A DNA stretch of 64,000 bases from Viridothelium virens. Taxonomy: Eukaryota > Ascomycota > Dothideomycetes > Trypetheliales > Trypetheliaceae. Shown piece by piece: positions 1 to 64,000 of this stretch. Numbering within the stretch: the first letter of the stretch is position 1; every line of letters starts with the position of its first letter. Both the position numbers and the translations under genes were made by a program. Where the stretch lies: NCBI GenBank assembly GCA_010094025.1, contig ML991815.1:186001-250000 (forward strand). Direction: 5' to 3'. The notes under the pieces are model-generated. The model did no database searches and was not told where the DNA came from. It saw only the letters and a program-made list of their open reading frames with translations.

Positions 1-88
1 TGATGTTAAACCGGGTATGAGCAACAGAAAGGCTTTCTTGACTTGCTCGTGACAAAGACTCGGTTGCGCAACTTTTCGTAGAGTAGCT

Positions 89-94
89 ACGCGT
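89..94. promoter_or_regulatory. MluI cell-cycle box upstream of rad9
   Basis: The hexamer ACGCGT lies 50 bases before the rad9 start codon. In fungi this is the core site of MBF-type (Mbp1/Swi6) G1/S regulators, which commonly control replication and checkpoint genes. The hexamer is expected about once per 4 kb by chance, so function is inferred from its position only. Confidence 0.4.
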
Positions 95-143
95 CAGCCA
101 GCCCACAACAAAAGAGGAACGCGCACTGAGAACTACGTTCGTC

Positions 144-1762
144 ATGCCAGTGCTCAAATTCGCCTTGACTGCAGATGCTGCAGGTCAAGTGCACAATATT
201 CTCACATGTTTAGGCAAGTTTAGTGACTCAGTCTTTATCGAAGGTCGTCATGATCGCGTAGGTGCTTATTCCTTTACTCGCTTGTCTTATTCTCATGCAA
301 TAACTAGCTCGTTCTCTCGGCTCTAAATCCATCGAGATCCGGCTATGCGTCTTTCACACTTGACAAGTCATCCTTCTTTTCTGATTACGAATTTGCTTCC
401 CATCGTGGTCGGGTTGATGGGCGGTTCACCTGTCAAATTTACAACAAGGTAATTGTGGAGTCCGACGATATCATGCATCATGATACTCAGGCAAGTCATT
501 TAGGCTCTCTCATCGGTGTTCAAGAGTCGCCTTGCGGATACGCGAGGAGGCGATACGGCTCTTGAACGGTGTGAAATTACAGTCGAAGAAGAGCCATATA
601 AAGTTACATGCCGCTTCATCGTGAAGTTGATATGCAGACATGGTAATTGGCTTTGAGCAAGCTGAGTGAATCTGACTGATGTGGATTTAGGGGTCACTAA
701 AACGTACAAGCTCACCTACGAATCAATTGAAGTTATGCAGGCTCTATTCAACAAAAGTGCCGCGCACAATGTCTTTCAAATCTCTGCCAAGATGCTCAAA
801 GAATACTCTGATTACTTTGCGCCAAAGGCAGAGCAGCTGGACATGTATGCAGAAAATGGTCGTGTAACATTTACCAGCTTCACTGAGAAGATTATGGACG
901 GCAAAGGTACATTTCCCCTGCAGATGTCCAAGCCTTTTTTTCTGACTTATCTTTGTGCAGAGATACTAAAGCAGCCACTTCACACTGCCGTGTCCGTTGA
1001 TGTCAAGGATTTTGAAGAGTACAGAGCCGAGGAGAAAGCGCACATTATCATCAGCGTCAAAGATTTCAAAGCAATTGTGGCTCATGCCGAATCACTGGGA
1101 GTCGCTTTGAGAGCTCAATACTCGCATCCTAACCGACCGCTTCAATTTTCATACACTCGTGGGGGCATGAAATGCGAATTCACCTTGATGACAACTGGCA
1201 GCTCGCAAGATTCGGCTGCGCCAAGATTGACTGAGGCAGTGGAGTGGAGAGCGGATACGAGATCGAGATCTGCTCCATCCACGCGTTCAGAAAGTAGATC
1301 TACTGAGATGCCCAGGTCGCTGCAAAATCAGCCTATTGCCTCCCGTAATACTTTGCGGCAACGTGGTCTTGGTAGCGTGACGCGTGCAACGCCGCATAAC
1401 TCTGATCCCGAGGCTGACAGCCTGTTCGTACCATTAGCAGAAGACGACTGGAGATGGGAACCGCTCGAAGAACAGGAGCCAGAGGGGGATACGCTGGGTT
1501 GGGACGCAAGTGAGGAGCAAGTGAGTCATCCTCGCTATACTGTTCTCTAGGAACGCACTGACTGCATTCTAGGACTCCGTCTTGCCAGCGGACTTCAGCA
1601 ATAACGCTCATCTTGCGGGTCCTGGTGTGGAAGGCGCTTTCGATACAGATGTGGCACCGATTGATCGTGTCGAGCCAACACAGCATGTATCACGGGTAGG
1701 ATTCTTGAGTAAACATCACACAACGGCGCTAATATCATTAGATTCGAGGATTATTCGATTGA
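144..1762 (+). CDS. rad9: DNA-damage checkpoint clamp subunit Rad9
   Basis: Rad9 is one subunit of the PCNA-like 9-1-1 ring (Rad9-Rad1-Hus1) that is loaded at damaged DNA and recruits checkpoint kinases. I read six exons: 144-257, 308-448, 504-642, 691-1520, 1573-1695 and 1742-1762, giving 455 residues, usual for fungal Rad9. The start MPVLKFALT, the block HGVTKTYKLTYESIEVM and a long polar tail fit the family. The frame runs through all five introns (46-55 nt). Skipping the last intron ends the protein on QHVSRIRGLFD, the typical fungal Rad9 C-terminus; reading through it gives an unrelated tail, so the last 6-codon exon is well supported. The clamp fold should span roughly residues 1-270 and the rest looks disordered. 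An MluI-box hexamer lies 50 bases upstream of the start. Confidence 0.93.
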
Positions 1763-2174
1763 CGAACCTTGATGAAATTGGAATGTATGATTATTTGGTG
1801 TTGAAGACAAGTATGCACAAACCGTTGATGCGATTCGAATCCTTTGCTGTGTGAGTAACGTTCCTGACCAGAAGGCTGGAGTAGGCCATGCTTTGGTGCC
1901 GCGCTATGTTCTGTGATGGTAAATAGGACAAGGACATTTACGAGCGGGTTGACATTGCGATTGTCCATTGCCCACTAAGCCTCTTGCGCCCGGCCTTCTT
2001 CAACATCGACGATGGTCTCGTCTGTGGCAAGTTCAGAGGTGGAGCTCACCAGCTACAAACCGAGAAAGCTGATCTCCGCCAGAAAATATCTGGGTGTGCT
2101 CTCTAGATAGCGAGAAGCTAATGCTATGTCTGCTTCAACTCATCCATGTAGTAGAAAATTTCGGAGTGTTGGGT
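1763..2174. other. Convergent intergenic region, rad9 / ATS1
   Basis: About 410 bases lie between two convergent genes and should hold both 3' UTRs. I see no coding signal, repeat or RNA gene. Confidence 0.6.
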
Positions 2175-3221
2175 TCAAGTTATGATCCAGCTGGTGGCAC
2201 ACCCTGCACCCATCTGAAGTACTTCAGGTTCGACTAGAACTGGACTTCCAGAGACTGGGGCATCCTGGTTGCCTTTCAGGTCGCCACAATTGCCATGCTC
2301 CCCCCATCCGTACGCTAGGCAAGTGCCTATTGCCCCATTGAAGACAAGAACATGCTCGCTGCCCGCTGCCAACTTGGTGACAGAAGCGAGACCTTCTGAC
2401 GGAATCTGGCCGTGATCATTTCGACCCCAAGCAAGCAAGATGCCCGAGTCAAGCAAGACATAAATATTGCTCCAGCTCGCACTGATGTCTCGCCACCCGT
2501 GAACCTCTCGCGGAGCAGCCGACACTACTTGCCACTTATCGGAACCGAAGATTAAGTGTTGCCCTTCACCGGCATCTCCGACAATGTAGGTGAAGTCTTT
2601 GCCGCATGCAGCTCGCATTGCATGAAAAGGAATGCTTTCGACTTTCCGAGGTATCCAACAATCCCTGGATGGTTGGCCAAGCTGACCCTTGCGACCAGTG
2701 CCCCAACCGTAGACACTCCCATCAGAGAGAACAGCCACAGTATGGCCCATTGAAGCAACAAGATCGACGATCTGAGTGCCAAGTGGAGGGAAGCCATGTA
2801 TGAGCGTCGGGGTACCGCAGCTCGAGACAGACGGGCCTTGCCCCAATTGACCTTTGTGCCCAGTACCGCTGGTAAACACGCGCCCGTCTTCATCAACAAA
2901 AGTTGATGATTCCCACGTCGCGGCACAGAGCCTGAATTTGGAGATTATCTGGGTCGGAGAATACTGAATTTCAATTTTCTGGAATATGGTGTGCTGGTGC
3001 TGATTGGCCACTGTACCATACCTGCCATCAGTATTGAGGCCACAGGCGTACATATCTCCGGTCGAGAGTAGAAGCAGAGTGTGATTGCCTCCGGCTGCTA
3101 TTTTGGATGGTTTTGCTGTAGTTTCCGGGGCAGCTAGGAAGACCTTTGAGGGTACGCAAACATCGTCGCAGTGCCCAAGACCAAGCTGGCCCGAGCCATT
3201 AGAGCCAAAGGCGTAGAGCAT
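2175..3221 (-). CDS. ATS1: RCC1-repeat protein, Kti13/Ats1 type
   Basis: This is a single-exon gene of 348 residues made of RCC1-type repeats, which fold into a seven-bladed propeller. The repeat signatures GSNGSGQLGLGH (near residue 7), GTGHKGQLGQG (near 118), WGTGRKGQLGQ (near 173) and WGRNDHGQIPS (near 265) are visible. The short length and the immediate MLYAFGSNGSGQLG start match yeast Ats1/Kti13 rather than the larger nuclear Ran-GEF RCC1. Kti13 pairs with Kti11/Dph3 and supports Elongator-dependent tRNA wobble-uridine modification and diphthamide synthesis. The assignment within the RCC1 family is by length and start, so it could be another small RCC1 protein. It is divergent from RPS16. 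Confidence 0.78.
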   Translation of the reverse strand: MLYAFGSNGSGQLGLGHCDDVCVPSKVFLAAPETTAKPSKIAAGGNHTLLLLSTGDMYACGLNTDGRYGTVANQHQHTIFQKIEIQYSPTQIISKFRLCAATWESSTFVDEDGRVFTSGTGHKGQLGQGPSVSSCGTPTLIHGFPPLGTQIVDLVASMGHTVAVLSDGSVYGWGTGRKGQLGQPSRDCWIPRKVESIPFHAMRAACGKDFTYIVGDAGEGQHLIFGSDKWQVVSAAPREVHGWRDISASWSNIYVLLDSGILLAWGRNDHGQIPSEGLASVTKLAAGSEHVLVFNGAIGTCLAYGWGEHGNCGDLKGNQDAPVSGSPVLVEPEVLQMGAGCATSWIIT

Positions 3222-3616
3222 GAAGTTTTATGGTGAGATCATCTGCGTCTGACAATAGCACTCTTGCGAAGACGCGAGGGCGCAAAGACGATGAAATCCG
3301 AGTGTTTAGATTCCGGACCCTCTCCGGACGAATCCATCAGACCCGTCTTTCCACCCGTGCTAGGAGACTTAGAAGTGCCTCTTATTAGTTGTGTAAATAA
3401 TCGTGGGAGTTACCAGAACAACCCCCAAGATCTCTTTGTATTTGAAGTTCGAAAAGGGACACCAATCAGAAAGACGCAATTCGATGCGCTAATACCAGGA
3501 TAGGTATGTAGCCGACCGTGGGCCGAGAGTTTTTCCGAGCTCCACGCCGAAGAACGAAATACCATGAGCGACAAGGTGTAAGGTCATAGAAGCATAATTC
3601 CAAACCAACGCTCAAC
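3222..3616. other. Divergent promoter region, ATS1 / RPS16
   Basis: About 395 bases are shared by two divergently transcribed translation-related genes. A 79-codon open frame at 3264-3503 lacks an ATG at its 5' end and resembles nothing I know, so I treat it as chance. No TATA box or ribosomal-protein promoter motif was clear. Confidence 0.5.
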
Positions 3617-4343
3617 ATGGCATCGACGCAGAGTGTGCAGACCGTGAGTCTTCCCCATAATATCCTAAATGCTCGTTGCTTACAGAGATTTTAGTTCGGC
3701 AAGAAGAAGACAGCGACTGGTGAGTCCTATACGAGGCGCACTTTGACAGACTCTGCTAACACTGACCCATAGCCGTCGCTCTCTGCAAGGTACGATAGCA
3801 AGAATCTGAAAGAAATTTTTGGGCAGTGCTGGTGGCTAACGAGGGATAATCAGGCTGGTAAAGGTCTGGTCAAGGTCAACGGCAAACCACTCTCTCTTGT
3901 ACAACCTGAGATCCTCCGTTTCAAAGTCTACGAACCTCTTCTCATCATTGGGCTCGATAAGTTTGGTATGTGGAAAAAGCCTGGCTCTGTCTCGAATCTA
4001 GTAGCTCATGTCATGTGAAGCACATGTGGATATCAGAGTTCGAGTCTCTGGAGGTGGTCACACGTCACAGATTTACGCTGTGCGACAGGCAATCGCGAAG
4101 TCAATCGTGAGTTTTTCCTTATGGTTCGACATAATAGAGGAAGGAGGCGTGAGTCGCTAACAACAAATCTACGTAAAGGTCGCCTACTATCAAAAATATG
4201 TCGATGAACACTCCAAGAACCAATTAAAGCAAGCGTTGGTCCAGTACGATAGGACATTGCTGGTGGCAGACAATAGAAGATGCGAGCCCAAGAAGTTTGG
4301 TGGTCCAGGAGCGCGCGCAAGATACCAGAAATCATACCGTTAA
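3617..4343 (+). CDS. RPS16: 40S ribosomal protein S16 (uS9)
   Basis: Six exons (3617-3643, 3695-3719, 3773-3789, 3854-3965, 4021-4106, 4179-4343) give 143 residues, exactly the usual eukaryotic S16 length. Diagnostic blocks are [52 protein letters not shown] and the C-terminal [14 protein letters not shown], which reaches the ribosomal P site. Five introns in 143 codons, two of the exons only 25 and 17 nt, are typical of intron-rich fungal ribosomal-protein genes. The exon 4/5 junction is placed so that the frame reads DKFAHVDIRV; other AGs nearby break the frame. Confidence 0.97.
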
Positions 4344-4544
4344 GAGTTGTGGGGAATACAATGGCATTGCGATTTCATGGCGCTGGTTCGAAATATGTGA
4401 TCATATGGTTACAACGGCCCCTTTCAGCATGAGGCCAGATGGATTTCATCAATTGCTTCTGACATTGAGCACTTTCGATCCTTCTAGACGTACACCCGTG
4501 ATTCTTAGAAGACTGACTTTTGCCGTGTTCTCTCCCAGTCGTCT

Positions 4545-5050
4545 CCCCCCAATCCATCTACCACTGACTCACCTCCCCATGCTCCCAAAACTCTCCCGTC
4601 TTACCCCCCAACTCCCCCAATGCCAACATCACCGGCGTCCTCGCCCCTTGATCTGGCGTCTTCGCCCCACCCCCTTTCGTCATATCCGTCTTCACATATC
4701 CAGGACAGCACGAATTCACCAGCACCCCTTCCCTTACTCCCTCCACCTTCCCCTCGCTCACCTCCCGCGCCAACACCCGCGTCATCCCCGTCACGCCCGC
4801 CTTGCTCGTCGAATACGCCACGCTCGGCCACCCGGCCTCGGTATGCCGGCCCTCGTGCACGGAGGCGCTGAACTCTTGCATCAGAGTGGTGATGTCCGAG
4901 ACGGAGCGCGCGGCGCGGAAGCGTGAGGTTATCGTCGGGGAGTACTTGTTGAGTTTGCCGGCCATGGAGGAGACGTTCACGAGGCGGCCGCCAGGGCGGA
5001 GGTGGGGGAGGAGAGCGAGCGTTGTGTGCAGGGTGCCGTAGTAGTTGATC
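4545..5050. other. C-rich to G-rich skew switch in the SDR gene
   Basis: On the plus strand 4561-4620 has 33 C and 3 G, while 4981-5040 has 33 G and 11 C; the flip lies near 4880. The block is coding, and the bias sits mostly at third codon positions. It is one of five such blocks in the window, all C-left/G-right. Confidence 0.85.
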
Positions 5051-5616
5051 TTTAGGGTGGTGTCGACCATTTCGGGATCTGCGGGCAGGGGAGGAATTAG
5101 CACATTGACTTTGTTTTTGTCCCAAGTCTGCATTGAGGTCGTTTATGGTGAGGAGGCGGGATGAAGTCATGTAGATGAAGTGGGTGAGAGTGAGACGAAC
5201 GGAATCCTTGTTCAGCAATGCCGGCGTTGTTGATCAGCATGTCGATGCCGTCTGGGTGTTCCTTCTTCAGAAAATTCGCAAACGAGTTGATGCTCTGATC
5301 ATCTGCTATATCTAGTTCTTGATACTTGACAGTCGTCAAGCCGCCATCTTGCGCAAGAGCTCGGGCTTTTTTGAGCGCGGAGTCGCTCTGAATGCTTTTA
5401 AGTGCATCTTGACCTCGTGTCTTATCTCGTGCGGTCAGATATATCAAGAATGGTCCATTATTGAACGAAGATTGAGGGTACTGGAGCGCTAGGTTGCGGA
5501 CTGCATCAAATGAGCTATAGTTCTAAGAAAGCGCGTATAGTAAAGAAAAATATACCTATTGCAAGTCCAATGCCTTTGTTGGCTCCAGTAACAGCAGCGA
5601 TGCAACTATGAGACAT
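4558..5616 (-). CDS. Short-chain dehydrogenase/reductase, carbonyl-reductase-like
   Basis: Three exons in coding order (5616-5556, 5500-5201, 5078-4558) give 293 residues, the size of CBR1-type carbonyl reductases. The NADP-binding motif TGANKGIG is at residues 10-17, NNAG at 111-114, the catalytic serine region VSS near 157, and YSTSK at 209-213 (catalytic Tyr209 and Lys213), so the active site is complete. A cytosolic NADPH-dependent reductase of carbonyl compounds is likely; the substrate cannot be told. The second intron (5079-5200) has a weak gttcgt donor, and an extra small exon inside it is possible. The 3' half carries a strong C/G strand-asymmetry switch, recorded separately. Confidence 0.88.
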
Positions 5617-6272
5617 GATGAATGGAAAATATATCACCTGGAGTGTGGTTCTAAGACAGCATCTTTAATAACCTATGGTGACGGTAACTTTCAGAAGATC
5701 GAAGACGTCGACCAGTCGACTCATGAAGACTACATTTACGTCATCATCTCATTTTTAACGGATGTGTTCGAGCTAATGACCGCAAAGGGGCAAACTAGTG
5801 AAGCTCTAAACATGCAAGAACTGCTATGCAATGACCATTGTACGTGCATTTGTAGACTAAGCAGATGCGGGCTACGCAGGACTGTGACGGAGTATAACGT
5901 TTAACGTTCAACCATTTGGCGAACGTTAATTCGGGAATTAACATTTCCTACACAGCAACTCTCCCACAACAGCACCGCAGCGCTATACGTCGCTTCAAGC
6001 GATAATGGCGATATTAGGGCTGAAAGATATACTGGCTATGAATTTACGATAATAAGGCAACAATCACTCAGTAAGTCAAGTGGCATTGAAGGGGTTTAAG
6101 AAGGCTTCGTACAGAATCAAAAGAGGTGATGCACATCAAGCAATAAAATCATTATGAGAACTTTTCCTGTCCGTCTGTATCCAGCGAATGGACGATGTCT
6201 AGATGAACTATCATAGATGGATAGCCTATAACATTAGACGTGCTGTTGAAGACCGAGTTCGGCGACACGAAA
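5617..6272. other. Intergenic region upstream of the SDR gene
   Basis: This holds the presumed SDR promoter and the 3' end of the acidic-protein gene. It contains three AACGTT hexamers (5896-5926) and an inverted repeat at 5925-5942. A 98-codon plus-strand frame at 5608-5904 overlaps the SDR first exon and has no recognisable content. Confidence 0.5.
5925..5942. promoter_or_regulatory. Operator-like inverted repeat
   Basis: GTTAATTC-GG-GAATTAAC is a perfect 8-base inverted repeat with a 2-base spacer, about 310 bases upstream of the SDR start. Its size fits a dimeric transcription-factor site; the binder is unknown. Confidence 0.35.
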
Positions 6273-6967
6273 CTACTCGTCCTCAACCTCTTCCAAGTCC
6301 GCTTCCTTAGGGACCTTGCCAGCCTTTGCTGATTTAGCAGCAGCAGCAGGGCCGCCTTTGGTAGCGGTCTCGTCCGGCTCGTCCTCATCGTCATCAACCT
6401 CGTCTTCATCTTCCTCACCTGGTGCTGCAGCTTCATCGTCCTCATCCGCGACAGCCTCAGGCTCTTCGTCATCACCAACTTCTTCAGGAGGCTGTTCAGT
6501 TTTCCGCTTTTTGGGCTTGGGAGGAGCTGAACTCATGTTAGCCAGGCGCAAACGTATTGATATGTTGAGGATCGCGTCGCACCTTGATCAGCATCGCCGT
6601 CTTCTTCGTCTTCGTAGCCTTCCTCGTCCTCTTCTTCCTCTTCTAGATCATCCTGGGCATTTTCGTCAACCTCAGAGTCTTCGTACCTGCGGGCAAATCA
6701 ATTAGTATAATTACGGTTGATTCGATGTCAGACTTGAATGGAGCTTAAGAGCAACTCAATCTTTTGCGAGTCGACTAGGTGTGGTAACGCGATCGCAATT
6801 GACTTGACGTGTAGGCAAGTCGGAAAGGTCGCAAAGGACAACGTGACGTCAAAAGCAAGGTGCGAGCTGAACATGACTTACTCTTCTTCGCTTTCCTCAT
6901 CATCTTCTGGGAGTTCTAGGAGCTCCTCCTGCTCCTCGGCTTCCTGCTTTCTCTTACGGGTCGACAT
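6273..6967 (-). CDS. Highly acidic, probably nuclear protein
   Basis: Three exons in coding order (6967-6882, 6686-6583, 6526-6273) give 147 residues, dominated by Glu and Asp runs with two basic stretches: TRKRK at residues 3-7 and KPKKRK just after the second intron, which look like nuclear localisation signals. The composition resembles histone chaperones or nucleolar acidic proteins, but I do not see the CHZ motif of Chz1, so no family is claimed. The first intron is long for this window (195 nt) and carries a palindromic CRE. The joins are supported by an uninterrupted acidic frame across both introns. Confidence 0.65.
6844..6851. promoter_or_regulatory. CRE palindrome inside an intron
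   Basis: TGACGTCA, the CREB/ATF-type bZIP site, lies in the first intron of the acidic-protein gene, about 120 bases from its start codon. About one such 8-mer is expected per window by chance; this is one of two. Confidence 0.3.
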
Positions 6968-7461
6968 AGCGATTTGTGGTGGTGAGAGGCGATGGGTGAG
7001 GTGTTGGGCAGTAGGTGGTGGAGGTGGGAGGTGGGAGGTGGGCGGTTGGGTGGAGCTGAGAAGTGGGAAAAGAGCTCGGAGGGCCCAGCTCCAAAAGCAA
7101 GGGGAAGGCCGACAGGCGAGGTGAAAGCATGGCCCAAGCTCCTACCAACCCAACCTCCCACAACGTCACCCCGGAGCCTCAAGCCTTTGACATCAGCGCC
7201 GAAGCAACCATGGATCCTGTCGCTTGCCTCAGGCCTGGCACGCTCCGTCACCCGAGCCGACTTGGACCGTTTGTCAGCTCCAGCTCCATTCGAGCGAACT
7301 GCTGCTGCTATGCAGAGTGCTCTACAGCTGTCGGGACATCTCGGTTGAAGCAGGGTTTCAGGTGCTTGAACAATGCAGAACTAATATTATCGTCCTATTA
7401 TGTGCGCTACTTTGAATTCATGGGTAGAACAAAAATACGCATAGCAATCTGAAGCCTAGAT
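6968..7461. other. Intergenic region between two minus-strand genes
   Basis: About 490 bases contain the promoter of the acidic-protein gene and the 3' UTR of the DUF3292 gene. The promoter-proximal part is G-rich on the plus strand and contains a G-quadruplex motif. Open frames here are composition-driven. Confidence 0.55.
7026..7050 (+). repeat. G-quadruplex motif near a start codon
   Basis: Four GGG runs at 7026, 7033, 7040 and 7048 are separated by 4, 4 and 5 bases, a canonical intramolecular quadruplex pattern. The unit GGGAGGT is tandemly repeated. It lies about 60 bases upstream of the minus-strand start at 6967, on the non-template strand's complement, so any effect would be at the DNA level. 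Confidence 0.6.
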
Positions 7462-9795
7462 TTACCATGCTTCCCATTTCTGACCACCAATGGCCACCAG
7501 GCGATTGAACAATTCCTCTCTCAGGGGCATTGCTGTCAAGGCCCAAGTTTGACCTTCCCGATCGATAATCTCCAGTCCATCTGCAACTTCTCGTTCCAGA
7601 GCCCAGCCAACCACGAGCTTTGCTTTCCAGCCGAAACCTCCAACTTTTTTCAATTCTTTGATATCAGCGATAGGCACGCTCCAAACTGGATGCAAATCGT
7701 CGCGGTCCCGCGTGCCGATCTTTTCGACTGTATGGTCGACCGTAAAGGAAACACAGGGGATGGTGGCCTTGGTCGAGATATATGTCCAACCTTTCTTGCC
7801 TTTGTAACGACACTTGAAATCAACAGGGCCGGATAGAGGATTATCCCTAGGATTAGGAATGGCACCGAGACGATTTTTCGCAGCTTGCGATCCCGCGCTC
7901 GCTCTCACCTTGTCCGCTCCAAGAGCAGTCTCCACACTGGCCTTGGTCGTACCCTTGAAGAATCCAAGCAGCTTGCTTCCTTTCTTCCCATGCCCGGTGT
8001 CTTTGGACTGCTGAATGTCGGTACCCCCTGTTTCGTGAGGTACGTTAGGATCCCGCTCAATGGCCTGCTGAATGTCTCCCGGGGATGCTCCCATTGCCTG
8101 TAGCTGCTCCTCATCGACTTCTGTGGGTTCCTCTGGTGGCGCTTCCGTCGATCGCGGTGGGGGAGGAAGCGGCGACTTGTTAGCTTCTCCGATGCGGAGA
8201 AGTGTAATAGTGAGTTGCGCGTTTGTCGGAACGCCCTTGAGCACAGTGCTATACGAGTCAACATTTAATCATGGGTTTCTTCTGTCAAGAGCACCTACTT
8301 TCTGAGCTCGAGGACTTTCTGCCAGTTCGGATATGTCCGATTGAGCCACACAAGGCCTCTTTGGATGATAGGATCACCAAAAAACGCAAAGCCAAATCCG
8401 AACGTAGTTCCTTTGACGAACATGTACGATGTTACGACCAGCGAGACGCCGAGTAATGGGACCAATAAGGCAGCAAATCTTAAGCGTGCAGTGTCTCGTG
8501 GAAATGGCGGAGTCGGAGAAAGGGCGCTAATGGCAGTGTCAGCTACCATCGATATCGCATTGTTGTGATGGTTTAGAACATCGATCACTCACTTGGCAAA
8601 TCTCTCCCAGGTATCTGAGACATCTGCAATCCCGTGCATGGCTGGCCTCATTTTGGTCCACATTGCCGTCTCCATTGGAACCTTGGTCTTGTCATGCTTT
8701 GCACTAGGGTCTGCACCACTCACTTTCCCTCGAGCGTTGGCTGCGGATATAGCTACGGTTGTGGGGTCTGGGACCGAGTCTTGTACAGATGTCTTGTCGT
8801 CGGGCGGAGGGTCGTTCTGCGGGTGTTTCCCTGTCGCACTCGACAAAGCTACTGCCGCCATACTATTGACGAAATTCGATGCTTCTTGCTCGACTGCCTC
8901 GCCTTTGTGATTCTCGGGAGCTCCTGTGGCACTATCATGGCTACCCAATACCCTGGCTTTAGGCTTTTGTATACCGCCTGAATTTGTATCGACCAACGCG
9001 ATAGGAACTGGGGGAAAGCAGATTTGTCTCGCGGGTGGATAGAGGATGAGCGTAACCAACAACGTCAAAAATGCCGGGGTCAGGAGATCGAATATCCACG
9101 CTATATAGTAAGCCTGGAAGGAGGGTTAGACGAGTGTCTTCTATAAAGTTGGAAAGAATCATACCGTGCAAAACAGTGCTGTACGGCGAGTTTCTCTCCA
9201 AGAACGAAGACGAACGATATGTTTCACGAGACCCAGGATTCCGACAATCTAAGGAGGTGAGACAGCCATCGTCAATGCATCAAGGCAGAGTATTCTCTAG
9301 ACATACAACTGTCATATACAGCCGCTCAACGTTACTCCTTAGCTTGTCTGGCGAGAATTCCTCTTCGTCTGCGATCTGAAGATCCAAATTACCAGGTACA
9401 GCGTAGGGATACTCTTTCACGTGGTACATTTGCTATGGAGACTTGTCAACTCTTGGGATGCCCCCTCTCATCCTCTCAACTCAAACGTCTATTGAATATA
9501 TTACCTTATTGAAGCGACGTATTAACACCCAAAGCTCGTCGTTCGGCATTTTCTCTACTAAGGGCTCTGGTACTTCTTGCTTGGCCGCTCTCCAGCCAAG
9601 ATCGACCACCTCAGCCTCATGACTCTGTTGCGCTGCTCCTTTCTCCTCATGTTCGGCGGTTGCAAGTGCATGACTGGCTGTTGGCTTATCTGCCAAGCTT
9701 GGCGAGGATACTTTCTTATTTGGATTCGTGACCGGGTCCACGGTATCAGGAACAGGTAAGATATCTGCAAGGGTTGGCTGCGAGTTCGTCGACAT
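7462..9795 (-). CDS. DUF3292 family membrane protein
   Basis: Six exons in coding order (9795-9505, 9432-9307, 9248-9165, 9113-8593, 8526-8299, 8248-7462) give 678 residues. The order of blocks matches the fungal DUF3292 family: LADILPVPDTVDP near the N-terminus, PNDELWVLIRRFNK, NLDLQIADEEEFSPDKLR, hydrophobic segments around residues 165-200, VLGSHDSATGAPENHKGEA, NALSPTPPFPRD followed by a second membrane region, GDPIIQRGLVWLNRTYPNW, and a PH-like C-terminal half. The function of this family is unknown to me; the layout suggests a membrane-anchored protein with a cytosolic C-terminus. All five introns are 47-72 nt and preserve frame. A palindromic CRE lies 147 bases upstream. Confidence 0.9.
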
Positions 9796-10762
9796 TTCCA
9801 AGCAAAAGTAAGCTATAGGGTATGAGATCGTGACTGAGGATAAGTTTTATAGATCGCTGCCAGGATTATCAAAGTTCTGACAGGGCTTTCCCAAGAAATG
9901 CTTCCCCTACTGCAGGAGACTGGCCCCACACATGAAGGTGATGACGTCAGATTTATCGATTCACCCATCTGCCCCACCAGGACCGCTTCCTGAAATGGAA
10001 TCCCTGCACTGCAATGCGCGAGAGCTTCCAGCATCGTAATTGAGAGACACCTGAAGGAAGCATCTGTACTATTCAGCGGTCTAACCAGCATTCAAATACA
10101 TCAGATGATATAGTAAGTCTATCGCAATGGGCGGCAAAGCACACGCAAATGCGGAAACATCATGCAAACTTCATACAATATCCTGCCCAATTTTCCCAGA
10201 CATACTCCGTATATTCGACACTGTTTGATGCGCAATTTGAGACCTTGGGGATAGCTCTCGTGAGTATCAGCTTTGGCAGAAGTGCAATCTTCAGCTATCA
10301 TGAAATGTTACGCATTTGATAGGACTGGAGACTGCTCGATGCGAACCGCACCTATCCGTTTTAAGGTCTGGTCGCAATGGGCAGATTACCACTCTATGAA
10401 TCTGTGAGCAAAATGGTACGGTAGTGCATCAGTAGCTGCCTTTCTCTGGAAGAAGAGAGTCCAAGCCTTCCAGTCTTGTACCACTGGCTCTAGACACTGC
10501 TTCGATTCAGAAGTCAGTCCGCGTCATGTTTTCCAATGCGGAAGGCTTAATCTGCCTTCATCACAGGTTTAGTTTCACACTATTGAAATCTCCAGAATGA
10601 CACAAACAGAACACCGCAACACCGCGAACTTATTTCTTTGTTTGTTTTCAGTCCCGTCTGCGTATACACTCACGCGTGTTTTCAACCTCAAGCGCCTTTG
10701 GCTCTTGATGTAAATCCTCATCACTAACAAGTTCATTCGAGACCGGCCAAAGACGTAGCACA
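9796..10762. other. Divergent promoter region, DUF3292 / 833-residue protein
   Basis: About 970 bases are shared by two divergent genes. I see a CRE palindrome at 9942-9949 on the DUF3292 side and an ACGCGT hexamer at 10672-10677 on the other side, 86 bases before the start at 10763. No gene is evident. Confidence 0.5.
9942..9949. promoter_or_regulatory. CRE palindrome upstream of the DUF3292 gene
   Basis: TGACGTCA lies 147 bases upstream of the start at 9795. In filamentous fungi AtfA-type bZIP factors bind such sites in stress genes; regulation here is inference. Confidence 0.35.
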
Positions 10763-13311
10763 ATGGCAGGCTTGGATGATGGAGGAATCGATTACAACAA
10801 GTACAGTCGGAAAAAGGTCGTTGGGAGCGTTAGATCTAGCCTGAGATTGGCGGCTGGCTCAATGAAGAGAATCAGTCGTAGAGCCCGGGAAGACTATCAG
10901 TAAGGCTTTCTCAGTCACTACGAAGCCACTGACTGATCAACACTAGCCATATCTTTGGAGAAGGGAGTCCTGGAGCTGCGGCGTTGCTATCTGATCATGA
11001 AGAAGAGGAGCATCACGATAGCCCGGCTCCAGCATCACCTTCCCCCAGCTCCTCAAAACAGCCGGCCCACGCATCAAAAAAGCTCCAGCTCAAGACCAAA
11101 TCAATGCAGCCAATTGTAGGAAGTGGAAGTTGGGATGTCGTTGCTAATAGTACTCCTTCTGGGAATTCTCCAACTAGAAATGACAAATTAGGTGGCATCT
11201 TTAACAAAGCCTTTTCCACGGGTCGAAGATTGGAACATATTCCGACCGAAGGAACCGAACCTGTCGAGAACCCAGCACCCCGCGCAAAAACGGCAGAAGA
11301 CATTGAGGTTGTGCGATCGTCGCCTAAACCTATCCTAGCTCGACAGAATCTACCGAAACCAACCTTCAGTTCCTTTGAGGAATACGAAGATACCATACTC
11401 ACACGACCTGTCTGCAGCGCTCGACCTGGAAGAGATAACTTCCTCAAAGGTATCAGTTGCTCCTTCAATCGCAATCTACAAAATCGCCAGAAACAACGAG
11501 ATGGTGTATTTCAAACCTATGCCGGGACAGATACTTTTGAGCCGAAGGCACCTCCCATGAGAGAAAATTCGTCGAATCAAGCGGCATCACCGCCTCAATC
11601 CGCATCGTCAATGGATTTGCAGCCACACCAAACCTCAGAATCCTCCAGGAAGGAGAATTCTGATGATATTCCTCCCACATCAAAGGAAAAAGAAGCCAAT
11701 AATGTAGCAGAGGCACCTATGGCAAATGCAACAGAAGATGAGGAGAGAGAAAGATCAAAGATTGCTACTCACAAACATGCCGAGACTGCCCATAGTCCAT
11801 TAGCTTTGCGAACAGCACAAAACTCTGCTCAACGCCTTCCGCTATCAATGCCAATGGTCTTGCAAAAGCAATTTGACGTCCAGAACCTGGGCGCAGGAGA
11901 TTCCGAACACGCTCTCAGGGAACAACAATCAAAAACTTTAACTGAAGCAGGGGTTTCGACACCTGCAGCTTCCTGTCGGAAGTGGCCATCTTTCGAGCAA
12001 GCTCTGTTAGATGATTCCATCAATTCCAAAGTCTGTGAGCCTCTGAACTTGCACATGAGTCCACCATCATCACTTGATGACATTGTCGGTGGAAGTTTTG
12101 AAGTAGGCGCCAATTTGCCTCATTCTGGAATACATGGTTGTCCTTCGCTCGATCCTAGATCTGACTTCAAATCTTATGAGAACGCAGGCACCCTTTCCAG
12201 CCCGTCCTCAGGCTCGGACTCCGTGCAAAGTCTCAAAATTCAACGACGTCGTCAGAAAGCACGACAACATCGCGAAAATGAGGTGCAGCAGCCAGCGCTT
12301 AAGCGAGAAGAGCCTCAGATTGTACGTAAAAGTCGGTCACTCAACTTGTGTGCAGGAAACTCAGCAGAGCTCTGCGAGCCAGTCCCCGACGAGAGTGTTA
12401 AAGAGCGGGAGCACAAGTCAGCTCAAAGGCAAGAGAAAGAATATTCCGAAGCGCATGAAGCGTTGATCGAATATGCGAAGAGATACCGACAGTATACCGC
12501 CATGCATGAATTAAGTCTTCGGCTTCGGCAGTGTAAATCTCAAGGAACCTTTACCCATCCTGGACGAGATGTAGGAACTAGCGAAACCCACGAAGGCAGC
12601 TCCGACGGAGAACCTGAACCGTTACCAACCTCGCTGTTCGTGAACATGGGTAGATCGGCTGACGAGGACGATTTCTTGGCTCCATTTTTCAACTCGCGCA
12701 AAATTGCAATTCCGCGATTGAGCACGCATTCGCCAGCTCAGGATAGTCTGAAGTCTATCAACTCTTCATCACCCGCTAGCTCCCATTTTGAGTCCCCGAT
12801 ATACTCGAGGTTGGATTTCGATGATCTCTTTGAAGACTGCAGCCCCCTATCTTTCTTTCGGGCCAGAGGATCTAGTACGCTATTGGACTGGACTGTCAAA
12901 CCTGTCATGATCAGACGTAAGCCCGAAGGCACGCCTACCAAATCAGTTGGATTGAATCTCGAGCGTGCTCTTAAGAAGAGAAGTAGTAAGGTTCTCCCGA
13001 ATTATGATGCTCTCGATCCACGGGAACCACCATGTCGAAGATTCCGACAAATTGAGAAGAAGGACAACGTGGTCGCGACTATATTCTCGAAAGGCAAAGA
13101 TGCTTATAAGTCATTTCAGCCTGTGAAACTCCACTGGCATCACGGTGTGTGGAATCGGAAAGCGCCAGACACGAATGGGGACCTGAAAGAAAAACGAGAA
13201 AAGCCAGAGAGTGACACCCATCCCCAGATGATGCCAAGTCAACCTGAGATCGAGGGGAAACTCGCATCTCACGAGAACCAAGGAACAAGAGATGATGGCA
13301 TGTATGGATAG
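10763..13311 (+). CDS. Unrecognised Ser-rich disordered protein
   Basis: Two exons (10763-10899, 10947-13311) give 833 residues. I do not recognise the family. The N-terminal 45 residues are basic (RKKVVGSVRSSLRLAAGSMKR) and are joined by a 47-nt intron to a long Ser, Pro, Glu and Lys-rich chain with no membrane segment. A short region near residue 560 (EAHEALIEYAKRYRQYTAMHELSLRLRQ, about 28 residues long, shown here only by its ends EAHEALIEY and LSLRLRQ) looks helical and could be the conserved part. The long uninterrupted frame and clean intron argue that it is a real gene. A scaffold or regulatory protein is possible, but no function is claimed. Confidence 0.75.
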
Positions 13312-13580
13312 GAGATAACCGAGCAGGGCACAACTTGTGGGATCGGAACAGTCATATGAATTATTCTTGTAGGCGAAGATGCTACGTCGGAGTATACGGT
13401 GAAGAGGGTCTTGCATACGTCATTCTGGATTCGTGGCATACCCCGGATTCTCAATATTCAGTGTGTCAACTCTATAGGCTTACAACGGCAAGGGAGACGG
13501 TCTTTCAGGTTTTAATTACTCTTGGTTGTTGCGTGGATAGAAAATTTGGTGTCTTCTTCAGAGTGTTAGGTAATATAGAC

Positions 13581-15214
13581 CTATGCCCGATCATTTACAA
13601 TTTGTTCTTCCAATGCCTGTGCAACATCAAGAACCAGATCATCGCTACCAAACTGTCCAATGATTTGCATACCCACAAACGGAAAAGCTTCTCCTTCAGC
13701 ACTGCTGTTGTCCGCGTTCGGAACCGGAACACTCACAGCAGGCAAGCCCACCAAGCTCGCCGGGACCGTAAACACATCATTCGTGTACGCATCCACGGGA
13801 TTTCTCTCTCTCAGCGTGTCCAGCGCAGGCGGCAATCCCGGCGCCGTCGGACAAACCAACACATCTACCCCTTCACCCTCTCTCCCATCCTTCCCCTGCC
13901 CCGCCGTCTGCAACCCACCATGAAGCTCACCAGGCCCAACTCCCATCCGCAACGGATTCCCCACCCGAAACACCGTATCAAACTCCTCCTGTACCCTCCT
14001 CCTCACCCTTTGCGCCTGCAAGAAATAGTTCCCCCTCGCCCCCTTACTCAACCCATACGCCCCCAGCACAATCCTCCGCTTCACCTCCGGCCCAAACCCC
14101 TCGCCCCTCGTCCGCGCATACAGCACCTCCGCCTCCGCGCCTCTCTGCCCCTCGGCTCCGGGGGCACCTCCTCGCGCATCAGGCCCCGCAGCCCGCGTCC
14201 CGTACCGCACCCCGTCGTACTTCGCGAGGTTCGAGCTCGCCTCCGCAGGCGCCAGCACGTAGTAGGCGGCGAGCGCGGCGGGCGTGCTGGGGAGCGACAC
14301 GGCGTGCAGAGTGTGCCCGAGGGCGTGCAGCCGGGCGAGGGTGGCGTGCCAGGTTGTGCGGATGGAGGGGGAGAGCTCGGTGGGGTTGTAGTGCGTGGGG
14401 ATGCCGATGCGTAGCGAGCGGGGGCTTTGGGCAGAGGAGGAGGAAGAGGCGGTGGTGGTGGTGGTGGCAGCGATGCGGGAGCGAGTGGAGGGGGGCAGGC
14501 TGGTGGGGTCTTTGGGGTCGTGGGCGTTGAGGGCGGCGAAGACGGAACGCGTGGTGGAGACGGTACGGGCGAGGATGCCGACGGTGTCGAGGGAGTTGGC
14601 GTACGCGAGGACGCCGTGCCGGGAGAGGAGGCCGTACGAGGGTTTGAAGCCTATGGTGCCGGTGTAAGCGGCGGGGAGGCGGACGGAGCCGCCGGTGTCG
14701 GTTCCTAACGAGGCCCAGCATTGGGAGGTGGCTACGGCGACGGCGCTGCCTCCTGAGCTGCCGCCGGCGGAGGGAGGCTGCTGGGCATGGTGGTTGTGTG
14801 GATTCTTGACCGAGCCGAAATGGGAGAAGGTGGAGTGGGAGCCCATCCCAAATTCATCGAGATTTGTCTTGCCAGTGATGATAGCACCACTCTCGCGGAG
14901 CCTACGGACGACAGTGGCATCGTATGAACTGTTGAAGTTTTTCAGGATATAGGATGCGGCCGTGGTTGGGAAATCTGATGTGCAGATATTGTCTTTCACG
15001 GCAATGAGCTTTCCATTGAGTGGTCCTGAGATTTGTCAGTTTTGACAGGATCACACTCTGGCAATATGGACTTACCTCCGGGTTCTCGAATACTATCAAC
15101 CTTCTGAGCAGCGGCCTCCAAAAAACTCCGGTCGGCAAGGCTGATGAATGCGTTGAGGCCATGGTGTGCTTGAGCATTGGCGAGGCATCTTTGGACGTGC
15201 CTAAGGCTTGACAT
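13581..15214 (-). CDS. GATA: Glutamyl-tRNA(Gln) amidotransferase subunit A, mitochondrial
   Basis: Two exons in coding order (15214-15076, 15025-13581) give 527 residues. GatA is the amidase subunit that supplies ammonia from glutamine to convert Glu-tRNA(Gln) into Gln-tRNA(Gln) in mitochondria. The amidase-signature catalytic set is present: Lys57 in AVKDN, the cis-serine in GGSSGGSA (near residue 136) and the nucleophile Ser160 in [10 protein letters not shown]. The N-terminus is short, as in yeast Her2, and lacks an obvious long presequence. The second exon contains a marked C/G skew switch, which also creates a spurious 359-codon frame on the opposite strand. Confidence 0.93.
13800..14720. 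other. C-rich to G-rich skew switch in GATA
   Basis: On the plus strand 14041-14100 has 33 C and 5 G, while 14521-14580 has 31 G and 11 C. The flip lies near 14220, inside the coding region of GatA. Confidence 0.88.
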
Positions 15215-15459
15215 GAGCTCGAGCCGGTAGACTCTACATCACCCCACTGCTCACGTCGATATTTCGTCTGGAACAAAAATGAGAGGTCTACAAAGCTCAA
15301 AACCTTGCTTTACCTGTTCAGGAATGGTGCACTGCTGCTGGTCGCGGGATCTCTCTTTAGCGCCCGCTGCAGGTCCTATGACCGCATCAGGTACCCACTC
15401 TACCACCATATAGAGGAGATGGATCTCTGATCTTTGGGGAGGTTCTCCCAAACGTCAAC

Positions 15460-17422
15460 ATGTCTCCCCTTCTCTCCGAGCTGGCTCTTCTTGCACGACC
15501 AATGAATAACATCTTATTGGTCATTACCTTGGCGACTACATCGCTGGGTGCCCAACCCTCAGCACCTTCTCCAATACCAGCCCCGTTGCGCGAGCTGCCT
15601 TGGGGACAACTAAATTTCCTCCATACGACTGATGTTCATGGCTGGCTCGGTGGGCACCTTCGAGAGTAAGTCGCTTGTATTCAGACTTCTCCTCATTCAT
15701 TCTGACATATTTCGCAGACCGCAGTATTCTGCCGACTGGGGAGACTATATCTCCTTTGCTCAGCACCTCCGAGACAAAGCAGACGCCGACGGTACTGACA
15801 TAATCATCGTGGACACTGGCGATAGAGTAGAGGGAAATGGCATATACGATTCCTCGAAGCCGCGAGGGAAATACACATTCGATATCCTCAAAGAGCAACA
15901 CATCGATGTCATTTGTTCAGGCAACCATGAGTTATACAAGGCTAGGACGGCAAGCGATGAGTTCCGTAAGACGGTACCCGACTTCAAGGGCCACTATCTT
16001 GCATCCAACATAGACTACTACAATTCAGATACGCAAGAGTTCGTGCCTTTAGCCAAACGATACAGGAAATTCACGACGAAAAATCAGGGCATCCGAGTAA
16101 TGGCTTTTGGATTCTTATTCGACTTCAACGGCAATGCAAACAATACCGTAGTACAGCCTGTGGAAGAGACTATTAAAGAAAAATGGTTCCAAGATGCGAT
16201 TAGAGATAGAGAAGTCGACCTGTTCCTTGTGACAGGTCACGTCCCAGTCCGAGATTCGCAAGAATTCAGCCTGATCTTCAAAACCATTCGTGCTGTTCAG
16301 TGGGACATTCCCATCCAGTTTCTTGGTGGTCATACACATATCCGAGATTTTACCAAATACGACAGTCGTGCATTTGGGCTTGAGAGCGGTCGGTACATGG
16401 AAACCATTGGCTTCGCATCTGTCTCTGGCGTCAAAAGTGGTGGAAACGAAGTTCTCCCTCAAGTTGCAAAGAACAAGTTCGCTCGACGCTACATTGACAA
16501 TAATTTGTTTTCCTTACATCATCACAGCAACACCAACTCTTCTACTTTTCCTACCGAGCTTGGACGTAACGTCTCCGAGGCCATTACGTCTGCACGGAAG
16601 TCGCTGAAGTTAGATCGAGTATATGGATGCGCTCCACAAGATTATTGGACCAACCGTGCGCCGTATCCGAGCAGGGACTCAATTTTCACATGGCTTGAAG
16701 AGTCGGCCATACCAGAGCAGGTCTCTGGTTATCAAATGTCGGAAAGAAATAATAACTCTGCTTTAGTTGTCGTGAATACTGGTGCTTTGCGATTTGACGT
16801 ATTCGAGGGAAAATTCACACGAGATGATTCTTACCTTGTCTCACCGTTCACAAGTGGATTTCGCTTCATTGAAAACATGCCCAAGGAGATCGCTGACAGA
16901 GTGCTTCCATTGTTGAATCAAGGCAGTCCTCTTGGTGTCAACGGATTGGCCGCGACGCTTCCGGGACATCCCGGGGCGAATCTTATTCAAGACATCACTG
17001 CAGACGCGAACCGAGAGTATCCAATTAACGCGTTGCAGAACCGAGTACCGATGGGCGAAATTGCGGTGGCAGGTGAGAATGATGACCCAAAACAAGACCT
17101 ACCTCCAGGCTACACGACTAAGGACGATGCCGGAACGGATGGGGATGACACGGAACACAAACCTATCGAGTTCTTTGCTGTGCCAAATTGCTTTGCTGCG
17201 AATGTTCAGCTTTCTAAAGATAACTCGAAGGCCCAGGACGATGCTCAACCGGAGACTATCGACTTCGTATACAACGAATTCATCGAGCCATGGATAGTGC
17301 TTGCATTGCAGTACCTAGGCCAGGACTATTCGTCTGAAGATACGGCGCCATACATGGAGGGCAAAAGCTTCACCTCCTTGATGACGAATTGGGTGGAGGA
17401 GAATTGGAAGTGTAAAGATTAG
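15460..17422 (+). CDS. Secreted or vacuolar calcineurin-like phosphoesterase, 5'-nucleotidase type
   Basis: Two exons (15460-15665, 15718-17422) give 636 residues. A hydrophobic segment at residues 17-31 ending in a small-residue site suggests a signal peptide; a second in-frame Met at residue 15 is an equally good start. Metal-binding motifs of the metallophosphatase fold are in order: HTTDVHGW (Asp58, His60), [18 protein letters not shown], a TGHVPVR histidine and GGHTHIRD. The C-terminal part fits the 5'-nucleotidase-like C domain. It resembles yeast YHR202W. Hydrolysis of extracellular or vacuolar nucleotides is likely, but the substrate is inferred. The promoter is shared with GATA over 245 bases. 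Confidence 0.87.
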
Positions 17423-17953
17423 GCTTTTCTTATATACCTGCATCTTTATGGAGTTCTCTTCTATGCTCTAGGTTGCAAGGAGCGCATCGATAGAACAACC
17501 TCTTGTCCTCTCCATCCTTTTCTTAATCCAGATACGTATGCGATTCTTGAAGGCTTACAAAAGAGAATAGAGCAGTGCGATTTCTCCCCCTTTTCCCTTT
17601 GAAAGAAAAAAGAAAGAAAGGGAAGAGCTGACGTCTAAAAAGACTGGAGTTCTTGTGCCTATCTCCATCGGTGTTAAACCGGCCTTATGACTTGTCGGAG
17701 CCGGCGTTCGGAGGCCGATGATCACTCGAGCGATGTACCGAGTATTTAATCAGGCACGTGCCAGGCTGTGCCGTACGGAGTAATACGGGATTATACAAAG
17801 GGGGAAACTTGGATACATCTTTTGAAGCGGCGAATCTTTGCTGCCCTATTCGTGAAAAACTTGTCCTCGTCGACATTCCATACATCTTTGAACGCGGCGC
17901 GGCCGTGGTGTCGCTCGTTACAGTCAGACACATCTCGCAAGAGCCTCTTCGAA
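17423..17953. other. Intergenic region upstream of the GST gene
   Basis: About 530 bases hold a purine-rich A/G tract (17603-17630) and the GST promoter. The frame of the GST gene stays open 62 codons upstream of its first convincing Met but has no family resemblance there. Confidence 0.5.
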
Positions 17954-18619
17954 ATGGCACCTCCAAAGCTATACACAATCAAAGACTCTGGCAATTGCTA
18001 CAAACCCCGTCTCCTGGCAGCTCTTCTGAACATCAAGCTGGAGCTTGTCGAAGTAGACTACCGCAATGATCAGCATCACTCACCGGAGTTCCTAGCGATC
18101 AATCCCCGTGGCCAAATTCCTGCCCTAGTGGACGGCGACAAAGTTTTCACAGACTCAGCTGCGATACTGGTTTATCTTTCGGGGTACCAATCAGATTCTA
18201 ATACTATCGGGGCGTTGTTGCCATTCTGGTCTAACGACGTCGTCGAGCAAGCTGAGATAGTCGACTGGGTTGCCTTTGCCACTGGCTGGATTCAATCAGG
18301 CATAGCTACTGCTCGTGCCATCATCAGGTTCAGGGGCGTCTCAGCGACTACTCAACCATTACTAGATACGGCTACAGCCAAGGGAGAAAAATCTCTTGAG
18401 ATTTTGCAGTTGAGGCTACGCACCAATGAGTGGCTTGCAGTTGGCCGACCGACGATCGCTGATATTGCGGTTTTTTGTTACGTGGTTCTTGCTCCTCAGG
18501 GAAATATTTCACTGGATCCGTATCCGGCCGTAAAGAGCTGGATATCAAGGATTCGTAACTTGCCAGGATTCTTTGCTATCGAAGGATTAGATGACCCTGA
18601 GTACGGAAAAAGGGCATAA
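17954..18619 (+). CDS. Glutathione S-transferase family protein
   Basis: A single exon encodes 221 residues. The N-terminal thioredoxin-like domain (residues 1-80) has KLYTIKDSGNCYKPRLL, where Ser12 or Cys15 could be the glutathione-activating residue, the cis-proline block NPRGQIPALVDG, and DSAAILVYL, the glutathione-binding turn. The C-terminal helical domain ends in PTIADIAVFCYV and the PAVKSWISRIRNLPGF block seen in fungal and bacterial GSTs. The start at 17954 is chosen because the thioredoxin fold begins immediately after it. It probably conjugates glutathione to electrophiles in the cytosol; the class is not resolved. Confidence 0.9.
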   Translation: MAPPKLYTIKDSGNCYKPRLLAALLNIKLELVEVDYRNDQHHSPEFLAINPRGQIPALVDGDKVFTDSAAILVYLSGYQSDSNTIGALLPFWSNDVVEQAEIVDWVAFATGWIQSGIATARAIIRFRGVSATTQPLLDTATAKGEKSLEILQLRLRTNEWLAVGRPTIADIAVFCYVVLAPQGNISLDPYPAVKSWISRIRNLPGFFAIEGLDDPEYGKRA

Positions 18620-18679
18620 GGAGTATGTCAACATAGAATCACAACGGCTATATAGTAGAACCACAATGGAAACGGCATT

Positions 18680-19072
18680 TTAGCTATTGATAAGAGGGAT
18701 CAGGCGGCATGCTGCTTGTAATACTCGTTGCGCGCCCTTCCAATTCCGTGTCCTGATTTCATATGCCCATGGGCCCTGGTCGTGATGCTTTCCGAGCCAT
18801 ACCTTAAGAACTTTTTTGGGGGCATCATACTTGATCCTTGAAACATGCAGCATTGCTGTAAATGGAGTATATTCCAAATTCAGGATTGTGATTGGGTAAT
18901 TTGAAGATTTCGTTCCAAATCCGCGTGGGAAATCTCTGGGCAATGCAGCGACACATCATTGAGGTAACGTCAGATTTCAGACCTACCCTATAAGAATCTG
19001 ATGATAGGACTCCCCCCGACAAGGCTGCAAGGGAAAGAGAGGCTGGCGTACATACTCGATGCATACAGCCAT
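18680..19072 (-). CDS. Unrecognised 113-residue protein
   Basis: I assembled this from two exons in coding order (19072-18987, 18935-18680) separated by a 51-nt intron with a gtaggt donor and a cccag acceptor. The join makes one continuous polar protein in which GESYHQILIGDFPRGFGTK crosses the intron, followed by HVSRIKYDAPKKVLKVWLGK and WAYEIRTRNWKGAQRVL. The mix of aromatic, basic and small residues looks like a folded domain rather than chance translation, yet I know no family for it. There is no signal peptide or membrane segment. It is divergent from the SMP-domain gene. Alternative starts upstream are possible. Confidence 0.5.
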
Positions 19073-19201
19073 CTAATCGTTGCATTACCTACTCGGTGAA
19101 CAGGATCCCACGTATTTGCCCGCTGCGACGTTCCAATAAGAAACCCCTGCCTCTGAGAAACATGCGACAGCATTCCCATGAGATCACCCACAAACCTCCC
19201 A

Positions 19202-19246
19202 TTACGTCAAAGGGCAGACTTTGTACTCCCTCTCGCCTCTATATAT
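19202..19246 (+). promoter_or_regulatory. CRE-like site and TATA box of the SMP-domain gene
   Basis: TTACGTCA at 19202-19209 (an ATF/CREB-like octamer) is followed by TATATAT at 19240-19246, 110 bases before the start codon at 19356, and then by a pyrimidine-rich stretch. This is the clearest core-promoter arrangement in the window and suits a stress- or spore-induced gene. Confidence 0.5.
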
Positions 19247-19355
19247 CTACTCCCACATGCTCACCTTCTTCTCTCCTCTCCAACACTACCGCGACCGTAA
19301 TCATCATTAAAGAGTCTAGATCAACCCTAGTACACATTGCGAAGCCCACCCAATT

Positions 19356-19677
19356 ATGCCTAATCCCAACTCCAACTCCGCCTCTACGGGCACCCCAATG
19401 ACTAGCCAGGATGCCTCTCGCATTCAGTCATCTCAGGTACCCCATCCCATCCCTACCCCTCTTGCACTACCACCACCAAATCCCACATGAGCCATCTGTG
19501 CTTAAGCAGCAGAGTAACATCCCTTCGCAGGCACGCGGTGGCGGTGACATGTCCTCTGGCGGTTTCGCTGCCCGCGCTCAGGCTGGCGGGGCGAGAAATG
19601 AGAACTCGGGACTGACGGGTGGAGCGGGTGGCCGTGGAGCCAGTCAGGGGAATCAAGGAAACCAGGGAGGGAACTAG
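19356..19677 (+). CDS. Small SMP/LEA-like hydrophilic protein
   Basis: Two exons (19356-19436, 19531-19677) give 75 residues rich in Gly, Ser, Asn, Gln and Ala with no hydrophobic core. The block SQDASRIQSSQARGGGDMSSG (first part SQDASRIQSSQ at residues 17-27, then GGGDMSSGGFAARAQ) matches the seed-maturation-protein (SMP) type repeat found in LEA-like proteins. Fungal proteins of this kind are associated with desiccation and stress tolerance in spores. The intron falls between the two halves of the motif and keeps frame. Its promoter has a TATA box and a CRE-like site. Function is inferred from family resemblance only. Confidence 0.72.
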
Positions 19678-19926
19678 CGATCTAGATTGTTGACGCTGGG
19701 TTTATTAGTTCTAGAGACTGGTCTCAGAGAGAGAGAGGGGTTGGGTTTTTGAGGACAGTCGAGGTTGCAACAGATCTCGAGAGATACATTCATTTAACCT
19801 TGGGATTTTGCAAATGGAATTTTGGCCAAATTAGATTTCAAGAAATCTATAAAAAGAATCTTATGCCGAAGATTGCTTCTTGCTCTATAGATGCGGAAAA
19901 CGTGCATACTGTAGAGAATTGTGGCT

Positions 19927-22900
19927 CTATGTTTCTAGCGGGCCTCCTTCCGATAAGGTTCGCGGTTTTTGGGCGTATAAGCCCACAACGAGATTGAACA
20001 TATCCCGAACGGGTAGAAAACCGGACGATGATGGGGCATCCAAGATGTCGGCAAGTTTCTCAGACCGTACAATAGGATCACCATTCTCTCGATCGTTCGT
20101 CTCATCATCGGTCCTTGGACGATCAGAACGCAGTACCAAATCTCTTGACGCCTCATTATTCTCCTCCCCGAGGAGACGTCGCAATGGATCAGACGTTTGT
20201 GCTTCATCAATCTCCTCAAGCTCAGCAAGCGATTCGTTTGGACCCACTATTGGCTGACCAGTCGGAACAGAGATTGTTGTGCTTTCGGTCAAAATGCGAA
20301 GCTCCGCACTGGCATCAATGATAGCGAATCCCCTCGATTGTGGGCCTGGAATCAAGGCAGTCACCAGTTGTGAAAGCTTGGAAGCAAAAATCGGGTTCGG
20401 ATCTGTCGGCCTGAAAACCAGGACATTGCAGGAGGTAGTATGCTCAGGAAGACTCCCATTAAACCTTCGCTCCGGGCTCGAGCGGACATGTGACAAGGCC
20501 AGAGCGAAGGTCCCGTCACTTGGGCTCGTAGCAATGTGGCAGAAATGCTTTCGTTGAAATTTCGTAAAATGGTCGAGGTCAATGTCGTAATCATACACCA
20601 GTACGTCCTCGACTGGATCCCAAACGACTAGCCTGTTGGACAATACCACGACATGCTTGTCAAGGAGGCCGACTCCAAGGATCCAACCGGCTGTGGGGAT
20701 TGTCCTCAGATATGAGATGGCTCCAGAGTTAGTGTCGATTAGATGTAAAAGACTCCCTTCAGCTTCATCTTGTGGCGATTGACAGGCAGCAAGTACTGAT
20801 CCATCAGGCGAACAAGCCAAGCGCGCGCGTAATGATGAGGAAGCACCTAACCCTCCATCTTGCACCCTGTACAGGTCTTGATTGCGTACGAGTCGGCTCG
20901 AAGACTGACAGGACCAGTTGACCACACCGCCTGGATGAACGCCACGTATAGTTCGATTGTTTGGATAGGTAGTTCTCGGCCTCCAAATCCGCACCACGCC
21001 ATCCTCACCGACTGTAGAAAAGCCTACTCTCTTTGGATCGCTGACAAGATCGTCGACGTTGCCAGCTGACATTCCATCAAACGCTTGGTGTGGCGCATCG
21101 ACCCGAGTCTCAAGCATCCAGTTTTCTTCTTTCTCATTCCACCGCCAGAATTTGAGATAGACTTCGCGCCGCCGCGCTTGCTCCTCGCGTGCAGTCGATC
21201 TATTCGTAGCCAAGAAATCCGTGTCGAGCATGAACGGAACCCATTTGTCGACGGTAGCTAGCCATTTCCCATCACAACTCACCCGCAACATTTTGACATT
21301 AGGCTCGTCAAGTCTATTACCTTCCGGGCCTATATTAAAATTGGTTGCATTGTTCCGTGTGAGAGCCTGGCGTGCGACATGATGTGCTGTTCTGATGTTG
21401 AAAGTTTGTAAGTAAGGAGCAGGAAGTCGAGACGTATCCCCGCTGTTCGTAGGCTGGCAGGAGGGGACAGCGAGTAGTAAGTGATGCGTTGCTAGTGGAG
21501 AGAATGTCGCTGGTGTACGCGCTATGGAGTCAAGCGGATCTTTAGAGGATCTGACCAGCGTTGTTACGGTCTTTGGCGCTCGAGTAGGGCCGGCTTTATG
21601 TATGAAGCCTTGAGCTTGGATTCCGGCCACATGCGTCTTGGCTTTGAGTTCGCTCGTCGATAATACTATCAGAGAATTATCGGTTAGTCGGACAGCGTAG
21701 GCCGCGCCAGATGGTGAGACGACTAGGCTTTCAATTTCCGCGGTCAGGTGCGGGAGAAACTGCTTCTTCATAGTTTCGAGTTGCCAAAGGACCAGCACAG
21801 TCTCCGTTCCACCCGAAATCAAATAATTCCCTAAATTGGTTTAGCCGTTTCGATGTCAAAGAAAAGCGAAGGAAAGTCTGTACCATCTCTGGACCATTTA
21901 ACAGTCCCAACAGCTTGTCTATGCCAGTGAAATCTTTTTGAATCTAGATAGGAAGACTGAGGTTTACCAGGTTTCTTCTGACTGTGGCTGATCAATTTAT
22001 TGAGGAGGTCAGAATATATGAAGATGGGACCCTCAATGGTACCAATGACTACATCAACAAATATGTCAGTCGATTTTTTGTAGTCTTTCGACTTGCCTTT
22101 CCTGTTAGGTACGACGCGTGCGTCGAAGGCGGTAATCTCATTAAAACAGTCCATCTCCCGCCAGACATACGCCTTCGCTTCAAACGAAGGGTCCTCTTGC
22201 CTGTTTAATTGTCCTAGAACCAAGCTCCGTGAGAAAAATGCAATAATAACTTCGCCCTGGTGTAGAACCTTGAGGCCCTGGATCTTCTGCTGAGACTGCA
22301 GGAGTGTGACAGATGTGGTTTTGCTAGCGTCCGAACCATAACGCAACCTGTGGACAGTGATAGTGTAGTGCTTGCTTTGTCGACTTCTGTCGATAGTGAA
22401 GACGGTATCCTCTTCTGCGGATGGCTCAATCGATGCCCAAATCCCAGCAATTCGGTCCTGTAGCTCCCACCGTCCAAGTCTGGTTCCAGTAACCCAATTC
22501 CAAAGGAAGACAACACCGTCTGTAGTCGCTATATAGATATTATTCGCATTTGCAGCTGATAAAGCAAAGGCGCTGACTCCAGCCTTAGAAGCGGGTAGCG
22601 TTCGGACAAGGACTGAGCTCGACACGCTGTAGATATGGACAGCATGACGATGGGCAAGGATCATATATCTACCAAAGTTAGAACTTTATTGAGTCACAGA
22701 AACATGAAGCATGCCTTTCATCTGGAGAGAAGATTGGATCATGATGAATAAATCGGCCCGCCAAAGATTCCGTCATCTTCCAGTGTTGCTTGCGTCCTGC
22801 CAATTTGCCAGGCTTTGGCTTTTTCTGCTTGCTTTTGGCTTTTGATATCTCATTTGAACCCACAATCTCCCGATCTTGAGGGCTAGCAGATCTCTCCAGT

Positions 22901-23400
22901 ATTGAAGGTCGAGATACCTGGAGATTGAGACCAGTGGTTTCCGGAGTGTCGGTTGCTTCAAATATGTTCTGCTTCCTTTCGTCACTAGGTCTTTCGTCCT
23001 CCTCCGGGCCTGGCCCTTGACTGGACAAAGAACTCTCTTCCCGACTCGCTTTTTCAGGTCCACGTTGTAATTCTTTAGACTGTGGTCCAAATCCATTTAT
23101 TTTTTTGCCCTTCGCATCAGATTCCCTTTTTCTTTCCTGAGCGGCTGACGGTTTTGAGCCGTGAGACTGATGTTGACTCTTCTCGGTCTCTGATTTTGGT
23201 AGCCCATTTGTCTGATCGACTGCTTCCTCATCTTGACCTTCCTCGCCGCCGTTTACGGTATTGACGGTGGCGTTCTCGTGTGGGACAGAGCCATGGTCAC
23301 TTTTGAGGCGCTTCCGCTCATGTCCTTCTGCGACTGATTTAGTCTTTGACGATCTCTTCCTCTTCGTCTGTTTCTTTTCAGTCTCAGCCGGAGCAGACAT
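19927..23400 (-). CDS. UTP17: WD-repeat U3 snoRNP protein Utp17/Nan1 (WDR75)
   Basis: Three exons in coding order (23400-22715, 22668-21884, 21830-19927) give 1124 residues. Utp17 is a t-UTP subcomplex member of the small-subunit processome, linking rDNA transcription to early 18S rRNA processing in the nucleolus. The N-terminus is basic (KKQTKRKRSSK) and Lys/Glu-rich for about 215 residues, longer than in yeast. WD propellers follow: YMILAHRHAVHIYS at the exon 1/2 join and WSRDGNYLISGGTETVLVLWQ at the exon 2/3 join, both strong matches across the splice. The first intron (22669-22714) starts with GC, not GT; no GT nearby gives an open frame. The promoter is shared with RPB10. Confidence 0.9.
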
Positions 23401-23496
23401 GGCAGCGGGGAGCGAAAGGCAATTGTGGTCGTGTGCTATATGAAAACCTCAGTACAAAATTTGGTATGGCCCAAGCTTGTTCGCGTAAAATTGCCC

Positions 23497-23513
23497 CGCG
23501 GGACGGTCCCGCG
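23497..23513. promoter_or_regulatory. GC-rich palindrome in the UTP17/RPB10 promoter
   Basis: CGCGGGAC-G-GTCCCGCG is a perfect 8-base inverted repeat with one central base, nearly midway between two divergent starts (23400 and 23662). A TC-repeat tract follows at 23551-23574. It may bind a dimeric factor that controls both genes. Confidence 0.4.
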
Positions 23514-23661
23514 CCCGCGCTTTGTCGCCTCTACCTATATTTTGAACTTACTCTCTCTCGCTCTCTCTCTCTTGGCTCCTACAATCTTCCAGCTTTCCCT
23601 CTGTCGACTCCAATATTGTCTTACTTGCACTATTCTTGAAGGGAGAAGTTCTTGGTCCGTC

Positions 23662-24059
23662 ATGATCATCCCAGTCCGTTGCTTCACGTGCGGCAAGGTG
23701 CGTTCCCATCTACTGCAACGCCCTCGATTCAGTTAACAAAAATTCGCAGGTGATCGCCGACTTGTACGAGCGGTTCATGGAACTGACCGCTGATCAACCT
23801 GAGACTGATGGGTAATCCGCATTTCAAGTTTGTTCTCAACTACCTTTTCTCACGATGCAAATCTGGACAGGCCTGCCATGAACGAACTCGGCCTCAAGCG
23901 CTATTGCTGTCGGCGCATGATCATGACCCACGTTGATTTAATTGAGAAACTGCTCCAGTATGCCTTTATTGACTGCTTCCTGATAGCCATTGCTTCTAAC
24001 GCTCTTTTAGCTACAACCCAGCCGAACGCGACATGAGCAAAAAAGCGATGAACCACTAA
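23662..24059 (+). CDS. RPB10: RNA polymerases I, II and III subunit RPABC5 (Rpb10)
   Basis: Four exons (23662-23697, 23750-23811, 23871-23957, 24011-24059) give 77 residues, close to the 70 of yeast. Rpb10 is a zinc-binding subunit common to all three nuclear RNA polymerases. [12 protein letters not shown] supplies the first CxxC pair, and [23 protein letters not shown] carries the adjacent second Cys pair ([12 protein letters not shown] near residue 43). All zinc ligands are present. Each of the three introns (52-59 nt) is needed to keep frame. Divergent from UTP17 across 261 bases. Confidence 0.97.
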
Positions 24060-24615
24060 GGCAGAACCTGCCTTATGAATGGACTCTACCGAACGCAGTT
24101 TGACCGCTTCATGGCCAGCTTAAATACACTGAATGTCTGCATATATGATTTGGCGTTGGCGAGTACTGGGGAGCAAGTGTGCAAAGTAGACACGATACCC
24201 ATGGGACGGCGAAGTTGAAGGCAGGCTTTGCAAAATCATTAGCATCTACGGGGCCATCATGAAGTGCATGGTCCTCTTGTAGTTTATTACTTGGCTGTCA
24301 TCCGATGTGGGTTCGAGGCAATAGAATTACTGAGGTACCGTACTTTTCGTGCCTTCGTAGATTTGCCCACCTGCATTTTTCCCCAAACTCCGATCACGTG
24401 AACTGTAGCTCCTGCCAGGTCAAAGCTCCAAAAAAATGTCAGGTATCCTGCGATTGACGGTTAATCATCCTTTCCCAACTATTATCTTTCCTCCAAACTC
24501 CCTTTGCGCTCCAGTGCTGTCCATAGCTCCGGACCACAATTTGTTTTAAGAAACCCAAGATCTTCCGTGGCTTTACCAGTCTTGTTGCGCCCGCCGAAAT
24601 CAAGTCCCGTCCACC
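24060..24615. other. Intergenic region, RPB10 to TOM6
   Basis: About 555 bases hold the RPB10 3' UTR and TOM6 promoter and leader. I see no further gene or repeat. Confidence 0.5.
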
Positions 24616-24880
24616 ATGCCTCCCAAGCGTGTCCCTATCACTACTCCAGCAGGCCGCCGCGGACCCCAAGATCAAGGCTACTTCCGCAACGTCATGAACG
24701 AAGTCTCAAATCCAGAGAACCGCGCGGTTCTTACCGCTGTGGGGATGTTTGCGGTAAGATGAACCCTGTACACTTGGGACTACTGGACCGCACCCGGAGT
24801 GGATGCTTACTTTGAGGGACATTCAGGTCAGCGTCGCGTTCCTGCATAGTAGCTGGAGCGAGATCCTTCTTCCACCGTGA
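24616..24880 (+). CDS. TOM6: Mitochondrial outer-membrane translocase subunit Tom6
   Basis: Two exons (24616-24753, 24827-24880) give 63 residues. The basic polar N-terminus (MPPKRVPITTPAGRRG) is followed by one membrane-spanning stretch that crosses the intron (TAVGMFAVSVAFLHSSWSEI) and a short LLPP end. This layout and the FLHSSW.EILLP ending fit fungal Tom6, a small tail-anchored protein that stabilises the TOM40 import pore. The start has a good CCACC context. The stop TGA overlaps a potential gtgagt donor, so a longer spliced form cannot be excluded. Confidence 0.8.
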
Positions 24881-25592
24881 GTGCTACCCCCAGCGGCGCT
24901 GCTGTCCTACCTATGCGAAACACAGGCTGAGAGAAGACTTCTAGCGTATAAGGATATTCTCAAATTGTATTTCATGCGAGGACCGACGGAAATTGTTGGG
25001 TTGGACGGACGAGATATAGGGCATTGCCCAGGAATTATTTGCCGTTGTACACATAGCTTGCATTGGGTTGGCGAATTTAGGAGAACATATACAGAAGCGC
25101 AGTATCCGAAGCCTGCAAAATGGTATCTGACGCTTTACACAATACCGGCCGAGACATTCCTCAAATCTCCTACCACAAATTCAAAAGATCAGTGTTTCGC
25201 AACTCTACACTTGTATTTAAGACGAGTTGAAATTATTGCAGGACCCATTCCAGTCCGGTATCAATTTAGTAATTCGCGATTGCTAACAAAGACTATCCAA
25301 AAAAAGAATCCGATCAATTTTTCTCAGATTGATGTCCATGATCATTCCCCAAATATTGCCATTGTAAAATCATCTTATCATAATCGAAGAGCAGCTCCGT
25401 CGTCGTTGCAATAATCCTACACACCGGGTCACCTCAACCATATTCCCCCATCAAACCGCACCATCACATTCCACTTCTTCCTCTTTCCTTCCTCCTGCCT
25501 TGATCTCGTCACTGCAATGCGACTACTGCTGCTGGCCTACCAACCCCAAAGCCCTTTAGTACGCTGCACGTATTGTAGCTTTGGGTAGATTG
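24881..25592. other. Region between TOM6 and the LEA-like gene, with an open frame
   Basis: A 534-base open frame (24881-25414, plus strand) follows TOM6 directly; its first ATG is near 24974, leaving about 146 codons. I see no domain, repeat or codon-bias support, and most likely it is TOM6 3' UTR. The rest contains a pyrimidine-rich stretch near 25480. Confidence 0.35.
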
Positions 25593-26230
25593 CTAACCTT
25601 CCTTCTTGTCACCAGTGATGCCCACAGCATCAGTGCCTTGCTTGGTGTAGCCTTGAGCTGTGTCACCGACGTCTGCGAGGAAGATTAGCTGCATCGACAC
25701 ACCTTCACATCATGCTGCACGATGGTAACTCCATTATGGTGTCCTGGATTTGGGTAGGACTTGCTGATAAGGTGGGAAACTTTTGGTAGCAAGAGAACAG
25801 AGAGGTGGTTTAATAAAATGGAAGTCAGGGAGAATGGGGATGGGCATACTCTTAGTCGTGTCGCCAACGCCCTTTGTCACGCCGCTTAGAGTATCGCCTG
25901 CGCCTTTTCCAACGCCTGAGACGGTGTCGCCCACGGTGTTTGTCACGCCGCCGACGCCCTTACCAACGGTATCAGTGACGCCACCGAGGATACCTGAGCG
26001 ATGTCATGGTTAGCCAAAAGAATAATTGGGAATCTCCCCAGTATGCTGGCGGTTCTTTATAGCAAAAAAGGCTCGCTTGAGCGAACTGGTAAGGTGCACA
26101 GTACAGCGATCGCTGAGAGGAAAGAAATAATAGATTTTGGCTATTATATCCGAATATAAGAAATAAGAGAATTGAGGGAAGAAGTCATACCGCCAATGCC
26201 CTGTTTCTGCTTGTTTTCCTCACTGGACAT
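25593..26230 (-). CDS. Glycine-rich LEA-like small protein
   Basis: Three exons in coding order (26230-26191, 25993-25850, 25672-25593) give 87 residues. After a hydrophilic start (MSSEENKQKQG) the middle exon encodes imperfect repeats of about 11 residues of the form GVTxTVGxxVxG, seen as GVTDTVGKGVGG, VTNTVGDTVSG and VTKGVGDT, and the last exon ends QGYTKQGTDAVGITGDKK. Such Gly/Thr/Val repeats occur in small fungal LEA-like or stress-induced proteins. The introns are unusually long for this window (197 and 177 nt). A role in desiccation or stress protection is inferred only from the composition. Confidence 0.65.
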
Positions 26231-28079
26231 GTCTAGATATGCTTTGATATTTGTCTAAGCTTAGAAGATAAATGTAGTAGTCGGGGTTGTTGTGTCTGGA
26301 ACTGAAAAGATAATTGAAGTGGAAGACGGATTCAAATGCCTGAAAAAAAACAATCCAGCCGAGGAAACTGCAGTCCCTTCTTATGCACTTAGTAACTTGC
26401 TTCCTGCAGCCTACGTCTCTCTGAGCTAAACCATCCTTGCATACGAAGAAGATGTACAGGCGCCAATCCCAACGTCCAACTGGCATCAAGCCACCTTGCA
26501 CCAGTCCGCACACTTAATGCATCCCTGTCTGATGTCGAGCAAGCGAGCAAAACAGCCAAGATCCGCCTCAAAACGGTGAAATCTATGGTGGTCTAGACGA
26601 TCATCTGCCCTGTGCGTGGCACCAGATCTCAGATGTGTGGCGCGGGGAGATTGATGTCATCCCTACGAACTGGACGAGCCATTCCCTACTCGGATGTAGG
26701 AGGATGCCTGCGATCGAGATGAAAGTCGCGCTTGGGGCTTCTGGACTTTAATCAAGCTGGGAAGCCCTTGAACTTAATCTTAATTACCGTCTACTGGATA
26801 GTTGTTCTGCGATCAGTCTTGTTTGTTTACTTTCAAGGTTGGCGGTCTACTGTTTTGTAACAGTGACAACGCACATTGCTGAGCTGGCCGACCTTGCCTA
26901 GAGCTCTGAGGAACAGCGGTGCACACTTTTGAAGCATCACTTTTGAAGCCTGAATCTCGGATTACAAACGTGACTTGATGGGTCGAAGTCGGAATGTGGA
27001 AATGCTCGATGTTGGCTAATAACCTTAGTCTTCGTCAACTCTAGTCCGTGGATGGATGTCACAAAAATCTACAGTCATGGCAACAACTTCAGTGAACTTG
27101 AGATCTGAATTAAAAGTTTTGTACAAAGCCCGGCTATCCATCCTTCTAACCGGTTCATGCATCCCTCTTCGTCCTTCCCCACATGGACCTCTTTCCCTCC
27201 AGCCAAGCACGCAGTAATAGTAGTAGTAGTAAAGGTAGTGAACCAAGAACCAAGGGAAAAAGAAACGTCTCCACCCTTCAGATTCTCCGCCATGCTCTTC
27301 CCCACAAGCCCGTGCTCTCCCGCCCTTCGCGATAGGAGATACGAGGGATGACAGGATTATGATGGAACAAACCCGAATGCTGCCAGACAAACAGATCAGA
27401 CCACCTGGAACCTATCACCCTCACGATCAAGCAGGTAAGGGTGTACAGAGAGAAGGCGGAATCTTGTGCAGACAAGACGATCCCGAAGGATGGAGTATGT
27501 GTTTATGAGGTCTAGGGTAAACAAGAAGGTACTCAAGTCCCCCATATACCTCCACCGCGGAAACAGAGTCGCAAAGGGAAAGGAATTCGGGAGGGAAAAA
27601 AAAAAGTATAAAAGTCAAGGTGCAAGCCCCGCATTGTCCCAGCGCCGGTCCAGTCTTTAAGGAGCAAACTCAGCGAATCAGTACAAAGCAGTCGAAGGAA
27701 AGGGAAAAAGAATGAGAAAAGCCGAAAAGTCTGATGAGGGCAACAAACTTTTGTAACACAATGCAGCTGAGGAGTGTATGTATTGTTCACCCCCAATCCC
27801 TTGGTGTAAATGCAGTACAGGTCGAAGCGATCGAGGAAGGGAAAAAAAGTCTATTTGGGCGGTGTTGTCGAGAGATCACCGAAGATGCAAGGATCCGAAG
27901 AAGGTCGACGCAAGTGGTCGAAGAAAAAGACGCTACCCAAGCGTCAATGAAGGTGGGTATATGACGCGAAACCTCCCCCAAGCCGTTTCCCCCAATGAAG
28001 TATTATTAAATCGAATCGAAGTAATTGTAGTGTACTGAAGGAGCGGGAAGCCAAGCAAGCGCGGAAGAAGAGTTACTCT
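26231..28079. other. Gene-free region, LEA-like gene to eIF4G
   Basis: About 1.85 kb lie between the start of the LEA-like gene and the stop of eIF4G, holding the former's promoter and the latter's 3' UTR. There is a short AGT/ACT trinucleotide run near 27210-27233 and several purine-rich tracts. None of the open frames here (longest 121 codons, 27025-27390 minus) looks like protein. Confidence 0.5.
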
Positions 28080-31000
28080 TCATGAATCTGCTGGCTTCTC
28101 GTCTTTCTTATCTTCAGAGGCGGGTGGCTTTGACTTAGCAGTGGGGGGAGAGTTGGCTGCTGAGGGAGCATCTTTATCTTCGGTACCTTCGTTTGGATCC
28201 ATGTCCGCGAGCGCACTGCGGTTGAAGTTAACAACGTTTATTACTGTCATCAGCCAGGAGAATTGCTTACCTGAATGCATTTACACTCTCTTGCCTGTCC
28301 TCCTTCTTGTCCTTTTGCGTCGGCGGTGTCGCAGTCCGGCTCGTGTTACCACTGCCATCTCCGCCGCCGATCTGCGGGCCTAACCCTTTCCTGCCGCTAT
28401 TGCTCCGGCTGGCGAACATGGTGCTAGGGCCGAATGTGGCCGGACCGGCCTGAGAGGCATTCCTAGAAGACCCGCCACGATTGTTGAGTTTTCGAAGCTC
28501 GTCCATTCCTAGCGTGTTCTTGCGATAATCCTCTGGTGGCTGCATCGCACCAGAAGCTGAGCGAGCGTCGCCGCGACCGAAGGCTGGACGGCCTCCTCCA
28601 CCGCCGCCGCCGCCGCCACCTCGCGCGCCCTGTCGAGCCCTCTCTAGCTCCGCCTGCTGTGCCGCAACTTGAGCCTCCTCGCGGATTTCTTGAATGGTCT
28701 TTGGCCCTTTGGAATCGTCCTTGGATTTCCACCCCTTTCTCCTGAGATCGACAGTGTCCTGAAATACTTATTAGCTTCGAGTTCAAGCGAACAGGTAGAC
28801 AAGAATGCTTGTAACGTACCAGTAGCATGAAATGCATACGACTTGGTAAGTTTTCCATCTTCATCACGGTCTCAATTCTCTCGAAATAGGTGCCCACCAG
28901 CGGCCGCGTCTGGTCGTGCTCCTCCATCGCTGCACCCACAGTCCGTAGCAACTTGACCAAACTCTCAATCGCGCTCTCATCAGGCATGCCCTGGAAGTTG
29001 AGTAGCCTCATCACACACTCGTGCATGATTCTGCCCGTCAACATCTGCAGTTTGTACAGCTCACCGATGAACTGGATCAAACCAAGACCCTTCCGCTTGG
29101 CCGCAGCTGCGATGTAGTATTCGTCAGACAACATTGCAGCTTCTTCGCTCTCGCCCTCAGGCTTGTCAGGTAGATTGACCTCCCAGCCACGTTCAAATTC
29201 TTCTTGACAACGATTGAGGAGATACTTGCGGAAAAGAGCGCCACCAGTGACAGGGCTGCCATGCTTGTCCTTGACAGTATCATCCTTAATATCCGTCGAC
29301 ATCGTCGTAAGCATGCGGTGGCAGAATCTAGCATACATGGAAGCCCAGTGAGCCTCGTCGCAAGCCTTTTCGAAGGTGAGAGCAATGACTTGACGGAGAG
29401 TGCGACCATCGTTCTCGTCTTTGGATTGAGCAGAGATCTCGAGGATTTGGTCGGAAATTTTATCGAACTTTTCTGGCGTCATCTTGTTGAGAGCAGCCTT
29501 GACCTTTCTCTGCACAACATCAGGTGGCAAGTGCCCAGAAGGATCTGTCTGGGAAGCACCGCCTCTGCCAAGGCTAGTTGGTTTCCAGCCCCCTCCAGAG
29601 GCCTCAAGAGGTTTGAGATCTTGGCCAGCAGTGAGAGGCATGGTCCTCGACATCTGCTCTTCTTCGCGTTTACTTGGCGCTTTGCCAATGCCGTCTCTCC
29701 TGCTACCACCTCTGCCACGAGAGCTGCGGTCATTAGGACGAGGAGAACCGGGTCCAGACCCCTGAGCCATAGCCTGAACGGAGTTCTGACGCACCATTCC
29801 CTGAGGTCCACCACCCATGGGGAAAACTCCCGATCCGGGCCGCTGAAATTGGCCAAGATTGCTCATTGGCGCCATAGGCTGGGATGCAAGGAAACGTTGC
29901 TCTGAAGTTGTGCCTCGAGGAAGAGTACGGCCGCCGGGTGGTGGAGCGAAAGAGCCCATAGGACCGGGGAACCCTCCAACGCCGCCAAGGTTTGATCGGC
30001 CAGAAGGCTGCCTGCTCATGCCTATAGATGGCGTACGTGCTGATTGAGGTCGAGCAGAATCCGCACTATCACTGCCGATTGTCTCCTTGACCCTCGTCTC
30101 CCAGTCCACTGAAGGCTTCTCCTTGAAGACTTCCTGGAATTGCATTAAGAATTCCTTGTCATAGTTCCTCCCTTGACGCTTGCCACCTTGATTAAGCGCA
30201 GGATTGGGCGACTTATAGCCTTCCGGATAGGTAACACTTTCGCTTTGCAATTGTAAGAAACGTGCAGACTTAAGCGACTGCATACCCGCAGTGGGCTGAG
30301 CGGGCTCCACAGGCTTGGCCGTTTCGAGTTTGAGGTTGGCGGGTCGAGGTTTGCCAACATTTTGGATCTTCGACGAAGTCGGTTGTTGAGGTGGCGGCAT
30401 AGCGACAGCATCATCCTTCTCGGAAGCAGGCGTTACAGTACCACTTTCTGGTGCAGCACTGGCGTTAGCGCCAGGACCAAAAGTAGGCTTCTTGAGAGAG
30501 GCAAAAAGCTTGGCAGCTTCCTCCTTCTGTTCGTCTGTCTCCTCTGTAGGCTTCTGCTTTTGACGCTTCTCCTCGGCTTCCTCAGCTTCACGCTCAGCAC
30601 GCTTCAAGTCCTCCTCTGCCTGCTCGGCCTCCCGCTTCTTCTTCTCCGCAGCTTCCTGGGCTTTCTTTTCATTGAACTGCCTCTCTCGCTCCTCCTCTTC
30701 TCTCTCCTTGGCTTCCATCTCAGCAATCATCCTCTCCATCTCATTATCCTCGTTGAGCTTCGCGGCTGACGCCTTAGCCTTTTCGGCTTCGGCTTCAGCT
30801 TCGGCTTTAGCTTCAGCTTCAGCTTTGGCTGCCCGCTCTGCTTCCTCCCTCTCCTTCTTAGCCAGAGCTTCTGCTTCTTCCTTCTCCTTGGCTTTGGCCT
30901 CAGCTTCTGCCTTCTCTTTGGCCTCCTGCTCCTGCCTCGCTTTGGCTTCGGCTTCCTCTTTCTCCTTTGCAGCGGCTTCTTCTTTTTCCTTGGCAGCCCG

Positions 31001-33094
31001 TTCTTCGTCTTCTTTCTTCTTCGCTTCTGCCTCCTTCTCGGCTGCAAGCCTCTGCTTGACTAGTTCTTGAAACGCCGTCTTAGTATCCGCGTCATTCTTC
31101 ACCACCTTGCTCTCAGATCTCGCATGTTGCGTATCAGAAGAGCTTGCAGATCTTGGGGGAGGCGGCGGAGTAGGCGTCGAAGAAACGACTGGTGCAGGAG
31201 AGGGCGCCTTTGCGTCTTTTTGATCTTTTTGGTCTTTTTGATCCTTGAAGTCAACCACTTCACCATTCGGATTCTTGATGACGATCCCTTTACTCTTTGC
31301 CCGGGTAAAGTTAGAGGACTGCTGTGGAGAAGCGATGCTCGGCGCCGGGGTGTGGCTTGAAGACGGTTGGCTCGCAGGCGTCATTGCAGGTGTCTGAGGC
31401 GGACCACCGACAGATGCAGGGCGTTCAGATACCTGTGAGTTAGAACGAGACATACCATTACTTGGAAATTGCCCAGGCTGCATGTAGGTTTGTGATGGGT
31501 TGTGCGGGGGGGTGTAATTCGGGCGAGGGGAGGGCGGAGCACCTGGGAACGGCATTCCCGGATGCATGTAAGGCTGGTACATGCCCCCATAGTTAGGGTC
31601 AAACTGAGGAGGCATGCCATAGTAACCCTGGGATTTCAAGTATGTCAGATATTGGTTGTAAGAAGCATCACCTGGCGAGAAGTCTGGCGAAGGAAAGGCG
31701 ACAGAATGAGAAAGATGGCGTGAATGTTGAAATTGTTGAGGGGGTTGTCGATCCTTCGACTTTGAAGCTGAAGTTGCTGCATTTGCCGAAGGAGTAGAAC
31801 TGTGTTGGGGATCTTGCTTGTCGGGCTGAGAAGGGAAACCATTCTGTTGGTTGCTGTCGCTATGGCGGTTGGGATGCTGATCAGATGGCAAAGGAAAGGG
31901 CGGGTTTACTTGTTGCTGAGGGGTCAAATGCTGGTATGGACCATAAGGTCCAGGCGGCATATGAGGGCTATTTGACATGGGACCTCGCGCCATGTGCGGT
32001 TGTGCAGACATTGGCGCTGGGCTGCCTTGTCTAGCATATGATTGAGCGTTGGAAAATTGGTTCATAGGCATCCCCTGTCCGGGATATTGGGGTGGCATGC
32101 TCGGCGGTCGTTGTCCGGACATCGACCGGTAGGGTTGTGCGGGAGAGTGTGCCATGTTGGGCGGATAACCTTGGTTGTATTGGCCACGACCACGACCTCC
32201 TGGGAAGCCTCGGTTGCTCATGTCACTGTGCGCAGACTGTGATGACTCGCGACGAAGATGAGCTGCTGTCGCACTGGGCGTATGAGGGCCTTGGCTGGCG
32301 ATTGACGCTGATCGATTCTGCCGAGAATGTTAGCAGTTCTGGTCGAGAATGAGATAGAAGGCTAAGCCATCAGCAGTACTTACGTTGGCGTCGGGTGGTT
32401 CATGGAACGAACCGAAATTCAGAGTATTCCCTTGTCCCTGGAGCCCAGAAGGAGGTCGCCCACCGCTGGCAGGCGGTTGGGGAATGGGCGAGGGTGAGTG
32501 AGCAGGTGACTGGATTCGAGGATTTGGTGGCAAAGGAGTACTGAGGTTGGAATTTTGATGGTGGAATGGCTGGGTGTGCGCCAAAGCTGGAGAACTTTGC
32601 GCAGGCAATCCACCGAAATTGAGATTATTGATATTAGAGCGGGTGGCTGGACCGACGGGGCCTCCATTTGATAACTGCCCACTTGTTCCAGAGGCACTGA
32701 TGGTGACTGAGGTTTTTCTGCTGTGGTCTCCGCCTTGGCTGTTGGGGGCTCCATTTACGATGCTGCTGCTGGCGATAGCAGGTGGCGGCCCGACTGCTGG
32801 CACAGCGGGTTCAATGGAGTTTCGCCCGTTCACAGGCGAGATGGAGTTTGATTTGCCATGCTGGGCAGGCCCGGTACCACCCACTGCCACGGGAGGATTG
32901 GGTGTGCTCGATGCGATCAAGGGCGGCGAAGGGTTCTTCTTGGTCGCGTTTGCATAGGAGCGGGCAGTGGAGGCTTGGGCTGGCCCGTCGACCAGCGGCG
33001 ATGCGGTCCCACCAGCGGACGAGGAACCGGCGCTGGCTGCTGTTGCGGCTTGGTTGATGGGGTTTTGTGTGGCGGGTGAGACGGTGCTTGTCAT
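28080..33094 (-). CDS. TIF4631: Translation initiation factor eIF4G
   Basis: Four exons in coding order (33094-32384, 32317-28820, 28758-28271, 28215-28080) give 1610 residues. eIF4G is the scaffold of cap-dependent initiation, bridging eIF4E, eIF4A and poly(A)-binding protein. The first 900 residues are low-complexity (Ser, Pro, Gln, Asn), with an RGRG patch, tandem KDQ triplets near residue 600 and a long Lys/Glu/Ala charged helix. The eIF4E-binding motif YDKEFLMQF is near residue 956. The MIF4G domain starts near residue 1172 (VQRKVKAALNKMTPEKFDKI) and ends close to the third exon, which adds a glycine run and an RNA-binding-like basic tail. No MA3 domain is seen, as in yeast. The symbol is the yeast one and is assigned by family. 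Confidence 0.93.
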
Positions 33095-35439
33095 TAGAAA
33101 AGCTGCTGGGTTGATGTAGGATGTAGGATGTAGATTCGAGGGCGGTGGTTTGAATGAGATTGTGCGCGTAAAGGGGTGTAGACTCGACGAATTTCAAATC
33201 CGAGGAGCTGGTCGGGTATCACGAAAAGGCCTGGTCGAGAAGTGGAGAGTCTCGATGAGGTCAAAGAGCAAAGGTGCTGGATGGAAATGAAGCAAGGGCG
33301 AGGGTGGAATAAATTGTCGAAGCAACGTTCGGAGGCTGACACGGCGCACTACTCACAGCGAAGGAGTGGAGGCGCGCAGCGGTCACTCAACAGTCGGTGT
33401 GTCGCTGGACGATGCGAGCCCAGGTAAGAGTCTCCCGATGAAAATGGAAGACTGTCAGAGGGAGATGCGGTGATGGCTCCCTTGATGTGATTAGGGATTT
33501 GGGTGTTGGTGTGGGAGAGAGAGGTTGAGGTCAGGGCCTTCACTACGGCAAAATAAAATCGGGTCCTGGCCGGCTCCCTTTCACGACCACGACCAAGTCC
33601 CAAGTCCACCCAGTCCCTCAAACGGCCGCCCTCATCCCTGCCTCACCACCCAAAACCCCCAGATTACACAAGTATTGGCTATCTGGCGTACCCGCTATCT
33701 AATCATTCTGGCCCATGAAGCCTGTTCTTTGAAGAGGCTGTTCAGCTGCGGTGTTGGACGACTGCTCTTCATCCACCATTGCCGGTCGCATCAAGTACCT
33801 TCTTGGCTCAGCGACACTCACCTTGGTCGCAAAGCCTCCCATGCGCCTCGACCTATTTCTGTATCTAACCAAAGCCCGGCGGAGATATGCGCATAAGAGT
33901 GCTCTAAACTCCAGTGCGCGGTGGAGAGATTTTTTTTTGTTTAGCGGACAATATTACGCACAGCAATCTGCATGATGATGACGCCGGCCTCAGAAAGGCC
34001 GGGAGCTGTTGCCTGCCTTCCGCTCTCCCGCCAGCGATGCTAGATTGGACCGTCCTTTTCTGCGCTAAGACAACGTGCCAAACCATGCTGCACCACTGAG
34101 GAATCTGATGAAGAATGAGGCGACTTCAGGGGAAGCATGTAGGATCATAAGCCGATTTTCATAGCAAGAAAAAACCTTCAGCAGTCCCAATCGCGAGCCA
34201 CGACGGTTGGTTCATGCATGCAGACACGGGTCTGCGCCTCACTTCCTCGCTCCCACAAACACCGTCAGAAGCGACGGGTGACTGCAGAGCACGCGACGCC
34301 ATTGGCCATCCCCAGGACCTTCGTAGAACAAGAGGCGGTTCACCTCGGCCGAAGAGACGAATGTTTGTGTGATATTTAATCGTACATCTGTAGGATTACT
34401 CGTAACATCTTGTTATCTTATCCATGCTTGCTTTTCCTCACCGACCAGAGAGCGAGTAGAGGACTTCCATACTCCATAAGCTGAATAGACTGCACCCACG
34501 TGAAGCAGTTGTCCACCGTTTGATGTTTCAGCGTGGGCGAATGATGAATACATGCGGCGTGAAGGCATTGGTTGTTGGTTTCACGTTGCCCGTGCTGAGA
34601 AAAGGTTATTCGCACCCCTGTGTGCACCAGCCTCCCACGCCTCTTTAGCCCGACAGCGGCTCCCCTTCTCCGGGTCTTCGAGAAACCTTCGACGCAGGTC
34701 GGTGGCGCCCGAATTCCGCTGGGCTCAAGCCACATCTCATCTCTTCACCCCTTGATCTGCTCTTTTTATTAGCCCGACTGAGAATACGAGGTGTTGGTAT
34801 CTCTGGGAGAACCGTGAGCATAGGAACATCTCGTGCGACCTCGTGGCGTGGATGCAGGGACGCTGGTCAATCTATGTTCCGCCCAACAGTAGCAGTCTCA
34901 CCTTTCCAAATGTTAAGTTACGAATTGGCTCAATCATAAGGCTTCTGGCGTACCAGAACTACTCCATGTCAACTGCGAATTTGATGTCAAGAACTGCGTT
35001 GCATATGCTACTAGCGTAAGCTACATAAAAGTGCTTGACAACAAAAAGGGTATCAGTGCCTGCCTCCCAGAAATCGTCAAATGCTTGCAGAGCCGAACCG
35101 CCTAGCAGTGATCGGAAAAGGATTGAAAGTAGTGGAGAGGTATGGCCTGCATTCCAAAAACCAGGCCCCCCCGACAAATCGGAAATGGAATTTAACTAGA
35201 GACAAGAAAGAAACGGATAAAAATACAATCAATACTTTATTCAACCCAGTCCCAACTGACCCCATTTTTCCATCCAGTGAGGTGCTGTCTTTCTATAGAC
35301 CGCATTCATGTCATCGTCGCAAAAGAAAGATAAAACGAAGTTTTTAAAAATGGCATTCTTTTGAAGTTCCGATCCAAGAATTTGATAGATGAATAACCTG
35401 TTTCCTTCTAAAAGGAATGTGCCTCCAGTATTACAAATA
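33095..35439. other. Gene-free region upstream of eIF4G
   Basis: About 2.3 kb separate the eIF4G start from the stop of the homeodomain gene. G-rich (33480-33540) and C-rich (33560-33660) patches and a run of eight T near 33932 are visible. Open frames are short and unlike proteins. A long 5' leader or a leader intron of eIF4G is possible. Confidence 0.45.
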
Positions 35440-37492
35440 CTAGAAGTGTTGAGCATTTCCAAGTCCTGCTCCACCGTGCTCATGCTGAGCAGTAATGCCC
35501 CTGTAGCTCTGCTCGGCGAAACTGGTGTGAACAGGCGAATAGTGCTGCTGTTGAGACTCGTCTTGCCGGAGATATGAATTCGGGAATTGTGTAATATTGT
35601 ACGGTGCACTCATATTGGCTGCCTGCGAGTGAGCCGGTGGTGTGGCCAGTGGTTGACTTTGATAGCTCGGGAATGTCGCCGTTTGTGGAGTTGAGTTGAC
35701 ACGCTGAAGTGATGGTCTGTACAATGAGGACGGTGGGAGCTCAATGCGTCTCGGCGCCCCACTGGAGAACGAGCGGTTGCGCGAGGATGCCGCTGCTTGG
35801 AAACCTGGAATTTGTCCATCTGACGAAGTAAATCATTAGCATCAATATCTTTGCTGAGCTAACTTGAGACCCTGAAACTTACAGGAATACCCGATACCAT
35901 ATGGCGTGGAGGAGTTATTCTGACCAAGAGTTCGGGGGCCGTCCTCATTGAAGGGGCCGCCAGCTTCTGTTCTTGGATTGGAGTACTCAGCCGTGGAATG
36001 CTGGTTCGTATTGTTGCCCATGTTACTGTACGATATACTGGTTCGCAGAGGGGACTGCAGAGACTCTGCACGGGACCTGCCCATTGGTCCCATACGATCA
36101 TAAATGTTTAGTCGAGGAATCTTATGTTGTGCCGGACCTGCGGGATAGTTTGGGTTCGCGCCGTAAGGCCCAGCAAAAGGATTGGGTCTTTTCGGGCTTC
36201 CCCCAAAGGAGCTCGGAGGGGTGTGGGCATAAGCAAAAGGGGAGGACGATGCATCGGCCACTGAAGTCGACACAGGAGACATTGTGTCCGTAGCCGACTG
36301 TGGTGGCGTGAATGCAAAGGCGCTTAGGGCGGGACTGATACCGGTTGGCGACATGTGACTGTTGTCAGGCCCTCGTCGAAATCCAGTATCGAGTGTTAGC
36401 GGACGGCTTACACCGCCGTTTGGAAGCTGGCCTGGGAACTGGCCAGGATAATTTGCACCAAAGGCGGCAGGAGAAGCTAAAGGCGTTCCAACATTCGGGT
36501 TTGCTGGGTTGACTGCTCCAAATGGGGAGTGTAGGGCCTGCGTCATGTCGAAATTCTCTGGAAGCGCCCGGGAGCTCATCATCCGTTCACGATCATCGCT
36601 GTTAAGTCTTTTAAGTTTTGCCCTCCTAGTGCGGCAGAGTTAGTGTGACCATCTCGTTTGCGTCGAGGTTTGCTATTAGTGACTAATACTGACCGATTCT
36701 GAAACCAAACCTGAACCTGACGCGGACTCAGCCCCGGGATTTCTCTTGACAGCCGTTCGCGATGTGCCGCGTCTGGATGAGCTTGCCGAGCAAATTCGCT
36801 CATCAGAAAACGCGTCTGATTATGTGTGAGCCTTAGCGGACGTCAGTATATCAGATATTCTTGCAATGAAAATCAAAAATCCAAGGCATAGCTCATGTTG
36901 CCTACCTGAATCGCTTCATTTTCCGCTTCTGCGCACGTATCTCTGCCGCCGTCATCGAGGATTTGATACCAGACTGCTCTGGATCATCATCGTCGTCCAA
37001 GTCGAAGTCAAGATCTTGGAATTCATTGCTCGGGTCTTCGTCGTTCTCGGCCTTTGGCGGAGTGTGTGAGCGACCTGAAATGGGGCTTGCAGGCGCAGAA
37101 GAAACGGCTTTTCCATCTGTAACTTTAGTTTGATCACGGTTGGCAATGCCGTCAACGGCTTCCTGATTAGAATTATTCGTGCTACTCCCGCCAGACTGAT
37201 CTATCTGATCGTTAGAATGGCTCGTAGCTTGAGCCACTGAATCGAAAAGAAATGGTGCACTCCTATAAGAACGAAGTAAGGACGGTGCCTGGAGGCCAGC
37301 ATGATGAGTTGCGTTGGATGATTCGATGCTGGAAGTCGGAATGGTCTCATCGCCGGGAGTAAAGCTGATGTGACTTGACTTGAGTCGTTGAGATTGCCAT
37401 CCAGCATCGGACTGATCCGTAGAAAATCCAGACATCCGAGGAGAGGTCGGGGGCGACGGCAAATTTATGTTGCCGCTGTAAAGTGCTTGCAT
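35440..37492 (-). CDS. Fungal homeodomain transcription factor
   Basis: Four exons in coding order (37492-36906, 36831-36694, 36625-35883, 35819-35440) give 615 residues. The homeodomain lies at about residues 188-250: it opens with KRKMKRFRLTHNQTRFL and ends in the recognition helix SPRQVQVWFQNRRAKLKRL, with the invariant Trp, Phe, Asn and Arg present. The second intron splits the recognition helix between Asn and Arg of WFQNR. An acidic patch (DLDFDLDDDDD) precedes the homeodomain, and a long Ser, Pro and Asn-rich tail follows. Homeodomain factors of this type control conidiation and development in filamentous fungi; the target here is unknown. A 3.5-kb gene-free upstream region suits a regulated developmental gene. 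Confidence 0.92.
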
Positions 37493-39961
37493 TGGAACTT
37501 TGGGTTTGGGTGAAATTGGTCGAGCCTTTAGTAGCTTTTTAGATAGTAATTGACCCTACATAATTCAGTGAACTGTCCAAAATGTCAAGACGTAAAAACT
37601 CCAGTGATTATGATTCTTCACTGGATCGAGACCATACCTAATGTTGAGCGACTAAGAATGGGCGCATTAATCGCAAATCAATGCCAATCAACCGGTGAAA
37701 GACTGAAGAGCAAATCGTGAGAAGTTCAAAAACGAAGATGTGGTTCGAATATCCCTGAGGGAAAGAGCAATCCAGGAGAACCCTAATTGTGTTCGTCCAG
37801 TTCCTCTTTAGCCTCGAAAACCGGGGACCTGTTTCCTACTCGGACACGAAGTACAGCTATCTGCTGACGGTTCAAAGGGCGATCAAGCTAGCTCTTCAAG
37901 AGCCAAATCAAAACTAGTAACTGTCTTGAACGAGAGACGTCGAATGGAGGAAGAACGAAAGAAGATAAGCTCCAAGCTCGGTCGGTAGCCTATTGGATGC
38001 TGGACGTGATACACGGATGAGCTACAACGTTGATGATCACCGAGGGCATGTGATGTTGTAAACCCCGCTGGCGACCAAGTCTGGGCCCTTTGGACTGGGT
38101 GTTGAACACTGCTTTCCCAACAATAATGCCGATCCAAGGTGAGCAAAAAGAGGAGATCGGAGCCGAACCAAAAGCAGCACGCTGGTAAGCCTGGGAAAAT
38201 GTGGGAATGAAGGGTTCAAACAGCGTGAATATAGGCGCTGATGGGTGAAGAAAGAAAGACCCAATGATACAGGCTAGATGTCACGGCAAATTGCGTTAAA
38301 AGGGAAGCAGGCAGGGCCCGGCGGCGCCTAAAGCATCAGGTCCGTTGAAAGTTTGGGAACTGGTCCGAACAAAAAGAGGAGAAGAAAAAAAGAATGTGGG
38401 GAGTGTTCGAATGTGGAAACACGGTGAAAGCTACCTCGGTGGGACTGAGGAAGGTAACTTCGAGGTCCAGGATACAGCTGTGCGAGAAGGTGGCCTGAAT
38501 GACGAAGAAGGCAAGGAGCTCAATAACGAGTCAGGACCGCAAAATTAATTTCGGCCCCTCGGCTGCCCAGATTATGGAGCAGAGAATGGCGGCAGAGTTG
38601 CTGCAGCAGCAGCAAATGAAAGGCGTAGAGAAGACGGTCGAGTGAACTTTAACTCACCAGCAACCTACCTGGTTCTGGGTGGAAAGTGAAGCATAGTCCC
38701 ACCACAACAGGCTTTCCGAGCCCGCCGAACTGGCTTCTAGCTCTCAGACCAAATTCACTGGCTGATCCTGGGGGAGATGCCAGTCATTTCAGCCACATCG
38801 GTTTACTGTTGGCCCTAGGCCATCTAAGCACGAGGAATATGCAGGTAGACGGACAGGGTTAGGACATGCGTGTTGCGGGGTCTTCGTCTTTGATACCAGG
38901 AAGACTCCAACCATGAGACGAGAAGCTGCCTAGGCATTGCATTGCACAGCCTATCCAGGCTAGAATGCCTCTCAACAACGGCGCATGCTTGGCAGCCCGA
39001 AAGCATGTACAGCGTGTATTTTGCCTACATCTTTGGTCGAGCAATGGTCCATGGGGACACGAAGACGAGGCTTGTATCAGCAGCCGCATGGGACTTCGGT
39101 TTTGCACGTCCAACAGCGAATCAGCCAAAACGTTACCGAGAGGACAAGGGCGGACGTGGGAAGTTTGAAATGTCTTGGCGCCCATCTCTTGTTGTGCGTC
39201 AGACGAAGAGACTAGCCCGAGCTGACCAGCATCTGCACCCGGCACGATCAGACTCGCCCTGTTGCGGCGGCTTACCTGCAATTCCACTGGCTCGATGGCA
39301 CTGCGAAATTTCCGGACCGCGATCCTATCGATACCGAGCAAAGTCGCTCAGATTCTGTCCTGACCCCTCGGCCCGCTCCGATCCCAGACTGGGCCGGCTC
39401 AGAAGACTTTCCTCTGCAAGAATCTGGTCGCGGGTGGGTGTGTGAGGAACAGGATTCGCGGTGCGCGTAAACTTGACAGCTGTACAATTTTTGGCGCTGC
39501 ATAGGCTTCTTCGAATCTTCGAGATCGACGAATAGCAGTAGTGGCGTCCCTGTGCCGGATAAATTGTTACCTTATTGCAAATCTTGACGCAGGGGCGATC
39601 GTCCCGTCTCTGATCGCCCGAGGAGAGAGCTTGCTTCATATTATCCGGACTTGGATGAGTCCCTGAAGCTGTCTGGTGATCCCCGGCCAGGTTGGAGGTC
39701 AGAGGGCAGCAGCGCGAGGTGCCGGCTCCACCAGCTCGAAACCTCATCAACGACCCGTCGGGACCAACTAGAACCGACGTCAAACGGTTAGCGGACGCCA
39801 CAGCGATCTGAGGGAGCTTCCACCGAGGAGGTGACGCAACGAGGCGGACGAATTCCAATCGAGGCAATCCAGAGACAGGTGCTGTTTCGGCTTGCGTCCC
39901 TGTCTCGAGCAGGCGGACCGAAAGAGCGCGCAAGCAGAGAGTCGCAGTCGCCGCCGCCGCC

Positions 39962-39997
<36 letters not shown>

Positions 39998-41043
39998 CGG
40001 CGACGGTTGCAAATAGCCGCGGGATGCCTGCGTCCGTGAAGTCGGATCGGATTCGACTATCGTGGATGTGAGGGGAGGCCTGGGGGTGCGCAAGGACAGA
40101 CGCTGGTGGAAATTTCAACGCCCGCCAGGGTTCGGCATGCTCGCTAGCTAGAGCGGCGGACTCGACCAGGGGTCGCCAGAAGGTGTAACACGCCCGCCTT
40201 GACACTGCAATTCCGGTTCGATGCAGGATGGCAGACTGCGCAATAGAGATTGTTCGGCCGAGCCTGCAGCCTCTGGCCGTGAGGTTGTCGGCTCCAGCTC
40301 GCCACCGACAAATCCAGCAGACCCAGCACCGCCAGTACCTATCGGCTAGCCGAGTGCGTGCCTGGATGCAGCGCCGTTGAAGCGTTGCGCTGGGAGGGCG
40401 GACGGTGGCATGGTGGGCAACGATGACCACGACGGCGACATATTTTCTCCCGCGTCGCCCGCTGTCAGAACCACTGTTAGAACCACTGTCAGAACCACTG
40501 CCAGCACCGCTCATTAGCTGTTGGACCACCGTGACTAGGCTGAGGGCCGGCTCGGGTCCAGAAGGCCGCTGGTGAATAGCGTGGATAGGCGCGATTAGCC
40601 TCAGCCTGACCCCTTGGACCCTGTCTTCGACGGTATCTCCCGGTCCCACGGGTCTGCCTACATAATCCTACTCTGCGACTGTACTGGGGTAGTCTGCTGC
40701 AGCGGTCACATCCCTGCCGTCAATATTGCCTACCTAAGCCTTTAGTGCCATCGAAGGATTCGGGATGGGCTCTTCGCGAGATGGGATGGCTTGCCATCTC
40801 AGATCTAGAGGCGCGCCGCTCTCCCGCCCGATTCGCCGGATGATCGCTCTCCCTCCACCCTCACGCACACATCCGAGCTTGGGGTCGATCTCAACTGCAT
40901 CTTCTTATACAGGATGGGTATCATTTTAGCTGGATATAGCTGCTGCAGCCCGAGAGACGGTGCTGCAACGCATTACCGCGGGTCAAGTCACGGATACATG
41001 CTCGGTACCGGCCATGCTCCCCATACCTCGCGCTTCACCTCGT
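37493..41043. other. Long gene-free region upstream of the homeodomain gene
   Basis: About 3.55 kb hold no gene I can support. The part from 38.6 to 40.9 kb is GC-rich and contains a CCG run with (CAG)11, three 12-base repeats at 40464-40499 (unit GTCAGAACCACT, one base changed in the middle copy) and long composition-driven frames on both strands (up to 289 codons). It probably includes the homeodomain gene's promoter and leader, and possibly a non-coding transcript. Confidence 0.5.
39951..39995 (+). repeat. CCG/CAG trinucleotide microsatellite
   Basis: Four CCG units (39951-39962) run into eleven CAG units (39963-39995), followed by one CAC. It lies in non-coding sequence and causes a poly-Leu run in a spurious minus-strand frame. 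Confidence 0.95.
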
Positions 41044-43321
41044 TTAGTTCCCATTCATCCCCATGATCCCATTGTCCAACCCACCACCTCCGTCAGCCTG
41101 TGTCTGCAACTCTGCGGGCCGCGGCTCTTCCTGTTCCTGTTCCTGTTCCTGTTGCTGCTCCTCCGCATTGTCAGCCACACTTGTCTCCACTTTGCCGTTT
41201 GTCGTTTCTGGCATGCCTTCCCCGCCGTCCTTGGTATTGTTGACCAAGACCTCGGTGCTGAGCAAAGCCTTCAGATTTCGGCCATCATCAATCTTATCAA
41301 TCTGCGCGAGGTTCGTGCCAGATGCGATACGGAGAGCCCGCCACGTCTTACCTAGTTTGGTCTCTTCCAGTGTTTTCTTCTCTTCCTCCGAATCTGCCAT
41401 TTCCAAATCAAGGTCGATCGTCTCTGCGTCTTTGACAAATGACTCGATGGTAGGTATCTTCCAACTGCAAGTGAGAGTGTCAGAACAATAAGCGCTCGTG
41501 TTGGAACGGAATCTCTCCTACCGATCGGGCTGTTTCAGTCTCTCTAAACCGTTAGCCGTCTCATCTTCCGAGAGAAACGAAAGGTCGATCGATCCCAGCG
41601 GTATGGCTCGGATGCGTTTGGGGGCACAAGCTTTCTCGGCTCCGACTTTTGCTTCATGATAATACTTCGGTAACATCGGGTCTCGGACGATGGGTGGGCA
41701 GCTCTCCACTTTCCAACGCACCCAGTTCTTGTCTCGAGACAGCACCGTGTCAACCATCCGGCAGTAGAACTTCCCGTCTGTTCCTTCCTGAAGGTAGTCC
41801 GCAATGATCTTTTTTGTCGCGAGAGCCCACTCCGTCTGAAATTCGTCAGTAAGAGAATCTGATAGACCACGGGTAGTTCAGCTTACGTCTTCGTCACTCA
41901 GTGTGAAATCAAACATCATGGCCTTCTGTACCTTTAAATCGAGCAACTTCTTCTTTCCCTTCTCGGTCAGAGACATGAGGAAATCGATGATTATCAGAGC
42001 CTGAACGAGTATGTGTTTTTGGAAAGCTACGTCACTTAACTATGAAATAGCAGTTAGCTGCATCGCTGGGGTGGATTGGGGGTTGTATAAAGCAATCTTA
42101 CTTCGAGATCAAAAAGCTCACGATCCGTCAGATATTTTGGATTATAGACGTCTCTATATGTATCGGTCTCGTCATCTCTTTTCCTCTTTGTCCCCCGACC
42201 AATATCTGCAGTGTTCTGCTGCATTTCTGCTGGGATGGACTTGAACTTGGCAATCGTGAGTTGCAAGGCAAGTTTGAATTGGTCAAAATTGTTACCCGTA
42301 AAGAGTTTGGGAGGCTCTGAGAAATATTCTTGCATGTGCCAGAAAATTGGATAGAGCTTGTCATTTGATACGACGCCTTGGGATTTAATTTCATCCTCGG
42401 GTGCGTCCACTGTGACCGATACTTCAGTCGTGATAGGCGCAACAGCTCCGCCTGCCGATTCTGGCTTTATCTGAACTTCTTGTTGATCAGCCTGTTCTTT
42501 GGAGGGCTCCTCATCCTCAAGTTTGCTTCGTTCAGTCTCCTTGACACCTGTAACCAGCTCCGCATCTTGCATCTCCGCATCTGGGTTGGGTTGACTGAAT
42601 GTCGTCGTATTGGCAGTATGAAATTCGCCCCTAAGGTTGACTGAACTTTTGTCGCCGAGTGGAAAGATCTGAAAGAGGAAGAAGAAGACACGTCCACAGA
42701 AAACAGCATCTTCTGCCCGGGAAAGTCGTCGTCGCAAGAGTTCATTGCAAGACCGCAAGATAGACATGAATTTCTTATCCCATTCCTTTTCAACGATGCG
42801 TTCTCGCCTTGACTCTAAGTATTGGAATACTCTCCGACATCCACTTGTTGTCTGCGTATCAAAAAGATCCTCTAATAGTAGCACGACCTGACCAGGATTA
42901 CATTGTCCTAACAGTGGTTTAGCGGTGTTTGCAGCCATCCACTCGAGCTCGAAACATACCAGTCTCCTCGCATATCTGAATGATGTCGAGAAGGTCCCAT
43001 ATTCGCACAAATTCAGGATCGTCAATAGAAGTTGTGGACGTCTCCTCGAGATTAGCATGGCTCTCTACAGCACGAAATTTGTTCTCTCACCACACAATCA
43101 TAAATGATGTCTTGTGCTATGGCTTCCACAAGAGAATACTGTAGTGGTCCACCTCCAAACTCGACACCTAATGCCTTGACATCCTCTATGATTGGAGAAG
43201 ACGAAAGCTCGGGTTCCACTCCAGTAGATCGCTTGATTTCCCTTGCTCGTGACAACAGGACATTGAATCGCTCTTGAATGCGACTTTTCGATGCCACCTC
43301 TTGCAGTGCCTTTATTGCCAT
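41044..43321 (-). CDS. HPR1: THO complex subunit 1 (Hpr1/THOC1)
   Basis: Six exons in coding order (43321-43091, 43044-42960, 42907-42102, 42039-41887, 41835-41522, 41464-41044) give 669 residues. Hpr1 is part of THO/TREX, which couples transcription to mRNP assembly and export and limits R-loops. Family blocks are DPEFVRIWDLLDIIQIC, the NELLRR..SRAEDAVFCGR region, FWHMQEYFSEPPKLF, LSDVAFQKHILVQALIIIDF and the C-terminal KTWRALRIAS. The first intron (43045-43090) is least certain: its acceptor is only a few bases beyond the likely branch site, and an upstream in-frame start has no ATG, so Met at 43321 is chosen. The C-terminus carries an EQ repeat. Confidence 0.85.
41128..41151 (+). repeat. 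TTCCTG hexanucleotide repeat in HPR1
   Basis: Four perfect TTCCTG units encode a Gln-Glu dipeptide run near the C-terminus of the minus-strand HPR1 product. The repeat is in frame and could vary in length without frameshift. Confidence 0.9.
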
Positions 43322-43871
43322 TATAATGGGGTGGAGAGCAGTGCTCTCAAGAGGTCTCACTATCCTCGACCGTACGATGTACCATGTGCTCGGAGATCTG
43401 AAGTTGTCTTTGTTCTCGCGCTCCGATTTCCAGGCGCTGCTCGTTGGGTCTAGCCGTCGTTATACGATTTAGTGTTCAAAGGACCAGTAGTTGAGAGTTT
43501 GCTTGGCAGGAGAAGGCAAAGGAGTGTATCTGAGGATCTAATAAAGAGCGTAAAAAGACAATGGTCAAGATGTCTGAGTGATGCACGAGAAGGCACACAA
43601 GTGTGAGTGTGCGCTTCTCAGTGAAAGTGAGGAGTACCATCAATGAGAAGTCTAAGTGTGAGGTAAGATTCGCGATTCGCTAAAACCTGCACGCCTTTGC
43701 TACAGTTCGCACCAGATTTCGGGCCGTTGCAGTCAACTGCAAGGACATTGGTCAAATCATTGGCAAAAGCGACGCGTCGGCGCGTCGGCGCGTTCGCCAA
43801 CTATATTGTGTCATTAATAGCACAGTCCAAAGTTTTCATTCATCGCTTCCTTTTGCAGATTCGAAAGCAAA
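43322..43871. other. Divergent promoter region, HPR1 / CSM3
   Basis: About 550 bases separate the two starts. The CSM3-proximal part has a GC-rich cluster (43769-43797) with ACGCGT and several GCG steps. The HPR1 frame stays open without an ATG to about 43460. I see no additional gene. Confidence 0.5.
43772..43777. promoter_or_regulatory. MluI cell-cycle box upstream of CSM3
   Basis: ACGCGT lies 94 bases before the CSM3 start, within a short run of CGCG-containing sequence. It is a candidate MBF site for G1/S expression of a replication-fork gene; function is inferred from position and family. Confidence 0.45.
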
Positions 43872-44834
43872 ATGCCTCTGCTTGATGAATCGGCGCATTA
43901 CGCTCCAGAAAGAGATGACCTCGACGACTTGTTCAATCACGATGCGTCTCTGGATGATGTCTTCAAAGATACAAACGATGGGAGCAATGCTGCCACCGAT
44001 GGACCCCCAGAATCGAGAAGAAGAGCTGCCGACGGTGGTGCAGATCTAGGTATCGATGAAGAAATTAAAATTACAAAAAGACGCCAGCCCATTGCGAAGC
44101 TTGATGAAGCACGGTATTATCTCTCCGCATCCAAGAAATATGCCGTTTGCTTTTTTGCACACCGTTGATGTACTCAGCTGACCCGTCATAGCCTTCTGTC
44201 TAATGCAGGCATACCGAAGCTGCGAAAAATAACCAAGGAGCGCCTGAAATTCCGAGGCAAAGGACATGAGGTAACATATGTACCCTGGAGCAAGTGTAAA
44301 GACCCTTATCATAACAAAGTACAGTTTTCCGACGTCTCCCGACTCCTAAATATCTATCAGCTATGGCTAGATGATCTGTACCCGAGAGCAAAATTTGCGG
44401 ATGGGTTGGCAATGATTGAGAAGCTGGGCCATAGGAAAACGATGCAGATGAAACGAAAGGAGTGGATTGACGAGAGTAAACCACGGATACGCTACGATAC
44501 AACGCCGGAGCCAACTGAGCAGTTTGGTCGCGGAGCACCAAATGACACTGAGAACGCTGAAGAGCGCGAAGTTGCCATCCAAGACATGGATGTGCCTGGA
44601 TCTCCACAAGATCATGAGGATCATCCTGAGGGAATCAAGGAAGCTATTGATACAGCCCACAATTCTGTAGATACAGGCGATGATGACGGCGAGGGAGATG
44701 ACCTCGACGCAATAATGGCTGAGCATACAGAGCGTATGGCCGAGCAGCAGAGAGACTCGAACAACGTGGCCCACCCGCGCGATGATTTTGCGGATGAAAT
44801 GGATGCTATGGCAGAACTTGACGACATCTGGTGA
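43872..44834 (+). CDS. CSM3: Replication fork protection complex subunit Csm3/Swi3 (Tipin)
   Basis: Three exons (43872-44113, 44192-44270, 44325-44834) give 276 residues. Csm3/Swi3 pairs with Tof1/Swi1 (Timeless) at replication forks, stabilising stalled forks and helping checkpoint signalling and cohesion. The Swi3 domain spans about residues 70-165: [47 protein letters not shown] and [14 protein letters not shown], and both introns lie within it with the frame kept. The N-terminus is acidic, and the C-terminal third is acidic and disordered, as usual. The neighbour HPR1 is divergent. Confidence 0.93.
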
Positions 44835-45199
44835 TGCAACATAACTTAGCGTTTCGGTCTATGGGATCCCTTAGGAATAGCTAATATATCCAGCAGACTA
44901 ACGGATCCTGAGAACTTTCTTGCGACTAAGAGAAGCCAATGCTTTGAAATAGACTGTAATAGAGGGAGCAATAAAGAGCGTGCGAGCGAGTGCGGAGTAG
45001 TTTGTACTCCGTACTTTGTATCTCAAAAAATCACTCCGTAGGACCCTGTCGATCTTTTATGTCCGCGCACGGTGCGCTTTGAGGCTTAGGTGGCGTCATT
45101 ATAGTGTGCACGGCTGTCCCAAACCCGAAAACAGCATCAGGGAAATCCACTGAAGTACTTTATAATCTTGATGCGGCTCTTGCTTTCTCATTCTTCCTG
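44835..45199. other. Intergenic region, CSM3 to SKI2
   Basis: About 365 bases hold the CSM3 3' UTR and the SKI2 promoter. The SKI2 frame is open from 45104 but its first ATG is at 45200. Nothing else is apparent. Confidence 0.55.
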
Positions 45200-48100
45200 A
45201 TGGAGAGCTTGGCAGCTGCTATAGAGCAGCTTCAAATCAATGAACGCTCAAAATTGGCTCGAGAGCCGGGTTGGATCGATTCTGCATTGAACGAGCAGCG
45301 TCCGGGGAAACGTAAAAGAAGAACAAAAGAAGAAGTGAAAGCTCAGCTAGAGAAGCACTTTTTGTCGCCTTCAACTTCATTTGATACTCACTGGTTGAAC
45401 GAGCTGCAGCAAAGATGGGAAATTCCGACCAAGTACGCCGACTTGTTCGAAGTTGCACCAACCCAGACACGAACGATTATTCGATTCACGAGAGAAGGAC
45501 TCGAAGGTCGTGTCACTGGCTACAAAGAGATCACTATCCCTGCAAATAGCGCAACAGCAAAGAATTCGACCTCAATACTGCGTAAGCCTGCAAATCGGGC
45601 GGATTTTGTGCGTGGCGCTGCTGGCTATTTCCCCTTTGCTCCTGGTGGTCTAGATGGAGTAGAAGCTGCCGCTGCGTACGAAGACGAACTCATTCAAGCC
45701 AAGGAACAAGAACGTGCCCAAAAGAGTAACGGATTAGATCGAATTATTAGCTTTGGGACCGATGGTGGCCTTCTCGAAGTACCTCCTGGCTTCAGTCGGG
45801 GTCTTGGCCTTGAGAAAAGAGCTACTGCGAGTCTGCAGAATGAGGCAGAAGTTCAGAATGTTCTTGATGAAGACCCGGCGGAGCCTGTTACTGCTAATGT
45901 GATGACCCAGAGCGATACGAATGGTCAGGCAGATAGAAAGGCCGAGGAAGACGAGACTGAAGAAGACGAGGATATCGATTCCCTTCTCCCGGTTGAATTT
46001 CCAGCCTTGGCACCACATGGTCAACTTGCTATGTCTGCAGCAACACGGAAAGGGAGACAATGGGCACACATGGTTGATGTGAATCGGGATATTACTAACT
46101 TCCGCGAACTTGTTCCCGATATGGCTCGAGATTGGCCTTTCGAGCTCGATACATTTCAAAAGGAAGCAGTCTATCACCTGGAAAACAATGATTCGGTCTT
46201 CGTAGCTGCTCATACCTCTGCAGGAAAGACCGTCGTTGCCGAGTATGCAATCGCACTTGCAGCCAAACATATGACCAAAGCCATCTACACTTCTCCTATC
46301 AAGGCATTGAGCAACCAGAAATTCCGAGATTTTCGGAACACTTTTGATGACGTCGGTATCCTTACAGGAGATGTTCAAATACGTCCTGAAGCTAGCTGTT
46401 TGATCATGACGACGGAGATTTTACGAAGCATGCTCTACCGCGGCGCTGATCTGGTGCGAGATGTTGAATTCGTCATCTTTGATGAAGTTCACTACGTTAA
46501 CGACTTGGAACGAGGCGTAGTATGGGAGGAAGTCATCATTATGTTGCCTGAGCATGTCACTTTGATCCTCCTGTCTGCTACTGTCCCTAATACCTATGAA
46601 TTCGCATCTTGGGTCGGCAGGACAAAAAAGAAGGATATTTATGTGATCTCGACACCGAAAAGACCCGTTCCTCTGGAGCACTATTTATGGGCTGGAAAAG
46701 CCATGCACAAAATCGTCGATGAAAACAAAAAGTTCATCGAAAAGGGCTGGAAGGAAGCCAGTGACATCTTTACTGGCAAGGACAAGACTAAGAAGCCTAC
46801 TTCAGTTGAACAAAGCCAGGTTTCGCGCGGTGGTGCTTCTGGTGGAGGCCGCGGACAGAACCAACGAGGAAATGCGCAACGGGGAAATAATCAAAGAGGC
46901 GGAGCACAGCAACGCGGTCGTGGACAACCTGCTTCGAGAGGGCAAGGAAACATTGCCAGAACCGGAAGAGGAGGGGGAAGAACAACTGCAGCGCAGGACA
47001 AAAACATCTGGGTTCATCTAGTCCAACATCTCCGTAAGGAAGACCTTCTGCCGGCCTGCATCTTCGTCTTCTCGAAGAAACGCTGCGAAGAGAATGCCGA
47101 TGCACTCTCTAATATTGACTACTGCACGGCAACCGAAAAAAGCGCGATTCACATGATCGTTGAGAAATCGATAGCGCGACTTAGACCCGAGGACCGGATT
47201 CTTCCGCAGATTCGAAGATTACGGGAATTGCTCAGTCGAGGGATAGCTGTTCATCACGGAGGTCTTTTGCCTATTGTGAAAGAAATCGTTGAAATTCTGT
47301 TCGCCAGAACTCTAGTCAAGGTACTCTTTGCAACGGAAACGTTTGCTATGGGTCTTAACCTACCGACAAGAACTGTTGTGTTTTCTGGCTACCGTAAGCA
47401 TGACGGAAGATCTTTCAGGGATCTATTGCCCGGCGAGTATACTCAAATGGCTGGCCGTGCGGGACGAAGAGGTTTAGATCCGGTCGGATCAGTCATTATT
47501 GTGACACCTGGTGCGGATGAAGCTCCGCCTGTAGCTCGATTGAGACAAATGATTCTAGGAGATCCTACGAAGTTGAGGTCTCAATTTCGTTTAACGTATA
47601 ACATGATCCTGAACTTGTTACGGGTGGAAGCACTAAAAATTGAAGAGATGATCAAGCGAAGTTTCAGTGAAAACGCTACGCAGGCACTCTTGCCAGAACA
47701 TGAGAAAGCGGTCAAGCTCTCCGAGGCCGACTTGGCTAAGATAAAGCGCGAGCCCTGTGATATCTGCGACAAAGATCTTGAACTTTGTCATCAAGCGAGC
47801 ATGGATTACGTTAACTTGACAAGCGAGCTGCACGTAGCAGTCCTTGCTTCGCCGGTTGGTAAGAAGACTTTTTCACCGCGGCGATTGATCGTCTACAAGA
47901 AGGTAATGAACTCGAAATGATACCTTGATGAACATTACTGACGTGATAAAGGATGGGATTCGCACCGCTGGTGTCTTGACTAGAGAAGGAGTTTTCGCCG
48001 GTCCATCCCCTCGAATACAAGTTGTCGAGATCAGTAGAAAGAACAGTATTCCAAAGCGACACAATGCTGACCTGCTACCGTATCTGGATCGATTTCGAAG

Positions 48101-49103
48101 ACGATTTACTCCATTTGTCAGTGAAGCTGCGGATATGACATTGAAGCCGGAAACAATACTGCTCAATGATGTCGAATGTGTAACGCAGACCGTCACGAAA
48201 GTGGATATACATGGCATTTTGAACTATGGTCAGGACGCGCTCGCTGCAGGGCGCAAGGAACTTTCGGCCATCTGCTCTTCATGGACGTCCTCATCTTGGA
48301 AAGAGGTTGACTGGTATCGTGTCAAGGACATCAATGTTCGCAACATTCTTGATGAGCGCAAGAAAGCGGGCAAAATTGCCCAGGAACGCGAAGCCGTATT
48401 ATGTCTCCAGCTTGAGAAACATTTTGCGATGCGACATGATGAATGGCTCATTAAAGAAAATATCGCCCAACTGCGACAACTGATGAGCGACCAGAACCTC
48501 CAACTCCTTCCCGACTATGAACAGCGCATCGCCGTCCTCAAAGACCTCGGCTTCGTGGACATCAATTCGCGCGTCGAGCTTAAAGGCAAAGTCGCCTGCG
48601 AGATCCACTCCGCCGACGAGCTCGTTCTCACAGAGCTCATCCTCGAGAATGTCCTCGCCGACTACGAACCCGAAGAGATTGTCGCCCTACTCTCTGCCTT
48701 TGTCTTCCAGGAAAAGACAGACAACGAGCCCACCATGACACCTGCTCTCGAGCGCGGACGCGCGACCATTGTCGAGATCTCGGAGAAGGTCAACCACTAT
48801 CAGACGCTGCGACAAGTAATTCTCAGCGCCGATGACTCGAACGACTTTGTCAGTCGCCCACGGTTCGGGCTGGTGGAGGTGGTGTATGAGTGGGCGCGGG
48901 GAATGAGCTTCAATCGGATTACGGATCTCACGGATGTACTCGAAGGGACGATTGTGAGGGTGATCACGAGGCTGGATGAGACGTGTAGGGAGGTAAAGAA
49001 CGCGGCGAGGATTATTGGAGATCCGACGTTATTTACGAAGATGCAGACGTGCCAGGAGATGATCAAGAGGGATATCTGCGCAACGGCGAGTTTGTATATG
49101 TAA
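45200..49103 (+). CDS. SKI2: Superkiller RNA helicase Ski2
   Basis: Two exons (45200-47902, 47952-49103) give 1284 residues, almost the yeast length. Ski2 is the DExH helicase of the cytoplasmic Ski complex (with Ski3 and Ski8) that feeds mRNA 3' ends to the exosome in turnover and antiviral defence. Motif I AHTSAGKT is near residue 340, the DEVH box near 427, SAT near 455 and QMAGRAGRRG near 750. An Arg/Gly-rich insert (residues about 535-597) sits between the two RecA domains. The C-terminal arch and helical-bundle parts follow, with GIRTAGVLTREGVFAG right after the intron. The 3' end shows the C-then-G skew switch. It is convergent with the thioesterase gene, 97 bases apart. Confidence 0.95.
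48490..49070. other. C-rich to G-rich skew switch in SKI2
   Basis: On the plus strand 48601-48660 has 23 C and 13 G, while 48961-49020 has 25 G and 7 C, with the flip near 48830. It is the weakest of the five blocks but the third-position change from C to G is plain. Confidence 0.7.
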
Positions 49104-49200
49104 GGTAGTGCTGATGCAACTTTCATGCCGCAATTGTACGATGGAACGGTTGATGAACTCCCTATAGATATGGATATATGACTCAAAACAGGGATTATTG

Positions 49201-50202
49201 TCATGATGATTTCTCAGGCTTTGGTGAAAACTCATCGGTCTTGTTGTTAGGGTCTTTCCAGGCCGCTGCAACATATCTGCACGTCAATTGTAATCAGTGA
49301 TGCATTCAACAAATGCAAGATAAATCCATTGACGAACTTTGTATGACTTCCTCTTGCAACAAGCTCGTGATTGACGTTAGTGAACCGTATTGATGTGTAC
49401 GCAAGTGTCTTGCCAACTGCAACATCATCAGTAAAGCCAAAGAATTACCATATTTCATTTAATTACACTTATCACATGTGACCTCCTAGAAAATTTGGTC
49501 GTTAGCCAACATTCACCAAGGTGTAGTCTCTAGGAAATGCTCACGGCGCGCAGTGTATCTCCTATGACACCGCCAGAATTCAGGTATGTTACTTGATAGG
49601 TATCGGATCAGCGGTTTTGTTTCCTGTCCTAGGCTTCTGCATACCGCTCAGATCTGTCGATACTCCTGTCGTGAAGAGGCCTTTAGATGCTACTGCCAAG
49701 GAACCACCTAGATCGACTACAAAGTTGAGTCAACCCTGCACTTGTTCTCGAGGTACAGGCTCCTACCCATGCTTGCAATGGTACCTCCGTGGAGAATATT
49801 CAGTCTATTCTAATGAACATGTTAGCATCACGATTTGTGTTGTGTAAAATGTTTAGGTCGGGAGTAGGTACCGTGTGTTCTTTTTTGATGTCTAACTCAA
49901 AGTTGACAGTACCCGGTCGAGCAGCAGTTACCCGTAGCTTGATAGCATTATATCAGTAATCAATTGACCTGAAACCGAATCAAGAAGCACCAAACATGAA
50001 TCGACTCACACCATCAAGTAATCTGCATGCATGTGAAAATGATTAGTGTCAGCGTGTTTGTGTATGGAGATTTAGAATTACCTTGGCTCAAGTCCCGAAT
50101 TTGCTCTGAAGGATTGCCAAACCTGATTGCAATTATTACGAACTCCTGGACCTGATGGTCATACCAAGAACGAACCGAATTGACGAATTTTAGACTCGCC
50201 AT
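49201..50202 (-). CDS. Hotdog-fold acyl-CoA thioesterase (ACOT13-like)
   Basis: I read nine exons in coding order: 50202-50082, 50022-50012, 49937-49872, 49809-49767, 49716-49645, 49591-49545, 49485-49467, 49416-49338 and 49276-49201, giving 177 residues. Once spliced, the family blocks appear in order: RLNILHGGTIASMVDLGGSLAVA (first part NILHGGTIASMVDLGGS, near residues 70-86, with the catalytic-region HGG and Asp), GVSTDLSVTYLNSGG, GKTLAYTSIRFTN and ARGSHTKYVAAAW. It probably hydrolyses fatty-acyl-CoA, as in PaaI/ACOT13 thioesterases. Two exons are tiny, 11 and 19 nt; the 11-nt one is the least sure. No open frame longer than 62 codons exists on the coding strand, so the gene is easily missed. 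Confidence 0.82.
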
Positions 50203-50421
50203 TCTTCCAGTATGTCTGAAGAAGTAAGAGTTTGCCTTGATCTAAAGCACTCATGGGCTTCTTCTGGAGCAGCCAGCAAGGCGGAGCGGAGCGGAGAGCT
50301 GGGCGCCGGGAGACGCCCCTATGGGACAATTCCATTCTTTGTAGCTTTCACCCATCACTCAAGCGATGATAACTAGGTGACAACATCCTTTTGCGGAGGA
50401 GGCTCCACCAACATCGTCACG

Positions 50422-52042
50422 ATGTCGGCGTCCTCTCTTCGCGCGCTGGAATATCTCCAGGGCTTACCTGGTGCGCTTCTGATGAAGCTATACCAGCAGC
50501 CCTCGACCGTCCTAGCTGTATTCAGGCGGATGCTGCCTCATTTGGGTTCGTATAAATGCCTTTGATGCGTTTTGAGACCTCATGCATGGTACAGCAAGCT
50601 GAACTGTTGGCGGAATAGCAAAAACATTCGTCATGATCATGCTATGGACTCCGAGGGACATGAATATTGAAGATCTTGAGATGATGGTCCAGCCCGATCA
50701 TAGGAAGTCTGTGTATCGATTAATTATCGAGTATACTGGTTGCTAATTCCAATATCAGAGAAAAAGAGCAAGCCCTTTCTGTTCTCGATCGCCTCAAGAT
50801 CCTCACAATCGTCACAGTGAGATCGGCCACTGGCAAAATTGCGCGAAAGTATCGCCTCGAGAAGCAATTTAAGAACTCTTTGCGAGCGGCACTCACGGGC
50901 GGAGGGTCACACCAATCATTTGGACTACCTTGTGACACACCAGGCAAGAAGAAGGTAACACTGGAGTCCTTGGATGGCTTTGCACAAAGACAATGGGAAG
51001 CCATACTTTATTATATGGTGGGTAGCGCGGGTGCAGGCTTGGCTGGAAAAGGGGATATCAGCCCAGGGACCAAAAAGCTACTGGAGTTGGGACAGTTCGT
51101 TGTTATGAGGAAAGGTGGTGCAGCAATAACTCAAGCCGGATTTACCTTCCTACTTCAGGAGGTAAATGCACAGGTTTGGAGTCTGCTCATCGTCTATCTC
51201 GAGAACGCAGAACAGGCAAGTACCACCATTCTCGAACGGAGGAGCGTCTTTTCTCTGACTACTTACAGCTGAAAATGGAGCAAGTTGACATGCTCTCATT
51301 CCTCTTCATGCTCGGCAGCCTGGAACTTGGACAGGCCTACAGCACCGAGAAACTCACCCCTACGCAACTGCACATGCTGGACGATCTGACCGACTTCGGT
51401 ATCATTTACCGTCGAAGTCCTGATCCAGAGTATTTCTACCCGACTAGACTGGGAACGACACTTACTTCTGATGCCGGTGCTTTGCGAAACTCGAATGCAT
51501 CACTTGCCAACGCTTTGGGTGCGACAGCTTCCGACAAAGGGTACATTATTATCGAGACCAACTACCGGGTGTACGCTTATACATCCTCACCGCTTCAGAT
51601 AGCTGTCTTGAATCTCTTCACTCGTCTTCATACCCGATATCCAAACATGGTCTCCGGTAAATTGACCAAAGAATCCGTTCAACGTGCCATTACTTACGGA
51701 ATCACTGCGGAACAAATTATTAGCTACCTTTCCACACACGCTCACCCTCAGATGCATAAACATACTCCAGTGCTTCCGCCCACTGTTCTCGACCAGATTC
51801 GACTCTGGCAAATAGAAGGTGATCGTATGAGGGCTACCCCAGGGTTTTTCTTCAAAGAATTCAACACAGCTCAGGAGTATCAAGATGCTGCGAGGTACGC
51901 TGATAACCTGGGCGTGTTGGTGTGGAAAAATGACGGAAAACGGATCTTTTTTGTTACTAAGCACGAGCAGTTGGCACAGTTTCTTAAGAACAGGCTGGAA
52001 GAGAAGAGAGTGGCCAGGGAGGTTAAGACTGCTCAGAAGTGA
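50422..52042 (+). CDS. TFB2: TFIIH subunit Tfb2 (p52)
   Basis: Four exons (50422-50545, 50619-50706, 50759-51215, 51269-52042) give 480 residues. Tfb2/p52 anchors and stimulates the XPB helicase in TFIIH, acting in transcription initiation and nucleotide excision repair. Family blocks are YLQGLPGALLMKLYQQPS, AKTFVMIMLW, QALSVLDRLKILT, QWEAILYYMVGS, MLSFLFMLGSLELGQAYS and the C-terminal Tfb5-binding GVLVWKNDGKRIFFVTKH. The third intron (51216-51268) begins with GC (AG|GCAAGT), the standard GC-AG donor; using it restores the frame between NAEQ and LKMEQVDML. Divergent from the thioesterase gene over 219 bases. Confidence 0.95.
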
Positions 52043-52390
52043 AAAAAACAAATGGGTTCTAGAAGGGTGTATAACTGGTATAAAAGCATCCCAAACAGGA
52101 CATGGCGTTTTGGATGCACTGCGGATGACATTGAGGCAATACCATTTGTAAAATACGCACTTTCTTCCTGATCAGTCTGACTTGAAGTGCTGTCTCTGGT
52201 TATTGTAGGGATAGGCCATCAAAATATCGACCAGACGAAGTGGGGCAACTCGAGTTGTTTACGTCCTTCCTGGCGGAAGGTGGGTTTATTGTTCCTTCCT
52301 GACCCAGCCAAGTGATCCAGCACTGGGTCTTGTGCTTTTCCACCACACTTCACTTCCTGAACCCCTTCATCACCATGCCCCAACACGCGA
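52043..52390. other. Intergenic region, TFB2 to the 648-residue gene
   Basis: About 350 bases of 3' UTR and promoter. I see no gene or repeat. Confidence 0.5.
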
Positions 52391-54337
52391 ATGACAGTTG
52401 TGGAAGCGAGTTCGAATGACTTTAATCTCCTTGTAGCCAGATGGGAGGAGCTGAGTAACCAGGTAGAGCAGCAGGTCTCAAACAACATGCAGAAACATCG
52501 GTCATCACGGATCTCTGCTACCGAACCAACTAGCGAAGACCTCAAAAAGTTGCATCGCCTGAGTTCAATCACGTCCATAACGTCATTGGGAAGTACCCAC
52601 TCTTCCTTCGTCTCGTGGATCCCATTCACTCGAAGGCGGCAACCCACAGATGGTCTCAACACCAAGTCTGAGCCAACTGTCTCAGAACCAATATCCAATA
52701 GTGGCCAATGGTCAGCCGAGAAAACTCAAGCAAAAGGCACTGGAAGGACTCCTATGAAACATATCTCAGGAAATATAAATCCCACAGGACATCATGCTGA
52801 AAAGCAACCCAGGCCATCACTACCTCGCAGTAGCACTTTTAGTCACCTGCCCATCAGTACTGCCAGTCGTCAGCCGAGCGAGACGCGTCCTCCATTGGTG
52901 TCTTCGCAAACAACCTCTGCCTTACCATCAAATAGGATTCCAACACCGACTACCGTTGAGCGCTCACGTATGCAATATCAGCCCAAGCCACTTCCCACAA
53001 CACCCAAACGCAATGGATCCAGTCGGCCTCCAAGAGCATCGAGTATTCAGCGATCAAGCACACAGCCTGCACTACCCACGATCGAGGCTACACCACCGTC
53101 GGCAGAGAAACCAAAGAAAGAGATTGCTTCTGCATTTGCGAACACCAGCCAGCATGCTTTGCTCCATCAATCTGCAGCAGCTGCGGAGCGTATTTTCAAG
53201 CCGATGTCGGACGATGACATGTGGAAAAAGATCGAAGAAGCAGAATATGATGCCGAAGACGAGTCACGCATAGTTAGAAAGACTGCTCCTAATCCAACGC
53301 CAAGGCGAGCAACAAATTTGCCAAAAACAGACGAGCACGCGGGTATTTACTACGTGACGCCAACCACCAAACCTATGCGACGAGGCGAAAGCCAACCAAT
53401 TGTCGGGCACGATGGGCCTTCAAAGCATCGTCCTTTGCGACCATCCCATGGGATCGCTCAGCGTCAACTCCTGCAACCTCTTCTGCCACCTACACCTCCT
53501 GCACTACAAAGCCCGCCCCACGTATCCAAGGCCAAAATCAACCAAATAAAAAGTATCAGGAGTGTCAGTACCACCCAACTTGGCAGCCCCCCAAACGACA
53601 GCCCATCAAGCAGCCGCTCCAGCCCGGCACCAACGACGCCCCACCCCCTCCTCCAAGTTTCCACCTCCCAACCCTCCAGCTACTGGGCTGGCCGCCTCCT
53701 CTCCCTCTCCGACCACCTGCAATCCAGCCACGCCTCATCCGCGCTCTCCTCACAATCCACCCCGTCCTCCCGACCCGCCAGCAGCATCTTCAGCAACCCG
53801 TCGTCGTCCTCGTCGCGCTCCCTCACCGCCACCACCACCACCACGCCCTCCAGCTCCTCGCTCCACCTCTGCGCCAACCCGCTCGACATCGCGCTCGAGT
53901 CCGACGCCGCGCGCGCCCGCTCCGCCCTCACCATCCTCTTCGCCTACTGCACCTCGCCCGAGGCCGTCGACTCCCTGCGCGACTTCCAGCGCGCCTATGC
54001 TGCCCGCGTCCGCCTGCCGGAGATCGCGCTTCCGATCCCGAGGCCTCGCATCGAGCGCGTGGCGCTGGAGGTGGGGATGGTGAGGGAGGAGGTCGAGTGG
54101 GTGAGGAATAGTGCTGGGGTGAAGGTGGGTCGGGGGAGGAGGAAGGTCGGGTTTTGGGTTGTGCAGAAGGGGGAGGGGGAGAGGGTGGACGAGGATGGTG
54201 GTGTGGGGAGGGTGAAGAGTCCGGGGGTGGTGGCGGTAGGGGAACATGGTGGGGGGAGCGGGAGTGGGAGTGGGAGTGGGAGGAAATTTAGTTTTGTGGA
54301 GAGGTTGATAGGGAGGACGAAGAGAGTGGTGAGCTAG
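52391..54337 (+). CDS. Unrecognised 648-residue disordered protein
   Basis: A single exon encodes 648 residues. I do not recognise it. The first 35 residues form a plausible coiled coil (FNLLVARWEELSNQVEQQV). A Ser, Pro, Thr and Arg-rich linker makes up most of the chain. A structured-looking segment near residues 500-570 (ALTILFAYCTSP and SLRDFQRAYAARVRLPEI) is the likeliest conserved part, and the end is Gly/Ser-rich with KFSFVERLIGRTKR. There is no signal or membrane segment. Composition changes sharply from C-rich to G-rich codons near 54050, so the last third should be read with care; the frame nevertheless stays open. Confidence 0.65.
   Translation: MTVVEASSNDFNLLVARWEELSNQVEQQVSNNMQKHRSSRISATEPTSEDLKKLHRLSSITSITSLGSTHSSFVSWIPFTRRRQPTDGLNTKSEPTVSEPISNSGQWSAEKTQAKGTGRTPMKHISGNINPTGHHAEKQPRPSLPRSSTFSHLPISTASRQPSETRPPLVSSQTTSALPSNRIPTPTTVERSRMQYQPKPLPTTPKRNGSSRPPRASSIQRSSTQPALPTIEATPPSAEKPKKEIASAFANTSQHALLHQSAAAAERIFKPMSDDDMWKKIEEAEYDAEDESRIVRKTAPNPTPRRATNLPKTDEHAGIYYVTPTTKPMRRGESQPIVGHDGPSKHRPLRPSHGIAQRQLLQPLLPPTPPALQSPPHVSKAKINQIKSIRSVSTTQLGSPPNDSPSSSRSSPAPTTPHPLLQVSTSQPSSYWAGRLLSLSDHLQSSHASSALSSQSTPSSRPASSIFSNPSSSSSRSLTATTTTTPSSSSLHLCANPLDIALESDAARARSALTILFAYCTSPEAVDSLRDFQRAYAARVRLPEIALPIPRPRIERVALEVGMVREEVEWVRNSAGVKVGRGRRKVGFWVVQKGEGERVDEDGGVGRVKSPGVVAVGEHGGGSGSGSGSGRKFSFVERLIGRTKRVVS
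53560..54300. other. C-rich to G-rich skew switch in the 648-residue gene
   Basis: On the plus strand 53701-53760 has 32 C and 6 G, while 54121-54180 has 36 G and 3 C, with the flip near 54050. The G-rich half contains a long quadruplex motif. Confidence 0.9.
54251..54280 (+). repeat. Coding-strand G-quadruplex motif
   Basis: Five G runs (54251-54256, 54260-54262, 54266-54268, 54272-54274, 54278-54280) are separated by three-base loops. The tract encodes Gly-Ser repeats and would be present in the mRNA, about 55 bases before the stop codon. Confidence 0.75.
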
Positions 54338-54662
54338 TGGTTCAGAAACAGATGAGGAGAACATGGTAATGGGCGTGTACGAAAGTTGTGAGTGTAATGT
54401 TTCCATGGTAATGGGGGGGATTGATGAGGGATGAGCCATGATCAACGTGTAACGCATTTGATAGACAGGCAGCAGGTACTGCTGGGTATCCATACCAAAT
54501 TTTATTCGCCATGCCAATTTAGAAGGCATTTCTGCACAGGAAGTCTAGCTTAACAGTCTACTGTAAGAGCTTCTACCTTTACCTCTAGATCCTGACTTTG
54601 ACAGTAAGATGGATCCACAAAAAGGGACACAATATCCAGAAGGGAAGGCCGTAATCAAAGTC
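54338..54662. other. Convergent intergenic region
   Basis: About 325 bases lie between convergent genes and should be 3' UTRs. Nothing else is seen. Confidence 0.55.
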
Positions 54663-57600
54663 TCAAGGCTCGGTCTCTCTCATCGTCATCCGTGCAACTT
54701 GCTCCGCAACTCCAAGGCTCCCACTCCTTGTTCTACCATGACCACGCTGGGGTCTGACACTCCCCATCTGCTCTTCTAAGCTCATTCTACCTGTTAGGCC
54801 TACCTCAGCTGTCCCTCCAGGCGTTTTTGGCGTACTCTCTTTACTCCTACTGGATCCTGAAGTTTCTGGCCGCTTCTGCTTTGTAGGACTTCTCGGACTT
54901 GTGGGTGTCGCAATCAGTCCCCTATGGCCCTCCATCAGCGGCGGGGACGAAGCCGAAATCTCATCCGCAACTTGTGCCTGCTCCGCAGTATCCGATGCCT
55001 GACTCTGTCTGAGCCTACTCTCCAGCTTCTTCCCCGCACTCCCACCAGCCCCGACCGCCGGCGCAGTCGGCTGGACCGAATGCCGCCTTGGCTCCTTCTC
55101 CTTCTGCAACGGCTTGCTCAGAAACCGTTGAAACGCGGTGCGCCCATCCTGAGCGTCCTCCTCCTCTTCCTCATCACTACTTCCCTCAAAATAAATCTCA
55201 TCCCACGCCGAACTCGCCACACTATCCTCCCTCCTCAACGCCCTCGGCATCAAACCCCTCCCCGCCTCCCCCTCCCCATCCCTCGCAACCGAGCCCCTCA
55301 AAGCCGTCAGCTCATCCCGACTCTCCCTCATCTCCCCCTCCACCTTCCCATCCCCCTCCTCCCCCTCCTGCGGCGCCCCCTTACTCTCCTGCCCGCTCAC
55401 CTCCCGCCCACTCTCCACCTCCCTAACCCCCAGCCCCGCGGCCGCCCGATCACGACTCGGCTCCTGCTCATCGCGCGTCGCAGCAGCGTACGTGTCCGCG
55501 AAGTGCGTGTCGCACAGGTGCTTGATGACAGGCCAGCCATACGCGTTCGCAAAGCGGCGGCGCACAATCATGTTGTTGTGCGCGTCGGGCTCGAGGCGCA
55601 CGAGCACCTTGCGCCACGAGAGGTCGCGGTGGTAGGCGCGCGCGATCTTCTCTTCGACGCGCATCCCGCCTGTGTTGGTGGTGGCGTCGGTGTTGCCGAG
55701 GGCGGGGTCGGGGCTGTGGAGGCTGGGGCTGTGGCTGCTGTGGTTGTTGGGTTCGCTGCTGCTGCCGCCGAGACGCGGGCTGCTGGAGGAGAGGGTGGAG
55801 AGTGGGGTGGAGTCGGCGCTGGAGAAGGAGAGGGGTTTGGATTTTTTGGGGGGCGGGGGCGGGATGTCTTCGGGGTGGTAGACGCGGTCGTGGAAGATGG
55901 TGCGAGGGCGTTTGGAGGGGTCGATGAGCCAGGATGTTGGGGGGATGGGTGGGTTGAGGATGTCGCCTGCGGCTTCGAAGAGGGAGGTTTTAGGAGGAGG
56001 GTTGGCGCGTTGGGGAGTTTCGAGGAGGGAGTCACCTCTGGTAGCTATCGGTCGCTTTTGATTTTGACCTAGAGGTTGAGCGTCAGAGGTGAGGCTACCG
56101 TTCACAGGTGGTGTCGTAGCAGTGGAGTCAGAGGCTGGAGAGGTAATGGAGGTATCGGATCCAAAATCGCTCGATCGTAGAGTCTGGCTGCGTGAGTACA
56201 CACGTTGAGTCTTAGCTTTTGGCGGTTTAGTGCGTGATGAAGATTTAGGGTTGGGTCGCAAAAAATTCCAGAGGCTACTGAAAGGATTGGTATCTTGAGT
56301 ACTGGCGCTAGACATATCCTCTCTTGTCTGTTGTTTTGCTGCTTGCTGCTCGCTTAGAAACTGATGGCTCTTTGGATCTGATGATGTCTGCTCTTCATCA
56401 TCTGCATTTGCGGCTCCGTCTGGAGGCTGAGGTACAGCTGAACTATCGGGATGCTTGGCCAGCATCTCGGCATCTTCGCTATCCCAATTGTCCGACTCAG
56501 TTGTAAGAGCAGCTTTTGACGGATTCGGAGAGGAAGAGTTTTCTCCAGTGATTTCTCTCCAACCCCATGAAGCCATTGTCCCAATGAGGCCGTTTTCACG
56601 TCGGGCCTTTTCAGCCTTATCTAAGCCTCTCCAGTCTAGGAATAGAAGACAGCTTGTACGCAACGGTACGATACCATCGTTCACGACATTAGAATACAAC
56701 GTTCGATTTCTGAAGCGAAGCAATATCTGGTGAGCAGGACCGGTTGGCAGGATACGCAAGAGAGGCTTTGATCCGGGGTCTTCTTGCTTTGGTTTGTTTG
56801 GGGCGGTGGAGCCAAAGCCGCCAACAACGGCACTCCATCCACTTCGCGTAATCGTGGTGGGTCTCCAGGTCAAGCCAAGATCCTGGCCAGTCCGGCCGAC
56901 AAGCCCAAAGTCCAACGCGAATTTGACGTACATTGGATTTTCATTGCTCAGGCCAAGCATAGGAGACGCCATGGCAATAAAGTTGATCGGCTTGATGTTA
57001 TCAAAAAATTGAGGTGAGTGTTTGTGTATGTATGCTATGGCATAGAGCTGTACAATGCCTCCGAGAGAATGTCCGATAAAGCTGATACTTGTGAATTTGT
57101 AAGGAAGTGGATCAAGTTTCCGGTCACTCTTGTGGATAGAGCTACCGGAATGTGAGGCCGGGCCTGAAGCACCGTCTTTAGAAGAGCCACTGGAAAAGGT
57201 ATTTGAGAAACTCCGAGTCATGGACTTCTTCGCGGGTAGAAAAGATTGGTCAGGGTATGTCATGGTGAGAATGTGTTTCGCAAGTCTCTTCCCAAGATAC
57301 TGTATACCCCTTTCCGTTCGAGTGACATTTCCCGTAAATCCTCTAACAAGGACCTCCTCGTCGTCGGCATCGTCGAGTCTGCTATCCTGGTCACCATCAC
57401 CACCCGTTCCAGGATGACCGGATTTCTCATTCTCGCTCCTCCTCCGAGCGCTGGCCTCTTCCCGTGCCTTTCTTGCAGTTGCATCGATGCTTTCTTTCAG
57501 GTAGAGCATGTCTGCACTGACATTACTGTGCAGACCATGCGTAAGGACGACAAGATGAAACTTCTTCTGCTTCGCTTGTATTTCGGTCGCACTGCTCTGT

Positions 57601-58386
57601 GTCTTACTCAGTCGTCGCTTTGCCGGTAGTCCAGACATATTAGCTGCCGCAGGTGGCTCAATCAATTTGCCATAATCATTACTGTCCCACTTGGGCAATG
57701 GCGGTTTATTCCACAAACTTGTTGTATCCTCCACCAGCAGCTTGACAGCCTTCGAATAGACGCCCTTTGTCTGCACTGGATGCCGATGAGCGCCTGTCCC
57801 TTCCTGGTGATCCTGAATTTTCGCTGGCGCAGCGTGGCCATACCCCGCAACAGCAGCAAATCCGAGCTCTAGTGATCTTTCGTCTCGTCCCACCAATAGC
57901 TCAAAGTCGACTGAAGCTGAGGCTGAGAAGAGGATTTGTGAGGCAATTTCAATGATCCAAGTAACGCTACCATGTTCGCCTTCAGAGTTCCACAACCGAT
58001 CTGGTTCGCTACCAGTCTCTCGAATGTCTCCAGGTATGGTAAGTCTTGCTTGCCAGTTGGACCCTGCTTTGAGCATGGGCTCAAACTCTGGTATGCCATA
58101 TTTCTCAGGTTCTTCGAGCTTGTGGTTGGGATCGAAAACCGAAGGACAGGTGGATACATGTAAGGTGTATGGTCCATGGAGGTATGCGGCGCGCAAAGGA
58201 ATTGCCGAAGTATTCTTAATTTTGACATGCAAATGCTGAGGGGTAGGGAGGATTCGGTCTGCTAAAGGCGTGTAGGTTACAGTATATCTACTACTATTAG
58301 CATACAGTTCCTATGCGCAAGCATTATGAAGCCTACCGCACAACTTCACCCACTTTAACACTGCCGGACTGATGGATGAGTAACAT
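54663..58386 (-). CDS. DUF676 serine lipase/esterase
   Basis: Two exons in coding order (58386-58337, 58287-54663) give 1224 residues. The N-terminal 200 residues, beginning MLLIHQSGSVKVGEVVRYTV across the intron, are a beta-rich domain found in fungal DUF676 proteins. The lipase domain follows with the oxyanion region VVLTHGLHSN near residue 230 and the nucleophile elbow GHSLGG near 420; Asp in NDGIVPLRT and a later His (VIKHLCDTHF region) are candidate triad members. The C-terminal 600 residues are largely disordered. It resembles yeast Lpl1/Rog1-type lipases that act on phospholipids or acylglycerols at lipid droplets or membranes; the substrate is inferred. A strong skew switch falls between the two parts of the tail. 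Confidence 0.88.
55010..55990. other. C-rich to G-rich skew switch in the lipase gene
   Basis: On the plus strand 55381-55440 has 36 C and 6 G, while 55801-55860 has 34 G and 5 C, with the flip near 55520. It creates a 382-codon spurious plus-strand frame (54924-56072). Confidence 0.9.
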
Positions 58387-59314
58387 TTCCCTCGCGTGCC
58401 GCAAGGCCTTCTGAGTTTCGTGCCACGACGATGTCTTCTCGAAGAAAGCCAACACCGGGCGATCCGCACCTTTATCGGGAATCTGCGCAAGTTCGAATGT
58501 ACGCGGACCGAGCAGCATCTACTGCGGGCTCTTTCGGAAGGCGGATCCTATGATTTCTTTGCGAATAGGGTCTTTCCAGTCCATCCATCTTGTGTACATG
58601 GTGTACATGATGTTTAGGGGACTGAGCATGCAGCGGAGGCTGTCATCAGAGCGCCGAAGGACGTGATGAGATGTCGCGTGCATGGCATTCTGCTGACAGC
58701 TACAACCCAAATGTTGTCGAACTAGCAATGACGTGCCCCCTGTTCCCTTGCCCTGTGTCCCTGTCCTCTCCTCTTCCACCGAAGCGCAGGCGGCTTCCCT
58801 GACCGACCCAACCCTTATTTCAACTTCTCACGGTGCTCAGGGCGATGATATCCAGCAATCCCTCCACAGATATTCTCAGAAATCAAGCATAGCTTGTAGC
58901 TGGATTCAATTGGCTCCGCTCTGTCACCTAATATAACTTCGCGCGCATTCCGGAAGCCTGTCCTTCCAGAACCGCTCGCAAAATTTATTCCGCAAAATTT
59001 GTTCGGCAACACGTCCCTACTGTCTCTGGAGCTTGGGAATTTTTGTAGCAGGCTTGACTTCAGGTAACAGGGGTTCTGCTGCAAGAGACAGTGTTCGATT
59101 AGTTCGCAACTTCCAAATCTTGAAGCGTTAGTCGGGCTCATCAACAACAAGGCCCTTCTTCTAAACTTCGAAGCATTTCTTAACTATCGCCTTGATCACC
59201 CGGTCATTGGCATCTGAGGAGCTCAATCCTAATATCCTCCTCCGCTTGTCTTTCTCTGTTTTTCATGTCGGATCAACGGAAAAGATATTCACAGTTCCGC
59301 GATCCTAGCCGAGA
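58387..59314. other. Divergent promoter region, lipase / TANGO2
   Basis: About 930 bases lie between the two starts. The lipase frame is open upstream of its Met to about 58518 without resemblance. No gene or repeat is supported. Confidence 0.5.
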
Positions 59315-60320
59315 ATGTGTATTGCTTTCATCACAACAGCACATCCGCACTATCCCTTAATACTCATCAGCAATCGTGATGTGAGCAAGGCTTTTTGTTG
59401 TGACATTCCATTTCCTTCTGACTCTAACCTAGGAGTACCTCAGTCGTGCCACGGCCCCTGCAGACTGGTGGTCTCCTCCTTACTCCTATGTGCTGGGTGG
59501 TCATGATCTGGAACGTGAAGAGAAAGGAACATGGCTGGGAATAACTAAACAGGGGCGCGTTGCCGTCCTGACGAACTTCAAAGAAGATGGCGACTTGCCG
59601 AAGGCATCAAAAAGCAGAGGTGGAATAATCAAGGAATTTCTTGCTACCTCTCCTCATTCTTCCGAAACAACAGCGGAATCTGCGAAGAGGCTTGTAGAAG
59701 GATATCGGGATGAAGATGTTGGAGGCTTTAGCTTGGTCTTGGGTCAACTCAATCCCTCGAAGGCTAAAGGCGATGATTATGCAGGGCTAGCCATAATCTC
59801 TAACAGGACGCCAGATCTTACCAGAGCCAAGTGGATTGCTACCGGACCTGACATGACTCATGGCCTGAGTAATTCACATTACGGAGATCGCACTTGGCCC
59901 AAGGTTAACCAAGGAGAGGATTTGCTCGACAAAGTGATCAAGACTCATGCACGGAAAGGAGGCAGCGAGGACCACTTGATTACCAAACTATTCGAAGTAC
60001 TCAGTGTGGACAGTCTACCAAAGAAGAATAATAATGAGACCTGGGAAGCATATTTATTCCAGTTGCGAAAGAGCATTTTCATTCCAGCTTTCGGCCCCGA
60101 AATCAGCTCTCAAAAGCCAGCTGACGAGTTGGCCGCCGCCAAAGATAACGAGAAGATAATCGCGGCCAACAGCAATGCATATGGCACCCAGAAACAGACT
60201 GTAATTCTTGTAGACTGGCAAGGTCGAGTGGTATTCGTTGAACGTTCTTTGTATGATCAGAAAGGTCGGTCAAGAGCACAAGACCGGAAGTACGAGTTTC
60301 AAATAGAGACTCCAAGCTAG
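59315..60320 (+). CDS. TANGO2 (NRDE) family protein
   Basis: Two exons (59315-59380, 59433-60320) give 317 residues. The invariant start MCIAF and the NRDEY motif, completed across the intron (SNRD then EYLSR), followed by WWSPP and the block GTWLGITKQGRVAVLTNF, are diagnostic of the TANGO2/NRDE fold, which is related to N-terminal nucleophile hydrolases with Cys2 as the exposed residue. The C-terminal QTVILVDWQGRVVFVERS is also family-typical. Its role (heme or lipid trafficking, Golgi and mitochondrial maintenance) is known only loosely from animal and yeast relatives. The protein appears intact. Confidence 0.92.
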
Positions 60321-61653
60321 ATATATATCGGACTCGGATTGACGAAAATACAATGGCCACTTGAAAGACTGCAGACACATTTATTCATACTGGGAAAGTC
60401 TGTACGCTCTGTCTGGCCTTGGCGCTGCTTTATGTGGCGATGCCTATCATAATTAGATGTGGAACTGTATGAGTTGGTTTTGATCAAGCTACATTGGGCT
60501 TTAGTAATGGGCCGCAAAGGATGATTCGAAAGTCAACGTCGAATCCGGAGCAGGGGGCGCAACTAGTAGGCGTGAATAACGATTATCGTTGCAATCGAAA
60601 ATTCTCGCACTTTGGCCGGCTTTATTTGAGGGGTGGTGTTCATATCATCACAATCCGTAAGAGACCCCGAAAGCGGTGAGTGCTTTAATGAATATCAAGA
60701 TTCCTTTGTAGGTCAAGTCAAGACAGAAGAACATGCACGGATAGGCCGCGAATGTTGCAAGGCTCAATAAAATTTCGCAAGCGAGTGCATAAGTGCCGGT
60801 CTACAGGCAGGAAGCAGGAATGCTCTCTTGTGCAAGATTCGTCCTTGGGTTTCGCCTACCTCGAATGAGTCGATAGATTTTTATATTACGCACTCCCATC
60901 AACCTCTCCGTTCAGTACCTAATTGCTCCAATCGAAAACTATCAATTGTTCTCAACAACTGTTTCTTAGATGCCTCACGTTATGGACTAAGGCAATAGCA
61001 CTCTATCTTGGGAGGCTGGCTTTTGCTTGGGTGTAACTCTTTCGCCGCTTTTGTAGGGCGGTAGATCAACAATACGCATGCACATTCGGCAGATTTAGGT
61101 TCGTAGTCACAGACATATATGAGGCTGGAAAGTGTGGCGCTGGTGTAGATCCCTACCATGATACTAATTTGTCAAAAAGGTAGTGGAAATACCCACAAGA
61201 CCAACTGTGCTTATTTTAGTATATATGACTTCTATGATATCTATGGACGAATTGTTATGGTTCTGTTTTAATAATAACACTGCGTTTTATACAGAGGCTA
61301 TTAGAGGGATTAAAAATATCAGGAGGCAGTATAACCCTTTTACTGGAAAGCTAAAAAAGAAGGCACAAAACTCTTTCCAGGAGTAAGAATACATGTTGGC
61401 ATCTATTCAGCTTCCATATAGGAGGCATAATTAGGGAGAAATTAGATAAGATAATCAATATGTACTCTTACCCTCTATATACGGAATCCAACCCGAATAA
61501 GACCTGTTTTCCTGAGAGCGCAATGTAGGGAGCCGATCTATCGGAACATAAAGTAGATTACCAACAGAAGGACTTACAAACTTTGGGAAAACGCGTAATA
61601 TTAATTGAAAGGACCGTGTGGCATATCGGAAGCCGGCTGAGTGCAAATAGACG
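60321..61653. other. Gene-poor region before the ABC-transporter remnant
   Basis: About 1.3 kb with no supported gene. From about 61150 the sequence becomes AT-rich (a 67-codon frame at 61183-61386 resembles nothing), which may be a decayed insertion that truncated the neighbouring ABC-transporter copy. Confidence 0.4.
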
Positions 61654-62540
61654 ATTGAATGCCCAATGCCATTGTACTCTTGATTGATCCGAAGGCTTCC
61701 TCAACGATAGCTCCTCCTTCTGAGTATGACTCCATTGCTTGATTGCCATAACGAACAGTAATTTTCTCACTCCCTGTCAGCGATCCTACACCAAGCACGA
61801 GAGACCAAATGAGCATGAACGCAATTATCCAGTTCAGCGAGAAGGTGAGGGCGAAAGTCGCGATCAGTGTACCGATAGCGCTAATAGAAAGGGAGAGCTT
61901 GTGAGAGAGTCCCTCTTGGATGGCATTTGCATCTGCCGTTAACTGAGTAACTATCGAGCCAGTACCAATCTCATCAAAAACAGCGATGTTTTGCCGCAAG
62001 ATAGCTCCGAAGTAGCGCGGCTTGATTGCCCGAATGATCTTAGCTCCGGTGTGTAAAAAGCCGGCGGTTGACACAGACCATGTAGCCAGTGCTTATATCG
62101 CGATGCAGACGAAGAAGAGGGTGTAATGGTTCATGAGGCGTTTGGACTCGGCCGGGCCATCTTCGCCTTGTCCGACCTCAACGAAGAGGTGAGAAATCTG
62201 GCCGAAGATAATCTGTGCTCCTATTAGCATCCGACGAATTGGAGGACTGGGGCCTATCTACTGGAGTGAGCGGAATTAGACCACCAGCGATCAAAGTGCA
62301 TGCGGTGCTTAGAGCAACCACGACCAGATCCGTTGTAGTCGCATAGCGATAAAAGAGAAGACCGAGATATTTGGCTCGGGAAAGTTCAATTTTCTCTGTA
62401 AGACAGCTTCCTCATTCTGTGTCAACGTGGGAGTAGATACTTTCTCGGAAGACGATGGAGCTATTGAGGTGGGTCCCTGTCGATTTCAAAAGGAAAACAT
62501 GGCAAATCGCTGCTACTGCTGCTGCTGGAGAGGCGTCCAT
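61654..62540 (-). pseudogene. Truncated ABC transporter (ABCB type), N-terminal part
   Basis: The minus strand encodes the start of an ABCB-type exporter: LSRAKYLGLLFYRYATTTDLVV (LSRAKYLGLLFYRYATTT), STACTLIAGGLIPLTP, an intron at 62213-62261 with good splice signals, then IIFGQISHLFVEVGQGE, STAGFLHTGAKIIRAIKPRY, FDEIGTGSIVTQLTADANAIQ and EGGAIVEEAFGSIKSTMALGIQ. This covers about the first five membrane helices of one half. Resemblance ends abruptly at 61654, and no nucleotide-binding domain follows. In-frame stops lie at 62412-62414 (TGA) and 62093-62095 (TAA). The retained intron shows it is a genomic copy, not a retrocopy. The possible start is at 62540. Confidence 0.75.
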
Positions 62541-62859
62541 TGCGAGAAGCTGCAAAGATGTTGGTCTGCAAATCGTTTGCTAACGTCTCATCGGTGCTTG
62601 CTCCGCAGATCGTTGTGCACCCTGCTGGACAACATCGGGAATGCCATCCCAGAATGAAGTCGGCTCGGTTCGACTTTCGGCAATCACGTGCCTTGCAATG
62701 ACGACATCAGAGCTTTACGGGGGGAGGGGACTTCCTAACCGGTAGTTTACAGATAAGTACCTACAAAGAATTTGCTGTTGTGAGCTAGGTAGTTCTCAGC
62801 CCATTCTTTCTTTCTTTCTTTGATTCCTACTCCCTTTCAGGTCACACTGGCCTATGAGG

Positions 62860-64000
62860 GGATCTAGCTATCTAGTATCTAGTCTATATCTGGTTGCCAA
62901 TGCTGGCTTTAAAGTGTAAAATACATTCCAGGATCATTGTCGCTGCATTAGGGTTTGTTCTAGAGTAACACTATTCTTGCTGCTGGTGCAATGTCTTAAT
63001 AGTCTTCTAGATCCTGTCTGTTTTACATCCTTCTTATGTGCTTATTCCTGCATTCAATCTTCTGGTATCCTTTATAAATAAAATAGTATCTTGTATAATC
63101 TGCAAATTTGGTTGCCAAATTTTTATTAATCTGTCTAATTTTTATGATAAATATGCTCTACAAACTTTTGCAACTATAAGGTCTCTAAGCTGGTCTTAAG
63201 TCTAATATTGCTGTCTTTATTAAGTCCATCTTAGGCATTGTAATAAAAAGTGTTTTACTGTCTCTTTCTAACCATAGTTACAGAGTTTATTATTAACTTA
63301 GCCAATCTTGTATAAATAGCTATTTAGCCTATAATAACCTCCCCTTAGCTGGGCAAGTATTATTACATCTTTCTAATTAAGTCTGTTATAAAGTTTCTGT
63401 GTATATTTCCTTAGCAGTGCTTTATCTAGTTTTTTTAAATATCTAACAACCCTTAAAAACTAGAACTAAGTGCGTTTCTCTTTTTTTAAAGATCTATTTT
63501 ATTTCTAATTATTTTTTAAAGTAATCTTCTTATTAATTAAAGTACAGCTAAAGCTTATAGCTAAGTAGGCTAGGTTATGTGCAATTTTATTTCCTTATAC
63601 TTTAAAATGTGCTGGTACTTAGACAAATTAAATATTAAGTTGCTGCTGCCTTGCTATCCAAAGTAAGTCAAAGATTTATTACAATATTTTATTCTTATAT
63701 TTGTTAGGATATTAAAGAGTATGTAATGCCCTTTTATTATCAGTAATTATTAAATGCTTAATAAGGCCAAATTGCAGTCTATATACCAGGTTTTTAATTA
63801 TAACATATAGGGCTGCTAAAATTGCTTTAAGTTTGACTTATGTTGGGTCTAAATTAACACCACGGTTAAGAGTAATTAAAACTTGAAAGCCAAAAGGTGG
63901 CGGAGTAAAAATTCCTAAACCAGCATGTTAGTGCCTAACTAATCTATTTATATAAAAGGCTATTAAGTCTGGGTTATTGGCTATACTCTCTGCTACTTAA
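62860..64000. repeat. AT-rich, CpG-depleted (RIP-like) tract
   Basis: From about 62860 to the window end the sequence is strongly AT-rich, with many TTA, TAA and ATT words, and I count only four CpG dinucleotides in over 1.1 kb, against several per 100 bases in the genes. That pattern is what repeat-induced point mutation leaves in ascomycete transposons. The boundary with ordinary sequence is near 62690-62880. Confidence 0.75.
63713..63922 (-). mobile_element. Decayed retroelement RNase H remnant, probably LINE (Tad1-like)
   Basis: Minus-strand translation shows an RNase H-like order of blocks: GLGIF, then LKAILAALYVIIKNLVYRL and LIITDNKRALHTL, which fits the RNase HI domain carried by fungal Tad1-type LINEs better than that of LTR elements. 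It is heavily degraded and clearly broken; the element continues beyond the window. Old, given its AT-rich state. Confidence 0.5.

Follow-up and report, generated by a model that had tools for sequence, protein, structure and literature searches.

The closest described counterpart of the pattern reported here is an average over genes. In most of the fungi they examined, McLean and Tirosh (2011; PMC3315797) found that the coding strand is C-biased toward its 5' end and G-biased toward its 3' end, that the bias includes four-fold sites and continues into 3' UTRs while A and T stay nearly flat, and that the all-gene average takes the form of gradual ramps, read in the available text as transcription-linked or adaptive. 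Human constitutive replication origins (Murat et al. 2022; PMC9645720) have strand biases that invert at the origin and are focused on ~1 kb; when sequence evolution is modelled from the mutations at human origins, both a local rise in GC and the composition skews are recreated. At human and mouse meiotic break hotspots (Hinch et al. 2023; PMC7615360), strand asymmetry is mirrored about the break point; in human, the forward strand undergoes C>N and A>N substitution in the single-stranded DNA left of the break. Marsolier-Kergoat (2011; PMC3020949) describes conversion tracts that shape third-position composition near gene ends in a model with breaks outside coding sequence; the available text does not contain the word 'skew', and in our loci the centre lies inside the gene. 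Local strand bias tied to genes is also reported by Fujimori et al. (2005; PMC555766), as transcription-start GC skew in plants and fungi and as a C-bias ahead of the translation start in some fungi, with no 3'-end switch in the available text. In the gerbil 'GC skew' papers, as far as their accessible text goes, the term denotes an excess of GC.

We analyzed a window of 64,000 nucleotides from Viridothelium virens (GCA_010094025.1, contig ML991815.1, positions 186,001-250,000 of the forward strand), together with a sample of the same genome. The average 5' C/3' G coding strand of fungal genes is present here, with skews of -0.07 in the first 200 bases, -0.06 in the middle and +0.13 in the last 200 bases of 29 ORFs that lack a switch. 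Unlike the gradual ramps of the gene average, however, the strongest skew is found at discrete loci with mirror-image blocks and a GC peak, where the C-to-G transition spans 45-170 bases (16 strong loci), and many genes have little skew. The first-pass annotation of the window knew of no description of such switches, a claim that does not survive the gene-average form published in 2011. What is new here is the discrete, sharp, GC-peaked and mirror-symmetric loci, although other descriptions may have been missed.

Switches in the window and across the genome

We define an up-switch as C-left/G-right on the top strand and a down-switch as G-left/C-right. The features of the window are collected in Table 1.

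Table 1. Composition switches and their host genes in the 64,000-nucleotide window (base counts are for the top strand)
Feature	Position	Strand	Details
Switch 1, C-rich block	4530-4854	+	162 C, 44 G
Switch 1 host, short-chain dehydrogenase gene, 3' part	coding segment 4564-5121	minus	Pfam adh_short, E 2e-18
Switch 1, G-rich block	4855-5202	+	143 G, 59 C; centre 4854
Switch 2, C-rich block	13580-14258	+	293 C, 121 G
Switch 2 host, amidase gene	ORF 13581-14999	minus	Pfam Amidase, E 2.7e-110
Switch 2, G-rich block	14259-14841	+	294 G, 111 C; centre 14258
Further switch, absent from the first-pass list	19107-19767		centre 19526; C block 19107-19526 (160 C, 56 G), G block 19527-19767 (98 G, 45 C)
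Down-switch (G-left/C-right), counter-example	33180-33880		at 33530-33536; score 58 (350-base flanks); outside called coding segments
SKI2-like helicase gene		plus	DSHCT domain in 47925-49103
SKI2-like helicase gene switch, weak	48491-49116		centre 48749-48807; C-terminal part of gene
Host of strongest switch, 648-codon gene	ORF 52391-54337	plus	no Pfam family
Strongest switch in window, C-rich block	53417-54052	+	302 C, 113 G; centre 54052
Strongest switch in window, G-rich block	54053-54435	+	200 G, 24 C; reaches ~100 bases beyond stop codon
DUF676 serine esterase gene, host	ORF 54663-58232	minus	Pfam DUF676, E 2.1e-41
DUF676 gene switch, C-rich block	54675-55484	+	357 C, 141 G; centre 55484
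DUF676 gene switch, G-rich block	55485-56255	+	331 G, 143 C

The first-pass annotation had listed five switches and described them as always C-left/G-right. Their positions and polarity were right to within ~80 bases of the centres measured here, and the large 60-base excesses it noted are real, with extremes of 40 C to 4 G and 40 G to 3 C. Four of them are extreme; the fifth, in SKI2, is weak, and its score of 41 (350-base flanks) is below that of the strongest down-switch of the window, so that the claim of a single order is correct for the strong cases but not for all of them. The list contained neither that down-switch nor the up-switch at 19526, which exceeds the SKI2 switch with 250-base flanks (53 vs 37). 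The 19526 switch is probably noncoding DNA because it has no called coding segment and no three-base periodicity; the two small ORFs there gave no Pfam match. One of the six down-switches, at 54486 in the window, is the forced junction of two adjacent up-switches.

An independent sample of 25 stretches of 10 kb (250 kb) was taken from the same genome without regard to skew. Up-switches outnumbered down-switches in this sample by 13 to 0 at 350 bases/0.20, 21 to 2 at 350/0.15, 23 to 4 at 250/0.15 and 18 to 1 at 500/0.15, with sign-test p values of 7e-5 to 3e-4 for settings that overlap and are not independent. Weak, short settings show little or no asymmetry (168 to 162 at 100 bases/0.10, 41 to 27 at 100/0.15), and the window alone gave as many down- as up-switches at some short settings (10 to 10 at 100/0.15), with 4 to 2 at 150/0.20. 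When the 250-kb sample was shuffled 20 times in 12-base blocks, each shuffle contained on average 0.05 up-switches at 250/0.15 and none at 250/0.20, 350/0.15 and 350/0.20, compared with 23, 11, 21 and 13 in the real sequence at these four settings. The shuffles and sign tests rule out a chance origin. Across the whole genome (30.7 Mb), CCTCC-N100..130-GGAGG has 1585 matches and the reversed pattern 1205 (p 7e-13). The excess of up-switches suggested by the window is therefore found in both the independent sample and the genome-wide pattern count, confirming that the observation is real and reaches beyond the window. Extrapolation gives a genome total of ~1350-2830 switches.

Shape and placement of the footprint

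Averaged over 16 strong switches, five of them from the window, GC peaks at 0.67 at the centre compared with 0.47-0.50 in the flanks (0.47-0.49 at 700-800 bases). Skew goes from -0.60 to +0.55 across the peak and fades by ~600 bases; past 700 bases it is within ~0.15 of zero and inconsistent in sign. Nine hosts have at least 1 kb of upstream coding sequence, and in these the third-position skew lies between -0.63 and -0.75 in the interval 200-600 bases upstream of the switch, whereas past 1 kb it scatters from -0.18 to +0.11 and the all-base skew is slightly C-biased (-0.16 to +0.10). The strong C block extends only ~700 bases upstream of the switch rather than through the 5' part of the gene. 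Because third-position skew is strong only near the switch in these hosts, a point-centred process fits better than one acting along the gene. The first-pass annotation had proposed a strand-symmetric process centred on a point, and its reading of point symmetry, DNA-level action and polarity stands. The footprint is mirror-symmetric about a point, on coding or noncoding DNA alike, with GC raised at the centre. A k-mer ranking of the 16 centres returned mostly GC-rich words, none of them convincing as a shared motif.

Gene calls were made with our own codon-score script rather than taken from an annotation, and their segments begin at exon starts rather than at gene starts. Coding sequence contains 25 of 28 switches, 157-819 bases before the stop codon, and the called strand is backed by a Pfam match in 20 of these 25 hosts. 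Placement toward the 3' end is less strongly supported: the centre is nearer the stop than the segment start in 15 of the 25 (12 of 16 for better-scoring hosts), with a mean relative position of 0.60 (Wilcoxon p 0.02). Centres fall in the 3' half in 10 of 13 segments of at least 900 bases (p 0.09), 10 of 11 of at least 1200 (p 0.01) and 8 of 8 of at least 1500 (p 0.008). The median distance to the stop is 376 bases compared with 477 in simulations (p 0.09), and in every one of 20,000 simulations at least one distance exceeded the observed maximum of 819. One other switch, L022:2963, looks like that at 19526, which lies outside a called gene and lacks three-base periodicity.

Over the 100 noncoding bases that follow the stop codon, mean skew is +0.47 in eight strong loci, compared with -0.03 in 44 other genes (p 4e-5). 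The metagene hints at a process that ends exactly at the stop codon, since the pooled skew of switch genes falls there from 0.56 to 0.23, but distance from the centre fits better than such a boundary because 7 of the 8 strong loci are still G-skewed in these 100 bases. At equal distance, the UTR side is less skewed than the opposite flank (0.15 vs 0.25, 15 loci). Genes without a flagged switch have a skew of +0.12 to +0.14 in their last 180 bases (45 genes, 42 with full windows there).

Base-level biases

We refer to the strand that runs 5'-3' outward from the switch centre, top strand rightward and bottom strand leftward, as the X strand. Of 25 loci, 24 have more G than A on this strand and 24 have more T than C. 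Across the switch, every one of the eight four-fold codon families goes from C to G, codon positions 1 and 2 are skewed as well, and on the G side the first-position synonymous choice favors AGR over CGR (0.64 of 154 codons vs 0.46 of 1342 in the background). Because all eight four-fold families switch and the skew enters 3' noncoding DNA, amino-acid or codon choice is ruled out as the cause; the first-pass annotation had argued from third positions against protein sequence as the explanation. At X-strand four-fold sites C is no rarer than T (0.11 vs 0.10), yet at two-fold sites C is only 0.23, and one reversible bias does not account for both.

We also picked 47 GC peaks (GC at least 0.58) blind to skew: 14 at 0.66 or above, 10 at 0.62-0.66 and 23 at 0.58-0.62. 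Skew is higher on the right side in 37 of the 47, with 19 full up-type peaks and one of down-type. All 14 of the highest peaks lie in coding segments and have the higher skew on the right; 10 are up-type and none is down-type. At 150-450 bases from these 14 peaks, G occupies 89% of 452 X-strand A/G sites but C only 24% of 289 C/T sites, indicating a strand-directed transition bias on top of the GC bias. A strong strand effect is confined to the highest peaks, since in the two weaker classes C/T sites are 47% C, near the 50% background, with A/G sites at 72% and 57% G.

Proposed recombination initiation and its rivals

Our preferred interpretation, tentative and somewhat short of an even chance, is that the switches are long-lived recombination initiation sites with GC-biased, strand-directed repair. 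Each switch may, with the same reservation, be the accumulated footprint of a DNA transaction that has restarted at the same point over long evolutionary time, and we infer this to be the repair of meiotic double-strand breaks. The central break would be resected and its 3' ends extended outward on the partner chromosome, the new strand being the X strand. Mismatches between copied and old strands would be repaired with two biases: the usual GC-ward repair, which would raise the central GC peak, and a strand-directed bias in which G.T mismatches, but not A.C mismatches, would be resolved to the X base. By itself, the strand-directed rule would favor G over A and T over C on the X strand, giving the top strand its C-left/G-right order. 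Long repetition would rewrite synonymous sites and part of the protein sequence.

The local GC peak expected of GC-biased conversion is present. Coding hotspots do occur in fungi, since 1435 of the 2578 population-genetic hotspots reported for Z. tritici are in exons (PMC5844332), and the number of switches extrapolated here is similar. In budding yeast, on the other hand, breaks are practically excluded from coding sequence (PMC3020949), which counts against recombination, and the recombination model does not predict placement near gene 3' ends. The discrepancy between four-fold and two-fold sites and the weak strand effect in the lesser GC peaks count against it as well. Deamination or other simple damage to resected 3' tails is excluded because the substitution asymmetry at human hotspots runs the opposite way (PMC7615360): the left forward strand there loses C and A, whereas the left top strand here gains both. 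An AT-rich stretch at the end of the window is RIP-like. With a Spo11-type TP6A_N match in the genome (E 3.4e-13, positions 25-62 of 62 only), it makes meiosis plausibly part of this fungus's life. PRDM9 hotspots are short-lived, and unlike them the switches must be old. Skew reportedly changes polarity at hotspot centres (Smagulova et al. 2011).

Local replication initiation is unlikely, although it has to be taken seriously. An efficient origin at the centre, with breaks and error-prone early synthesis on both sides, would produce a GC peak and inverted skews within ~1-2 kb, and the rise in GC with skew inversion on this scale that is expected of a constitutive origin is what we observe. C-left/G-right is the usual origin polarity. 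The downstream neighbour is convergent for 12 of 18 switch hosts (the 18 of 25 with a called neighbour) compared with 15 of 38 among other genes. The difference is not significant (p 0.09) but leans toward gene-end sites of the kind that yeast origins favor. However, the sign of the skew is lost by ~700 bases with no trailing along forks, and this inconsistency argues against long replication forks or any fork-length process. The coding placement of the switches is unusual for fungal origins. It also distinguishes them from human constitutive origins, as does the loss of C to T on the X strand, C>T being depleted in the spectrum of human origins (PMC9645720).

Transcription-linked strand bias is likewise improbable. 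Mutation or repair regimes that differ by transcription phase would leave the coding strand C-biased early and G-biased at its 3' end; an intragenic point from which antisense and sense transcripts run outward is a possible variant. Transcription is known to leave an A>G and C>T asymmetry on the non-template strand. Both the weak 3' G form in genes without a flagged switch and the fall in pooled skew at the stop codon favor transcription, as does the gene-average skew of most fungi examined (PMC3315797). The phases of one transcription unit, however, do not predict two nearly mirror-image blocks around a single GC peak. The short reach of the C block in the nine long hosts and the two switches outside called genes also argue against transcription, and the correlation between skew and GC, negative in PMC3315797, is +0.53 here by the narrower measure of the last 300 bases of 59 genes.

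Selection on mRNA or protein, in which the C-rich then G-rich stretch forms a stable 3' hairpin or reflects preferred residues or codons, is disfavoured and very improbable. Pairing between C and G blocks is strong from composition alone (-145 to -243 kcal/mol for 369-480 bases), and the skew at codon positions 1 and 2 and a slightly negative mean folding z would fit, but the real folds are barely better than codon-order shuffles (mean z -0.5, range -2.9 to +0.7, 15 strong loci with a host), which removes the case for a selected hairpin, and neither the four-fold families, the skewed 3' noncoding DNA nor the switches without a called gene fit selection. Plain GC-biased gene conversion with chance strand composition would supply the GC peak itself, but is scarcely credible given the one-sided polarity, and is excluded as the sole cause because the strongest skew-blind GC peaks show the same X-strand biases, C/T sites losing C (0.23-0.24 vs 0.50 background) where GC is raised.

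The 2011 paper, in its available text, left open the cause of the opposite GC skews at gene ends (PMC3315797), and resolution into sharp, point-centred loci makes that cause testable. If the centres are break sites, they would imply a strand-directed conversion bias, stable hotspots in coding sequence and mapping from sequence alone. It is conceivable, though rather doubtful, that the genome is a readable fossil map of long-lived recombination initiation sites near gene 3' ends, written by a G.T-to-outward-strand rule on top of GC bias, and that the fungal 5' C/3' G average is largely the blurred sum of such sites. Break position, repair polarity and tract length would then be readable from one unannotated genome sequence. 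The switches also warn that, near the ends of fungal genes, a DNA process rather than selection can shape codon usage and amino-acid composition.

Polarity and anatomy of the skew switches

The V. virens assembly comprises 30.7 Mb in 175 contigs; its genes, which include SKI2, eIF4G, amidase, fungal rhodopsin and MAT alpha-box matches, are those of a fungus and probably of a filamentous ascomycete. We drew a 250-kb sample from it without regard to skew: 20 of its stretches come from a set position in the 20 largest contigs, and the other 5 were the first to be drawn at random from contigs 1-44, so that with the window the sequence base is 0.314 Mb of one genome. Switches were scanned by the change in G-C between left and right flanks of 250 or 350 bases, and the coding segments and hosts are our own gene calls.

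The first-pass annotation had proposed that skew at five intragenic switches always changes from C-rich on the left to G-rich on the right (an up-switch), a polarity that equal numbers of the opposite order (down-switches) genome-wide would contradict. With 350-base flanks and a minimum skew of 0.20 on each side, the sample contains 13 up-switches and no down-switches. Looser settings give 21:2, 23:4 and 18:1, and short weak fluctuations show little or no asymmetry (168:162). The genome-wide pattern count, 1585 versus 1205 for the reversed pattern, agrees with the polarity of the sample, and extrapolation puts the genome total at about 1350 strong, or 2830 moderate-or-strong, switches.

Recomputation in the window located the five switches where they had first been placed, in the SDR, amidase (GATA in the first-pass annotation), SKI2 and lipase genes and the 648-codon ORF. 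Four are extreme; the SKI2 switch is not, and is weaker than the opposite-order switch at 33530. The secondary change between the convergent genes is forced by the two neighbouring switches and is not an independent down-switch. The long opposite-strand frames are probably a by-product of low A + T, and gene finders may call such frames falsely.

Features of the window and of other contigs (C) of the same assembly
Location	Strand	Feature	Remarks
7082-7138		Opposite-order switch	Modest GC peak (0.61); the sole down-type among the 47 blind GC peaks
19526		Proper switch	Absent from the first-pass list
32330-33094	-	ORF	Near the down-switch at 33530-33536
33530-33536		Strongest down-switch of the window	Not in a called coding segment
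53750-54529	-	Long open frame opposing a likely gene	In a switch region
54052		Switch, convergent genes	1.4 kb from that at 55484
54435-54675		Secondary opposite-order change (~54486)	Where the switches at 54052 and 55484 meet
54924-56072	+	Long open frame opposing a likely gene	In a switch region
55484		Switch, convergent genes
62751-64000		AT-rich, GC 0.25-0.40	TpA/ApT 1.0-1.8, against 0.65 for the window's first 62 kb
C147:13784-14185, C69:116082-116324, C150:15103-15358		Two MAT alpha-box matches (different contigs) and an HMG-box match (further contig)

Averaged over 16 strong switches (11 from the sample and 5 from the window), GC is 0.67 at the change point, or centre, and 0.47-0.51 at 700-1000 bases, with A and T declining together. 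Mean skew passes from -0.60 at 200-300 bases to the left to +0.55 at 200-300 bases to the right, and past 700 bases lies within about 0.15 of zero with no consistent sign; the change takes place over 45-170 bases. Among 47 GC peaks of at least 0.58 chosen blind to skew in the window and sample (314 kb), skew rises from left to right in 37, with 19 of full up-type and 1 of down-type, and every one of the 14 peaks at 0.66 or above shows the rise.

Placement in genes and composition of the outward strand

At a threshold of 0.15, 25 of 28 up-switches fall within coding segments, which together account for 41% of the sequence (p = 2e-7); none of 6 down-switches does. Two of the three up-switches outside coding segments, probably noncoding, lack three-base periodicity. 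The 25 coding centres lie 157-819 bases from the downstream stop codon, in host segments of up to 3.6 kb. A 3' preference is clear in hosts of at least 1500 bases (8/8) and weak over all hosts, where 15 of 25 centres are nearer the stop. Where a downstream neighbour was called, it is convergent for 12 of 18 hosts versus 15 of 38 other genes (p = 0.09).

The switches are the outcome of a DNA-level process. In each of the eight four-fold codon families, C endings before the switch give way to G endings beyond it. At the eight strong loci with a stop within 330 bases, the first 100 noncoding bases past the stop are G-skewed (mean +0.47), versus a mean of -0.03 in 44 other genes. In folding, codon-order shuffles are about equal to the real sequence.

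We denote as X the strand that runs 5'-3' outward from the centre on each side. In strong loci, between 100 and 450 bases from the centre, G makes up 87% of A/G sites on X (515 sites; background 54%), C makes up 23% of C/T sites (292 sites; background 50%) and four-fold sites are 0.69 G, 0.10 A, 0.10 T and 0.11 C (1548 sites). First positions of Arg codons favour A over C on X (0.64 of 154; background 0.46), and G is favoured over T in 0.72 of only 25 first-position contests (background 0.54). The preferences for G over A and for T over C each hold in 24 of 25 loci. They hold also in the 14 strongest peaks picked on GC alone, indicating that the signature is not an artefact of selecting loci by skew; in weaker blind GC peaks the strand effect is small. 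Within the first 50 bases of the centre, C/T sites are back to 51% C (45 sites). Judged from composition rather than from substitutions, the pattern points to A-to-G and C-to-T change on X despite rising total GC. The C:T ratio on X differs between four-fold and two-fold sites, so more than one bias acts.

Candidate mechanisms

A mirror-symmetric, strand-directed process with a fixed start point and a reach of about 600 bases is required. Among known processes, double-strand-break repair fits this geometry and accounts for the GC peak, and we tentatively favour long-lived recombination initiation sites with GC-biased, strand-directed repair, at somewhat under even odds. In synthesis-dependent repair, the strand freshly synthesised on the donor template would be X; if G.T mismatches were settled toward X and A.C mismatches were not, a rule that we infer, X would gain G and T, matching the composition.

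The strongest rival, although we consider it unlikely, is local replication initiation at the centre, since the footprint at human origins, in the available part of its description, has the same outline as the switches (PMC9645720). A transcription-linked bias is marginally less probable again; it ranks next because the effect is located at gene ends and shows weakly in genes with no flagged switch, but a purely transcriptional gradient is at odds with the mirror symmetry, the GC peak and the limitation of the strong C block in long genes to the roughly 700 bases preceding the switch. We reject damage of resected tails as the cause here because substitution asymmetry at human hotspots, in the portion of that study available, has a polarity opposite to that of the fungal switches (PMC7615360).

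Possible sexual cycle and known gene-end skew in fungi

The MAT alpha-box and HMG-box matches could bear on the mating system; both alpha-box matches have a stop codon within the matched stretch, which could be an intron, and the HMG-box match is split in two. The TpA/ApT values of the AT-rich stretch at the end of the window, which we take to be RIP-like, suggest sexual cycles in the past.

In the available text of McLean and Tirosh (PMC3315797), the coding strand is C-biased at the 5' end and G-biased at the 3' end in most fungi examined, a skew that extends to four-fold sites and UTRs and for which transcription-linked mutation or selection against polymerase collisions is put forward there. 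Compared with that account, the V. virens loci have the same direction and placement, but they are discrete and sharp, have a GC peak and correlate positively with GC. In a limited search of the open-access literature, no account of discrete, GC-peaked switches within fungal genes was found. We propose that the known average skew is at least partly the sum of such discrete loci.
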